From: Bugula neritina
Taxonomy: Eukaryota > Bryozoa > Gymnolaemata > Cheilostomatida > Bugulidae
NCBI GenBank assembly: GCA_964035545.1
Contig: OZ037771.1
Span: 744,001-808,000 of the forward strand
Length of the DNA stretch: 64,000 bases
Direction of reading: 5' to 3'
Shown: positions 1 through 64,000 of the stretch, in pieces
Position numbering within the stretch: the stretch's first letter is position 1
Layout: every line of letters starts with the position of its first letter
Position numbers and translations under genes: made by a program
The notes under the pieces: model-generated
Told to the model about the DNA's origin: nothing
The model's database searches: none
What the model saw: the letters and a program-made list of their open reading frames with translations, nothing else

Positions 1-870
1 ACATAGTGTATTATGAATTGTGACTAATTGTACCATATATTATAAATATAACATATAAGTGTCAGTACATTATATTTTCCTCATTATACCTGCGTATATA
101 TTACTCTGCCTAGTTTAGCGAAGTCTTTACTTCGTATAAGGCCACTTTACACTTGTTTCTAGTTTCCATTAACCTTTCTTGTGGATGAATTTAAATAATA
201 CAATATTAATAATAAATTAATCAATATGCAAATGAAAATATGCTTGGACATTTTGTGATTTACTTGTTTTGGTTATGTTTTATAACTCTATTTTGTGAAC
301 ATTGAATGGTAGCGTTTGCATTTTATTGCTAATTTTTATGCCTTTGAATTTAAATATAATTTAAAATAAATATCACCATTCTTCAATAAAATATGCCTTG
401 CCTAGACACATATTTATTTTCTAGAGAATACTAGTTGATTCGGATTTGTATCTTACATGTAGCTTTATACTTTAACTCATCAATATAAATGAGAAATTCT
501 AGAAGTCACTTAGTGTGCTCCTGGTTTTGCTACATAAGAAGAACACATGTGACCTTGTTTCTAAACAAATTGTAGTTTAATGAAAATGGAATTAATTTGA
601 TTGAATTATAAATATACTATTAAATAATAATGAATAAGTATTTACTCAACACTTGAAATATAAGGAAGTTCAAATATTGGCAGTAAAATATATATAAGTA
701 AACAATAGCATTAAAAAGTTAGCAACTTAAACAGAATAAAATAATTATTCAATTGAAAATTATGGTCCGTCAGATAAACTTGATGATAGTGTAAACTGTA
801 ATATTTCTAGAATGTTATAGATAACTTGTCAGTAATATTCAAATATTAAATAAACATACTGCCGATTCAG

Positions 871-1400
871 TAAGCCTGGTGGGGTAATAGTAGAGCTTTT
901 GTCTTCCAGTTGTGAGTTGTGGGGGTTCAAGCCCTCACACGCTCTTATTTTTTCACTATTTATTAAGCTCATGCACTCCCTGTAATGAAAATCAGTTGTG
1001 GTTATACCTCAGCTTAATCTAAGGAAGCTTGTGGGTTGGTGGCAAAGCTCTGGTGTCTTGTAGTGTGAGGCCACTGGTTCAAGCCTCGACTCCTGCCAGT
1101 TATTTTTTAAGTAATTTTATTCTGTTTCAAAACAATGTTATTTACTAGTTATATAAGGCAGGTTTTTGTGGCGTCATTGTAGGATACAGGTAGAACTTTG
1201 GATTCTGGAATGTGTAGATCTGGGTTCGAACCCTCTTCTAGAAACTATTTTTATACTTTATTTGGCTTATGCACATACCTTAGTGAAAATAAGTTGTGGT
1301 TATACGGTAGTTTGTTCAGAGAGTTCTTGTTGGGTTATTGGTAGTGCTTTGGTACCCTGTGCCAAAGGTTGCAGGTTCAAGCCCTGCCCATTTCCAATAA
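871..1400 (+). mobile_element. Tandem dimeric tRNA-like SINE copies
   Basis: Four tRNA-like modules lie head to tail. Each ends in a pol III B-box-like motif: GGTTCAAGCCC near 924 and 1374, GGTTCAAGCCT near 1076, GGTTCGAACCC near 1223. Most are preceded by an A-box-like stretch such as TGGTGGCAAAGCTC near 1038. Modules 1-2 and 3-4 are joined by the same kind of spacer, which contains GTGAAAAT-like and AGTTGTGGTTATAC words. The 871-1100 and 1165-1400 blocks are therefore two copies of one dimeric element. No module folds obviously as an intact tRNA, so SINE or tRNA-derived pseudogenes fit better than functional tRNA genes. Confidence 0.6.
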
Positions 1401-1564
1401 CTTTCATGTGATTTCCAAAATACCTTTCAGTGGAAATTGATTGATAATAAGTTTTAATAGAAATCGGTTCTAGTATATATATATATTATGTAAAAAATTT
1501 AACAGTATTTTTTTAGATTAATAATTGGAAGACTTTATCTTTTTTACCAAAAGGTAATTCATAC

Positions 1565-1680
1565 TTTGGAATCCCTGCTGGACTCCACATGAGTGCCTGA
1601 TTTAGAGTCCCTGCTGAACCCCACGAGTGCCTGATTTAGAGTCCCTGATAAACTCACCGCGAGTGCCTGATTCTTGGGGG
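1565..1680. repeat. Short tandem repeat, about 45 bp x 2.5
   Basis: The words GAGTCCCTGCTGAACCCC and GAGTGCCTGATTTAGAG recur with small changes across this stretch. It lies between the SINE block and a further tRNA-like remnant near 1720-1790. Confidence 0.55.
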
Positions 1681-1864
1681 ACGGGTACTCATGGGTGTTC
1701 AGCAGACTTTTTTTTCAGGCTGCGTTCGGGTATTGAACCAGTGTCTTTGTGGTTGAGGAGCGACGCCCCTACCATTACCCTGGGACGGGTCCCCTTATAA
1801 CAAACCCTTGTTGATGCTTATATTTCTTTATTTTAGGAATTTCAAAATATTATAAAAATAACAA

Positions 1865-1930
1865 ATGAAGCCGCATGGGTTTGAACCCACACCCTATGGC
1901 ACATAATACCAAAGCTCTACCACTACTCTA
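1865..1930 (-). mobile_element. tRNA-like SINE fragment, reverse orientation
   Basis: Read on the minus strand this shows an A-box-like GTGGTAGAGCTTTGG and a B-box-like GGGTTCAAACCC at about 1878-1889. This is the same arrangement as the modules at 0.9-1.4 kb, in opposite orientation. A weaker B-box-like remnant follows near 2020-2045. Confidence 0.5.
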
Positions 1931-2574
1931 TTTATATCTTGATATTTAAAAGTAGTTATTACGTAGATCTGATTTTTCCTTATGTGAATAAAATTAAAAA
2001 AAATATTTCCAAGTTTTATAGGATTTGAACTGATAACCCCTTATCTTGACCTCTAACTGCACATACTATAACTTATTATTGTGTGTATTTTAGCGGACTG
2101 ACAAGACCCGCGATGAATATTCTGCCAGGGCACACAAACAACGAACTGGTTGATCATATCTCTGTTTTCTATAATATCATGAAACATAATAAAGACTTGG
2201 CAGAACTTAATGTGCTGATTTTGTGATTTGAACATAACTGTGTGGTGTGGTGCATCACGGTGTTTTCAATAACTTTGGAGAAAAAAAACTAAACTTCTGA
2301 AGTTGGTTTGACTGATGGTTTATATTGGAAAGTATTGCAAGCTAGAATGTATTGACTAATGATTAAAAAGCAGGTAAATATGTTTATTATGATAGCATCA
2401 AATAAATATCATTCAATAAAAATCAGTACAAAATATTCCAGCAGCAGCTGCCACTTCTAGTCTTGTGAACCTCCCAACAGTCTAAATAAGTTCTTAAAAG
2501 ACAAAAATAAATACAATAAATAAAGTTTGTGCTATAAAAATATAACTCACAATGAATAAAATATAGCCTAGGAT

Positions 2575-5500
2575 CTACAACCTACTATTAATACGGAGCT
2601 CTGGAGCCAACAGCTCGATAACTTGCAGGGCACTTCCCCAGCTCATAGCCACCCCATCCTGAGACTGCCCATAGTTGTGTATTATCTGTAACCAATCATA
2701 TTATATGCTATAATCACATATGACTAACTGGCTGCTTAATATCATATTATATGTTATAATCACATCATGTCTGTACTACTCATCTGAAGTGTTAGTCATA
2801 CCACTAGGTTCTAAGGCTAAGCAGGGCAAATACAAGACAAGGTAGTAGAGTGACTTTTTCTTACAAGCCAGTAAAGCTACCCCCTCCCCTTCCCGTATAG
2901 ATAAATTATTAACATAATTACCACAGTTCTTTTTCCATCGACAACTTCAATCTGTTTGTCAATTCTGAGAATGCCTCTGCGCACAGGTCGCAGTCCTGTG
3001 TATTCACTCACCACCCTTCCTGTCTACACACCATAATATATCATCACGTGGCAATATATTATCACCTGATGATATGTCATCATGGTGATGCATCAATATT
3101 ATCATGTGATGATATATTAGAAAATATCAAATTAGGTGAATTTCCAATATGTTTGCAGTTTTCTACCTTCATTATTGGGTGGAGCTGTCTGGCCATAGCT
3201 TCAAGGTCTCTTGATAAATTTCCGTCAACACTTCTGTCTTCAACATCAGGATCATACGACCCACCAACAACCACCTCATTACCACTACAAGACAACTTTC
3301 TCACAAAACTTCAAGCAAACTTGCAGCGAGTGTGAATGAGTAAAACTCTTAATTAAATTCTATCTAACTAAACGTTTGAATGCATTTTATTTTTGGACAA
3401 AAGAGTCAGGTTTGAATAAAATAGAACATACTGAGGAATGTAATAGAAGTTTGTGTGACTTCCATCACTCTTCACTGAAAGATTCATGAGATATACAAAA
3501 TCATTAACTTTTTTATTCGTTTCCATTCTTAGAAGTTGTCCTTTCACAGGATACATATTAGCATCAGCAGCTAGCTGTCTACTCCCCAAACCAGTACAGT
3601 TTATAATCACATCATACTCCTCGGCCACCTAAACATACAATCATTTCAATTTGTTTGTGTTAGTATATATGACATAGAATTCTTTTAACTGGGAGTTATA
3701 TTTCTAATATAATAGTAAATGCAAACTATCTTTGTTGATGCATCAGTTACAGCTGGGATTATCGCCTCTATTTCAAACACTAACTGGTAACCTTAAGTTA
3801 TTGTTTCATATAGAACTACTTTTGGGTCATTTTACTTAATTTAGGACACACTGGAAATCTCCAGTTTTTAGCTATTTTTCACAATTTAGCTGCTAATGAA
3901 CATGGGTTTTTGCCCAAAACTAGTAAAATATCAATAAATACACCTAAATAATTAAGGTTATTCTTAATTTCTCATATTTTTCCCTATTTATTTAGGTAAT
4001 TAGGATCCGCAATCAAAAGTAGCTGAATAATTAGAAAAAAACATGGGAAATTAGGCAAAATTAAAAAGAACCTTGATTATTTAGGTGTATTCATTGATGT
4101 TTTACTAGTTTTGGGCAAAAACCCATGTTCATTAGCAGCTAATTTGTAAAAAATAACTAACAACTGGAGATTTCCAGTGTGTACTAAATTAAGTAAAATG
4201 ACTCTTATACAATGAGTGAAAATATAAACAACAAATCTACTGAGAAAAATCTGGAATTGTTTACATAAGATTTGAGCAACTATCAACTGCACCACTTGAC
4301 TAGTTCAAGTTAAGATGTTGTCTCAAGTTAAGAGGTCTAGAAATAGAGCTGTCCAAGCCAATACTTTGCGCATGCATTGTAGCAAAACTTAGCAAAGCTT
4401 GAATAACGAAAATTCACCTAATTTCTATGTTATTCTTTTTTGTTTTGACTTCAATAGATATATCTTGGCATTTATTATACAAACCTGGGAGAAAGAGTGA
4501 ACTTTACATCTCCTAATATGTCCTCCATTTCTATGGAACTTGTTGAGTAGATACGGTAAATATCTTCTAGTGTCAACACATACACTCGTCACGTGCCATC
4601 CGGAGCTATTTTCATAACAATCATAACTTTTAGTAATAAATTTGCCCACAGGTAAAACCAAGCTAAATCACTGCTTACATGGTAAGGGTGGGTATAATAG
4701 TATTATTTAAGTTAGAAGTCATTATTCAGACTATAGGCATTTATTTAAATATTGCCAATTCATACATATAAATAGAAGGCCTGAGAGTGATAATTCCACC
4801 ATTCTGCTTCATTATAGGCCATCATATACACTAATACACATCAGAAAGGATGTGTTAGCATAGTGTGTCTACCTCTACCAGCAAGTTATGCAGCCTTACA
4901 CACATACCAGGGCTTGTAGGGCATCACATCTCTACATTCATCAGCACTCATGGGGACAACCTTCCTAAAAGATGCTGCCGAGATGGGCATCAGCTCATCC
5001 TACAGCAAACAGCTGCAGATATAACGTGAAGTAACGTAATACACAGAGTTGTGAATAGTCTCAGATACACAGATCTTTAGGCAGCAGTAGTAAAGGTAGA
5101 CTTACACTCAGCTGCTCTCCGTATGTTTCTGTGGCCATGCAGTAGCAGCCATTTATCATCTGAACTCCATGCACCTGGTAGTTCTCAGCGAAACTCATCC
5201 GAGTGAAATAGTTGGCCGTATCAATGAATGCCCTGCAGTTTCACAGTTGTTGAAAATATCACCAAAGACTAATTAATTGTTTCTGTTGAGATTTATAAAT
5301 AAACTCCAAATAAATTTAAAAAATATTTCAACATGTGTGGCAATCTGTCTTCCAAGGTTAGCTTTTGCAACAATCTTGATAAAACCAGTCAGCTTTTCAA
5401 AATTCGTTGAATTGTAGTCCTACCTGATGCGATCCCTTGTGTCAAACTCCCCTCTGGTACCAACAACGAGACCTCCAGCCACCAGGCTTACGATATCTTC

Positions 5501-5611
5501 AGGGGGAAACTTTTCTGACATGACAGTGACATCACAGTTAGCGTACGTTTCCTGTATGCAAACTGCTGTGCTCAGTCCTACTACCCCTGCTCCAATCACC
5601 ACCACTTTCAT
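2575..5611 (-). CDS. D-aspartate/D-amino-acid oxidase, copy 1
   Basis: This is an FAD flavoenzyme of the DAO/DDO family that oxidatively deaminates D-amino acids to 2-oxo acids, ammonia and H2O2. The eight exons are 5611-5424, 5232-5106, 4999-4908, 4605-4485, 3628-3432, 3284-3167, 3023-2922 and 2685-2575. All phases are continuous and give 351 aa, against about 341 in human DDO from memory. The N-terminus has the dinucleotide-binding motif VVVIGAGVVGLSTAVCI. The middle has IINCTGLGSRQLAADANMYP and the third block is TGLRPVRRG. The C-terminal family signature is altered: HNYG is followed by QSQDG instead of HGGxG, while WGSA is kept. The protein ends in SRL, a PTS1-type peroxisomal signal. A possible noncoding first exon ends at 6502 (CCG|GTAAGTAC). 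A tandem paralog lies upstream at 8.4-12.3 kb. DDO rather than DAO is favoured by STAVCI, but substrate choice cannot be read here. Confidence 0.9.
3826..4202. mobile_element. Foldback/MITE-like element
   Basis: This is a 377-bp element whose two arms of about 150 nt are inverted copies with only scattered mismatches. It starts GTCATTTTACTTAATTTA and ends with the reverse complement, TTAAGTAAAATGAC. It sits in intron 4 of the first oxidase gene. There is no coding capacity, so it is probably a non-autonomous DNA element. Confidence 0.75.
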
Positions 5612-8404
5612 TTTTTTTTTAAAGTGAGAATATCACAGACACAGCTTTGAAGAATCAGTCACAGCTCTAAAGTAATAGTTATACTGCAAGGATTACCATC
5701 ACAAAGCTAGCACTGTTGATAAACTTACAGCATTTTACTCACCACGATTATTAGCAGCTGAACCTTAATGATTGCTGATGATGCAATGAAAGCTTGCACA
5801 GAGCAAACTACTTGTAAATAAAAGTTGATCAAGTATACAAGTGGTCTTACTAGTTATCAGTATGAGTATCTAATCAAATTGATAGAGTCATAGACCAGCA
5901 TAAGAATTTGCCAGAGTAAATAACATAAAACTTAACCAAAATATTAGCAGTATTTTAATAAAACCCTGGAATGAAAAAGCTTTCTCAATTGTATTGCCTG
6001 TTCACTTGTCTACTAGCTTATACTTTCCAATCAAAGTAATAACTTAAACTTTAAGTTTGAGTTGGTCGTATTTAAGGTTTTCATACAGGAATGCTAGAAT
6101 TTTAAGAATGACAATTATTTTATTTTATTAAAAGCTTCATTATAGCTACGAGTATTTTGAAAAGAAACACTACAGTTTAAGTTTCGAAATAAACAGTAAC
6201 ACTGATAGTGATCATTATTAATATTCTAATTGATATTCTCGCTCATTATTAAAAGTTAACTTAAACTTAAAGTTGATAACTATCATTATGATGATGTCAA
6301 TTGTAATACGAGTAGCTATTTTCTATTGACCATAAATTAATTGATTTAGTTTCGTTTAAAAAATATACTTCATGTTGAATACTAGCAGCAAACACGAATA
6401 TTTGTAATACTATTAGCACTAGAAAGCGTACTCTTGGTATAAAGCCAAGCCATCGATAGGGCTAGGCGTCGTCAGTCGTCACTGCACGTTGTCGTACTTA
6501 CCGGCTGTCAGCTTCCTACTCTGATATTATTTTTCAAAGGCTTTCAACACAAACTCTATTGTAATTAAACTACTAACAACACCGTTTAGCTGTTGGCTTC
6601 AGCACTATTTCAATTGGCAACAAACTGTTGAAATACATTACTTTAACTAGCAGCTCAGTGGGAGGAGCCCTTTCAGCTGCACTGACGATACAACGCGAAT
6701 AAAGATGCATAATGAGCTCGCTGATTGTGGTAGTGTTTCTGAAGCGAACAACAACCAGCTCAGTGCGAACAACCATGAAAGTTGTTTAAAGGGTAGGTTA
6801 TTTCTTAAAACCTATTACAACTGCTGGAGTTTTCAAGATTTCAACTTTAGCATAAAGAATACAACTCCCAATTGGACTAAACTAATAGTAGTACAAGTGA
6901 AATAGTAAATCAAATTCTACTGCTTCATGAAATAGAATAGTAATCAACATATTTTTCTTACAGTTAAAACATATCATAGGCATGTATATAGAGAACAAAT
7001 AGTTAATAGCTGTATTCAGTAACTTTATTATTGTTTGTTAATCAATATAGTAATGATTTTAAAGGAGCTCAACATAATGCAGCTGCTGAAATTAAATTAT
7101 TTAACAGTAAAATAAGCTGAGAAAATCCAAATAAAGAATGTCCAAGTTAGATAATGTCAATTTGGTAAAAAAAGTGTTATTAAATAGTTAACTCTATATT
7201 CTACACAACCAACTTACTCAGTCAAGCACATAACCAGATCTGGGTCAAATTTAATGGTTGTCAACGTAAATTACATAATTTGATTACAACACTATATAAT
7301 TACCTGATTGTAAAATACATATAAATGGTTAACTTAATTGTTGTAATTATGTTAATTGCAGTATTAGTAGTTATTGTCTATTTACATAACATAACATAGG
7401 GGAAACAGTTTAAAACTAATTCATGAATCAGAAAGCATTTAAATTTTATAATGCTGAATAGAAACACAAACAGCACTCTTAGAAGGGCTAAAATTCTAGA
7501 TCCAGGTTGACTTCATTTATTTTTGAGAAAAAGCAAGAAACTTTTTTGTAAAGTAGACAAAGTTATGACATAACTCTTTCTACTTAGATGAACTAACATT
7601 CTATAGATTATTACTATTTACTAATTCACATACTGCTATACAACCTTTTATATGTTAAAATATAATTTAATTTAAAAAAAAACAGTGAATAAAGCTGAAA
7701 CTGAATAAAATAAAATCCGAGACTGTAAACTTTTCTCAAATAAAATATTATATTAAAACTAGTTTTACCTGGCAGTATAACAATATGGTGGATAACAAAT
7801 AATTTACCTGAAGGAGTAGCTCCTGGGAATATGATTAGAACTAAAGTGATTATATGCAAGTAGTGAAGGGAACACAACTCCTGAGTATATCATATCAACA
7901 CCTCCACTACTCTGAGGCAGGGCAGTTGATTATGAATCTGCGACATTTCGAAAATTACAATTGGAAAACACCTATTTGGAAAAATAGACATATCGAAAAT
8001 GGACAATAGGAAAATAGACATTTGGAAATTGATATTGGGAAAATGAAGCATATTCAACATGGCCTAATCCAGAGGGGACGTTTAGTATCTGGTCGGGTTC
8101 AAAAAGCTTTTTGTAAACTTGAACAATTTTAAATTAGAACTACTCCGTAACTAATTCTACTTCCATGATAGCCTAACTGATTCGGCCATTGTATTTATTT
8201 TTAAAAGCTATTTTGGAATTGACCAGGCCATGTTGAATATTTTTCATTTTCCAAATGTTTATTTCCCAATTGTCCATATCCCAAATAGGTTGTTTTCCAA
8301 TCTGTCATTTTCATTATAACCTATGTTAGTATAAAGTGTGCAGCACTGCCTGATTTAGAGCAAGTTTTACATAAAAAGCCTATTGAAAGTTCTAGTAGTT
8401 TCCC
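5612..8404. other. Intergenic region between oxidase genes
   Basis: This is AT-rich and holds no convincing gene. A locally less AT-rich patch at 6430-6790 has a perfect minus-strand donor (CCG|GTAAGTAC) ending at 6502, which could close a 5' UTR exon of the copy-1 oxidase. On the plus strand a 30-codon open frame from ATG 6705 ends at a donor-like GGTAGGT, but no partner exon was found. The foldback element at 7950-8320 is listed separately. Confidence 0.5.
7950..8320. mobile_element. Second foldback element
   Basis: The arms at about 7950-8070 and 8222-8320 are inverted copies. AATATTCAACATGGCCT-like sequence and its complement AGGCCATGTTGAATAT mark the inner ends, and TTGGAAAAC/GTTTTCCAA mark the outer ends. 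The body is built of short TTTGGAAAAT-like words. It differs in sequence from the element at 3.8-4.2 kb. No open frame is present. Confidence 0.6.
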
Positions 8405-11400
8405 TCAGAGTTTACTCTTCTTTTGTATTTCAGGGGCTAATAACTTCGCAACCTGCATAGCACTTCCCCAGCTTCCACCAACTCCGTATCCGCCATGACC
8501 ATAATTGTGTATTATCTGTAACCATAGCAACAACAGTTGTATATTATCTGTAACCATAGCAACCACAGTTGTGTATAATATGTAACCATAGCAACAACAG
8601 ATGTGCATCACATGTAACCATAGCAACAACAGTTGTGTATTATTTGTAGTCTGTTGATTGTCAGTGAGCAGATTAAACTTACTGGAGTTTTCTTCCCATT
8701 AAGATACTTGAATTCTTTTTCTATTCTAATTCCACCCCTTCGGTGAGGTCTAATTCCCGTGTACTCCTGTAGGACTTTGGCTCTCTAGATTAACACAAGT
8801 GTAGACAGGAAGTGATGCAATGACGTCTAGACTAATTACTCTCCATAGAACTAGCACTGAGTGGGTACACGCTGGCATGTGTTGAGTTAACTCGAGAACC
8901 ATAGCAGTAATTACAATTCAGCTGAGTGAGTTTTGCTAACATCTTTTACACTTTGAAGTTAATAAATAAGTTAAATATTCTACTGCAGTTGAACAGCAAA
9001 TAGAGACATAAACATCAGCTAATCAAAAGTGACAGTAGAAATAACACTTAAGGTCTGTTCACCTTCATTCCTGGGTGGAGTTGTCTGGCCATAGCTTCAA
9101 GGTCTCTTGATAAATCTGCGTCAACACTTCTGTCTTCAACATCCTTGACGTAGGAGCCACCAACAACCACCTCATTACCACTACAGTTACACATTACCAC
9201 TACAGTTACACATTACCACTACAGTTACACATTACCACTACAGTTACACATTACCACTACAGTTACCACTACAGTTACATTTTACCATTACAGTTACAGC
9301 TTACCACTACAGTTACCACTACAGTTACAGCTTACCACTACAGTTACACATTACCACTACAGTTACCACTACAGTTACATTTTACCATTACAGTTACAGC
9401 TTACCACTACAGTTACCACTACAGTTACAGCTTACCACTACAGTTACACATTACCACTACAGTTACACATTACCACTACAGTTACACATTACCACTACAG
9501 TTACAGCTTACCACTACAGAGATACAGCTTGCAGACTTATTGATATAACAGAGACGGACAACAAATACAAACACTAAACACATAAGCACGAGATAGTAAC
9601 AGTAGGCTACTAGTTACTATATTTTCATACAAGTTTGCCGAGTTGCATAAGAAGACAACTCCTGTAAATCTACTTACTGCGGGAGGTAATAAAAGCTGGT
9701 GTGGGCATTTTCTGTTTTCTTGAAAAGATCAATAAAGTAATTGAAATTGGTGACTTTTCCATCCGTTTCCATTCTTAGAAGTTGTCCTTTCACAGGATAC
9801 ATATTAGCATCAGCAGCTAGCTGTCTACTCCCCAAACCAGTACAGTTTATAATCACATCATACTCCTGGGCCACCTAAACATACAATCATTTCAATTTAT
9901 TATAATATATTCATGTAAAATGAGTTGGAGTTATCCTTTCTAAAAGTACTTCAATTGACTTGTCTGAGACTAAACAATTCAGTGATTACTTCACGAGCTG
10001 TTGCTACTATCCCAAAAAATAATATGCTGAATAACGGTAAAATAAATATCTCGATACACTTTAGAAGTTCAGAGTTGTCTTATACACATTGGAAATTCAG
10101 ATTATCTTTCAAACAGTACAGTTAGTTGAAGATACCGTTTTACATTTTTTAGACATAATGAAAACTTTACACACATGCAGCAATTTGTTTGGATATGAAC
10201 AGATGCCCAGTAATCTTGTAATCATATTTCCTGTATGCATAGATGAACTGTAATGAAATTGTCGTATACTGCAAACCTGGGAGAAAGAGTGGACTTTACA
10301 TCTCCTAATATGTCCTCCATTCCTATGGAACTTGTTGAGTAGATACGGTAAATATCTTCTAGTGTCAACACATACACTCTTTACATGCCACCCGGAGCTA
10401 TAATATATTTACTATACAGTATGAGCTCCACTACTATACAGTATGACATGTATTACTATACAGTATGACATGCACTACTATACAACATGACATGTATTAC
10501 TATACAATATGACATGCACTACTATACAATATGACATGCACTACTATACAGTATGACATGCACTACTATACAGTATGAAATGCACTACTATACAATATGA
10601 CATGCACTACTATACAATATGACATGCACTACTATACAATATGACATGCACTACTATACAGTATGACATGCACTACTATACAGTATGACATGCACTACTA
10701 TACAATATGACATGCACTACTATACAGTATGACAAGCACTACTATACAGTATGACATGCACTACTATACAACATGACATGTATTACTATACAATATGACA
10801 TGCACTACTATACAATATGACATGCACTACTATACAATATGACATGCACTACTATACAGTATGACATGCACTACTATACAGTATGACATGCACTACTATA
10901 CAATATGACATGCACTACTATACAGTATGACAAGCACTACTATACAGTAGGACATGCACTACTATACAACATGACATGTATTACTATACAATATGACATG
11001 CACTACTATACAATATGACATGCACTACTATACAGTATGACAAGCACTACTATACAGTAGGACATGCACTACTATACAACATGACATGTATTACTATACA
11101 ATATGACATGCACTACTATACAATATGACATGCACTACTATACAGTATGACAAGCACTAATATACAGTACGACATGCACTACTACACAGTACGACATGCA
11201 CTACTATACAGTATGAGCTGCACTACTATACAATACGACATGCATTACTATACAGTATGACATGCACTAATATACAATAATTATGCACTACCACGTCTGG
11301 TAAGGCATAAGTCTCCTGCATTCCTCTGCAGACAATAGCACTGCCTTTCCAAACACTTTTGAAGATATCGGTTTTTCGACATCCTACAGCACACAGCAAA

Positions 11401-12282
11401 CTTATTCTTAACTAAAACAAAAGAAATTATAAGTGTCAAAATGCATTAAGAATCTACAGGAAACTACAAAAGTGAATCTGTTTTTAAAAAAACTGCAAGC
11501 ATTAAAAACTGGCAATGTTGATTCTCTACTAAGTCATTATTAGCCTGCAAAACAGGGGAAATAAAATTATGTATTCATTGTGATAACCACTCAGATTGAA
11601 TGTCTTACACCAGATTCTAACTGCTTGACTAGTTGCTGCTAACCCAAACCTACACTCAGTTGCTGACCATAAGTTGGAGTTATCTTAGCGTACACCCCGT
11701 CCACCTTCATCACCCCGTGAATCTGATATCTGTCGTCTGAACTCAGCTTCAGGAAGTGGCGACTTGTGTCGCACATCACTCTGGGGCAATGAATTAGAAT
11801 AGAATAAAACTACAGCAGCTCACCTCAGTTTGATATATTTCTATTTATAATAAACTACTTCATGTAATAAAAAAGATAGATGGCTAATAAAAAATAGATG
11901 TTAAAGATTCAGGCATGAAATACAAATGTAGTTGATATGATCAAATATTCAATGTGTAAACATACAATTGCCAAGACATGAATCTGCAACGTCTATCATT
12001 ATAATGGTTCAAAAAATTTTAATTTCAAGATCACTAACATTTTGATCATTTTGCAGGTGTGAATATGAGTATAGAATCAATTGACACTGACTTAATTTGA
12101 GTATCTTGGTTGACTGAGGGATCGATGGTGCCTAGAATAACACCTCCAGCCACCAGGCTTACGATATCTTCAGGGGGAAACTTCTCTGACATGACAGTGA
12201 CATCACAGTTAGCGTACGTTTCCTGTATGCACACTGCTGTGCTCAGTCCTACTACCCCTGCTCCAATCACCACCACCTTCAT
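8405..12282 (-). CDS. D-aspartate/D-amino-acid oxidase, copy 2
   Basis: This is a tandem paralog of the 2.6-5.6 kb gene with the same exon sizes apart from 3 nt in exon 1. The exons are 12282-12092, 11780-11654, 11383-11292, 10397-10277, 9874-9678, 9180-9063, 8784-8683 and 8515-8405, giving 352 aa. It has the FAD Rossmann motif VVVIGAGVVGLSTAVCI at the N-terminus, TGIRPHRRG for the substrate arginine region, and an intact family signature HNYGHGGYG...SWGSA. It ends in KKSKL, so the last three residues are the canonical peroxisomal PTS1, as expected for an H2O2-producing oxidase. Exons 1, 4, 5 and 6 are nearly identical to copy 1. Exons 2, 3, 7 and 8 are strongly diverged. The donor of exon 1 is weak (AA|GTCAGT) but is the one that preserves phase. 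Introns 3, 5 and 7 are expanded by minisatellites. Confidence 0.92.
8516..8650 (-). repeat. Decayed ladder of copied 3' splice junctions
   Basis: On the minus strand the real junction of oxidase exon 8 is GGTTACAG|ATAATACACAA. Upstream of it are four to five roughly 30-bp copies of GCTATGGTTACAG plus ATAATACACAACTG-like sequence. Copies further out carry mutations in the AG or exon-like part. The repeat unit thus contains an acceptor plus about 11 bases of coding exon. Confidence 0.75.
9181..9525 (-). repeat. Minisatellite of 18-19 bp starting at oxidase exon 6 acceptor
   Basis: About 19 copies of CTGTAGTGGTAATGTGTAA (minus strand), some shortened to the 12-bp inner unit CTGTAGTGGTAA. The authentic junction is CTGTAG|TGGTAATGAGG, so each unit repeats the acceptor and the first eight exon bases. 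The array abuts the exon with no spacer. Confidence 0.8.
10400..11290. repeat. 22-bp minisatellite, about 40 copies
   Basis: The unit is ACTACTATACARTATGACATGC on the plus strand. It lies in oxidase copy-2 intron 3 and nearly fills it, between exon 4 (starts 10397) and exon 3 (ends 11292). Variant units (CAACATGACATGTATT, GACAAGC) recur in the same order several times, indicating higher-order duplication of multi-unit blocks. Confidence 0.9.
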
Positions 12283-13733
12283 TTTTACTAGCAGACTATA
12301 AAATCATTATTGTATTTTCAATCAACATTGTTCATGTAAACAGCAAACAACCAAAACAAATCAAATCAAAAACCATTGAGAATAATTTACTTTTTCAATA
12401 CTGATTTGGAGCGCAAGTTTTAGTTGGAAACAATTTGGATTTGAAATTTATGTATTTAATAATTCAACTTCATTTATTCAAATGAATTTGTTGCAATAAA
12501 TGTAATTGAAAACCACTGTACCTCTCAAGTTAACCCCAAATAACTTAATGAGTTAATGTTATCACCTCACTCTTCAAGTTTAGGTAATACTAATACTAAT
12601 ACTAATAGGTAATAGTATTAATATTACCATTAGTATTACTATTAGACTTAGTATTAGTATAACTATACCAATCACTAATCACTAATCAGTAATTGAGTAA
12701 TTGAAACTCAAACTAAAGGTGTAAATAAGTTTAAATGACCGAAGAGGTTGAATAATCATAATGTATGTGAAGACTCACAGAAAGTTTTTCCACTTTTTAG
12801 CTGTAGTTACACTTTATAACCTTTAGCAGTTTCAATCAAGATGATTCCAACAAGTGATCGATAAAATCACTATCAATTCAGGAGTGTTGCAGACTATGCA
12901 AGCCTGCAACAAGCGTGATATATTGCCCTTTAACCCTTTGTTTGCAGTAAAAACCTCTAGTTACACGCCCCTTTAAAGTTTTGCAAGAAAAGGCAACTCC
13001 GAATTAAATACACCTGCCTTATTGACGAAATACAAAGTAAAACAACTCCACAACACATATTTACTCGCCACGGATAAAGTGTGACTCGGAACATCTCTCA
13101 CTGTTGTATGGAAAGCAATACCCTAATTACAACAATAAGGACAGCACGTGGGCCGACTATAGTAATAGGGCCACTAATTAGACTATAACAATACAGTAGG
13201 TGATGGAATCACTATAATATTATACTTTTATTAGTAGACAAGCTGATGTGTTCCACAACACAAGCTCTTAATCTGCTAACAAAGCTATAACTTTATTATA
13301 AATGAGCAAAGTTATAAGACTTCAAAGACAGGACATCAATAAAACATGATCTAATCATAAAGAGTGATTTAAAATTTAACAAATAACTAAACAAAGTTGT
13401 ATCAAAATATTATTAAAAAAGTTGAATTTTCAACAGTAAAAAATATAGCTGATTAAACGTTTGGTTAAAGCGGTAGGTATAATCATAGTAGAATTACCTA
13501 TCATAAGTTATCACAAGTTAAGTAACAAACTTAACAAATAATGGCAGCAATTATTCTATAAAAGAACAAAACTACAGTCTAGTCTAACAACGGCGGATTA
13601 CATGAATCAGGAAAATATAATTCTAGTTAATAATTAGCGTAGAAACGACAGTAGCGATGTGAATGATTGGCGACAATCTGCTTATGAATGAAGAAATCAA
13701 GAACTCCTATTTTCTTATTGTGAATTGTTGTGT
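12283..13733. other. Intergenic, no gene seen
   Basis: The AT-rich spacer between the oxidase pair and the methyltransferase cluster. It contains a short inverted tract of ATACTAAT-like words at 12585-12670. No splice-linked open frames were found. It must hold the promoter of oxidase copy 2 and the 3' end of PEMT copy 1, but I see no clear motif for either. Confidence 0.5.
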
Positions 13734-16307
13734 TTATTTCACTTTTTTAGAGCTGTTGGCTTTGCTTGCCGCCCTCTCTGCGTATATCATTTCTGTGAAC
13801 CTCCTAAAACACAGGTATATATACTAACACAGGTATATATACTAATACAGGTATATAATAACACAGGTATATACTAACACAGGTATATATACTAACACAG
13901 GTATATACTAACACAGGTGTATATACTAACACAGGTGTATACTAACACAGGTATATATACTAACACAGGTAATGTATATACTAACACAGGTGTATATACT
14001 AACACAGGTGTATATACTAACACAGGTGTATATACTAACACAGGTATATATACTAACACAGGTATATATACTAACACAGGTATATATACTAACACAGGTA
14101 TATAGTAATACAGGTATATATACTAACACAGGTATATATACTAACACAGATGTATATACTAATACAGGTATATATACTAACACAGGTATATACTAACACA
14201 GATGTATTTACTAATACAGGTAATGTATATACTAACACAGGTATATATACTAACACAGGTAATGTATATACTAACACAGGTATATACTAACACAGGTATA
14301 TACTAACACAGGTATATATACTAACACAGGTATATATACTAACACAGGTATATATACTAACACAGGTATACAATGTAGACAAGACAACAACACTAAGACG
14401 TACCCTTCTAGGCCTTCATTCACTACGTACACCAGGAGCAGGACACAGAATAGTAGAGCACCAACAATAGACCTATTCCTGTAACAATAATTACATGACC
14501 AATACACTAAGGCCATATATGGAGATCAGACTTTAAAGCTATATAGTAACAGTATTCATATAACTGTAGAAATGACATTTATTAACTAAAACTGATGTAG
14601 AATAGCTTTGCTCAGCTTTGTTATCTGCATTTCACTGTTGAGCTAGCAGACATGTGAAGAACACAGGCTAAGAAGTAGAAACACACCCTAGAATATAAGC
14701 GATGTAGTTTATTTTGGAGCCAGTGTACATCGGATGGTCACAAACATCAAATGGAAATCCTGTCAGCTTTTCTGAGAAGAGAATTCCAAAATGATCTCCT
14801 ACAAAGATAAGGCTGTATTAAACCTGTGAGTGAGAAGACATCAGTGTGAAAGAGAAAGGATTATCAAGTGAATACAAGTAATTAAATCACTACAATCCAA
14901 TGTGAAGTGACAGAGTAATACGAGACTAGTGAGAGTTGCCTCACCAATAGCAAAACTACATGTAAAGGTGGATGCATGCTAGCAACAAGTTGAAATGCCA
15001 TAGCGACTTTCATGCTGGGTTTAATTGGAAGTTGGCGGAGCCTTTCCAAACATTAAAAAATTATATGGAGTAAAATTAGTTGGTGGAGTGTAGTTATAGT
15101 AATAGTGTGTGGCATGGTAACAGTAGAGTATGATAGTGTGGCGTGGTAACAGTAGTGTATGATAGTGTGGCGTGGTAACAGTAGCATATGATAGTGTGGC
15201 GTGGTAACACCGACCGTGCCAGAGGCCGATCCACCCAAGCCGGTAGCTGCTACTCAACACAAGGGTAGTTCCTATCAGCCATAGCCCAGTTTCCAGGTAC
15301 TCCAAGTACTCATTGAAGGGGGTCTCTATCCGCGGGTGGGCTGTCACTATTTTAGTAAAACTAAAATATATGAAAATAAGCAGAACGCTAGCAACTAGTT
15401 CAGATATGCTGAGTATTGGCATGGAATATTCTGGAACATTTGCTGTCTGTTTCTAGCATGGAGATGAGAGGGTGTAGGCATCAGCTTGTAGTATCAAATA
15501 TGTACAGATAGGAAATTAATATATCATGAACATAGTATACATGAGTCATCAGGGAGAGTCAAGTCATCTGGGAGAGTTAAGTCATCTGGGAGAGTCATGT
15601 CATCTGGGAGAGTCAAGTCAGCAGGGAGAGTCAAGTCAGTAGGGAGTCAAGTCAGTAGAGAGTCAAGTCAGTAGAGAGTCAAGTCAGTAGAGAGTCAAGT
15701 CAGTAGAGAGTCAAGTCAGTAGAGAGTCAAGTCAGCAGAGAGTCAAGTCAGTAGGGAGAGAGACTTACCAGATGAACCTAAAGATGGTGATGAAGAGAAA
15801 CTGGGGGATACTCAGGGCTACACAAGCCAACTCGGGAGATCCAAACAACTTTGTCAGAAATCTTGTCCGGTGCTCCGTCCGCAAAATCTAAAGCAAACCA
15901 AAATAATTATAGCTTTTTTAGTAACACTAGAGTGCTACTGGAGTGATACTAGAGTGCTACTGGAGTGCTACTGGAGTGATACTAGAGTGCTACTGGAGTG
16001 CTACTGGAGTGGTAGTAGAGTGCTACTGGAGTGATACTGGAGTGATAGTAGAGTGCTACTGGAGTGATACTGGAGTGATACTAGAGTGATACCGGAGTCT
16101 AGTAGTGATACTGGAGTGATACTAGAGTGATAGTAGAGTGATACTGGAGTGATACTAGAGTAAAACTACACTTACAACATTGAAGAAGACTGGGGCCCAT
16201 ACTAAAACAAGGAAAATGTGTATGTTGGTGTCGTATATGTTCACATATGTGTACAATTCTTCAAATGATGTGGGATAACTCCAATTGCTAGCATTCACCT
16301 CTGCCAT
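13734..16307 (-). CDS. PEMT: Phosphatidylethanolamine N-methyltransferase, copy 1
   Basis: An ER membrane enzyme that converts phosphatidylethanolamine to phosphatidylcholine using S-adenosylmethionine. The six exons are 16307-16176, 15887-15769, 15360-15215, 14798-14687, 14478-14404 and 13803-13734, giving 217 aa in continuous phase (human PEMT is about 199 aa). Family landmarks are FFNV-ILRTEHRTRF after the first hydrophobic segment, LFGSPELAC, ETPFNEYLEYLETGLWL, GDHFGILFSEKLTGFPF, DHPMYTGS and RFTEMIY. The protein is hydrophobic with roughly four TM segments. The C-terminus is KKVK, a KKxx ER-retrieval signal. It is the most diverged of the three tandem copies. An alternative upstream in-frame ATG gives 13 more residues; the start used matches the copy-2 and copy-3 exon. 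The two-residue acidic motif before PFT in human PEMT reads EG here. Confidence 0.9.
13806..14370 (-). repeat. 16-18-bp minisatellite beginning at PEMT1 exon 6 acceptor
   Basis: Units of TATATACCTGTGTTAG on the minus strand, more than 30 copies. The true acceptor, TATATACCTGTGTTTTAG|GAGG, is a unit with two extra T, so every unit ends in a usable-looking TTAG. The array fills almost all of the last intron, up to 34 bp from the exon 5 donor. Confidence 0.85.
15095..15213 (-). repeat. Short minisatellite after PEMT1 exon 3 donor
   Basis: About three to four copies of a 30-bp unit containing GTTACCACGCCACACTATC (minus strand), starting about seven bases inside the intron from CACG|GTCGGT. Confidence 0.7.
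15545..15762 (-). repeat. Minisatellite after PEMT1 exon 2 donor
   Basis: Units of CTACTGACTTGACTCTCT and the related CCAGATGACTTGACTCTC on the minus strand. They start in the intron just after CTG|GTAAGTCTCTCTCC, and the donor-flanking CTCTCTCCCTACTGACTTGA belongs to the repeat. Confidence 0.75.
15920..16165 (-). repeat. Minisatellite after PEMT1 exon 1 donor
   Basis: Units of 11-12 bp alternate as GTATCACTCCA and GTAGCACTCTA on the minus strand, about 21 in total. The array begins about 12 bases after GTT|GTAAGTGTAG. Confidence 0.75.
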
Positions 16308-16484
16308 TTTATATACTGTATCTAAAGCAGAAAAAAGTGACTGCAAGCAAGTCTTCGAGTAAATATAGATACATCTTAATTGAAATATACAAATACAGTT
16401 AATTTCACAGCATTTGAGTACTCTCTAATGTGTTGTGTTTTACTGTTAGGTTTCAAGTGTTACACAATTTCCTTCAGGAGAGTA

Positions 16485-16808
16485 TAACTAATAGGTAGTA
16501 CAGCTAGGAGAGTATAACTAATAGGTAGTACAACTAGGAGAGTACAACTAATAGGTAGTACAACTAGGAGAGTATAGCTAATAGGTAGTACAACTAGGAG
16601 AGTATAACTAATAGGTAGTACAACTAGGAGAGTATAACTAATAGGTAGTACAACTAGGAGAGTATAACTAATAGGTAGTACAACTAGGAGAGTATAACTA
16701 ATAGGTAGTACAACTAGGAGAGTATAACTAATAGGTAGTACAACTAGGAGAGTATAACTAATAGGTAGTACAACTAGGAGAGTATAACTAATAGGTAGTA
16801 CAACTAGG
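16485..16808. repeat. 30-bp minisatellite, about 11 copies
   Basis: A nearly perfect array of the unit TAGGAGAGTATAACTAATAGGTAGTACAAC (first 20 bases TAGGAGAGTATAACTAATAG). It lies about 180 bp upstream of the PEMT1 start. A TTAG acceptor-like site at 16321-16330 suggests this may be intron between a noncoding first exon and the coding exon. Confidence 0.9.
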
Positions 16809-18483
16809 AAAAAAGGCCAAAAATATTGATTTTCGAAGCAGCTTTAGTTTATCTTATTAGAAATAAAGAACTGAAACAGGATTTGAGAATCTTTTAGACA
16901 AATTTCAGAGTGATGATTATTTTGAAATTTAAGCTAGGTTTTACATTAGGCATTCTAGTTTTTCAGACTTCAAAAGTAAATCAAAAATATAGCCACACAA
17001 GTTTATGCTTTTTTATGATTGAATGTTATTAAAACACATGATAGATACAAATAGTAGGTTGGTAACTTATAAATATATCTACAGAAGGCCACAAAACCTC
17101 CAATTAAAAAGTTAGCAAGTAATGGCTATAAAGTTCAAAGTTCACTCCCTTACACCGTGTGTTGGTTAAATGACCTGAAATGTACATGCTCACAACCACA
17201 TAGAATGCTGTTATCTTGATGTTACGCTTATCAGACAGTGGCTTGTTGTTGGGTGAAGCCAGCATTGCACATTTTGGGAGAATGATTTTTGATGTGGAAA
17301 ATAACAATTATTATCAGCTGCAAACCCCCTGATTAGTTCAAAGGTCAACGGCTCTAGGAAGAGAGTAGTTGTAGTGATAGTAGCTGGAGCTTTTCAGTCA
17401 CTATGTAAACAACGAGGGTGTGCATGTAAAATAAGCTACTTCATCAACAGTGAAGTGTGATAGTGAATTATATAGAAAGTGAAGTACCTATGTTACACTA
17501 CAGAATGTAGTGAATTACAAAACCTATATGTAATTTATTTTATATATTATTTCATTACTAAAGAGACACAAACTAGTAGAGCTTGAAACACCGGACTGCA
17601 GATGTGGTCAATAGTCCACAAAAGATGACCATTGTTTGTGTAACACAATGCAAACAACAATGTGTACCCTTGTACCGGTAAGAATACAATATTTAGTTGT
17701 TGCCCTGTAGGTCAACTGATACTCTATAGTCTATGCATGAGTAGGCAGTATGGGCTACACAGTATGGTGTACAAAACCTTTGGCCACATGTTTAGCTCTT
17801 AAAAAAAGAATTAATTAAAAACTGAATAACCAGTATGCATCTTTGAGATTGACCACAGATGTGCATGGTGTGAATTTGTCCCTAATGAAAAGAGAACAAC
17901 TCCTAGGAGACAGGCAATATTACTTGTTTATGCTGTCCAGCAGCAATAACTTGAAAATTACCATGATTTGACATAATTCAAAAACACAAATGTATGTTTT
18001 TTTAATTTTGAAGTCTATTGTGAAAAATAGCTGTCACTTTTGACAAATTTTATACTCAACAGAAGCTAAAACTAAAAAAGGTTTAAAATAACAAATAGTA
18101 GTTTTATTGTTTCAGCTTCTTGTATGAGTTTTAGATCTGATGCATAGGAAACAAACTTTTACCAACCATTAGAAACTATTGGAAGATTACATTATCTTAC
18201 TACTTATACACCTGTTCAACCAGAAAATCCACCAACACCAATTTTCTGGTTATCTACTTGATATTGTTTAAAAGGCACTAGGCAGTAATTTGAAAATGTG
18301 TGACTTAAAGGATTGCTCTATCTTGTCTAATAAATGGCCATTTAGGTCAAACACACATAATATTGTGTTTTTCTAAGCATGCATTGACAAAAAGCATTTG
18401 ACCAAAGGTAGAAAAAGTTAGTTGAAGTTGAGGGTGTAGATTGGTAACAGCCAAAACGCCGATTTTGAAATGAGCTGGGAACT

Positions 18484-18522
18484 GTGACGTAACAGCGCCA
18501 GCATTCCTGCTGGTCACGTGAC
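18484..18522. promoter_or_regulatory. CRE-like site and E-box palindrome
   Basis: GTGACGTAA lies close to GTCACGTGAC, a perfect CACGTG-centred palindrome of the USF/Myc/TFE type. It is about 2.2 kb upstream of PEMT copy 1. Whether it acts as a promoter element is inference. Confidence 0.3.
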
Positions 18523-21438
18523 TATACAAATGAATAACTATTATAGAAATATGACTGTGAGATGTAATCTTTCAGCTCGTAATTTGTATATTTATAGAAG
18601 TGCAAATGTGAATTCTCTTAATCTATAGTTTTTTGACATTTTAAATAACATGTATGTAATAACATTAGGCTATATTTTGCTTGTAACCATTAGAAAAAAG
18701 CATTGCAAAAGCATGCATTCTTTAGGATGAATGCCTGCGATCGATCTAAACTAGGTCAGATTGTGCAATATTACGGGCGCACCAAAGTTGACCTACATAG
18801 CGCACTGTAACTGCTTGAGCGTTATTGGTTGATATTGTGCTCAGCAACCTTGAATACTAGCGTTATAGTTAGCACGTGCAGCATAGTTACTGGCGTTCAC
18901 ACGTCACGTATTAGGCTATTCTTTTTCATGGCTGAAAATTTTACCTCCCTCAAAATTGGAATTTTGAAAAGCTGTTTTCTAGGCACATATCCCTTTGCAA
19001 AGTCACAATTGTTTGCATACACATTAAATTATAGTTCATAATTATAATGTGATTGTAATAAACTAAGATTGAGCAATCCTTTAAAAATTTAGTAGTTATT
19101 CTAAGTTTTAGAATAAACTGACTTTTACACTGAATATTACAAGGATATGCATTTAACAATACATGAACATGCATTGAGTAAATAACAAAAAATGCCTTAC
19201 TTTTCAGTTTAATATCAAGTATTTTAATTATTAGTGCTTCTCACAGTCATACTTACAGATTAACTTATACTGTTGTCTGCTTAGACTTATAAATATATAA
19301 AACATAAGGCTAGTAGTTAAATACTCATAATGATTAATTATTATTACTCTTTCAAACACTCTAAAACTTGAAGTAGAGAGATTGTTGGTAAACCCAATCA
19401 CTAAAACTAAAAGTGAATGAGTTTAAGTTAGTATTAGTAATACTGCTGCTAGTAGTGATTATAACTTATAGTTATACTTATAGACACAAAATCAAAGCCA
19501 AAAGAGAATATAAGGACTAATGGTATAAGACTTACTCTAAGTAATATGTCAAACTCAATATGAATGTTATAGTCTATAAAAGTAGAAGTATAACTATGAG
19601 TATCAGTTTTTACAAACTTACTTTTAGACTTTCACTTTAGTACAGATTCAGATAATAAATATTATACTTAGCCTATATTTATTATTAAGTTTAATATACT
19701 TATAGTATTAGTTACACTTTGACTTACTTGCTGTGGTTATACTATAACTATAAGTATAAGTATTTAATACTAATACTAATAGTAATATTAATAGTAATAG
19801 TAATGATAATACAAATTCAAATTGAAATAGTAATCGTCTTACAGTATGAGTAACACTTGCACTGCTGAGACTAAGAGCATCAATAAATGAATAATTATTG
19901 CAACTGATATAACTTTATGTATTAAATATAATTATAATATACTATAAGTTATACTAGGTGTATATGTATAATTATATTTATTAGATGTGTTGATGCTCAA
20001 TCTTATACTTAGTCTTATACTATAGCAACAGTTTTAAGCTGCAAAGAATAACACATTGACATAGTCATATGTTTGCAACTATACTTATACAATACTGATA
20101 CCCATACTTGTACTAATAACTATTTATATTACTAAATCTAATACTTAATACTAATAGTAATAGCAATAGTAACACTTATACTAAGACTAAGAGTAAGTCT
20201 AATAGTAGATGTAATACTATGGCTGTGATTGTCATTGTGGTATTCGACTTCTTGCCGGTATTTCAATTTCAATTTCAATGTGAGCTTAAACTTAAACTTA
20301 GATCTTAAAAAAGCATATTGATATCTATCTAGATTCTTAGTTACTTAAAATATAATGTCTATGAATGAGTCAATATTCAACGAAGCAAGGTACACTAGTG
20401 TTACAAATTATCTGTGACTACCAGCTAAACTGTGTATCTGATAACTAGGGTTGATGGCACGTGTCTTTCAAATTAAATCAAATGGTTAACCAATCATAAA
20501 AATATTATTTGTATCCCAAAATACAATTATCATTCTGACTTTTACGGAGTTGTTTTCTCGCTGTGTTTTGAGTGCATTATATAATTTCTAATAAAATATA
20601 TAGAATTTACGCGCTGGAGCACAAGCAATAGTGGTAAAATTACAAAAATAGATTGAAATATAGATGTGGCGGGTACCTACACCCCCACCCCAACATACAA
20701 TGGCAAAGACAGTAGGATGTCTCCTATATCTTTTGTCATAATATTATATATTTATAATTATGTTATGTGAAGCATAATATAGTCTACACTTGGGCCCTAT
20801 GATTTTATACCTATATTCAGTATTAGGGCATGTCAAAGTAAGTACAACTGTTAGCATTTATGCACCTTGCAGCATTTAACTTACCAAGCTGATGCACATT
20901 GCATGTTGTTATTTGTTTGCCCTACCATATTAGCTGTGGGGATTTTCCACTTCTTAAAGACATTTTGTAAGTGAAATATCATATGGTTGCCGGGTACATG
21001 CTCTGTCCAGCAGGCACACATGCAGTGACCTGCCAGTACATGCCATGCCCCGCCAGTTTGTTCTGACAAGAATGTTGGTGACATCCAAGCTATGCATGTA
21101 GAAACATTCCCATATATTCCACATTACATAACTCATGATTAGAGATAAGAAACTTCTGTGTGCATTGATCACTGTGACCAAATGCTATCAACGTCTTATT
21201 CAGCAATTACCATATCTATAAGATTATATGGCTGAATTATATTTTGGTGTATAAAATATTTTGCTAGCAACATGCGTGAGTTAATGGAATAATATATTGA
21301 GCAGCTGGTCTTCGAGTCTTAATTCGTTGCAACCTATAGCAATCATATAAGTGTAATATAGTAAAATAATATATATTTGCAGTATAACATTAGTAATATA
21401 AGCTTTTAGTATAAATTGCTTGCATAATTGCATTGCAG

Positions 21439-21552
<114 letters not shown>

Positions 21553-22079
21553 ACTGCATTATATTAATATATTGTTATTTATATATTATGTTGTCCAACT
21601 GGATTATATTGCAAGACGATTCAACTATAACAATTTGTCTTTGCCTTGATATTAAAGCTAAAAGTATGAAGTTGAAGCTAAGCACTGTATTACCAAATAG
21701 TTACTGTGTACCACACTCTATCAAGTAGAGCTGACGCATCAGCTGAATGAACTGAACATTTAGCAGACAAGGAATTATAGTTGCAGTTGAAAATAGAATA
21801 AGCAATAAAGAGTAAGAAAGTTCTTGTAGCAAATATCACTTAAATTTATTAACAAACTAAACATTCATCGGTGTAAAGGACTAAAAAATTTTACAAAGCT
21901 GATTCAAGCCTTAAACTGAGATCAAAACTTACATTAAAATTACTGATATTAAATTAGATCATTGTGGAGGAATCATTAGCACGATTTAATACATGGCACA
22001 TGATAATCTAAAAGCCTTTTGAAAATGAAATAAAAACATGTCACAGCTGATGTGCTGAAAGCATATACTGCATACGGTG

Positions 22080-22250
22080 TGATGCATTGTAATACATAGC
22101 AACACAGTGTAATACGATGTCATATATTGTAATACATAGCAACACAGTGTAATACGATGTCATACAGTGTAATACATAGCAACACAGTGTAATACGATGT
22201 CATACAGTGTAATACATAGCAACACAGTGTAATACGATGTTATACAGTGT
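22080..22250. repeat. Tandem repeat of about 38 bp x 4 in PEMT2 3' region
   Basis: Units share CACAGTGTAATACGATGTCA and CAGTGTAATACATAGCAA. The array begins about 20 bp after the PEMT2 stop codon at 22272, so it is probably transcribed as 3' UTR. Confidence 0.8.
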
Positions 22251-22271
22251 AGCCAATGTTCCAGACTTCTT

Positions 22272-24418
22272 TTACTTTGATTTCTTCTGCTTTCGAGCAG
22301 CTTCTGCGTAAATCATCTCGGTGAAAGGACTGAAAAGAAAGGCACGTCACATCATCACAACGTGGTTGGATAAGACAGTCTTGTAAATTAATACCCAAAT
22401 ACTAGTAACTGGTCAAAATACTGCAAATGTTCCGCCATTTCTTACTTAAAGTAGAAATACGAACCCCTCAACTAGCTCTGCGCCAAAATAGATGAATCGC
22501 ACCCACAAGGTGAGCAGGAGTCCAACTATACTTCGGGTTCTACAATCAATGTGATAATAAATATACTGAGTTGACTGGAGTCATCCACTCTCTAATATAC
22601 ATGCAGCTGTGACTAACAAGTTTCAGCTGTTAGCGCTGAGATGGTCAAGTAAGCTGCACAATACTGAGATGGCTACTACTTCTAAACACTAGAGTGGCCA
22701 CTAGAAAATAATTACCCAACAGCATGACCGAGGAAGATAATTTCTGCTCCATCATACATCGGGTGATTCATAACACTGAAGGGGAAGCCAGTGACCTTCT
22801 CAGGGAGCAGTATTCCAAAGTGGTCTCCTGGTTACAGGAAATATAAACAGAAAATAGAAGTGAACTGTACAAGTAGAGGTATAATAATACATGCTGATTA
22901 AAGCTTGGGTTAAATTCACAACAGAATATTTATTATTAATCCAAAACATAATCAGGCACGCATTGCATTAGAACACAGTATTTTGTCTCACCATGCCAAG
23001 TACCAAACCAGCCGAGTCTCATGAAAGAGGTAACAACAAGCAGTGCACCAACAGCCACTATACCATACTCCAATATAACTAACACGTCATTAAATGGTGT
23101 CTCCATTTGCTTTTGGACCTCCATAGTTTCTTTTATACTAAAAACAAATATTATATAAAATCCAGAGATAATGACCAAAGGTATTTGCTTATCTCACCAA
23201 ACTGAACTTTGTATGTTGAATGTTCATGCAATGGAATGGTTGCACAGTATCACAATATGATCAGATCGAAAACATTGATGTGCAAGTTGTTATAATGTAA
23301 TCAATGAGCTCTACAAGACATCTGTAAAACTTACTAATAGTTCCGTAGATTTGATGAAATGATTTGTATAAGACTTAGAGAAAAACATGCTAGCTTAGGT
23401 GAACCAAAGGCTTTACTGAATATTCTAGTATTGTATTCCCATCTGCATATCTGTAAAACAAGATGAGAGTTGGACAGGGCCATAGTAAAAATTCAGCTAA
23501 TGAAATTAAATGCTCAAGTATTGACTTGAAAACTGTAGGTTAATAATAGTATTAGTATTTTATAATAGTAGTGTAATATCAAAGGATAAGAGTAACACTT
23601 ATTTATAACTCGTCACAAATAAATGGCCAGAGATCTGGTAGCTTTAATGTCCCCTTTTGACTTTAGTACTCTAATTTAACAAAAGTTAGCAAGAACAAGA
23701 CCCTAACTCAAGCGGCTAGATCTAGTATTTATCATTATGTACTTATACTTACAGTCTACATATTGAAGTTATTTTAAATTATATTTGAATATAATTGTGC
23801 GATATATATTATAACACCAACTCTAAATATAAGATTTACAGCCATGGCCATCAGACAGTGAATGTGATAAGTCTCACCATCATCATCATCTTGATGATAT
23901 GTCAAGTATTATAATTGCAACTAATAACGACATAATGACAATAATAACGTAGAATGTAGATTAAGACTATCATATCCATTGTGATTATTAAATAATGATA
24001 ATGTAGATTATAATCAATAATCATAATAAGTAACTATAAGTATAAGTATAAATTAAAATATAATCAATAATCATCATGAACAATTTTAATCATAAAATCA
24101 TAATGATAATTATGATCAATGGCAACAAGTACAACCATTCTGATTCTTAATCTCAAACTAAAAGTAGAACTCAACATTAATCTAATAGTAATTCTATGAA
24201 TATGACAATCTGAATCACTATCAGTATCAGTATCACTATGAATATGAGTATCAGTATGAGTATCAGTATGAGTTATGACTTACAACATTCCAGAAAAATG
24301 GTGTCCAAAAAGTAAAGAAGACAGCTAGCCAAAATGTTTTGTCTTTCAAATCAAGATAAGCATATAAGTCATCAAATGACTGAGGATAAGACCATGCTGA
24401 TTGTTCGTGAGTCTCCAT
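22272..24418 (-). CDS. PEMT: Phosphatidylethanolamine N-methyltransferase, copy 2
   Basis: The middle of three tandem PEMT genes. The exons are 24418-24284, 23450-23335, 23137-22992, 22827-22716, 22539-22465 and 22329-22272, giving 213 aa. Exons 3, 4 and 5 are exactly the lengths of copy 1 (146, 112 and 75 nt). The landmarks are WSYPQSFDDLYAY, YNTRIFSKAFGSPKLACFSL, METPFNDVLVILEYGIVAVG, RLGWFGTWHG, GDHFGILLPEKVTGFPFSV, NHPMYDGAE and ELVEGPFTEMIYAE. The C-terminus KKSK is a KKxx-type ER retrieval signal. By family knowledge it should bind SAM through the GxG-like segment in exon 3 and the acidic pair before PFT, which is EG rather than EE here. An ERR/SF-1-type half site lies 110 bp upstream of the ATG. 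Confidence 0.93.
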
Positions 24419-24526
24419 GTTGGTTTCACTTAAATTTTAGCTATCACTTGTCAGCGGCCATCAACAATAGTAATGCTTCGCACTCAAGCCCGGGATGACC
24501 GCGATGGGTCACGCCCATCTCTATTA

Positions 24527-24535
24527 TGACCTTGA
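24527..24535 (-). promoter_or_regulatory. Monomeric nuclear-receptor half site upstream of PEMT2
   Basis: TGACCTTGA, the exact complement of TCAAGGTCA, is the extended half site bound by ERR, SF-1 and FTZ-F1 type receptors. It lies in the only GC-rich patch of this area (24.47-24.55 kb), about 110 bp before the PEMT2 ATG, with GGGTCACGCCC next to it. The role is inferred. Confidence 0.35.
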
Positions 24536-25115
24536 ACGGGCATTTTAGATGCGAGTGTGCAATGATAGTAATACTTCATATAAAATAGTTTTGGTATATT
24601 TTTCTGTAATATGTGCAAATATGTATTATTTGATTAAACTAAATCTTTTCTACATTTAAAGCAATTCTTGTTATCTATTATTCTTGTAAGCTGGTGAAGT
24701 ACAATATACAGAAAACTGTATAACTAAATATCTGTATATAATCTACTCTTAACTAACATTATATTTTTATAAACTCAACAGAAATGCAGATACAAACGAT
24801 AGCTACAAATGAAACTAACTACTAAATCACTGTTAAGCATTAACTTTGGTCATACAACATGTAAATGTGTAAATAAAATAACTGTTTAAAAGTGATGCTA
24901 CTATAAAAATACTCTGTATACAGAATTAAGACCTAACCCCAAAATTAGATAACATTTATAATTCATAAAGAGAAAATATAAAGTCATGTATGCTTTGAAA
25001 TATCATTGCTTCTAGCCAAGCTAAGTGAATGAGCTGAGGTGGCATTGTCAGCATGAAATGATTGCCAGCTAGGGCTGTGATTGGCTGGTGGGTGGCTGTT
25101 TGACGCTGTGATTGG

Positions 25116-28100
25116 CTACTTCTTCTTCTTCTTGGAACCAGCGGCCTTGGCATATATCATCTCAGTAAAGGGGCTGAAACACACATCAACAAGATACTAT
25201 ACTAACAATAAAACTGAGATAGTCTCTATGCTGGTCTACAGAGTAAAGGTAAGCATTTGACAGCAAAGTGATGTCATATAGTACACCACCATAAGATCTA
25301 CACTTACCCCTCCACTAACTCTGTAACATAGTACACACCCTTAACCCACATGGTGAGTAACAAACCAACCAGACTTCTTGTTCTACAATATTAACCAATC
25401 GTAATAACTGAATCACAGAGCTGCAATGCAGCCATTCTAAAGTCTTCAAATGATTCAACAGGATATGATGTCATAGTAATGCGCTGCTCCTCAATTCTTA
25501 AAATCATCAGACATAACAGAAGATATTCTAAACATACATAATGGAAACACAACTCCTCGCAGTAATTGATAGTTTATACACTGAGCCATGATGCAAACTC
25601 ACCCTATAGCTAGTCCAAGGAAATTAAGTGTCCCGCCAACATGCATCGGGTGCTCCACCACATTGTAAGGGAAGGCTGTGACTTTCTCGTCTAGTAAGAG
25701 TCCAAAGTGATCACCTGTAGAAAATATAACATAATAACATTGTAAAGGGCTTAGCTAAGTAGGCATTCATGTCACATGACCACAGACTAAATTCTCTGAG
25801 CCCAGCTTACAGGGGACAGGTAGTGGAGTAAACCTACACGAGGGGAAACCTACATAAGGGGAAATCCACAAGAGGGAATTATTTAAGGAAACCAGGAGTT
25901 AGCTCTATCAGAGGAAATACACTATAAGAAAAGTAATAAATCAAATGCAACCTCCCACACAAGTGAACAACTTTTCTGAATGCCTTAATTTAGTTACTGC
26001 AACACTGAACCATATAAATGTACAATTGCTTAAATTTATATTCCATTTAAATTAGATATATGGGTTATAAGAATGCTACTCTCGTATAGCACACCAAAAC
26101 ACAAAACTACTTTAACGAATAAAAAGAGATCTTCTAAAAAAAATTGCAAATGATTTGCTACAAGATGCAACTGAAATCCACTCAACTTTTCACGAAAAAG
26201 TAACTCAGCACAATTATTTAGCTCAAACTCCGAGCTACTTTAATTAATAGATAAAAGAGTATAGCACTAGGAGTTACCCTACCATGCCAGGTACCAAACC
26301 ATCCTAGTCTGAAGAAAGCCGTGACAACTAAGAGACCTCCAACAGCCACTATGCAGTACTCTGTGATAACTAAGAGATCATTGTAGGGTGTCTCAAAGTG
26401 CTTCTGGTTAACCATAGTCTCTTTTATACTACAAATAGTGACAGTTAGAGAGGTTAGTTCTACCCGGCCCACATCTTGTCAAATCTTAATGAAAACGAAG
26501 GCTAAATCTAAAAAGAAATAAATTCAGCTCTCTAGCAAACCTGATTAATGAAATTACCTACACAATTGGCAAAATAATTGGGAAAGCAACTCTTGTATGC
26601 TGAGGTGAAGGTGTTATCAGCCACCCAGTTACCAAAGTCCTTGTTTCACACAGTTTGTAGAAGACATGTGGATGTTGGACATTGACCAGTGAATTGTGGG
26701 AATACAAGCACACAGCACCATGTGCTGATAAGCTGATAGTAATAAGCAGTACATGACTGGATGGCATGACGTGGCAGTGAGCTTTATATAGCAGATAATG
26801 TAATATCTGTACCCCATCCCAGCTACTCATTATTCTTTCATTATTCACTTTGTTAAATATCAACACACTTTAATATAAAAATGAGATTCTTGTGACTTCT
26901 AAGTGGGTTTTTATAAATCAAAAAGTTTATGGCCTAATAGTTGCAAATATGAAATTTTCACATCATTTCATTTGTATGCACATTAATGTAGATATGCTCT
27001 ACTTACTAATAATTTCTACAGTTGGAGGATAGAATCTGCAGTAAACTAAGAGTAAAGCAGGCTAATTTGGGCGACCCAAATGCTTTACTAAATACTTGTG
27101 TATGATATTCTATCTTGCATATCTGAAACAAATACAGAAATATAACATGTATGCATCTTGAAGTCTTCAATTAACATCAGCCACAACTTTGAGCGACAGC
27201 AAAAAAAACCCCGTTGATTTATAAAGCTAGAAAGAAGGGGTAAGACAACTCAACATGTTACATCTCAAATTTTACAGCCTGTAAATAACAAAAAAGCTGT
27301 TTGATTTAAAAATTCTAGCACATACTTTGATGCTGTGTTACAAATAAATAGCACGCAGCCATAATATAAATTATGACAGCTGTATATCACGTTGACTCTT
27401 GTTATGGAATTTAGAACTGAAAGTATATAAACAGAAAAATTTAGCCAACAGAGACAAATACGTGGATTCAAAGTAGCATACGAGACTAGAAAATATTTAA
27501 CTGTAAATGTTAAATGGGAAAAAAGAGTATTCTAGCTACATTGTGGAAGACTTGTGGTAACTGGCACACATTATTTGATTTTCAGTTCAGTGATAAACAT
27601 ATTGATACAAAAATGTTACTTTTGAAATAATGGATTTCAATAAACAAAAAACAATACAATCACAACTAGGCACGTTGAATAACAATAACAATAAATTAAT
27701 TATTAATAATTTAAATAATAAAACAACTAAAAATTTTAATATCAATATGGTAATTACAAAAATGACATCAGCACCACATAAAATAAAATTGCAGTATAAC
27801 TGCCAATAAAAATATAAACTAACAAGTACTAATAGCAATGGATTCTTTTACTATATAATGATAATCATTTCCATTATATTCAAAACAATGGGTTCTTTAT
27901 TAAATTACAAATATATATTAATAATAATACTATTAGTATCTATGTCCATATTGATACATTATGATTATTATTATTGCATTTAATAATCGAGTACAAATAA
28001 TAACATTGACATTAAAAACAGGGTTAAAAGAAAACTAATCAATCTCAAAGGCAGCATGAATGCATTCCCACGGCCACTGGCACTAAACCCAACCTTAACC

Positions 28101-28648
28101 TTAGTTTATTCTTGACTTTCTTCACTTTCTTGCATTTATATTCATTATTCATATTGTAATTCAAACTGTATCCCATTCACAGCGGATAAACAAGTAAAAC
28201 CCAAACCTTTCAATTTAAGTAAAATTTAAATTACTTTGAGTTTGAGTTTAACATAATAATGAAATAAAAAATAATGATATTTAATTCATATTGATAGGAA
28301 TTTATTTAGTCCTTTGCAGTTGAGCCTAATGAAATTGAATAGTCAAGATTTGAGCTATATAATTTCGCTTGTTATGGACATAGTGCATGATTACGTTTTT
28401 AATTCTTCTTCTAGTACTAATTCCTAATTATTAATACTAATAGTAATACACTACTATAAGACTAAGCATAATACTAATATTAATAATAATAATACTAAAT
28501 CTAATAGTAAACTAAAACTAATTCTTACCACGTTCCAAAAGAATGGTGTCCAAAATGTGAAGAACAAGCCATACCATAAATTATGGTCGTTCAAATCTAT
28601 ATATGTATAAAGTTCATTAAAAGATTGTGGATATTGCCACTTTGTCAT
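25116..28648 (-). CDS. PEMT: Phosphatidylethanolamine N-methyltransferase, copy 3
   Basis: The third tandem PEMT. The exons are 28648-28529, 27122-27007, 26428-26283, 25714-25603, 25382-25308 and 25173-25116, giving 208 aa. Exons 2-6 match copy 2 in length and phase. It has WQYPQSFNELYTYIDL at the N-terminus, then VFSKAFGSPKLACFTLSL, FETPYNDLLVITEYCIVAVG, RLGWFGTWHG, GDHFGLLLDEKVTAFPY, EHPMHVGGTLNFLGLAIG and ELVEGPFTEMIYAK. It ends GSKKKKK, a polylysine ER-type tail. It is close to copy 2 in sequence and both differ from copy 1, suggesting two rounds of duplication. Intron 1 (27123-28528) is AT-rich with ATACTAAT-like tracts. Intron 3 has a short direct repeat containing AGGGGAAACCTACA near 25.84 kb. 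Confidence 0.93.
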
Positions 28649-29546
28649 GTTTCTAACACAAATAGTGAAATTAAATCACAGTTGGCGATTGTCCGGTGCC
28701 AAATTTTCCTTCATTCAAATTCCAAGCTGTACATTGAACAAATGGAGAGAAAAGCGGAAACGCTGAAGATACAGTATATAATGGGTCTCAAGCATAAGCA
28801 TGTTATTATAGCATCGGTTGCTAAACTGTCATTTCAATCTTAATGACATGAAGAGATCAATTGGGAAATACAGCCGAGTAAATATTTCGCAATACATTCG
28901 TACACATCAAAATAAAAACACGATGATTTAGTAGAATGCTTCTATAAGCAGCTCCGAGGTGCTAGTGAATGGGTGCAGTAGTTTTTTGGGGAGGGAGAAG
29001 CTCGAGTTGGGGACATAACTCCAAACAGCAGCCCTCCCTACCCACTAAAATTGTCATTCAGAAATACAAATTTTTCAAATGAAGTGAGTTTCTGCAGACA
29101 TTTATAAAATGAGAATGTGGCCGTGGAATAAAGTACAACCTCAAACTTAAGTAGAAGATTTTCCACTCAAGTCAATAGATCTAAAAACCACACACAATCC
29201 ATAAGAAAATAATCAAAAAAAGCACAGTTTTCTTTTGTAAGTACTTAATAAACATGGTAAGTGCATTGTATATGCACATAAGAATATTACATGTATTGTA
29301 CTATAGCTGATGGCTACGAACTATCAGTGTGACCTATTAACTTTAACCCTTTGCTAACGACAGCTATAGATTTTTGTAATTTGAGCTTGCATTTTTAAAA
29401 TTCTTTGTATATTATAAAGAATGTGAAAAAACTATTTTCAAATAATTACAAATAATATTTGCACCATTGTTGACTTGACATTAACCTTGTAGATTATAGC
29501 TAGCAACATAATGCTACAAACAAAGCATATCTTGAGCAGAATAAAT
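28649..29546. other. Divergent intergenic spacer
   Basis: Separates PEMT copy 3 (-) from the lectin/Ig receptor (+), so it should contain both promoters. The stretch 28.93-29.06 kb is relatively GC-rich. No TATA box or recognisable operator is clear. The 86-codon open frame at 28583-28843 is antisense to PEMT exon 1 and is rejected. Confidence 0.45.
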
Positions 29547-31939
29547 ATGACCTTGTGGAATTTATTTCTTGGGCTGATCACACTGGAATTTAGCGAAGCA
29601 GCATTAAGCATAATAAATAATTTAAATGAAGGTGAGAAGAGTTGGTATTAATGTAATATTATAGAAGTCCTAGTCAGATTGAGAGTTCTTTCTTTACAAT
29701 CATTCAGTAAATAGCACTAAAATGTGAATTATTCTCAGTATATAGAAGTAGAGCAATTAATTTGGCAGTTAAAATTATCTAAATGGTGAGAAGGGAGTTA
29801 CAAACTATAATTGTTCTAAATTTTAAGTCGTTGTATGCGTTATAGATGGTGACAGACAAACAAGTACAAGTTTTGATCTATGCACAGTATAATGTTATAA
29901 TATTTACAAGTTAATTCAATGAGAGTTAAAAAACCAAGGTGTGAAAGCTTTTCAATGACAATCTGAATTTATATCATTCTGCTTGAATTTATTAGCAAAT
30001 GTTAAAACCTTCAAACGAATATGATTTTAGAAGTCATAAGTGACACTAAGATATACGGATGTGAGGGAGCAAAGATACAATTATCTTGTAGCATTGAACA
30101 TCGAGCAGACGACGATGCAGCAGATTGTGGACGATGCGAGACAAAAACAGACCAATTCACAGAGTCGTATAATGGTTTCCTTTCAGCTACAAAGGTATTT
30201 GAATTATATTATGATAATACTATGCACATTTTCAAAAGTTTGTATATATATGTTATATAACAGATGAGTGGGTATAAATCTACATAAATGTTATGACCAT
30301 AAAAAGTAATAAAATTTTCTAAGTTTCAGTTGTTACAGCTTAAGGTTGTTTTTCAAAATCAACTGACCTAAATTTCACAGGCCGCAGGTTAACATGAAAA
30401 TACAAACTCTACTATCTTGAGTCCTAGCAGATAACCAATCCCTCACTTTCTGCAACTTCAAATAACTGAAATATTGTCTCTTACTAGCTGGTGAATGGTG
30501 ACCTAGAGAAGGCAACTGGGTGTGACAGCCGTAGCGTCAACCAAAAGTGTACCATCACAACTCTCACATTTGCCAACGAGCCACTCCAACAATCCTTTTC
30601 CTGTGCGTACTGGGGCGATACTTTTCAAACGAGAACTGTTAGCGTATTCGCAACCTGTGGCCCGGAGCCCTTTGTAATCGCACATGAGACTATCATAGCT
30701 AAGCAAGGTCAAACATCTTTTACATACTTCTGCCAAATTCCAGAAGGCACAAAAGACGACTTTCTCTATAGTTGGTCTGAAGGAAAGACGCTGCTTTCTA
30801 GTTTCCAAGAGTCGCGAGCCCTGAAAATCGACGAGGTCAAGGATGGCTCCACCGAATATACGTGTAATATTAAAAATAGGCATACAAACCAAACAGCGAA
30901 GTTTGTAATGTTGTTGATAGCCGACAACAGTGAGTATAAGAAGCCAGTGTTATGGATAGCGCTGCCATCAGCCTTGGCGGTAGTGGCAATACCTCTGATA
31001 TACCTGGCATATCTAAAGAGCAACGGGGAGTTTGAATTTAAAAATTTATTTCAGAATAAAACGTTTAATGATGATGAAGTTGATTATGTGGTGACACAAA
31101 GTGGTGAAAGCAAAAGAGCGGAAAAAAAGATGATGTCAACGCTGCTGCGACACGCGGTGAGTAGAGTGTCTCAGCCCCTAAGTCGCGGATCCATTGTTGT
31201 TAGCTTACCGATCGCCACCAGGGAGTCTATGATCATGAACTCTAAGTTTTACAGGAAAAACAGAGCAGACTTATTCACGACAATGAAATTTAACCCTTTA
31301 TTCAAGAGGCCATCTCGTCTAATAAAAAAGCAGGTGCTGAAAAAGAGCGACTCCGAGTACAGTTGGGTCGGAGACTGCATAAGAAAAGTAGAGAACTGGG
31401 ACTCCATACACTCGGAGAGTAATCTCTCAAATCACAGTCAGGGAACTATTGAAAACCTTCTCGACGCTAATGACGCTTTTAAAAAGTGGAATCGTACATT
31501 TATTGCTAATGCGAGCCGTTTAAGGTATGGGCCACCGTCAACAAAAGATCAGTGGCTGGAGATGCACAGGTTCATCAACTCAGATTTAACGAAGAATGCT
31601 CACAGCAAACGGTTTGATGACCACACAATAGCAGACTTGTCCAATCGGTTAACAGAAATGTATTTCATAGCGAAGCCAAATAAAACACATTTCCCGACAG
31701 TAAAGCGCATAGGTGATCCGTTCCACTCAATGCTGTGTGATCCAACACACAAAAGTCACCACATTACCAAGATAATGTGGGACGAGTACATGGACAGAAT
31801 GTTCAGTATAGCCTACGACGTGGGCACTTTCAATAAATTGAGCAGAAAAGTTTTAGAACGAACATTATACCATTATGGCAACCCAGAGAAAATACGAAAA
31901 ATTGTCAACCACCAAGCCAATGAAATGTTGAAAACGTAA
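29547..31939 (+). CDS. Type I membrane receptor: SUEL-lectin-like + Ig-like + TM + novel tail
   Basis: Three exons (29547-29631, 30031-30194, 30488-31939) in continuous phase give 566 aa. Residues 1-19 form a signal peptide (MTLWNLFLGLITLEFSEAA). Residues about 29-140 have the cysteine pattern of a SUEL/rhamnose-binding lectin: YGCEGAKIQLSC at the start, then a late block with NQKCTITTLTF and TVSVFATC. Residues about 141-230 look Ig-like (YFC, YSW, STEYTC). Asn-glycosylation sites include NQT near 217. The TM segment is about 236-260 (VLWIALPSALAVVAIPLIYL). The remaining roughly 306 residues are cytoplasmic, basic and Ser-rich (SRLIKKQVLKKSDSEYSW), with a helical C-terminal part I do not recognise. 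Exon 3 is a single 1.45-kb coding exon, unlike the small exons around it. A polyadenylation signal AATAAA is at 32043. An alternative reading is two Ig-like regions with no lectin. Confidence 0.75.
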
Positions 31940-32042
31940 TCTATCTATTACCTGAAATCTACTATCGAATGCTACTCATACTATTATTATTTTATATCTA
32001 TTTATGTATAGTTTACCGGCACATGACAATGTTCTATTGTAT

Positions 32043-32048
32043 AATAAA
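32043..32048 (+). terminator. Polyadenylation signal of receptor gene
   Basis: AATAAA lies about 105 bp after the stop at 31939. The next gene is convergent, with its stop at 32375. Confidence 0.5.
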
Positions 32049-32374
32049 ATTACTCTAACTATAAAATATAGAAATAGAAACTTATAATGCAAGTCTATTA
32101 TAGATAACTGATAGTAATGGAAGAAAAAAATAAAAATTAAAAAATAAATAAATTATATATGAACAAAAGCAGAAATGAGTATAAAAATCAAAAGCAGTAG
32201 GAGTGGACAACTGCTAACTCCTAAGTATCGCATACAAATTTTATTGAAGCAAACAGCATCAGTCTATACAGTATTTATTAATTATAGATTTTCCTACTTT
32301 CTCAACAGTGTCATAGTCAAGTGTTTCTGGTAGAACTGTTACTGCTTAGGCACAGTGGGACACACACACACGCC

Positions 32375-32755
32375 CTATTGTATGAGACACTCTATAGTAT
32401 CAGATCCTTGCTTGGTTGCTACTGGTATAACTTGTAACGCTGCTTTACACATGTAGGGGATGGTACCATACGGCCCGCTGGGGGCCGAATCATAGAACGC
32501 CTCACATATTCCTACACAACATACAGACACACAGTGGTATATCTATTTTATGCATGTGCAGACAACTTCTATTATATATAGTAGCTTAAAATTGTGTAGC
32601 ACTTTAACAGAATGTCATATACTGTGACGTGTGAAGAGTGCATGTGTTGACCAACCTCTAAGTCTGTGGCAGCTATGCTTGCTTCTACTGTCACTTGTGG
32701 TAAGGTGGTTGCCTCCAGCTTCCATCGCCTACAGACGCGTGACGTAATATATATA

Positions 32756-32810
<55 letters not shown>

Positions 32811-32836
32811 TCACAGGTAATATATATACTCACAGG

Positions 32837-32889
<53 letters not shown>

Positions 32890-35800
32890 TATATATACAG
32901 GTAATATACATACTCACAGGTAATATATATACACAGATACATACGTGGTCCTGTAGAAAAAGTAGATAAGCCTTGTGAACTATATCATCAACAGAGATAG
33001 TTGAGGGGATGAAGCGCCCGCCCCGACTCATCTGTGAGAAGATGTTGAGAGCGCAGAGAGCCTCGACCACCAGCTGCCGGTACTCCGGCTCTGTTATGTT
33101 GTTTAATACTGACTCTATTCGTAGGGCAAACTTGAGTTCTCCTTCCGTCATCTGAATATTGTACATAGAGTATATAGTATAGAGATAGAGTAGTAGATAG
33201 TATAGAGATAGAGTAGTATATAGTATAGAGATAGAGTAGTATATAGTATAGAGATAGAGTAGTATATAGTATAGTATAGAGTAGTATATAGTATAGAATA
33301 GTATATAGTATAGAGATAGAGTAGTATATAGTATAAAGATATAGTAGTATATAGTATAGAGATAGAGTAGTATATAGTATAGAGATAGAGTAGTATATAG
33401 TATAGAGATAGAGTAGTATATATTATAGAGATAGAGTAGTATATAGTATAGAGATAGAGTAGTATATAGTATAGAGATAGAGTAGTATATAGTATAGAGA
33501 TAGAGTAGTATATATTATAGAGATAGAGTAGTATATAGTATAGAGATAGAGTAGTATATAGTATAGAGATAGAGTAGTATATAGTATAGAGATAGAGTAG
33601 TATATATTATAGAGATAGAGTAGTATACAGTATATAGTATAGAATAGTCTCACCTCTTTAACCAGACTGTGAGAGAGAATGTTGCCATCTACAGAAAGCC
33701 CTCCACACTACAAACATACATCCACACTACAGTCTGCATGTTGATGTCATGGATTACGTCATGTCAGGTTATTTTATAGTACAAACCTGTTTCAGGACAT
33801 GCCAGATCTTAGAGTAGAAACCTAGAGGGACCCTGTTCAGAGCCCCGTCAATTCTCCTATGTCTGCTCCACTGCCCAAGGCTATCTTCACACACATCCTC
33901 TACATCAGCAGTGCTCAGTAGATCTTTACACATGTTTGAGTTAGAGATCAATGCTGGACGAAAGATCTAAATGTAACATGTACATAGCCTGGTGTTATAT
34001 ACTGTACACAATAGTATCTTATATATAATACATAGTGTTATATACTGTATATGATATAGTATACAGTATATAGTACCACATACAGTATATAGTACCACAT
34101 ACAGTATATAGTACCACATACAGTATATAGTACCACATACAGTATATAATACCACATACAGTATATAGTACCACATACAGTATATAGTACCACATACAGT
34201 ATATAGTACCACATACAGTATATAGTACCACATACAGTATATAGTACCACATACAGTACATAGTACCACATACAGTATATAATACCACATACAGTATATA
34301 GTACCACATACAGTATATAGTACCATATACAGTACATAGTACCACATACAGTACATAGTACCACATACAGTATATAGTACCACATACAGTATATAGTACC
34401 ACATACAGTATATAGTACCACATACAGTACATAGTACCACACACAGTAGAAAGCAGAGAGTAGAGAGTATTATGTAACGCAGTCATCAGTCACTCACCCT
34501 GTGTTTAGTACTGCTGCTACGACTCTTTACTCTCCCAGTATCTGAAACTCCCCCTTGAGGCTCTTCAACTGAAATTATAACTTTAGCACTCAGTATATAG
34601 TAAACTAACTAACCTTCTAGCACTACAAAGTCCTTAGCACTCAGTATATAGTAAACTAACCAACTTTCTAGCACTACAAAGTCTTTAGCACTTGGCATAT
34701 AGTAAACTAACCAACCTTCTAGCACTACAAAGTCCTTAGCACTCAGTATATGATAGAGGAAGTTCTTCAGTTCATACGGACTCAGATTGAGAAGGTGGGA
34801 AGTGGCTTCTTCCTCTACATAATAACACAACGCAGTGACAGCTGGCAGCGTACATACTCACATGCTATGCATCTCTGGTAACCATGGAAACATATTCATC
34901 ATAAGTCATCTAGGCACTAAACGGTTTTACTTTATTTAATATTACAACTTGAAAGAGCGTGTTGATAGGCTGGCAGCATAACAACAGTAAGTCAGTACAC
35001 AATGACATAGAGTGAGTTCTACTAGACTCTAGAGACACGAGGGGGGAGCAACACTCACCAGAGCAGTTGAGACAGTGGGACAACTCCTTCGTCATCACGG
35101 CTATCACCAGACCAATCCGAACTCTCAGCATTTCGTGGAACAGACGGGGCTCCGTCCGAACATACATAGACATGTACAGTAACAGTTCCTGTAGTATATA
35201 GACATGTACAGTAACAGTTCCTGTAGTATATAGACATGTATAGTAACAGTTCCTGTAGTATATAGACATATATAGTAACAGTTCCTGTAGTATATAGACA
35301 TATATAGTAACAGCTCCTGTAGTACATAGACATGTACAGTAACAGTTCCTGTAGTACATATACATGTATAGTAACAGTTCCTGTAGTATATAGACATGTA
35401 CAGTAACAGTTCCTGTAGTATATAGACATATATAGTAACAGCTCCTGTAGTACATAGACATGTACAGTAACAGTTCCTGTAGTACATATACATGTATAGT
35501 AACAGTTCCTGTAGTATATAGACATATATAGTAACAGCTCCTGTAGTATATATACATGTATAGTAACAGACTCACCTGGTGAAGCATGCAGTGAGGTGAA
35601 TTGGGCAGATAGCCACTGATATTCTGATCCGTTGATTCGCTGCCAATATTACAGACTTGTTCTATCTTCTCCACGATCTCATCGTGAGAAATAGGCTGAG
35701 TAACTACACATTCTTTATGTGCAGGTAAACCAAATGTTACCTGCTTTTGGCGCACTAATAAATCTGACAACGCCTGCAACATAGAACAACACGAGGAACA

Positions 35801-36453
35801 TGAAACTTTCTGTTGAATTGAATCAACCAGCTGACTAAGCGTAAGACTATCATGTGGAATGAAAGTAAAACATATAAGAGATATGAATACTATGCTCCGT
35901 ATAGACAGAGAATTTATAGGGTCTGCAGATATAACCAATGACAGTCACTAAACATTCACCGAGTCTGCATAGAAGTTGTAAAACTGTTAGTAGAGACATG
36001 CGAAGAGTAATTTTAAACACAACATATTTTCATAGAGCAAGCACAGCAGACACACTATAGCAGCCTGTGCTGCTCATGAGAGAAGAGGGAAGAAAGAGAG
36101 GGCAGACGTACAGAGGCGAGGTAGTGCACTTTCTTCCTCAGCATGGCCGCTGAGTACCGAACCAGCCACCACATCTTCAGACTGCCAGACTTCTGGTAGA
36201 GCTCCTCCAGGAGGTCAGCAACACTGCATGAGGTGTCAGAGTCAGCGTCCAGCTTGATCTGGTAGTCCGGGCCACTGGAGACATTATAACAGAGTGTGTA
36301 TAGAGTAGTAAGAGTAGTGGTGGTGGTGGTAGTAATAGTAGTAGTGGTAGTGATAGTAATAGTAGTAGTGGTAGTGATAGTGGTAGTGATAGTAGTAGTG
36401 GTAGTAGTAGTGGTAGTAGTAGTGGTAGTAGTAGTAGTAGTAGTAGTAGTAGC

Positions 36454-36529
<76 letters not shown>

Positions 36530-36586
36530 CTAATAGTAGTAGTAGTGGTAGTAGTAGTGGTAGTGGTAGTAGTAGTAGTAGTAGTG

Positions 36587-36634
<48 letters not shown>

Positions 36635-39600
36635 CTAATAGTAGTAGTACTAGTAGTATTACTAGTACTAGTATTACTAGCAGTAGTATTACTAGCACTA
36701 GTAGTAGTAGTAGTACTAGTATTACTAGTAGTAGTAGTATCATTAGTAAACACTCACTGAGTGATAAACAAGTAGTGAATGATGTCAGCCTGTTCTGTAG
36801 CTTCATCAGTATTTAGCAGAAGATCCACCAACTCCATGGAGTTTTGTTTAGAAAAAGCGGAAGACTGTCCCGGTAGGTTGACAGGGAATTGGGAACTTGA
36901 GCTAACCTTGAGCATTCCTTCAATATCATGAACTATCTTATCACAGTCGGTGTGAGCAATGACCAGCTACTGCAACTAGTAACTAATGACTCACTACTGC
37001 AACTAGTAACTAATAACTCACCACTGCAACTAGTAACTAATGACTCGCTACCGCAACTAGTAACTAATGACTGTAACTTAATAAAGCCCTCAGAAGTTTG
37101 ATAACTAGACATGATTAAGCCAAAGCTGGTTGTACCAAGTAACTAGATCAAGTTGTATGTACCTGTAACTGAGCGCGACACATTCAGGGAGTTATCTGCC
37201 CGGGGATGGGACACGGAGGCTGAAATATTAATACAAAAACATTTGTGTTGGTTGAACATGGGAATAAACCAGCTGTTAACAAACAAAACATGCATTCTTA
37301 GTCTAAGTTTCATAATTATAGCAAACCTCAAAACAATAGAGAAAAAATTGATCAAATTATAAAGCTGTTGACTGAAATATGCATATCAGTGATGAAAACT
37401 GCTGAAATAAGAACATGTGACAAATGGAACATGACAAATGGAACATGACAAATGGAACATGACACAGAGAACGAGTATAGAGTATCTATTCTGTATGAGA
37501 AAGTTGACAAGAAGATAACTAACAAGTGAAGTCTACATCCGGCTCAGTGAGGAGAACGGAGAGACCTCGTCTGATTATTCCATGGACAGAGGGCGCTGTG
37601 TCACGCAGTTCTGACTTTCTGTTGGAAAACTCGCTGGCACCACTAGAAAGACGACTCCTGAGTGAAGGGTGTTGAGGTGAGGTAAAGAGCTGGCAGGCTT
37701 TAGAGTCTAAATAACACAAGAGTGAAATGCTTACATGATTACCATACAGATAGAGAGGTATTTAACTGATTACATGACTATCATACAGATGGAGAGGTAT
37801 TTAACTGAAAGACTAAACATTTACCAGTCTTAAAGTGAAGCCATTCTAGAGACTCGACACACGAAGTGGACAGGAAATTGTCCATGTTGCCAAGTTGCAC
37901 TCTCACACCGCCATAATATCCCGACTGCATCTTGGTGATGGCTCCCCTGAACTCAAAGGGGACCTCACCTGAGAAATCTGTGAGAGAGGAGACAGGAGAA
38001 CGTAATAGTAAAATATGTGGTACGAGTAAAATACTACGCCGTGATAAAGCCTTCACGTTAGTTGATAAGTTTCTATAGAAACGCATGCAATGTTAGCACC
38101 AGATTTTCCTTCAATGATTACAACAACAAACTTAGATTTCATCAAAAACTCAATATAGAGAAATTGTGGAACTTGCATATTAAACTGACTCTCAAAACTT
38201 GAAATTGAAAAAAAAATTTCAACAGAAGAGCAGAAGATGGAAACTGAACACCGAGTTCCATACCAGACATCCAGGTGTAGATAGGGAGGATCATGGTGGG
38301 TCTTCCCAACAGCTGCCAATTAGCCTTAAGATATTGCAAGTCAGTGAGGATATTATCAAATATGAAGTCTTGATCCATGGCGAGGTAGAAGGACTGTTGG
38401 TTATACAGCTGTAATACAGGATATACACAGCTGTAATACAAGATATACACAGCTGTAATACAAGATATACACAGCTGTAATACAGGATATACACAGCTGT
38501 AATACAGGATACACACAGCTGTAATACAAGATATACACAGCTGTAATACAGGATATACACAGCTGTAATACAAGATATACACAGCTGTAATACAAGATAT
38601 ACACAGCTGTAATACAAGATATACACAGCTGTAATACAAGATATACACAGCTGTAATACAAGATATACACAGCTGTAATACAAGATATACACAGCTGTAA
38701 TACAGGATACACACAGCTGTAATACAAGATATACACAGCTGTAATACAAGATATACACAGCTGTATCAAGCTATGTATACAGCGGTAATACACTGGATAC
38801 ACAGCTGCAATACATGAAAAATACCAGAATATACTATACAGTTGTAAGTGATGCAGAGACTCTAGTAAACTCATTGTATGCTGAAATATTATACATACCT
38901 CTGGGATGAAGCAGTGAATGCCCTCTCTATATCTGTACAGAGTGCTCGTGGCCAGTAAACCCACACCTCCAAGTCTACCTGTCAATCTAAACCGAGAATT
39001 CTTACCTACAATGAGCACACAACTTCAACATGATATAATAGCAGTAGGGGAGGATGCAGCTTATAGAATAGATGAAAAGACCAGAATGTGGCAGGACATG
39101 TTCAGAAAGTGACAAATACTTAACATTGCAGCAAACTCAAGTGTCGCATGACTCATCATAACAATCTCCAGAGCTTTCATCAAATCAACAGCTTTTTTAT
39201 TGTAAGAATAATGAATAGTCCATAACAAAAATAGAGATTCATTTCATACCCAAATGGTGAAAGGTTTCTGCAAGAACTTTAGCAGGATGTAGCTTGTAGC
39301 GGCCACCATCTTGAAAGCTCTCAATTGTGTGGCATTTTATATTACATTTCTCCAGACAAGCTCTAATGGCCTCAGTTTCAGCCAGGATGACCACTGAAGC
39401 AAGTACAATGTGACTGAAATACTAGACCAATTGCAGATAAATAAACAGAGGCAGCAGTGATATACATGTTTTAGTATAACATAGCTAACAACTAACAATA
39501 AACATTCATTCAATTAAAAGGTTAAATAAACAGCTTCAAACCAACTACTTCTCATACTTTAGAGTGAAAACGAAGATAATGTAGAAACATTGAGATACAT

Positions 39601-42600
39601 CGACCGTCGTAGCTGCGTGTGCTCTAGGAAGTCGCTACTATCTGAATATCTTACATGTAGTAAATTATATACGCAATACAGGAGAATACATGTTTTGATA
39701 ACAAAAAATTCACTCACACTGCACCACCAAATCAGGTTTGGGGAGAACATTGAGTCTTCTGTTCAGAGGGTCAAGTTCACTGGGAGAGATGAACCCCTCG
39801 GAGAGAAGGCAGCTAATGACGTAGAGTGACTGAGACCACTTGTGAGGTATTTGACCTACAGCCACTCTCTGCTGACTCCCTGCCTCTTTCCTTTCTTCCT
39901 GTACCTGTCCGACATGTAGAAGGTTCTAAAGATGGAGGGAGAGTTACAGAGACAGGTAAACAGGTAAAGAGGAAGGAGTGTTACCTGATCAGCGGGCACA
40001 GCATACATCTCTGGTAGAACCCGCAACCCTCCAGACATCTTCACTTGCAGCTTGTTCAGTTTCGTCATGTAATCACTGGCCTGAAATGTGTAGCTACAGG
40101 TAAATGTGTAGCTGCAGGTAAATGTACAGCTACAGGTAAATATGTAGCTACAGGTAAATGTGTAGCTACAGGTAAATGTGCAGCTACAGGTAAATGTACA
40201 GCTACAGGTACAGTAAATGTGCAGCTCTGTGGGTTTTGTTGTATGACTAAGAAAGGCATGAGTACAGACTAAAATGTGTCACCATATGTTGAGTGTTGAC
40301 ACATGTGTCAACATATGTATCAACACTCAACATGCAGACTAAAATGTGTCAACATATGTGTCAACATATGTGTGCAGAGAAACAAAGTTCACTTCCCATG
40401 CTGTTGAGTCACGTCGCTGGTAGTTACTTCTGTAACTTGTTTATACCGGAAGACATTCTACGACATTAGTGCTAGGGTAGAAAAAGATATCAGACTGAAC
40501 TTTCCTGACTCTCAAGTGCTAAGGTAAACCAGAACAGATGAATAATGCAAGCTGTTCATACAGTGTGACTTTCTTGTTACCAGTGTATTTAAAGGTAACT
40601 CACAGCGTCCTTGTTCCCGCTAAACGTCTCATTGATGGAGAGATATGCGAGGAAGAGCGGCCACTCACACTCCACATTCTCAAATCTCTGCAACTCCCAG
40701 GGTTCATAGTGCAGCCTGTTAGGGTCTTCCAACGCTGTCTTATACCCGTCTCTCAGGAACCGGCAGCACCCATACCGCCCCTACACATGGCAGCAGAGGG
40801 GTGAGCTCATTAAATACTAACTACAGCATCTTTTGGTAATGATAGTCTGTGCTAAAATATTTGAAACAACAGACTACTACAACTTACCAGACACTTGTTC
40901 AGGATGGCTTCTCTTGTCAGGTTTACCAGATTCTGATCATCAACAGCGAAAGCAGGAAACCCGATGATGGAGAGTAATCCACTATCAACTTCCTGTATAT
41001 ATTACACAATAGAGGTGATATATTACACAGCAGAGGAGATATATTACACAGTAGAGGTGATATATTACACAGTAAAGGAGATATATTACACAGTAGAGGA
41101 GATATATTACACAGTAGAGGTGATATATTACACAGCAGAGGTGATATAGAGGTGATATATTACACAGTAGAGGTGATATATTACACAGTAGAGGTGATAT
41201 ATTACACAGTAGAGGTGATATATTACACAATAGAGGTGATATATTACACAATAGAGGTGATATATTACACAGTAGAGGTGATATATTACACAGTAGAGGT
41301 GATATATTACACAGTAGAGGTAATATGTTACACAGTAGAGGTGATATGTTACACAGTAGAGGTGATATGTTACACAGTAGAGGTGATATGTTACACAGTA
41401 GAGGTGATATGTTACACAGTAGAGGTGATATGTTACACAGTAGAGGTGATATGTTACACAGTAGAGGTGATATGTTACACAGTAGAGGTGATATGTTACA
41501 CAGTAGAGGTGATATGTTACACAGTAGAGGTGATATATTACTCACTTTAGAGTTGGACTCGCGTGGAAGGAGAGACTGCAATATGGCGCTGCACTGAGCC
41601 ACCTTGTCAGCCTGCACTTGTATAGTAGAAAGACAACTCCCATTGGATCCAAACATGTCCAAACCCGCTATGGCTTCCATTGCTGCCTACAGGTAAAATA
41701 TGCTGACATTACAAGCAAACACAGTGCAGTAGAGTGTTACACCTGCCAACATCTACATAGTGATATATGCGAGCTGTAAAGTAGGGAAGGAGTTGCGTTA
41801 CCTTTGCCATTCCAATAGAACTAGAATTGAGTTCTGGTAAACCGTGGTTGGTTTTGTCTCCTCTCTCCCAAATACCATAATCCTACAAAGTATAATAACA
41901 GCCATGTGTGACATATAATAGTCATCCTGTATTCATACTTTTAACAAACCTCAACAGCACAACACACAGCACTAGAAACACTAAACAGATATCTTTGATT
42001 CATGTCAATGAAAACCAACTAAACTATTCTAAATAGAAGGCAACTCTTAATGATTTAAAATAGATGTATTAATTTACTTGATAAATAGTGCGCGAATTTA
42101 CCAAATAAATATTTTAATCAATTTTCAATTACTAGACAGTATCAAAGAATAGATAGTATTTAACAATATAATATATCTAAAAATAGACCATAACTAATAA
42201 TAGGCCACATTTAATCATAGACTATTATATCTAATAATAGACTATTATATTTAATAATAGACTATTACATCTAATAATAGATAATGTGCTTACAGGTATG
42301 CGGTAGGCTGACTCAATGTAGTAGACGAGGTTCTGAATGAAGTCTACTTCATCTAGTGTATAGACGATCTGCAGACCTGCAAGTAGTTTAAATGAAGAGA
42401 TCAATTAATATTTATAGCACTAGCACTAGCACACTCACAGATGATATAACTCTACCAACATACCACTGGCTGTCATCTGAGCTAACATCAGCAAGTAGAA
42501 GCTTGTGGCATCTATTTGCAGGTGCCCCCAGGCCGAGTCTGACACCACCGTGCTATGGTCTTTACTTGAGTATTTAGCATGCAGTGAATGTTTGGGTACT

Positions 42601-43137
42601 TGAGAGTGTTTAAAGGTTTCCACCTTGTCTGCCTGTCTCATCATACAAACTAGTAGACCCCTCATTAGCTTTACAACAGACTATAACATAACAGTTATAT
42701 TAGATTACTTCATTTCAATATAATACAAGTTTAAACATAATTTACATTGAAAGTTATTCTTTACCTGTTCTAGTTCATATGCTTTGGCCCTTTCATTATC
42801 TATATCAGCTGCTTTACGATATGCCAGTGCTAGAGCCCACAAGCCGCATGCACAATACACATTATCTCGCACCCACGCATCGCCATTCTCTGCTGAATAA
42901 GCCACTAGACCCGTTATAGAATTCTGAAAGCAAATCATTGAAGTCTACCAAGTTATACGAAGAAGTGCCAGCATGGAGTACATTGTATACAAATCATCTA
43001 ACTTACATTTATTGAAAAGACAAACAATATTAGCAAAACACAAAAAGAATAAAGTCTACCTGATGCTTGATCACAGTTTGACAGATTATTCTGTGATAGA
43101 AATCAAGCTGAATTCCCGAGTTACTTCGACTTCTCAT
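32375..43137 (-). CDS. PHKA: Phosphorylase b kinase regulatory subunit alpha
   Basis: The regulatory alpha subunit of the (alpha-beta-gamma-delta)4 kinase that activates glycogen phosphorylase. I placed 27 exons; first bases in order are 43137, 42923, 42680, 42376, 41882, 41686, 40992, 40780, 40080, 39904, 39393, 39005, 38408, 37968, 37706, 37219, 36966, 36274, 35773, 35188, 34814, 34568, 33966, 33707, 33151, 32728 and 32511. Total is about 1205 aa, against about 1223 in human PHKA1. The start is the classic MRSRSNSG. The glucoamylase-like half has [37 protein letters not shown] and [20 protein letters not shown]. The C-terminal half has [37 protein letters not shown] and [13 protein letters not shown]. 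It ends in CLIQ, a CaaX farnesylation box as in mammalian PHKA. Alpha rather than beta is clear from this C-terminus. The exon 16/17 joint (37170 or 37163 to 36966) is the only uncertain one. Confidence 0.95.
32745..32940. repeat. TA-rich repeat with CTCACAGGTA insertions (PHKA intron 25)
   Basis: Long (TA)n runs are separated by copies of ACTCACAGGTAATATAT. They fill the intron between PHKA exons 25 and 26. On the minus strand the insert reads TTACCTGTGAGT. Confidence 0.85.
33171..33650 (-). repeat. 24-bp minisatellite filling PHKA intron 24
   Basis: About 19 copies of the unit ATAGTATAGAGATAGAGTAG (plus strand, core 20 bases). The array starts a few bases inside the donor of exon 24 (GAG|GTGAGACTATTCTATAC) and stops about 20 bp before the exon 25 acceptor. 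Confidence 0.9.
34040..34445 (-). repeat. 19-bp minisatellite in PHKA intron 22
   Basis: About 21 copies of ACAGTATATAGTACCACAT. It reads open in all minus-strand frames and creates three overlapping 134-157-codon pseudo-ORFs. It occupies most of the intron between exons 22 and 23. Confidence 0.92.
34600..34745 (-). repeat. Copied exon 21 donor junction, about 48-bp unit x 3
   Basis: On the minus strand the real exon 21 end is GACTTTGTAGTGCTAGAAG|GTTGGTTAG. Two further copies lie downstream, each with about 20 bases of exon end plus donor and intron start. One has GAAAGTTGG, which breaks the donor. The other keeps GAAG|GTTAG. Confidence 0.8.
35189..35570 (-). repeat. 32-bp array of copied exon 20 acceptor (PHKA intron 19)
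   Basis: The unit on the minus strand is TACTACAG followed by GAACTGTTACTGTACATGTC and a few bases, about 12 copies. The true junction is CTACAG|GAACTGTTACTG, so each unit carries the acceptor plus about 23 bases of coding exon. It fills the whole intron. Confidence 0.88.
36296..36745. repeat. Trinucleotide (TAG/TGG) microsatellite in PHKA intron 17
   Basis: A 450-bp run of GTA/GTG triplets (TAC/CAC on the minus strand) spans nearly the whole intron between PHKA exons 17 and 18. Its poly-Thr, poly-Leu and poly-Val frames are artefacts. Confidence 0.95.
36966..37075 (-). repeat. 33-bp repeat copying the PHKA exon 17 acceptor
   Basis: About three copies of CTGCAACTAGTAACTAATGA (plus strand). 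On the minus strand each gives TTACTAGTTGCAGTAG-like sequence, matching the region just upstream of the exon 17 start. Confidence 0.7.
38404..38770 (-). repeat. 22-bp array of copied exon 13 acceptor (PHKA intron 12)
   Basis: About 16 copies of the minus-strand unit TATCTTGTATTACAG|CTGTGTA. The true junction is TGTATTACAG|CTGTATAACC. Every unit has a pyrimidine-containing tract, an AG and the first four exon bases. Confidence 0.88.
40084..40215 (-). repeat. 18-bp repeat at PHKA exon 9 acceptor
   Basis: About seven copies of CTGTAGCTACACATTTAC (minus strand). The real 3' splice site reads TAGCTACACATTTCAG|GCC, which is a unit whose end has changed to CAG. Confidence 0.75.
40998..41543 (-). 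repeat. 21-bp minisatellite that is nearly all of PHKA intron 6
   Basis: About 26 copies of GTGTAATATATCACCTCTACT (minus strand), the exon-6-proximal half with a T-to-C change (AACATATC). The donor AAA|GTGAGTAATATATCACC and the acceptor TGTGTAATATATACAG|GAAG both look like edge units of the array. Confidence 0.9.
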
Positions 43138-45394
43138 ACTTCCTTCAACAGAAGGTTTTTAACATTAACTGCACCGTATAAAATGAAAATAGAATACACC
43201 ACCTATAGCAACCTGCAAATTAATTGTCAGTCACAACCCGCACATCTAGATTAAGAAGCCAGGATTATAATCTGACTGAGAAATAAGGGGTGACCATCAC
43301 TCACCTCAACTGCAACTATTAGAACTACTGTGTGTCAGTCTATATTGGTTGGCCAATGTGGAACCTTTTTAGCTTGGCTTTGGAGCATAATTGCTTTATT
43401 TCACAGGCAACTTCTTTTGCTACAAGCATTAACCAGAACCAGCACTATTCAATACAACTACAGCTTAGTATCTACCTCAATAAAACTGTCAATATACAAA
43501 AGATTTAGTTACAAAAAAAATCATAAAACAAAACATTTTAGTTTTGCTTTTGATAATTAGTGATCCTAACTAACATTAAACTTATTTACCAATCCGAGGA
43601 AGTTTACTGTTAGTTTTATTATTACACATATATCATATATGTCTTAGCTGCAAAGTATAACACTAACAGAACAAACTAACCAGGGATTCTGATAACTTCT
43701 ACTAAATCTAAGTCACTATAATATTTGCAACTTTATACCTAAAACAATTTATATCACTGTGGAAGCAATTGTAACTATCACTCTCTATTGGTATTGCTAT
43801 GACTCATACTTAGTTACAATTATAGTCATACTGATAGTGATACTGCAAGTGTAAAACATCATCTTAAAATTTATTTATTCCACTCATAGTATTACTATTA
43901 GCATAGCTAATAGTAATACTAATACTAATAGTATTTGACCATTTCTATTGTAAATTTGAATTACTAATAATAATTGCAATTTGTATCCTAATCACTATTA
44001 CTATTACTATTAGTATTACTATTAGTGAATTAGTGCGAATTGAATTATGATTATCACTAATTCATAATCATTATGATTATGATAATCATAATACTAATAG
44101 TTACTATTATCAACTATGAGTATGACTATTAGTATTACTATAACTATAAGTACAGCTATAAGTCAGATAATAAGTACAAGTTAAGAATTTCAAATTGAAT
44201 GCCAATAAGTATAACTAATATAGTAATAACTAAAAGTAAATAACTCAATAAGTATAACTATAGAATTATAATAGTAGATAATACTAATAGTAATAGTATA
44301 AGTATTAGTATAAGATTAAACAATCATATTTGTGATTGTCAGCTTTAGGCTTATATTGATAGCTAAATTTACCTTTAACTTTTATTCATCAGTATGTTGT
44401 TTTTAATATTAATATACATTTAAACATAATTGTTGTTAGTTATACTTTTAGTAACACTCAAGGTTGGTACAGCAATGAAGAATTTTTATATAATTAGCTC
44501 CGAGTTGGGGGTGAGTGAGCCTAGTAGTTTAGGGTTCTCAAGTTTGAACTTACGTCCTTAAACTCCAAACTTGAGAACTCTAAGCTATTGAACGTATTCA
44601 CCCCCAACTCGGAGCTGCTTATAGAACTATTCTTACTTGAGCAGCGCATATAATAATTATTATTCTGCTGCACTTCAATAATTGGAATTGTCGTTTCTAC
44701 CAACTGAGTATTTCATCTGGCAACAGAAGGAACTTTTCACTATAATTGCTTCATTATAAATACAATAGCATAGAAATTTATGAGATTATAGATTTTTAAC
44801 GAAGGACCATATGTCTGTGATATTTTTGTGAAATAGTAGAAATACTTTTGCCAGACATGTTTGCATGTGTATGCATGCATGTGCATATGCAAGGGGAATG
44901 TAAATTTTTAACCAATTATTGGATGCTGTAAATAGTTACACTACTCAAGTGCTGTTTTGCAAGATCCTAATAATGTGTGTCAAAGCATTTGAACCATTGA
45001 CTTCCAATCCCTACATCTAAAATGCTTCTTTAGAGACATGCAGGTATAATTTATAAATTGTGCAGACAGGCTGTTTACCTGCTACCATATCACATATGGA
45101 GCAATAGATTGCTTTTATATATCAACAAAAAAGTTTAGCATATTTTCAGGGATCACTAATTTTTGAAATTTGAAATACAAAAGTTACATATTCAGAACAA
45201 ATAGGAATTTCCACATTATGAGTATTATTGGTGAAAAATAGAGTCAATATTTTCTTGTTTGCCTTAGATCCTGCTGAATAGCTCATAAACTAGATGAAAG
45301 TACAATTACATGTAAAATATCTAGATAACGTTCATTATTCACAGATCTTGATATTTATAACAAATATTAGCAATAAAGTTAGGAAGCTATTCCA
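43138..45394. other. Intergenic between PHKA and sulfotransferase gene
   Basis: No gene was found. The stretch 43.86-44.33 kb is packed with TAGTAATACTAATAG-like words. A 121-bp hairpin is listed at 44.5 kb. The rest is AT-rich without splice-linked open frames. Confidence 0.5.
44496..44616. repeat. 121-bp imperfect hairpin
   Basis: The left arm starts AGCTCCGAGTTGGGGGTGA and the right arm ends TCACCCCCAACTCGGAGCT, a perfect 19-bp terminal match. Internal arms GTTCTCAAGTTTG / CAAACTTGAGAAC also pair, around an 18-nt loop. Between them the pairing is imperfect. It could be a small foldback element or a structured RNA. Confidence 0.7.
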
Positions 45395-48300
45395 TTATCC
45401 ACGTGTAATTCTATATTTAGTATTGGGGAACTTTTTATCCAGCATATCGTGAACTTTAGAGACGGCTTCTTTATATTTACGTCTGATAACAACTTCTTGT
45501 TCCAGAGCGTAGTTCTACAAGGGAGATTATTCTGTGTATGAGAGGTAATGTGTATTTATAATGACTCACTAATCATCTTCCTTATATCTACCTTGCAAGT
45601 TACACTAACCTTGTAATTGCAAAATTTACAAGGTTAGTGATAGGTATGTTTAGGCCTTACAATTTGAACGAGTTGGAACTTGTTTGAGAATAGCCTATTT
45701 CTAGAACATTTCATATTTGAAAAGATATTATTTGTTCAGCAATTACAGTATGATTTGTAAACCATGTTATCTCCAAAAAAATATGAAGTCAGAAACTGAG
45801 CATTGACTAACCAATCATTTACCAATGAGCTGTGATGCTGCAGAAAGCAGACAACCACTGTCCTTCTATATCTACAGTAAAGAGCAGACAACTACTGTCT
45901 TTCTATATCTACAGTAAAGCGCAGACAACTACTGTCCTTCTATATCTACAGTAAAGAGCAGACAACTACTGTCCTTCTATATCTACAGTAAAGAGCAGAC
46001 AACCCCTGTCCTTCTATATCTACAGTAAAGAGCAGACAATTACTGTCCTTCTATATCTACAGTAAAGAGCAGACAACCACTGTCCTTCTATATCTACAGT
46101 AAAGAGCAGACAACTACTGTCCTTCTATATCTACAGTAAAGAGCAGACAACTACTGTCCTTCTATATCTACAGTAAAGAGCAGACAACTACTGTCCTTCT
46201 ATATCTACAGTAAAGAGCAGACAACTACTGTCCTTCTATATCTACAGTAAAGAGCAGACAACTACTGTCCTTCTATATCTACAGTAAAGAGCAGACAACC
46301 ACTGTCCTTCTATATCTACAGTAAAGAGCAGACAACTACTGTCCTTCTATATCTACAGTAAAGAGCAGACAACTACTGTCCTTCTATATCTACAGTAAAG
46401 AGCAGACAACTACTGTCCTTCTATATCTACAGTAAAGAGCAGACAACCACTGTCCTTCTATATCTACAGTAAAGAGCAGACAACTACTGTCCTTCTATAT
46501 CTACAGTAAAGAGCAGACAACTACTGTCCTTCTATATCTACAGTAAAGAGCAGACAACTACTGTCCTTCTATATCTACAGTAAAGAGCAAACAACTACTT
46601 ACTCGGTATTTATCAATAGGACCAGGTTGTCGCTTTAGACTTTTGTTTTCTGGATTCTTAACTACACAGCAGTGTCTTCTGTAGAATAGTATAACATAAT
46701 ATAATACAACATAGATAGTAATATAGTACATTCTGTAGAATAGTATAACATAATGTAATACAACATAGATAGTAATATAGTACATTTTGTAGAATAGTAT
46801 AACATGATATAATAAAACATAGATAGTAATATTGTACATTATGTAGAATAGTATAACATAATATAATACAACATAGATAGTAATATAGTACATCATGTAG
46901 AATAGTATAACATAATATAATACAACATAGATAGTAATATAGTACATTATGTAGAATAGTATAACATAATATAATACAACATAGATAGTAATATAGTACA
47001 TCATGTAGAATAGTATAACATAATATAATACAACATAGATAGTAATATAGTACATTATGTAGAATAGTATAACATAATATAATACAACATAGATAGTAAT
47101 ATAGTACATTATGTAGAATAGTATAACATAATATAATACAACATAGATAGTAATATAGTACATCATGTAGAATAGTATAACATAATATAATACAACATAG
47201 ATAGTAATATAGTACATTATGTAGAATAGTATAACATAATATAATACAACATAGATAGTAATATAGTACATTCTGTATAATAGTGTAACATAATATAATA
47301 CAACATAGATAGTAATATAGTACATTATGTAGAATAGTATAACATAATATAATGTATAGAATATAACATACAGAAGAGTCAAATTTTATGTTCATACTAG
47401 CTATCATGAAAATTCCTATTGTGATATCTGTCAAAATGCCAGGCCATTTGTACAGCAGGTAGAATTCATACTGGTGAGTGGTGGATATAGATGTAGCAAC
47501 ACAGCTAGCTGCTAGTTCCATTTTATTACACCACTTACATGTAACTTTTACAATGTAGTAATATTTTACCTAAAGTTGGCTCCATCAAACTTATAATCAA
47601 GAAACGCCTGCATTTGTTCCATCTCTTCCATGGGATTTTCTCTCACTCTGTTGTATACCAGAACATGTAGAGGTCTCGTATACTCTGTAAGCCAATACTT
47701 GGCATGTTTCAACCATCTTGGTATATAGTTGCGCAATCTCTTTTTCCAAACTGTGAAAAGATGGATGCATAACATATTTATTAGTACTATTTATTCATAG
47801 CAAGTGAAGCTGCTTATCAATGGAGCTTTGATAGTTGTATGCCACCTCACCACATGCACCATCCACCTCACCACATCCACCATCCACCTCACCACATACA
47901 GTTCACCACATCCACCTGACCACATGCACCATCCACCTCACCACATGCACCATCCACCTCACCACATACACCATCCACCTCACCACATGCACCATCCACC
48001 TCACCACATCCACCTCACCACATGCACCATCCACCTCACCACATGCACCATCCACCTCACCACATGCACCATCCACCTCACCACATCCACCTCACCACAT
48101 GCACCATCCACCTCACCACATCCACCATCCACCTCACCACATCCACCTCACCACATGCACCATCCACCTCACCACATCCACCTCACCACATGCACCATCC
48201 ACCTCACCACATGCACCATCCACCTCACCACATCCACCTCACCACATGCACCATCCACCTCACCACATACACCATCCACCTCACCACATCCACCTCACCA

Positions 48301-51251
48301 GCCACATGCACCAGTTTGAATAATACACAATACATTTACTCTCAATGAAGAGTGGACTTTCTGAGTATTAGACTTAACAAGATTGCTTACTGGGAGTTTA
48401 ATCAATAAGGAAGCCTATTATAATTAAGACTTGTGTTTTAGAGATATTAATTACTGCGGACCATTTGCTGTAAGCCGTGACATGCTACAGGGTTGTATAA
48501 GCAAATGGGTTCTCTCATTCAACTCTAGGTTTGTATAGTAAGTCATTATTTAAGAAAAATAATCTTCCAAGAGCTGTGAATACAGTTTAATGAGTTGCAA
48601 TATTAGAAACATGTTTTTCAAGAATAAACTTTGAGTCATGTTCCAAGTAAAACATTAACTTGAACTATGTTTCTAATACTATGTCAACTATTGTTGAGTA
48701 ACATCTTTGGGTGTAAATTTAGAGTCTTTTAACAGTTTGTTTTCTACAGATTTTATTAGCTATCTACCATCAGAAGTGGTGTTGGTGGAAACATTAAGAA
48801 ATGCTTCTACAGTTTGCCCTGCTGTGGATGATTTCAGCTCCTCTGTAGTAATATTAACTCCAGTCCTGAAGGCCAGCTGTCTGCAAGAGTACTTATTATG
48901 ATGGGAATTATCTTACTTAGTATATCATTGTAATATATCAATACAATATAATATAATATTATATAATAACATAATATAATTTAATAATATAATATAATGC
49001 AATATAATAATATATTATATAACAATATAATACTAGATATGAGTATCATGCTGGTAATAAGAATACTTGGTGGAATATCTCACCTTTTGTACTCAGCAAA
49101 CACAGCATCATAAGGGTGTCTCAGCAGTAACACACCTCTAGCTGCATAACCACCCCAGGAGCTATGAAACCACGGTTCATGTGACTTTAGAAACAGACAA
49201 CCTGTTGTGTTCCTTAGATAAGCTTCTTCATCACTCCTTTGTCTTTTGTAAACCTCACAGTCCTTCTGTCTCCTGTATCTGGTCCAGGTATACCCTATAA
49301 AATCAAGCAGTGCTGTGCAGTTATAATTAAAATGTATCATTTTTAAATTCCATTTGATAATAGTTGTCCTGGTACATGAGTCACATCAACTAAAAACGCC
49401 TATATATTGCTATTATAACTGAAATATTATATCTTGAAAAATCTACTCCCACAAATAGCTATAATTCAATGTAGGTAGATTCTAGACATTTACATCTAAA
49501 GCTAAACTTGTAAAAACTATACATATGCATAATCTACAGAACTAAATTCACCTCCTAAGAAACAGTGTGCTATGGGTGATGTCATCTAATCTCTCTGCCA
49601 TATGCTAGAAGTGTAAGCTACTGCTCTATACTCTATAGAGTTAAGTTATGGTATGAGTAATTTCATAGATTACACTTTAACCAATTACATAACATGTGTA
49701 TTCAGTGTCTTAGTAAACCTGAATATACATTATTATATTGGCATTGATTTTCATGTGCCACTAACAATTTTGCTGTGACCACAGCTACTGCTTGCAACAC
49801 ATTTCCTTAATACTTCTTAATATCTAGAATATTCTACTGCACAAATTAAACATTAATTTTGTAGGCCATTGCTAGCTCATACTTGAATTTTGTTCTGATT
49901 CAGAACAAAATTCAAGTATGAGCTAGCAATGAATTCTGAATACTTTCCAAGTATTACAATAACAGTATAGATTACAAGGTAAATGCTGTATAGAAATACT
50001 CCCAGACAAAGTTCATAGACACTCTAACTATTCAACGTTCAATTATCTTATTATAAATATACACAAAACAAGTTTAGAAATTTCAAGAAATTAGCTAGGA
50101 TTCTATAGCTATTAGCTACCAGTATTCTCGAACCTCCTCTACATGAACCTTCTACACATAACGCTCATACCTATACCCAGGATATCAACATAACATGCTA
50201 GCTAATTCTTATTGTCTGCGTAGCACTGAGTAAAGTATGTTTGTGTCAGATATAGGAATTCAGTAACTTGAAGGTATTGGATTTTACGACTTTTGTAGAC
50301 TAATGATTTGATGTAAAGCTTTTCATGTCACCTAGTAGTTAGCACAGACTAGAGTTGCTTACAAATACTCTAGGAAACATGTAGATTAGTCAGATGTGAT
50401 AGACTATATTCTACGAATAGAAAACTATAACATATTTATTTAGAATGTTGAGGTATAGATAAGTGTGAAGCAGTTCAACCAAAGAATGCAGCTAAAAATC
50501 CAATTGTGTTGAATCTTAGTCTCACAGAATATACAGAGCATGGTAGATCGAACTATAAAACAGATCTCTGTTAGACTATGCAGGGTATTATGTAGAGTAA
50601 GTCTTACTAGTTAGAGACCCTAACCACAGTATCCAGTCATTCCCACTCCCAGGAGCTCCTGATACGTGGTGTGTAGGGAAAGTTCTTTCATCTTCCAGTT
50701 CACTCACTTCGTATTTCTTACACTCATCTGGGGAGACTGAGATGTGCTGCCTTTGACATTCACCTACATCAGTGTCGTTTGGACTGTCGGCTTCACGCTG
50801 TATCCTCTCTATTATAACCAGGCCATGTGCATTGCTGTTTGTAGCTACATGTGTATAATAGACATAGTAAACAGCTATTTTCTTTTGGCAAATATTAGAA
50901 AGATATTTTTCAGTTTAAGTATAATTAAATATGTAAACACATGCATTTTACTACATGTTGTACATCCTATATATGTATTCAAGGCATTGCATCCTTTAGT
51001 CACTTTGATTTTAGTATCACCATTTCATTCATTATTCTATTAGCAATCTTTCTAGCCACTAATAGCATATCTGCAGGCAATTTTTAAAAACAATAAATAA
51101 TTTTAAAAAATTCAACAGACAATCCCCGACTTTTTTACTCACTGGACGAAATAATCTGCCACTCACCTGATTTATAAGTTAGCATTGAGGCAACAAACAG
51201 AGTAACAACTCCAAAGCATAAAATAAATAACAAAGTCAGTTTACTCGTCAT
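45395..51251 (-). CDS. WSCD-type membrane sulfotransferase without WSC domains
   Basis: Seven exons (51251-51167, 50763-50608, 49312-49084, 48880-48768, 47750-47570, 46678-46603, 45514-45395) join in perfect phase to 319 aa. Residues 5-24 are a signal anchor (LTLLFILCFGVVTLFVASML), so it is a type II, probably Golgi, protein. A short Cys-containing stem follows. The PAPS 5'-phosphate loop is SGAPGSGNDW near residue 60, matching the FPGxGNTW loop of WSCD proteins. The 3'-phosphate block is LLRHPYDAVFAEYKR near 140. LKHAKYWLTEYTRPLHVLVY and the KR-basic region with CCVVKNPENKSLKR correspond to the distal sulfotransferase core. Two N-glycosylation sites (NIT, NVS) lie in exon 4. Vertebrate WSCD1/2 carry WSC domains before this core; none is present here. 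The acceptor substrate cannot be inferred. Confidence 0.88.
45840..46602 (-). repeat. 39-bp minisatellite starting at sulfotransferase exon 6 donor
   Basis: About 18-19 copies of CAGTAGTTGTCTGCTCTTTA plus CTGTAGATATAGAAGGA (minus strand). The donor itself, CGA|GTAAGTAGTTGTTTGCTC, is the first, diverged unit, and the array runs directly on from it. Confidence 0.9.
46680..47360 (-). repeat. About 51-bp minisatellite at sulfotransferase exon 6 acceptor
   Basis: About 12-13 copies containing TATGTTATACTATTCTACA (minus strand). The true junction is ACTATTCTACAG|AAGACAC. The two nearest copies keep CTACAG|AATGTAC, while most distal copies read CTACATAATG and have lost the AG. It fills most of intron 5. 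Confidence 0.88.
47838..48312. repeat. CCACCTCACCACATGCACCAT minisatellite
   Basis: Alternating 21-bp and 12-bp units in sulfotransferase intron 4. This array is strand-biased, with no G-rich runs on the plus strand, and starts about 85 bp from exon 5. Unlike the others it does not touch a splice site. Confidence 0.9.
48930..49045. repeat. AT-only low-complexity tract
   Basis: ATAATATAAT-type words with almost no G or C, inside sulfotransferase intron 3 between exon 4 (48880) and exon 3 (49084). Confidence 0.8.
49867..49931. repeat. Near-perfect 65-bp palindrome
   Basis: Arms of 32 bp (CATTGCTAGCTCATACTTGA at the outer end) are exact inverted copies separated by a single T. It lies in sulfotransferase intron 2. 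Such a structure can extrude as a cruciform or form a long RNA hairpin. Confidence 0.92.
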
Positions 51252-52013
51252 TCTCTCTCAGTGAGTATTTTACAAAAATATTTTAGTTAGCAGTAATTCA
51301 AAGAGTGGAAAAGAAATATTGAAAAGTTTTAAATAGATCATATTATAAACAAAATTCGACTAGAACTTGGATTAAAAACCATGCAAATATATATTTTCAG
51401 AAACTTTTACAATAGAATAAACTATTCCTTCTTTTCGAACAAGTGTTTAATACAGGTGAATGTTGATCAAGATAAGATATAGAGCTAGCATATTTAGTGT
51501 TACAGCATAATTGTCCCCTTCCAGCCACATATTATTCAATAATAGTTACACAATACAGCTGGCAGTTGCTATATAATATGTGAATGGTGATTGGCTGCCT
51601 ATACAGCAATTTTAGTCATTAGATATTGTATTAGATGTTGACAGTATTGTTCAAGAGCAGTGACACCACTATAGTCATAAATATAGGTATAAGCTCTAAC
51701 CATCCACATTACACTACATCACAATGCTGTGATAAAATAATTGCAAGGTTTTATAGTTCAGGAGTTATTCTCCCTCAACTATAAATAGTTCTTTAAAACT
51801 TACAGCCAGCATGAGCTTCAAACAAATATTAAACAAAACATTTCACATTAAATAATTTGTGATCAGCCCAAGGCTTAAGTAAAAAATTGTTAGCACAAGC
51901 CAGCATAAACCATCTCATTATAAAATAAAAGTTCCATGCAGCTCCAAATTTTAATAATTCATCATGAAAACCCAGGTCAGCAATAATGACAATAGTTTCT
52001 TAAGAATTCTCAA

Positions 52014-52084
52014 CTCATCTGGAATTCGAACCCTAGACCTCTGGCTTGCAAGCAAGTGTGCTAACCATTACACCACGGAGACAC
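52014..52084 (-). pseudogene. Degenerate tRNA-like sequence
   Basis: The minus strand reads TCTCCGTGGTGTAATGGTTA, like the 5' half and A box of a tRNA, then GGTTCGAATTCC as B box. The anticodon arm does not form a standard 5-bp stem with a 7-nt loop, and the acceptor ends do not pair well. It is a tRNA pseudogene or SINE head. Confidence 0.5.
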
Positions 52085-52162
52085 TGAGTGATCACATTAC
52101 AATATTGAAGTTCAGCACCCATGTCTACTTACCTCATATGGTGCAATAGAGTAGAAACTCAC

Positions 52163-52219
52163 CAAAATGCTTATAATACTGAGGCTTCAGTCTGATCACT
52201 TCATATATCTTACATTCTC
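52163..52219 (-). other. Orphan cassette-exon-like segment
   Basis: 57 nt bounded by CTATACAG| and |GTGAGTTT, open in phase 1/1. It encodes ECKIYEVIRLKPQYYKHF, which resembles ECKKYEVSELED in sulfotransferase exon 2. Its phases would allow splicing straight into that exon. It may be an alternative 5' exon or the remnant of a paralog. Confidence 0.4.
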
Positions 52220-53168
52220 CTGTATAGACAGTGATAGGCTGTTTATGGCTTTGACTTATACACGCAAACAATAAGAGAGCATAACTCCAATATGTTTAAA
52301 ATATTAGTAGGTTATATGAATATTATTAATTTGAATTCATAAACACTACCAGTACCAAATACTAGAAACTATGCATATTAATAAAACATTTTGCATCCTG
52401 ATGCCTAATTTAAAGTTTTTGATTATAGTGATGGTCATTTATTGTAAACATTAAATTTTCAACTACAATCACGAGTGTGACAATAGACCAAAAATGAAAG
52501 CTCACTTCATTTTACTAAAAATTAGTAATATTGATATTATTACTGTAAGTTATAGTAGTATTTTTCAATTTACATTATAATAATTAATATAGTTACTAAT
52601 TAGTATCAGTATAAGTACAACTATTACTGACAATGAGTACAGTGAGCATTGGCTATCATTGTGATTATCACTATGATAGACTACTAGTACTGTACTTGCA
52701 GCCATAGCATACGTATGAGCATCAACTTCACTGCGATGTCAGATGTCCGTCGGCTGCGTAAAGCCATAAAACCAATAATATTGTGATTTTAAGCTGAGAC
52801 AGTAATAAAAATCGCTCTACCTACAATAAAATACTAATTAAGGTTTTGGGGCTAGTAGATGCAACTTCAAATTATTTCTTTTGTAGAGTTTGTAGCCTTA
52901 GATTTTAAAAAAAGAAAAGTTGGCCAAGCCAATGGAATGAATTACATTAATACAATGTAGAAAAAACCCACGCTTACAATTTTTCAGCTAATAACCCCAC
53001 GGGTGCTATTAGTATTAGTGCTATCGGTGTTAAAATTTAAAAATAACTGTTGAATCATAAATTTATCATGGAATAATTGTGTTCATTAGTAAATAAAAAG
53101 TGTCACCTGTAGAATTATATGTTAATTGGTTTTAAGAGTAATTTATTTTTAAACTATTATCTACAAAA

Positions 53169-56100
53169 ATGTTGAAAACGTGTATTCGGGCTGCGCTGTG
53201 CAACTCTTTTAAAGACCAAGGACTTACAAAATCAATGAAACTGAAAGGTATTGCTATTACTATTACTATTAGTATTACATTTACAGTATTACTATTAGTT
53301 ATTACTATTACTAATACTAATAATAATAGTTATAGTGTAAGCATAACTTTAGTTGTAATATAGTTTTAAGTATTACTATTAGTATTAGTATTACTACTAG
53401 TACTACGTCTACTATTATTTGATTTTATCATAATAATATTAATTAGCATAAGTTGAAGTACTGTGACTGGAACTGGTACTAGTAGTAGTAACTAACTAGT
53501 GGAAGTATCTGCATTGAAGTAGTACCACTAGTTTTGCAACTAATACTGTTACTTATTAGTTATTACTATTAGTACTACATTTAGCGTTACTATAAGTATA
53601 ACATCAAGTTCAACATGTAGTGCTTACAGTTAGTAATACTAATAGGATGGCTGTGTAATTTTGAAAAATAAACATAATCAAATTAACATAAGATGGTATA
53701 ACTATAAGTATAGTATAAGTAAAAGTATTGCTTTTACCCTGATCGCTTTAACTTAGAGTTTGTGTTAGTCTTAATGTTGAAGTTAATGATGATGATAAAC
53801 ATAATCATAATGAGTCATGACTACCATCGTCATGGTGTAGATGTCTCAAATGTAATTATGTCGTTTTACTTTTTAGTTTACTTATACGTCTTATAGACTA
53901 GAGACTAAAGCAAATGAAAATATTGTAAACTTAATATAAAATTAAATGAATAACTAGCAATTTAGCATGCTCGGAGTCATGGTTTCAGTTTTGACTTTAG
54001 ATTTTGTCATTACCAATATGGTTCTTGAATTATTCACAGTGTTAACCATTCATAATGGTAATTGCTATATCTACTGAATTTGGAAATAAATATAATATTT
54101 AAATTAAAATTTAAACTAAAAATAGTATATCTTAATTTTATGGCTGATATTAAATAGCAAAACTAGTAGTTACAGCTTGGTGGAACCGGAGTGAGTCTAA
54201 TGGCAATAGTTTTGAAGTAAATGGTAAAAGCAATTTGAAACTTAAACTCAAAGTTAAAGTAGTTCTACATTAAACTGTCACTCACTCATTCACTTTTCAA
54301 TTTTACAAAGAATGAAGTTTAAGTTATAGTTAAAAATGTTGTAGTATATTCAGTAATCCAAAGAGTTGAACTTGAAGTGATTTTCGTAATATAAATATTT
54401 ATATTCTATATTTATGCATATGGAATAATCGAAACCAACATTATGAACTTTAAGCATTATTTTTTTTCAGTTCGACTGTTAAGGATTGACAGAAAATTGA
54501 AAATGTCAAGAATGTTAAAAATGTTTTAAACTACGCAATACTGTAGTAAAAGCTTTATAGTAATTTTTCATTACAGGTCTACCATTGTCACAACTAATTT
54601 TGAAATTTCCTTTTCAAGATAATCTTACCAAAACGCAACCAAATGGCAACGAGTAAGTTTTTAACTATATAGCTCTTTGGCTTGAATTCACACATCATTT
54701 CAATAGGCTTCAGCAGAAACTTTAGACACATACGTTTATATAATTTGTAAAACTCATGCCACCCAACTTACACTTTTACATTGTTGCACTATCTTAACTT
54801 TGTGCTAACACATTACCCCTGGTGTATGTAATAGTTATCTGTGTCATTGTTATCCGACTGTATCTTGAGAAACTGCATAAGCTGGCTACTGTTTTGTTTT
54901 AGTTTCCACCAGCAGAGAGATTTTCATATGTCTGCAAACAGTCCCATTAAATTTCAGCCACCTTCAAATTGGCTAAAATATAATGAACTTGTATTTCCTC
55001 CCAGAGAAGAGGACGAGCCATGCAGACCTGCAGTAAGTAGACTGCATATTTATCAAGTCAAAGCATACCAAACATTATATTAGGAAGTACACTCTACACT
55101 GCAACATATTAATAATATCTGCAAGGGTACATTGTTTACATTAGTGATGTAATAAACACATTGCCAATCGTATAGTGAATGTAATAACTGCAGTATTTGT
55201 ATAATTCAGATGCTTTTATCTATTTTCAGAATTTAACTTCTGCTAATTCTACTGTGAAGACTGCCGTTATCTATTAATGATTGCAATTATTTGATTTGTA
55301 GGAAATCTTTCACCAGAGAGCCCATGTGAAGTATCAGTTTGACAAAATGAATTACCTCTGCAGGATGGTAGGTATATGTACTTCTACCTGTCAAAGCCTG
55401 TCTACATGGCTTCTGTGAACAAGTTGCTATGTTCACTTCTACCTGCCAGAGCCTGTCTACATGGCTTCTGTGAGCAAGTTGTTGTCTTCACTTCTACCTG
55501 TCAAAGCCTGTCTACATGACTTCTGTGAGCAAGTTGTTGTGTTCACTTCTACCTGTCAAAGCCTGTCTACATGACTTCTGTGAGCAAGTTGTTGTGTTCA
55601 CTTCAAGTAGCAATTCACACTCTTCAATGTCTTACAGCTTATATAATCATCCACTCGTGTTGTTGATAGGTAAGAGGCATGAGTGTTGATGAAGCAAGGA
55701 AACAGCTTACCTTCAGAAACAGAGCTGGCGCCACCATTCTCAAAGAGGTCAGTTTTTACTTCGCGTGTTATTGCAAGGTCACACAGTGCTGCTAGGCTAA
55801 TTTTATACTTCTCAGCTCTTTTCCTCTCCGCTCTGTCCTGTTCGGGTAGCGAGCTCTTCTCATCTCTTATAATATGAGGAAAGGAGGAGGGGAGCCATTA
55901 AACTTTGATACAGTCAAAATGAATCTCCATAACTTACTACTCTGATATATGCCCACTCTGTAAGTTCCTGTACTTCCTCTAGAAATTGTCTCACCTTAAA
56001 TTATGTTGTAGCTTATTGAGGAAGCCCAAGACATGGCAGTTAAAGAGCATAACGTGGAGTTTAAATCTAACTTGTGGGTTGGTGAGTGTTACGACTAGCT

Positions 56101-56839
56101 CTCTTTTTGCTACAAGTTTGAATTATCGCCTACATTCGTTTTTGTCAATTTGTAAAGTTTTGTAAATTTGGACGAGAGCATACTTCATATTATTGTTTTT
56201 AATACCAAAACAATTCACACTTTCAGCTCTTGAAAGTAAGAAGTTTACGGAGCGAAAAATGATTTCATTTTGATCACTGTGAAAGCTTCTTGTGTTGTAT
56301 TCTGTAGTTTCTAAAGTTTGCGTTTTATTATTTGCTTTGTTGTGTAGCTGAGGCTTTCGTCACACCAGCTGGATTTTTTAAAGGAATTCGTAAACATGCT
56401 AAGACTTATTCTGGGATTGTTCAGTGAGTAGACAGCCACGCATTTATGCTATATCTATTATCTTTTTAGGAATTGTGATTTTTCTGTTTTGATCTACCAA
56501 TACATGTGCAGGCTCCATGGATTTAATATAAAATATTTGCCTTTTTTTTTAAAAAAATGCTTGTTTTCCTTGTTACAATTTATCTTTTTTATTAGCAAAA
56601 AACCATTATAAGTGCATATATGTGCTATGTATGTCGTAATCATTAATACATACACCTATCAAATAGTGATTATGTCATGGTGTTGTATCAATTTTAGTTA
56701 TCGGTTCATACACCTGTTCATCAAGTTGAGAGAAGGCCCTCCTCCTGAGCACTACTATACTCCAGAATCAAATGGTTATGAGCTGAAAGAACAATATCTG
56801 AGTCGTCTGCGGAACCGAAAGATAGTCAACTCCCTGTAA
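53169..56839 (+). CDS. MRPL22: Mitochondrial large-subunit ribosomal protein uL22m
   Basis: Eight exons (53169-53247, 54577-54652, 54903-55032, 55302-55367, 55670-55747, 56012-56081, 56348-56423, 56698-56839) join in phase to 238 aa. Residues 1-27 (MLKTCIRAALCNSF...) are basic and hydroxylated without acidic clusters at the very start, as expected of a mitochondrial targeting sequence. The uL22 core runs from about 85 onward: CRPAEIFHQRAHVKYQFDKM, RGMSVDEARKQLTFRNRAGA, EEAQDMAVKEHNVEFKSNLW, then HLFIKLREGPPP and a basic C-terminus SRLRNRKIVNSL. These match the human protein (about 206 aa) almost block for block. The N-terminal extension is longer here. The protein lines the exit tunnel of the mitoribosome. 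A poly(A) signal AATAAA is at 56934. A 57-60-bp tandem repeat begins just after the exon 4 donor. Confidence 0.92.
55375..55612 (+). repeat. 57-60-bp tandem repeat after MRPL22 exon 4 donor
   Basis: Four copies of a unit containing CACTTCTACCTGTCAAAGCC and ACATGACTTCTGTGAGCAAG. The first copy begins about ten bases after ATG|GTAGGTATATG. Confidence 0.85.
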
Positions 56840-57507
56840 CACAACATTGCGGAAACTCCCAATTTTTTATAGTGACTGATAAAGCTATTTCAAACAGAAC
56901 ATCTCATTAAGATATGAGCACGTCTTCTTACTCAATAAATCATAAAGTTAGTAGAGTAACTTGAAATATGCATTGTTTTTAACTTGTTGAAAGCTGTTGC
57001 TTAAGCTTACCACAATATTTAAGCTGCTGTTCTTGTTTTCTTTAAGCAAGGTAGTCCACATCCAATAAGTCTTTTTGTTTTAGCTAATGGTTTCATGTAG
57101 CCATTTACTCTGCAACACAATGTATTACAATAAAGCAATGAGCAACCACCAGCTAGTACTCTTCACTTGATGCCACCTAGTAGTGACTGTTTTCCTGTTG
57201 CACAGGTCTTAGTGTTCTGGTCTAACCAAGCATATGGAACTTTATAACACCATAACAACTGGATATATTATTGCAAAATGTTGAAGAATGTATACAAGTT
57301 TTAATAATAGAATTGCAACTATTCTACGCATGTATAATTTTGAAGAGAATTTTCAACAGTTATTGCATCTAATGCATTAGATAAAGTTACTTAAAATATA
57401 TTTCACTACCAGCAAACTCATGCTTAGTTCAAAACCGGGGAAAAAATTTTTTTAAGTCTTTCTTGGAGATGTGGTGAAATTTCGTAGTTATCATGTGTAG
57501 AAAAATT
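56840..57507. other. Convergent 3' spacer
   Basis: Lies between the MRPL22 stop and the stop of the minus-strand unknown gene. AATAAA occurs at 56934 (plus). No gene is seen. Confidence 0.5.
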
Positions 57508-60500
57508 TCATGGAAATAAAATTCTATTGACTTGCCTATAAATATCTTTTTCACTTGGTGGCAATGATCCTGATATGTTGAACATTTTCTGCAGCACTTC
57601 TATTTCCCTCTGACTTGGTGTTAGCCGTGACCGTGATTTCTTGTTAAAAGTTTCCTCAACACCTTGCTGCTTTACTCTATTAGCTTTATATTTTCTGGTT
57701 GACATTTGATCAAACCCAGTCTCAACATGTCTTTTACCTAAATAGTTTAAACTGCAAAACATTTGTGAAAAAATAAACGATCACAAAGCAATATATTGCG
57801 TCTTCGTCACAAGTAGCTACTTTCACGGTGTACTATGTAATGACCTGATGCCTTTCTCCTTTCATGCCTTCTGATCATATTCTCAATCCTTTGACATCGT
57901 AGCAAGCTGTAGCCATCCTTGTGGTTTGTATGCCGGATCTCATCTACTATAACTTTTGATGAGTATGTAACCTTGATTGGTGGGAGTGGCTTCACTACGT
58001 TGTGCTGAGAGAAGTTTCTAGTCTTTGGTTCTAGCCGTTTAATATCCAACTCTAGTTGGTTCTAAAATGTTTATGGTGGTGTCAGACACCTAAGACAAGA
58101 TGGAAATCACCCAGTCTACATTTGTTAAATAGGCATTAGCTGGGCGATGTAGCATTTCTAAGACATATTGCCTCTTCTCTGAACATAGAGGTAACATTTT
58201 AATACAATGGGCTACTACCATTTTTATCCTGCTAGGAATATTGACTTATACACGTATGTCCAGTACTTACACTACAATTATTACATCATTACTATAGACT
58301 CTTGTTAGCAAGCACATTGCAAAAGTATGCAGAAATATAGGGTATCATGTTAGTTAAATGCATTCCCCTTCTCCATCGTTTAATACTGAGCTAATATTTT
58401 CAGCATAGGGATGAGGCTACCTGCAGCTTAGCTAGGCAGCAAGCGACATTCAATTTTATCAATATGGTTTTTTTCAGCTAGTATGAAATATGTGCGTACC
58501 CTCTAGCGTTACATTTATGTCTGTAATAAGTTATAAGTGATACTAAACTCTAGTATGTTGTGTGACTGCTGGTGGTTGATCACTTGGGCTCTCCACATAC
58601 TTCAGATATCTCCACATTACTGAGTTTCTCTCCAACTGAAAGCAGCGCCTCATAGCAGCGATGGGGTTTGTAGACGCCTCATTCTGTATGCCAGATGCCT
58701 GTGTGGTCCTGCACGATGCTATAGCTGGGAGAACTGGTAGTGTACAGGCCTTAGCAGACATGACGGGGCTTACATACTGAGACCCCGTGATGCACATACT
58801 CTGCCAGGTATCTTCAGACAAAGTTTGAATTTTTCTTCTGTTCCTTAAACAAAAACATTTAAACTTTAATTAAAAAGTAAAAAACATTCCATGCATGACA
58901 CTGTATTACCACAGCTTTTTTCTACAGGGAAAGTAGTGAAAGAAAAAAACAATATAGCATTATACAAAATTGTATTTTTGTGAAAGTTTTAACACTGACG
59001 AGTAAGCTGTCATATGAATATTGTTTGCTCCTCAAATATGACTTTTAAAAAGTGATAAAAGATATTTTGCTTAAATTGCAGTCAGTATAAATACTTTAAA
59101 TTATACCACAAATATCAAACATTCCCAGATTGGAACAACAAATCCAGTGACCTATACTCAACTTATTCTTACATTGTCTGTTTCAGGGTGAGGTTTTGTA
59201 ACCAGTTGCTCTGTGTTTCATTTCTTTCCAAGTGTCTTCTCTCCCAAAATTTTTTGCCTACATGCAACGTATCACACAGCAACATAAATAACTACTGAAT
59301 CAAACAATTTACTCAATAACTAAAGATTGTTGTTTTTACTTATTTTATTCAAAATTGTTAGAACTTGCATTTACGTATATCTGTTGGTATTTACATTTAG
59401 AAGAGAATAAATATAATACAAACCATGTAAATAAGTTTTTTCTTTGCGGCTTACTTTGCATCTTCTGAAACACTCAATGAAATGATTATCCGCTAGGCTG
59501 CTAGGAGAGGGATTTGGGTCTTGTCTCTTTTTATTCCATGCGTCTGATTCTTCGGTCTCGGTCATAAAAGTTTTGCTCCCAACCAAGTGGGTGGAAGAAG
59601 TGCCTACTTTATCGCTGCTCTTGAATTTATAAAAATAGTTTAAACATAGTTTTATTCCAAATTCGGAGTAAACATAATACATAGCGAGTTTAAAAAATAA
59701 CTGTCTATTCAAATAGTAACTTTATCACACAGTTTACCCTTGATTACATGTTGAAGTAAGACATGCAGCTTTCACAATTTAAGCACACAACACATCACAC
59801 CTTTTTTAAATAAACCAATAATGCAACAACTTGATGATATTAATTTGTTTTTTTATATACCTATTATATAAAATTGTCTTGATTTGACACCGAGAGCCAT
59901 ACTGGTTCAAGAACCACAGGCAAGTTTTTAAAATCAACTTAAGAGAATAACTTAAATAAATATGAACTAGTTTGTGCAGAACTTGGCTAATATTGCAATC
60001 ATCATTGGTTAATTAAATCATTAAAAACCGTAACAAGAGGTTGGCCACCACCTAACAAAAGTAAAAGAGGTTGACTATCAACTAACAGAAGTAGAAGAGA
60101 TTTACCATCAACTAACAGAAGTAGAAGATGTCTACCACCACTTAACAGAAGTAGAAGGTGTTTACCACCAACCAACAGACACAGGCTGAATAGAAATATA
60201 GTATTTCTATTCACCTCAGTTTCTTGCATCAATGTCGAGGACAGTACTGCCTTCTTGCTAATGCAATCATAGTAGAATTTTTTAGAGTACTTGTTTGGTA
60301 AAATACTTTCACTCCGGGATCTTTTAGCATTTTTAGATTTAAGATCCAGGGGTTTAAAGTTTGTTGTTGATTTATTAGTTGGCATGGAACTTCAAAATAT
60401 GATAAGAAATTATACTCGCAATACTCACCGTTATTGCTACTTATTACTGGTATTTTAGCCAAGATTTTTCATTACCCTAAAACATGTGACTAATTTGAAG

Positions 60501-63500
60501 ATATAATTTTTAAATGTTGACCAAAATGAGAAAACATACTGAAAATGCTTCTATAGTACACTTTAAACCCGCATTTGATAAAACAGTGATATAAGACCTT
60601 AAAAATAAGTATTCCAATCTTTTCATAGTTAAGATTTAATGTTGAGTATATGAGGGCATGTTCGTGTGTTGGTGCGTGATGCATGTGTGTTCAACGTGTG
60701 TTTGCTAGCGGTACATGCATGGTGTGTGTGTGTGCAGTGTGCAGTGTGTGTATATACTTCTACCTTACCTGAGTTGAGTGATCAGATGTGGTCGAGAAAT
60801 CTCCAAGGGCTTCCTAGCAGTTATCCCGTCAACTATTAAACTCAAATCAGACCATGAGCCCACTGAAGTCGTGTCCTGTTGAGATGTAGCACATTACCAC
60901 TTTGCGTTGATGCAAAATATCCTTTGGTGCAGCAAAACTATCTATTCAGTTTTAACATAAACTTATACTTATACTCAGTGTTATTATACACTTATACCTA
61001 TAGCTTACCCAGTGTTAATATAAACTTATACCTATAGCTTACCCAGTGTTAATATAAACTTATACTTATACTCAGTATTAACATAAACTTATACCTATAG
61101 CTTACCCAGTGTCAATATAAACCTATACCTAAGTGTTAATATAAACCTATACCCAAGTGTTAATATACCTCCAAGATGTTAGCCAATGACTCGTCATCTG
61201 TGCTGGTTGTGCCAACTTCGGCGTCCGTGTCACTCAAATCATCAACGGAATTATTTGAGGAAGTGGTAGTTTCTGATTCATCAGACGACAGGAAAGAAAA
61301 GGAAGCGTCAGACACGGCATCGCCTTCATCTAACGAGTCCAATCGCGCAAAATCTAATGTGGTGATACTTGGTGTCGCAACTCCTAAATATCTAATACAC
61401 TATAATGTTCATATATGATGATCACAGGGTGGGTACTACATATGGCTATATGGCTGGTGTGTAGAACAGATGTAGTGATAAATAATATAATTCATATAAC
61501 TGAATGCAAGACTTTAAATATTTAGCAACACCAAAAAACTGTAGCAAGCTGTTGATGACCAGCCTTGAACACTGGATAGTCATTTGTAAATGTTTATAAT
61601 TACAGTAATTAAAATTAAACATTTTATAATCACCTTTACTATTGTGTAACACTTTATTTAGTAAACAACTGTAAGTGCTACCCTTGCCATGTGATTGTTT
61701 CAAGTGCATACAGTACAATAATATTGTTTATGATTGTAATCTTATAATACTGGTTTACATTATACTGTGTCACATCTGTTCACCTATACCTACAAAGGAC
61801 CTCTAGCTATAGATCAGTAGGGTATACTCTAGAGTCTAGTAGCAAGCATTGTACTCATGTAGTTTATACTGAATATTGGGTAACTGTGAGGTTACAGGGA
61901 AACAGACACCTACACAATATTATTTATATTAGTAGAATGATTAGGCACCAGCAAAACTAAATTTAAGAGTTGACTTTTTGTAAACACATCAATTACATTT
62001 AAACGATTTTTGTGTATAAGACTGTACAGTTCATTGCAGACAAGAATTGTCCACCCATGTATCTTCAAGGTTATAGTACTGTAGATCAGTGGTGGGGACA
62101 TTGAGCTATAACTAATAAGTTTTAGTTTATTGGGTGGAAAGGTGGGTGTGGTCAAGTGTACAATTTACCTCCTAAATCTGGTAGAGATGACGAAGTCCTT
62201 CTGTAACGAGGCCGTTTTGGTTTGTTATGTTGCAATGCTGTGGGACAGGGTGCACTTTTAGTCTGTCTGACATCAAACAAAGAAGTGCGCATTGGCGTCC
62301 CAACTTGCTCCACCTCTGCATCTGAGTCACTCAACTCTTAGAGTGAAATAGACAGTTGATTACTCTACATTTTTATAGTAAATAACATTAGAATGATTAG
62401 CCTTATCACTTATATATACTCACGAGGATTGGGAGTTTTGTTACTTTTATCATCAAATATCAGTTCGTCTAGAATATCTATAATAAAAATGTGTGGTTTA
62501 AACTGGGGCACAATTTTATCAATATAAACATAAATTGCACTGTTAGCATCAATCCTTCTGCAATCTGCATCATGAGCTTAGGTCTCAGAGCTGTATATAT
62601 ACAATGTAGAACACTGTTAGTAAATTGAGCAAATTTCCTTTATTGGTGTTGGTGTAAAATTAGCTAATAATTGACTTCGAGTGAAACAGAGCAACTATTA
62701 TCAGGGATAGTGTTTAGGTCAACTAACAGCAGCTAGTAAAATAAAACACTCACTTTCAGTTACAACATCACAATCACAGAGAGAATTCAGAGAAAAAGTC
62801 TATGCATCACCTCAAGCCATGCTAGGAACATGACCTAAGATATTTCTGTTATTACAAAACTACCTCGCCATGTGGTTTGATCCTCAGCTAACAGCCTCTT
62901 TACTCACCGGACAGTGAAGAGAGACATGGTGAAGAAAGAGACTTACCTAACTAACAGCTAAGCAATGAATCAGCCAATCACATAGTAGAAACCTACCATC
63001 ATCATCAAATATGGTATAAGTAAGACAGGGAAGTAAACTCTCATCTCTCACAGATAGTGAACTTTCCACATCAGATCTCTCTGTAGATTCTGATAACGAG
63101 TCCTTGGCTATCTGAAACACATTTGATTGGTCAAATGATATGCTTAATTAATCTATATTGAACTGTTCCCCTTTCAAGAGACCAACTAAAAGTTTGCTGA
63201 ATTGGCACTAGTCAAAAATCAAAAGTTTTAATGAAAATGAATGATAAATTTATAAATTGTCTTGTTATAGAACAGAGCAAAGCTAATTGGTATCACATCA
63301 CAGGAAGTGCATATATTATGACCTGTGTAATATAGAGGTCACACTGATTTCTATTCTAAATCATAAACATTAATGACAAATATAAAATTATATATTTTGT
63401 ATGTATGAGCTATGAAGTAGCAATAACATGTAAACTTAATTTAGTTTGGATATGATTATATCACCTTGCTCATTGCATAGATTTAGCTGATGGTAATGCA

Positions 63501-63700
63501 AATATTATGCATACAGTGAATTATTCAGTTATTTATCTAAATATAAATGAAATTCAAGTAGATAACAATAGAATACATCTTGCTAGGAAATTCTTACATC
63601 AATTCTTAGCATTTGGAGTCCATTGGCATTCTGTATATCTGTAGAAGATTTGCTTCTAATTTCTTCTGAGTGGTCAGTTTGCTTCTTCAGTGTCAGCTCA
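57508..63700 (-). CDS. Unrecognised Ser/acidic-rich protein, 5' end outside window
   Basis: Ten exons connect in phase: 63700-63598, 63111-62997, 62477-62424, 62336-62169, 61383-61169, 60875-60769, 60389-60215, 59619-59424, 59257-59173 and 58843 onward. The first has an acceptor, so earlier exons are missing. If the last exon is read through it stops at 58543, giving about 505 aa. An internal donor at 58774 (CAGTAT|GTAAGC, phase 0) instead joins an exon at 58061-57821 and a last one at 57737-57508, also in phase. The protein starts with acidic Ser/Asp-rich, probably disordered sequence (SFLSSDESETTTSSNNSVDD, LSDSDAEVEQVGTP), then a basic stretch (SKNAKRSRSESILPNKYSKK) and a charged region (KKFWERRHLERNETQSNWLQ). 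The alternative end has ENMIRRHERRKASGHY and SRLTPSQREIEVLQKMF, the latter vaguely like homeodomain helix 1 but without the rest. I do not recognise the family; nuclear location is only a guess from composition. Confidence 0.65.
60030..60178 (-). repeat. 39-bp tandem repeat in intron after exon ending 60215
   Basis: Four copies containing CTTCTACTTCTGTTAGTTGA (minus strand), in the intron that follows the exon of the unknown gene. It begins about 38 bases after the donor GAG|GTGAAT. Confidence 0.75.
60955..61168 (-). repeat. Tandem repeat touching donor at 61169
   Basis: Units containing GTTAATATAAACTTATACCT and GCTTACCCA on the plus strand. On the minus strand the intron opens GAG|GTATATTAACACTTGGGTAT, which is itself a repeat unit. 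Confidence 0.75.
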
Positions 63701-64000
63701 CTAAAACTAAAGTAAAAACTGATCTTTATACAGGATTTCAAAATATTTATTGTAATTAAATTAATTTATGTACATGTTTATGTGCGACTAGCTATAATTA
63801 TAAAATAATGTTATTTAATGTCATAGCAATAAATACGTCTTCACACTGTTGTAGCTTGAGTGTATTATTTCTACAAGTCTATAACATATAACTAAATTTA
63901 TGTATCTGGCTGTTATAATGTGTATAGCCTTTAACAGCCTTTAACTATAGTCTCCAACATATATCATAATTTATATGCCACGCTTTATGAAATATTTCAC

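Follow-up and report, generated by a model that had tools for sequence, protein, structure and literature searches.

The DNA analysed here (the window) is a 64-kb stretch of chromosome 7 of Bugula neritina. In it we modelled two D-aspartate/D-amino-acid oxidase paralogs (OX1 and OX2), PEMT1, PEMT2, PHKA, a sulfotransferase and MRPL22 (both partial), and an unknown gene of which two exons only were modelled; together these models contain 60 introns. Matches in PDB or Pfam back the names PHKA, oxidase, PEMT, sulfotransferase and L22; the sulfotransferase region gave no match in a PDB search and is matched by Pfam. Introns 5 and 6 of the sulfotransferase and intron 4 of MRPL22 in the first-pass annotation are introns 3 and 4 and intron 2, respectively, of our partial models. 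Exons 26-27 of the PHKA model are out of frame and were excluded from the PHKA protein, and the donor of PHKA exon 16 was shifted by 4 bases for frame after the edge test described below, leaving the distance from array to acceptor unchanged.

TRF (score at least 60) places tandem arrays in 29 of the 60 introns, with 31 array-intron overlaps. Sixteen of the arrays are given below, a slash marking the exon-intron boundary.

8505..8648, minus strand: OX2 intron 7, 32-bp unit, 4.5 copies, CTATGGTTACAG/ATAATACACAA, i.e. the acceptor plus 11 exon bases (IIHN)
9173..9519, minus strand: OX2 intron 5, 19-bp unit, 17.7 copies, CTGTAG/TGGTAATG, i.e. the acceptor plus 8 exon bases; a 100-bp higher-order unit is also present
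10410..11276, minus strand: OX2 intron 3, 22-bp unit, 39.4 copies, with TAGTAGTGCAT resembling the donor GTAGTGCAT; 867 of 894 intron bases
13808..14370, minus strand: PEMT1 intron 5, 18-bp unit, 31.7 copies, 4 bp from the exon; repeats the intron end
32753..32932, minus strand: PHKA intron 25, 12 bp from the donor, units with donor-like CCTGTGAGTAT
33169..33648, minus strand: PHKA intron 24, 23-bp unit, 21.1 copies, 5 bp from the donor end; 480 of 502 bases
34583..34751, minus strand: PHKA intron 21, 51-bp unit, 3.3 copies, the last 36 exon bases plus the donor GTTGGTTAG
35166..35569, minus strand: PHKA intron 19, 32-bp unit, 12.6 copies, the acceptor (TATATACTACAG) plus the first 23 exon bases (ELLLYMSM...); starts at donor +6 and occupies 381 of 387 intron bases
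36958..37072, minus strand: PHKA intron 16, 27-bp unit, 4.3 copies, acceptor TAG plus up to 9 exon bases (TRF), with a weak exon-side match
38405..38814, minus strand: PHKA intron 12, 22-bp unit, 18.6 copies, TATTACAG/CTGT, i.e. the acceptor plus the first exon bases
40084..40226, minus strand: PHKA intron 8, 18-bp unit, 7.1 copies, stopping 3 bp short of the exon
40997..41541, minus strand: PHKA intron 6, 21-bp unit, 4 bp from either intron end; 545 of 553 bases
45846..46599, minus strand: sulfotransferase intron 4, 37-bp unit, 20.4 copies, 3 bp from the donor end and 8 bp from the acceptor end; 754 of 765 bases
46680..47353, minus strand: sulfotransferase intron 3, 54-bp unit, 12.5 copies, TTCTACAG/AA at the acceptor, stopping 1 bp short of the exon; weak exon share
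55380..55604, plus strand: MRPL22 intron 2, 55-bp unit, 4.1 copies
60937..61167, minus strand: unknown gene intron 1, starting 1 bp into the intron, GTATATTAACACTT repeated with variation

The first-pass annotation had noted that arrays start at or near exon boundaries in at least a dozen introns of six genes. Uniform placement of the arrays, with intron and array lengths held fixed, bears this out for the window: 6 of the 31 arrays lie at distance 0 from a junction (1.5 expected, P=0.002), 14 lie within 5 bp or cross it (8.0 expected, P=0.0024) and 22 lie within 12 bp (13.05 expected, P=1e-5). A possible, though in our estimate distinctly less than even, explanation is plain tolerance, in which arrays arise at random in genes with short introns and those in exon interiors are purged, such that many of the survivors lie near or across junctions without any preference for them. 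The array-free introns of the window are indeed short (median 208 bp, n=31; array units have a median of 22 bp), and random seeding in introns of that length predicts 6.6 exon-crossing arrays, close to the 6 of 31 seen; if residual intron lengths are used instead, the prediction rises to 10.1, and the observed count falls short of it (P=0.04). Against this stand the 22 edges within 12 bp, which exceed both versions of random seeding (11.6, and 17.0 with P=0.015).

The content of the units was assessed with a 16-mer of six exon and ten intron bases at each junction, sought within its own intron with at most three mismatches and with a null obtained by re-pairing. The acceptor 16-mer recurs for 6 of 60 acceptors (OX2 introns 5 and 7, PHKA introns 12, 16 and 19, and sulfotransferase intron 3) against 0.33 expected, a count reached in 0 of 5000 re-pairings; the donor 16-mer recurs in 1 of 60 window introns (PHKA intron 21; 0.17 expected, P=0.16), which is not significant. 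In PHKA intron 16 and sulfotransferase intron 3 the three mismatches are confined to the six-base exon part of the 16-mer, and hence the exon share is weak there. The unit thus clearly spans the exon-intron boundary, with exon bases and splice site, in five of the 60 window introns (four acceptors and one donor) and weakly in two more. The first-pass claim that the unit is the junction itself accordingly stands for OX2 introns 5 and 7 and PHKA introns 12, 19 and 21, is weakened for the two introns with mismatched exon bases, and fails for PEMT1 intron 5, where the intron end is repeated without exon bases. Its companion claim that elsewhere the unit consists of donor-side bases does not hold for MRPL22, the array of which starts 12 bp into the intron with a unit devoid of the donor. 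The PHKA intron 19 junction aligns to Watersipora HK/ELLIYLSMF, and in all five clear cases the residues encoded by the exon part align with relatives without gaps, indicating that the copying went from exon to intron rather than the reverse. At the level of junction words, none of the other 59 modelled introns matches any of the seven as well as its own intron does, in agreement with the earlier view that the units are unrelated between introns and do not represent one mobile repeat. The suggestion that copies decay away from the exon is upheld in part: the trend is significant in PHKA intron 12 and sulfotransferase intron 3, perfect in OX2 intron 7 with n=4, and not significant in OX2 intron 5 and PHKA introns 16 and 19.

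Beyond the window we surveyed a 250-kb sample made up of 25 segments of 10 kb taken at round coordinates; 22 of these segments avoid the outer tenth of the chromosome at both ends. The junctions of the sample were predicted by an exon finder of our own making, for which the 60 introns of the window served as training set; applied back to this window, it recovers 95 of 120 known sites exactly at the settings that flank the one chosen. The comparison of edge distances by which the first-pass annotation had proposed to refute its idea gave no significant excess near junctions in this mostly interior sample: of 21 intronic arrays, 1 lies within 5 bp (1.3 expected) and 4 within 12 bp (2.6 expected). 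This result is in line with plain tolerance and leaves a uniform junction effect along the chromosomes undemonstrated. With a looser setting (-11) there were 29 arrays, 6 within 12 bp (3.0 expected, P=0.03) and 3 within 5 bp (1.5 expected, P=0.16); the loosest (-10) was discarded for calling false introns inside the array of locus L027, and the first setting tried overpredicted. A multi-copy array spanning the donor was seen in one (L018) of 98 predicted sample introns. Arrays occupy 18 of these 98 introns against the 29 of 60 in the window, which is therefore array-rich and does not give the rate of the genome. Among 103 TRF units, GTRAGT occurs in 8 against 1 for its reverse and CAGGT in 7 against 1, with no excess of longer donor motifs (0 versus 0 twice) or of acceptor motifs (0 versus 0, 1 versus 3).

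Genome-wide, 459 of 2675 occurrences of the donor word CAGGTAAGT are in tandem, as against 3 of 840 for the reversed word and 957 of 117,496 for complexity-filtered 9-mers of similar GC from the sample; these two were the controls counted. Plain tolerance predicts no such excess of a donor word in arrays. Fourteen edges of CAGGTAAGT arrays were fetched, of which 3 were unreadable; of the 11 readable ones, nine start at the donor of an open exon and two are antisense to the gene. At the nine donor-start loci, exon ends and units continue to agree past the CAG, at 67 of 108 bases (36.7 when permuted), and at three of them at least 10 of 12 further exon bases match. Of the 8 exon peptides from array edges that were submitted to Pfam (L043, L049 and L050 were not among them), 6 matched no family, so most of these exons rest on an open frame and splice signals; homology was found to PFK (L045) and GLOD4 (L048), L045 being the one donor-start exon so supported. 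Duplicated boundaries are hence of both kinds: acceptors in the window, and donors in PHKA intron 21 and at L018, L038, L039 and L043. These further loci favor the earlier proposal that splice junctions undergo tandem duplication by a local process. On two chromosomes (C1 and C2) the outer fifth holds 17 of 25 CAGGTAAGT arrays (P=3e-7); single donor words are evenly spread over 0-8.4 Mb of C1.

The oxidase paralogs offer a view of the relative age of arrays and introns. All seven intron positions are common to OX1 and OX2, and the arrays of OX2 introns 3, 5 and 7 are absent from OX1, in which intron 3 measures 302 bp and the junction word of OX2 intron 7 is present once; most simply, the arrays are younger than the introns. 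OX1 carries an array of its own in intron 6. Likewise, the arrays in introns 2, 3 and 5 of PEMT1 are missing from positions of PEMT2 that, judged by eye, seem equivalent. These comparisons make it improbable that repeated duplication of an AG/GT exon segment (Rogers-type) created the introns: in the oxidases no state without the intron precedes the duplication. Such an origin would fit the introns that are nearly all array (PHKA intron 6 and sulfotransferase intron 4), the donor-array units that read GT...AG between copies, and the fission yeast genes, cited in PMC4974935, in which an intron spans tandem exon copies of 24 bp.

The first-pass annotation had reasoned that any copy can be spliced and that the duplications are therefore harmless. 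In score, 41 of 50 acceptor copies equal or surpass the authentic site (with a matrix trained on the same introns), yet 40 of the 50 would shift the frame or introduce a stop if they were used, which contradicts this reasoning; only the exon-proximal copy would restore the original mRNA. That the repeated sites were selected as redundancy, for splicing efficiency or a regulated choice of exon edge, would agree with the full strength of most acceptor copies and with the surplus of edges near junctions, but is highly improbable given the frame disruption, the growth of copy divergence with distance in some arrays and the clustering at chromosome ends, which points to mutation.

We consider it probable, with good confidence, that the arrays are mirages, i.e. 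junction-seeded minisatellites that expand pre-existing introns. A tandem duplication of some 20-60 bp spanning or abutting an exon-intron junction would provide the seed, and ordinary repeat-length mutation, putatively by slippage or unequal exchange, would amplify it to 3-40 copies, most actively towards chromosome ends, thereby enlarging introns already in existence. Presumably the exon-proximal copy (first donor or last acceptor) is used faithfully, and we propose that the arrays are tolerated as nearly neutral because the mRNA is unchanged as long as this is so. A more speculative extension, which we regard as doubtful, is that the spliceosome of Bugula distinguishes among up to 18 near-identical sites solely by their position, taking the first donor or the last acceptor, and that the donor arrays, with their CAG/GTAAGT borders, act as ladders of zero-length-exon (ratchet) sites by which introns are removed stepwise. 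Under this extension a splice to any copy of a donor array would rebuild the donor, so that introns could lengthen without limit, their nurseries being the junctions at chromosome ends. Each array lines up as many as 18 near-identical donors or acceptors and so offers a natural experiment in how splice sites are chosen; what determines the choice besides site strength thereby becomes directly testable with RNA reads.

Among known systems, introner elements similarly affect many introns of one genome; they differ in that the same sequence recurs in many introns, whereas the junction words compared in Bugula are not common to different introns. Vertebrate subtelomeric minisatellites are enriched towards chromosome ends, as are the donor-word arrays of Bugula, but are not tied to splice junctions as the latter are. 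In intron gain by tandem duplication (including Hellsten 2011, as cited in PMC4974935) the duplication supplies AG and GT, as the tandem copies of Bugula also do; in Bugula, however, old introns grow, the copies are many and no new intron was seen. A tandem duplication crossing an intron-exon boundary is described in potato RdRp (PMC4974935). The closest counterparts are the boundary-spanning repeats of amphioxus, reported without disturbed splicing (PMC3087553, PMC3902484); the mirage genes there are Adh3, the globins BflGb6/BflGb9, TnC and PGBD5. Mirages as a kind can involve either the 5' or the 3' boundary, as the Bugula arrays do, and are marked by length instability between alleles or cells. 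No report of such repeats in Bryozoa was found among the matches listed (titles and beginnings of abstracts, and passages of PMC13326412). Bugula differs from amphioxus in phylum, and in that a single donor word already accounts for 25 arrays on two chromosomes, with clustering at the ends. The findings suggest that minisatellites seeded at junctions are not confined to the few amphioxus genes known to carry them but are present at many loci in a distant phylum as well, and hence that introns may have grown by this route recurrently.

The window lies at C7 744001-808000 of the 215.8 Mb genome of Bugula neritina (tzBugNeri2.1), seven chromosomes of which have lengths of 35.64 (C1), 33.58 (C2), 32.42 (C3), 24.80 (C4), 16.05 (C6), 15.81 (C7) and 13.35 Mb (C8), in agreement with PMC11480708. 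From PDB alignments and reading of the sequence, 60 introns were modelled in eight genes. The models of the two D-aspartate/D-amino-acid oxidase paralogs, OX1 and OX2, are complete and have all seven intron positions in common, while Pfam supports the PEMT, sulfotransferase (SULT) and L22 names. The first 25 exons of PHKA yield an open protein, whose closest match comes from the bryozoan Watersipora subatra (61%, against 48% for the second-best full-length match), and an alignment with five PHKA relatives shows joins at introns 6, 8, 12, 19, 21 and 24 without insertion or loss versus Watersipora. COX1 is, by eye, consistent with the invertebrate mitochondrial code; a near-identical, NUMT-like COX1 copy lies on chromosome 6 (C6:11174072-11175412), and further COX1 genes occur on the small contigs C17, C65 and C196, that on C17 having no TGA codons. 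Judged by eye, the majority of the 130 kinase matches sit on small contigs (C11-C289) and contain in-frame TAA/TAG, so that the assembly also seems to include DNA from a ciliate-like organism whose stop codons are reassigned.

TRF returned 114 rows for the window, which merge into 42 arrays and give 31 intron overlaps, in 29 of the 60 introns. Their placement was assessed intron by intron with intron and array lengths fixed, which guards against arrays merely filling short introns. An array edge touches or crosses a junction in 6/31 cases (1.5 expected), comes within 5 bp in 14/31 (8.0 expected) and within 12 bp in 22/31 (13.05 expected), with KS P=0.003 for the placement as a whole, bearing out, for the window, the proposal of the first-pass annotation that intron arrays begin at or near exon boundaries. 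The six exon-crossing arrays are all in OX2 or PHKA, entering the exon by 8 (OX2 intron 5), 11 (OX2 intron 7), 4 (PHKA intron 12), 9 (intron 16), 23 (intron 19) and 36 bases (intron 21). Clean arrays are also seen outside coding introns, and the first intron common to PEMT1, PEMT2 and a third copy, PEMT-like by eye, carries differing arrays near the donor:

Window 16476-16809: array upstream of the PEMT1 start
Window 22072-22251: array directly after the PEMT2 stop codon
Window 24214-24273, 15926-16161, 28411-28522: arrays near the first-intron donor in PEMT1, PEMT2 and the third PEMT-like copy

In a test independent of TRF edges, the junction word was repeated within its own intron for 6/60 acceptors (0.33 expected) and 1/60 donors (0.17 expected). 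That the repeated unit is the junction itself holds for five of these seven, with near-exact exon bases (OX2 introns 5 and 7, PHKA introns 12, 19 and 21), and more weakly for PHKA intron 16 and SULT intron 3, where 3/6 exon bases are mismatched. The repeated exon bases of PHKA intron 19 code for ELLLYMSM, the counterpart in Watersipora being ELLIYLSM, and those of OX2 intron 7 for IIHN, residues also present in OX1 and the Bugula oxidase EB796_015333; this conservation in relatives identifies the exon as the source. Between the paralogs, the OX2 intron 7 junction word has three copies in OX2 and one in OX1, arrays are found in OX2 and not OX1 in intron 5 (497 versus 147 bp) and intron 3 (894 versus 302 bp), and intron 6 has one in OX1 and none in OX2.

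It had further been proposed that junction copies are harmless since any can be spliced. Among 50 acceptor copies (AG sites with at most five mismatches to the junction word), 41 score at least as high as the true site and 40 are predicted to cause a frameshift or stop if used, which contradicts that proposal and argues that the mRNA would be unchanged only with use of the exon-proximal copy. The acceptor copies of SULT intron 3 (2/2) and donor copies of PHKA intron 21 (2/2) would be in frame and open if used. Were arrays seeded at random in introns as long as the array-free ones, 6.6 junction crossings would be expected against 6 seen, and 11.6 near edges against 22 seen; with residual intron lengths the predictions are 10.1 (P=0.04) and 17.0 (P=0.015), respectively. 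Since crossings fit the array-free-length version and near edges exceed both, tolerance accounts for part of the pattern, with some preference for the junction neighborhood left over.

Outside the window, a 250-kb sample made up of twenty-five 10-kb pieces, placed at round coordinates and including three from the outer tenth at a chromosome end, contained 68 arrays (against 42 in the 64-kb window) and 98 predicted introns, 18 with an array. The comparison of edges with splice sites, set beforehand as the test, gave no significant excess for the 21 intronic arrays of this sample (1 versus 1.3 expected within 5 bp, 4 versus 2.6 within 12 bp), and the sample by itself therefore gives no confirmation of the junction claim. 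One sample intron, at L018, has exon end plus donor repeated ten times. In a predicted minus-strand gene at L026, presumably PDZ/SH3/guanylate-kinase-like, an array takes up 346 of the 365 bases of intron 3, leaving 12 and 7 bp to the two junctions.

The genome-wide count of the donor word CAGGTAAGT points the opposite way to the sample: it recurs 10-40 bases downstream of itself in 459 of 2675 occurrences, against 3 of 840 for the reversed word. This rate has just two controls, the single reversed word and local 9-mers that were filtered for complexity and have a similar GC content; the latter recur at 957 per 117,496 (0.8%) in the sample and 2786 per 30,966 (9%) in the array-rich window. Among the matches listed, our clustering gives at least 25 distinct CAGGTAAGT arrays on C1 and C2, and the edges of 14 of these (all nine on C1 and five of those on C2) were taken for reading, of which 11 were readable (not L037, L042 and L046). 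By eye, the first array copy is the donor of an open exon at nine of the 14, and the gene runs on the other strand at two:

L038, L039, L040, L041, L043, L044, L045, L049, L050: array starting at a donor
L047, L048: gene on the opposite strand, array upstream of the acceptor

At the nine donor-start loci, exon bases -15 to -4 match the next copy at 67/108 positions, against 36.7 +/- 6.1 with loci re-paired; agreement is 10/12 at L038, 11/12 at L039 and L043, and 2 to 8 at the other six. The L045 exon, of phosphofructokinase, is the sole one of the nine with homology support. The L040 exon has an array before its acceptor and a donor-spanning array after it, followed by another array.

Among the matches listed for C1 and C2, 17/25 CAGGTAAGT arrays fall in the outer fifth of the chromosome (binomial P=3e-7), whereas the 87 donor words that lie outside arrays over C1 0-8.4 Mb show an even spread (20, 22, 19 and 17 per 2 Mb); the window is 0.74 Mb from its chromosome end. 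This clustering suggests that the arrays are driven by repeat-length mutation more active near chromosome ends, which may explain the weak signal in the mostly interior sample.

Tandem repeats spanning exon-intron boundaries have been named "mirages" in amphioxus, where, as described in PMC3087553 and PMC3902484, RT-PCR suggests regular splicing and intron gain has been proposed. Searches of titles and abstracts on bryozoans and on boundary repeats in other taxa found no bryozoan report of such repeats. The Bugula arrays, as seen in the genome sequence alone, resemble the amphioxus mirages in both of the features compared, and on these two sequence features we class them as mirages, in Bryozoa.
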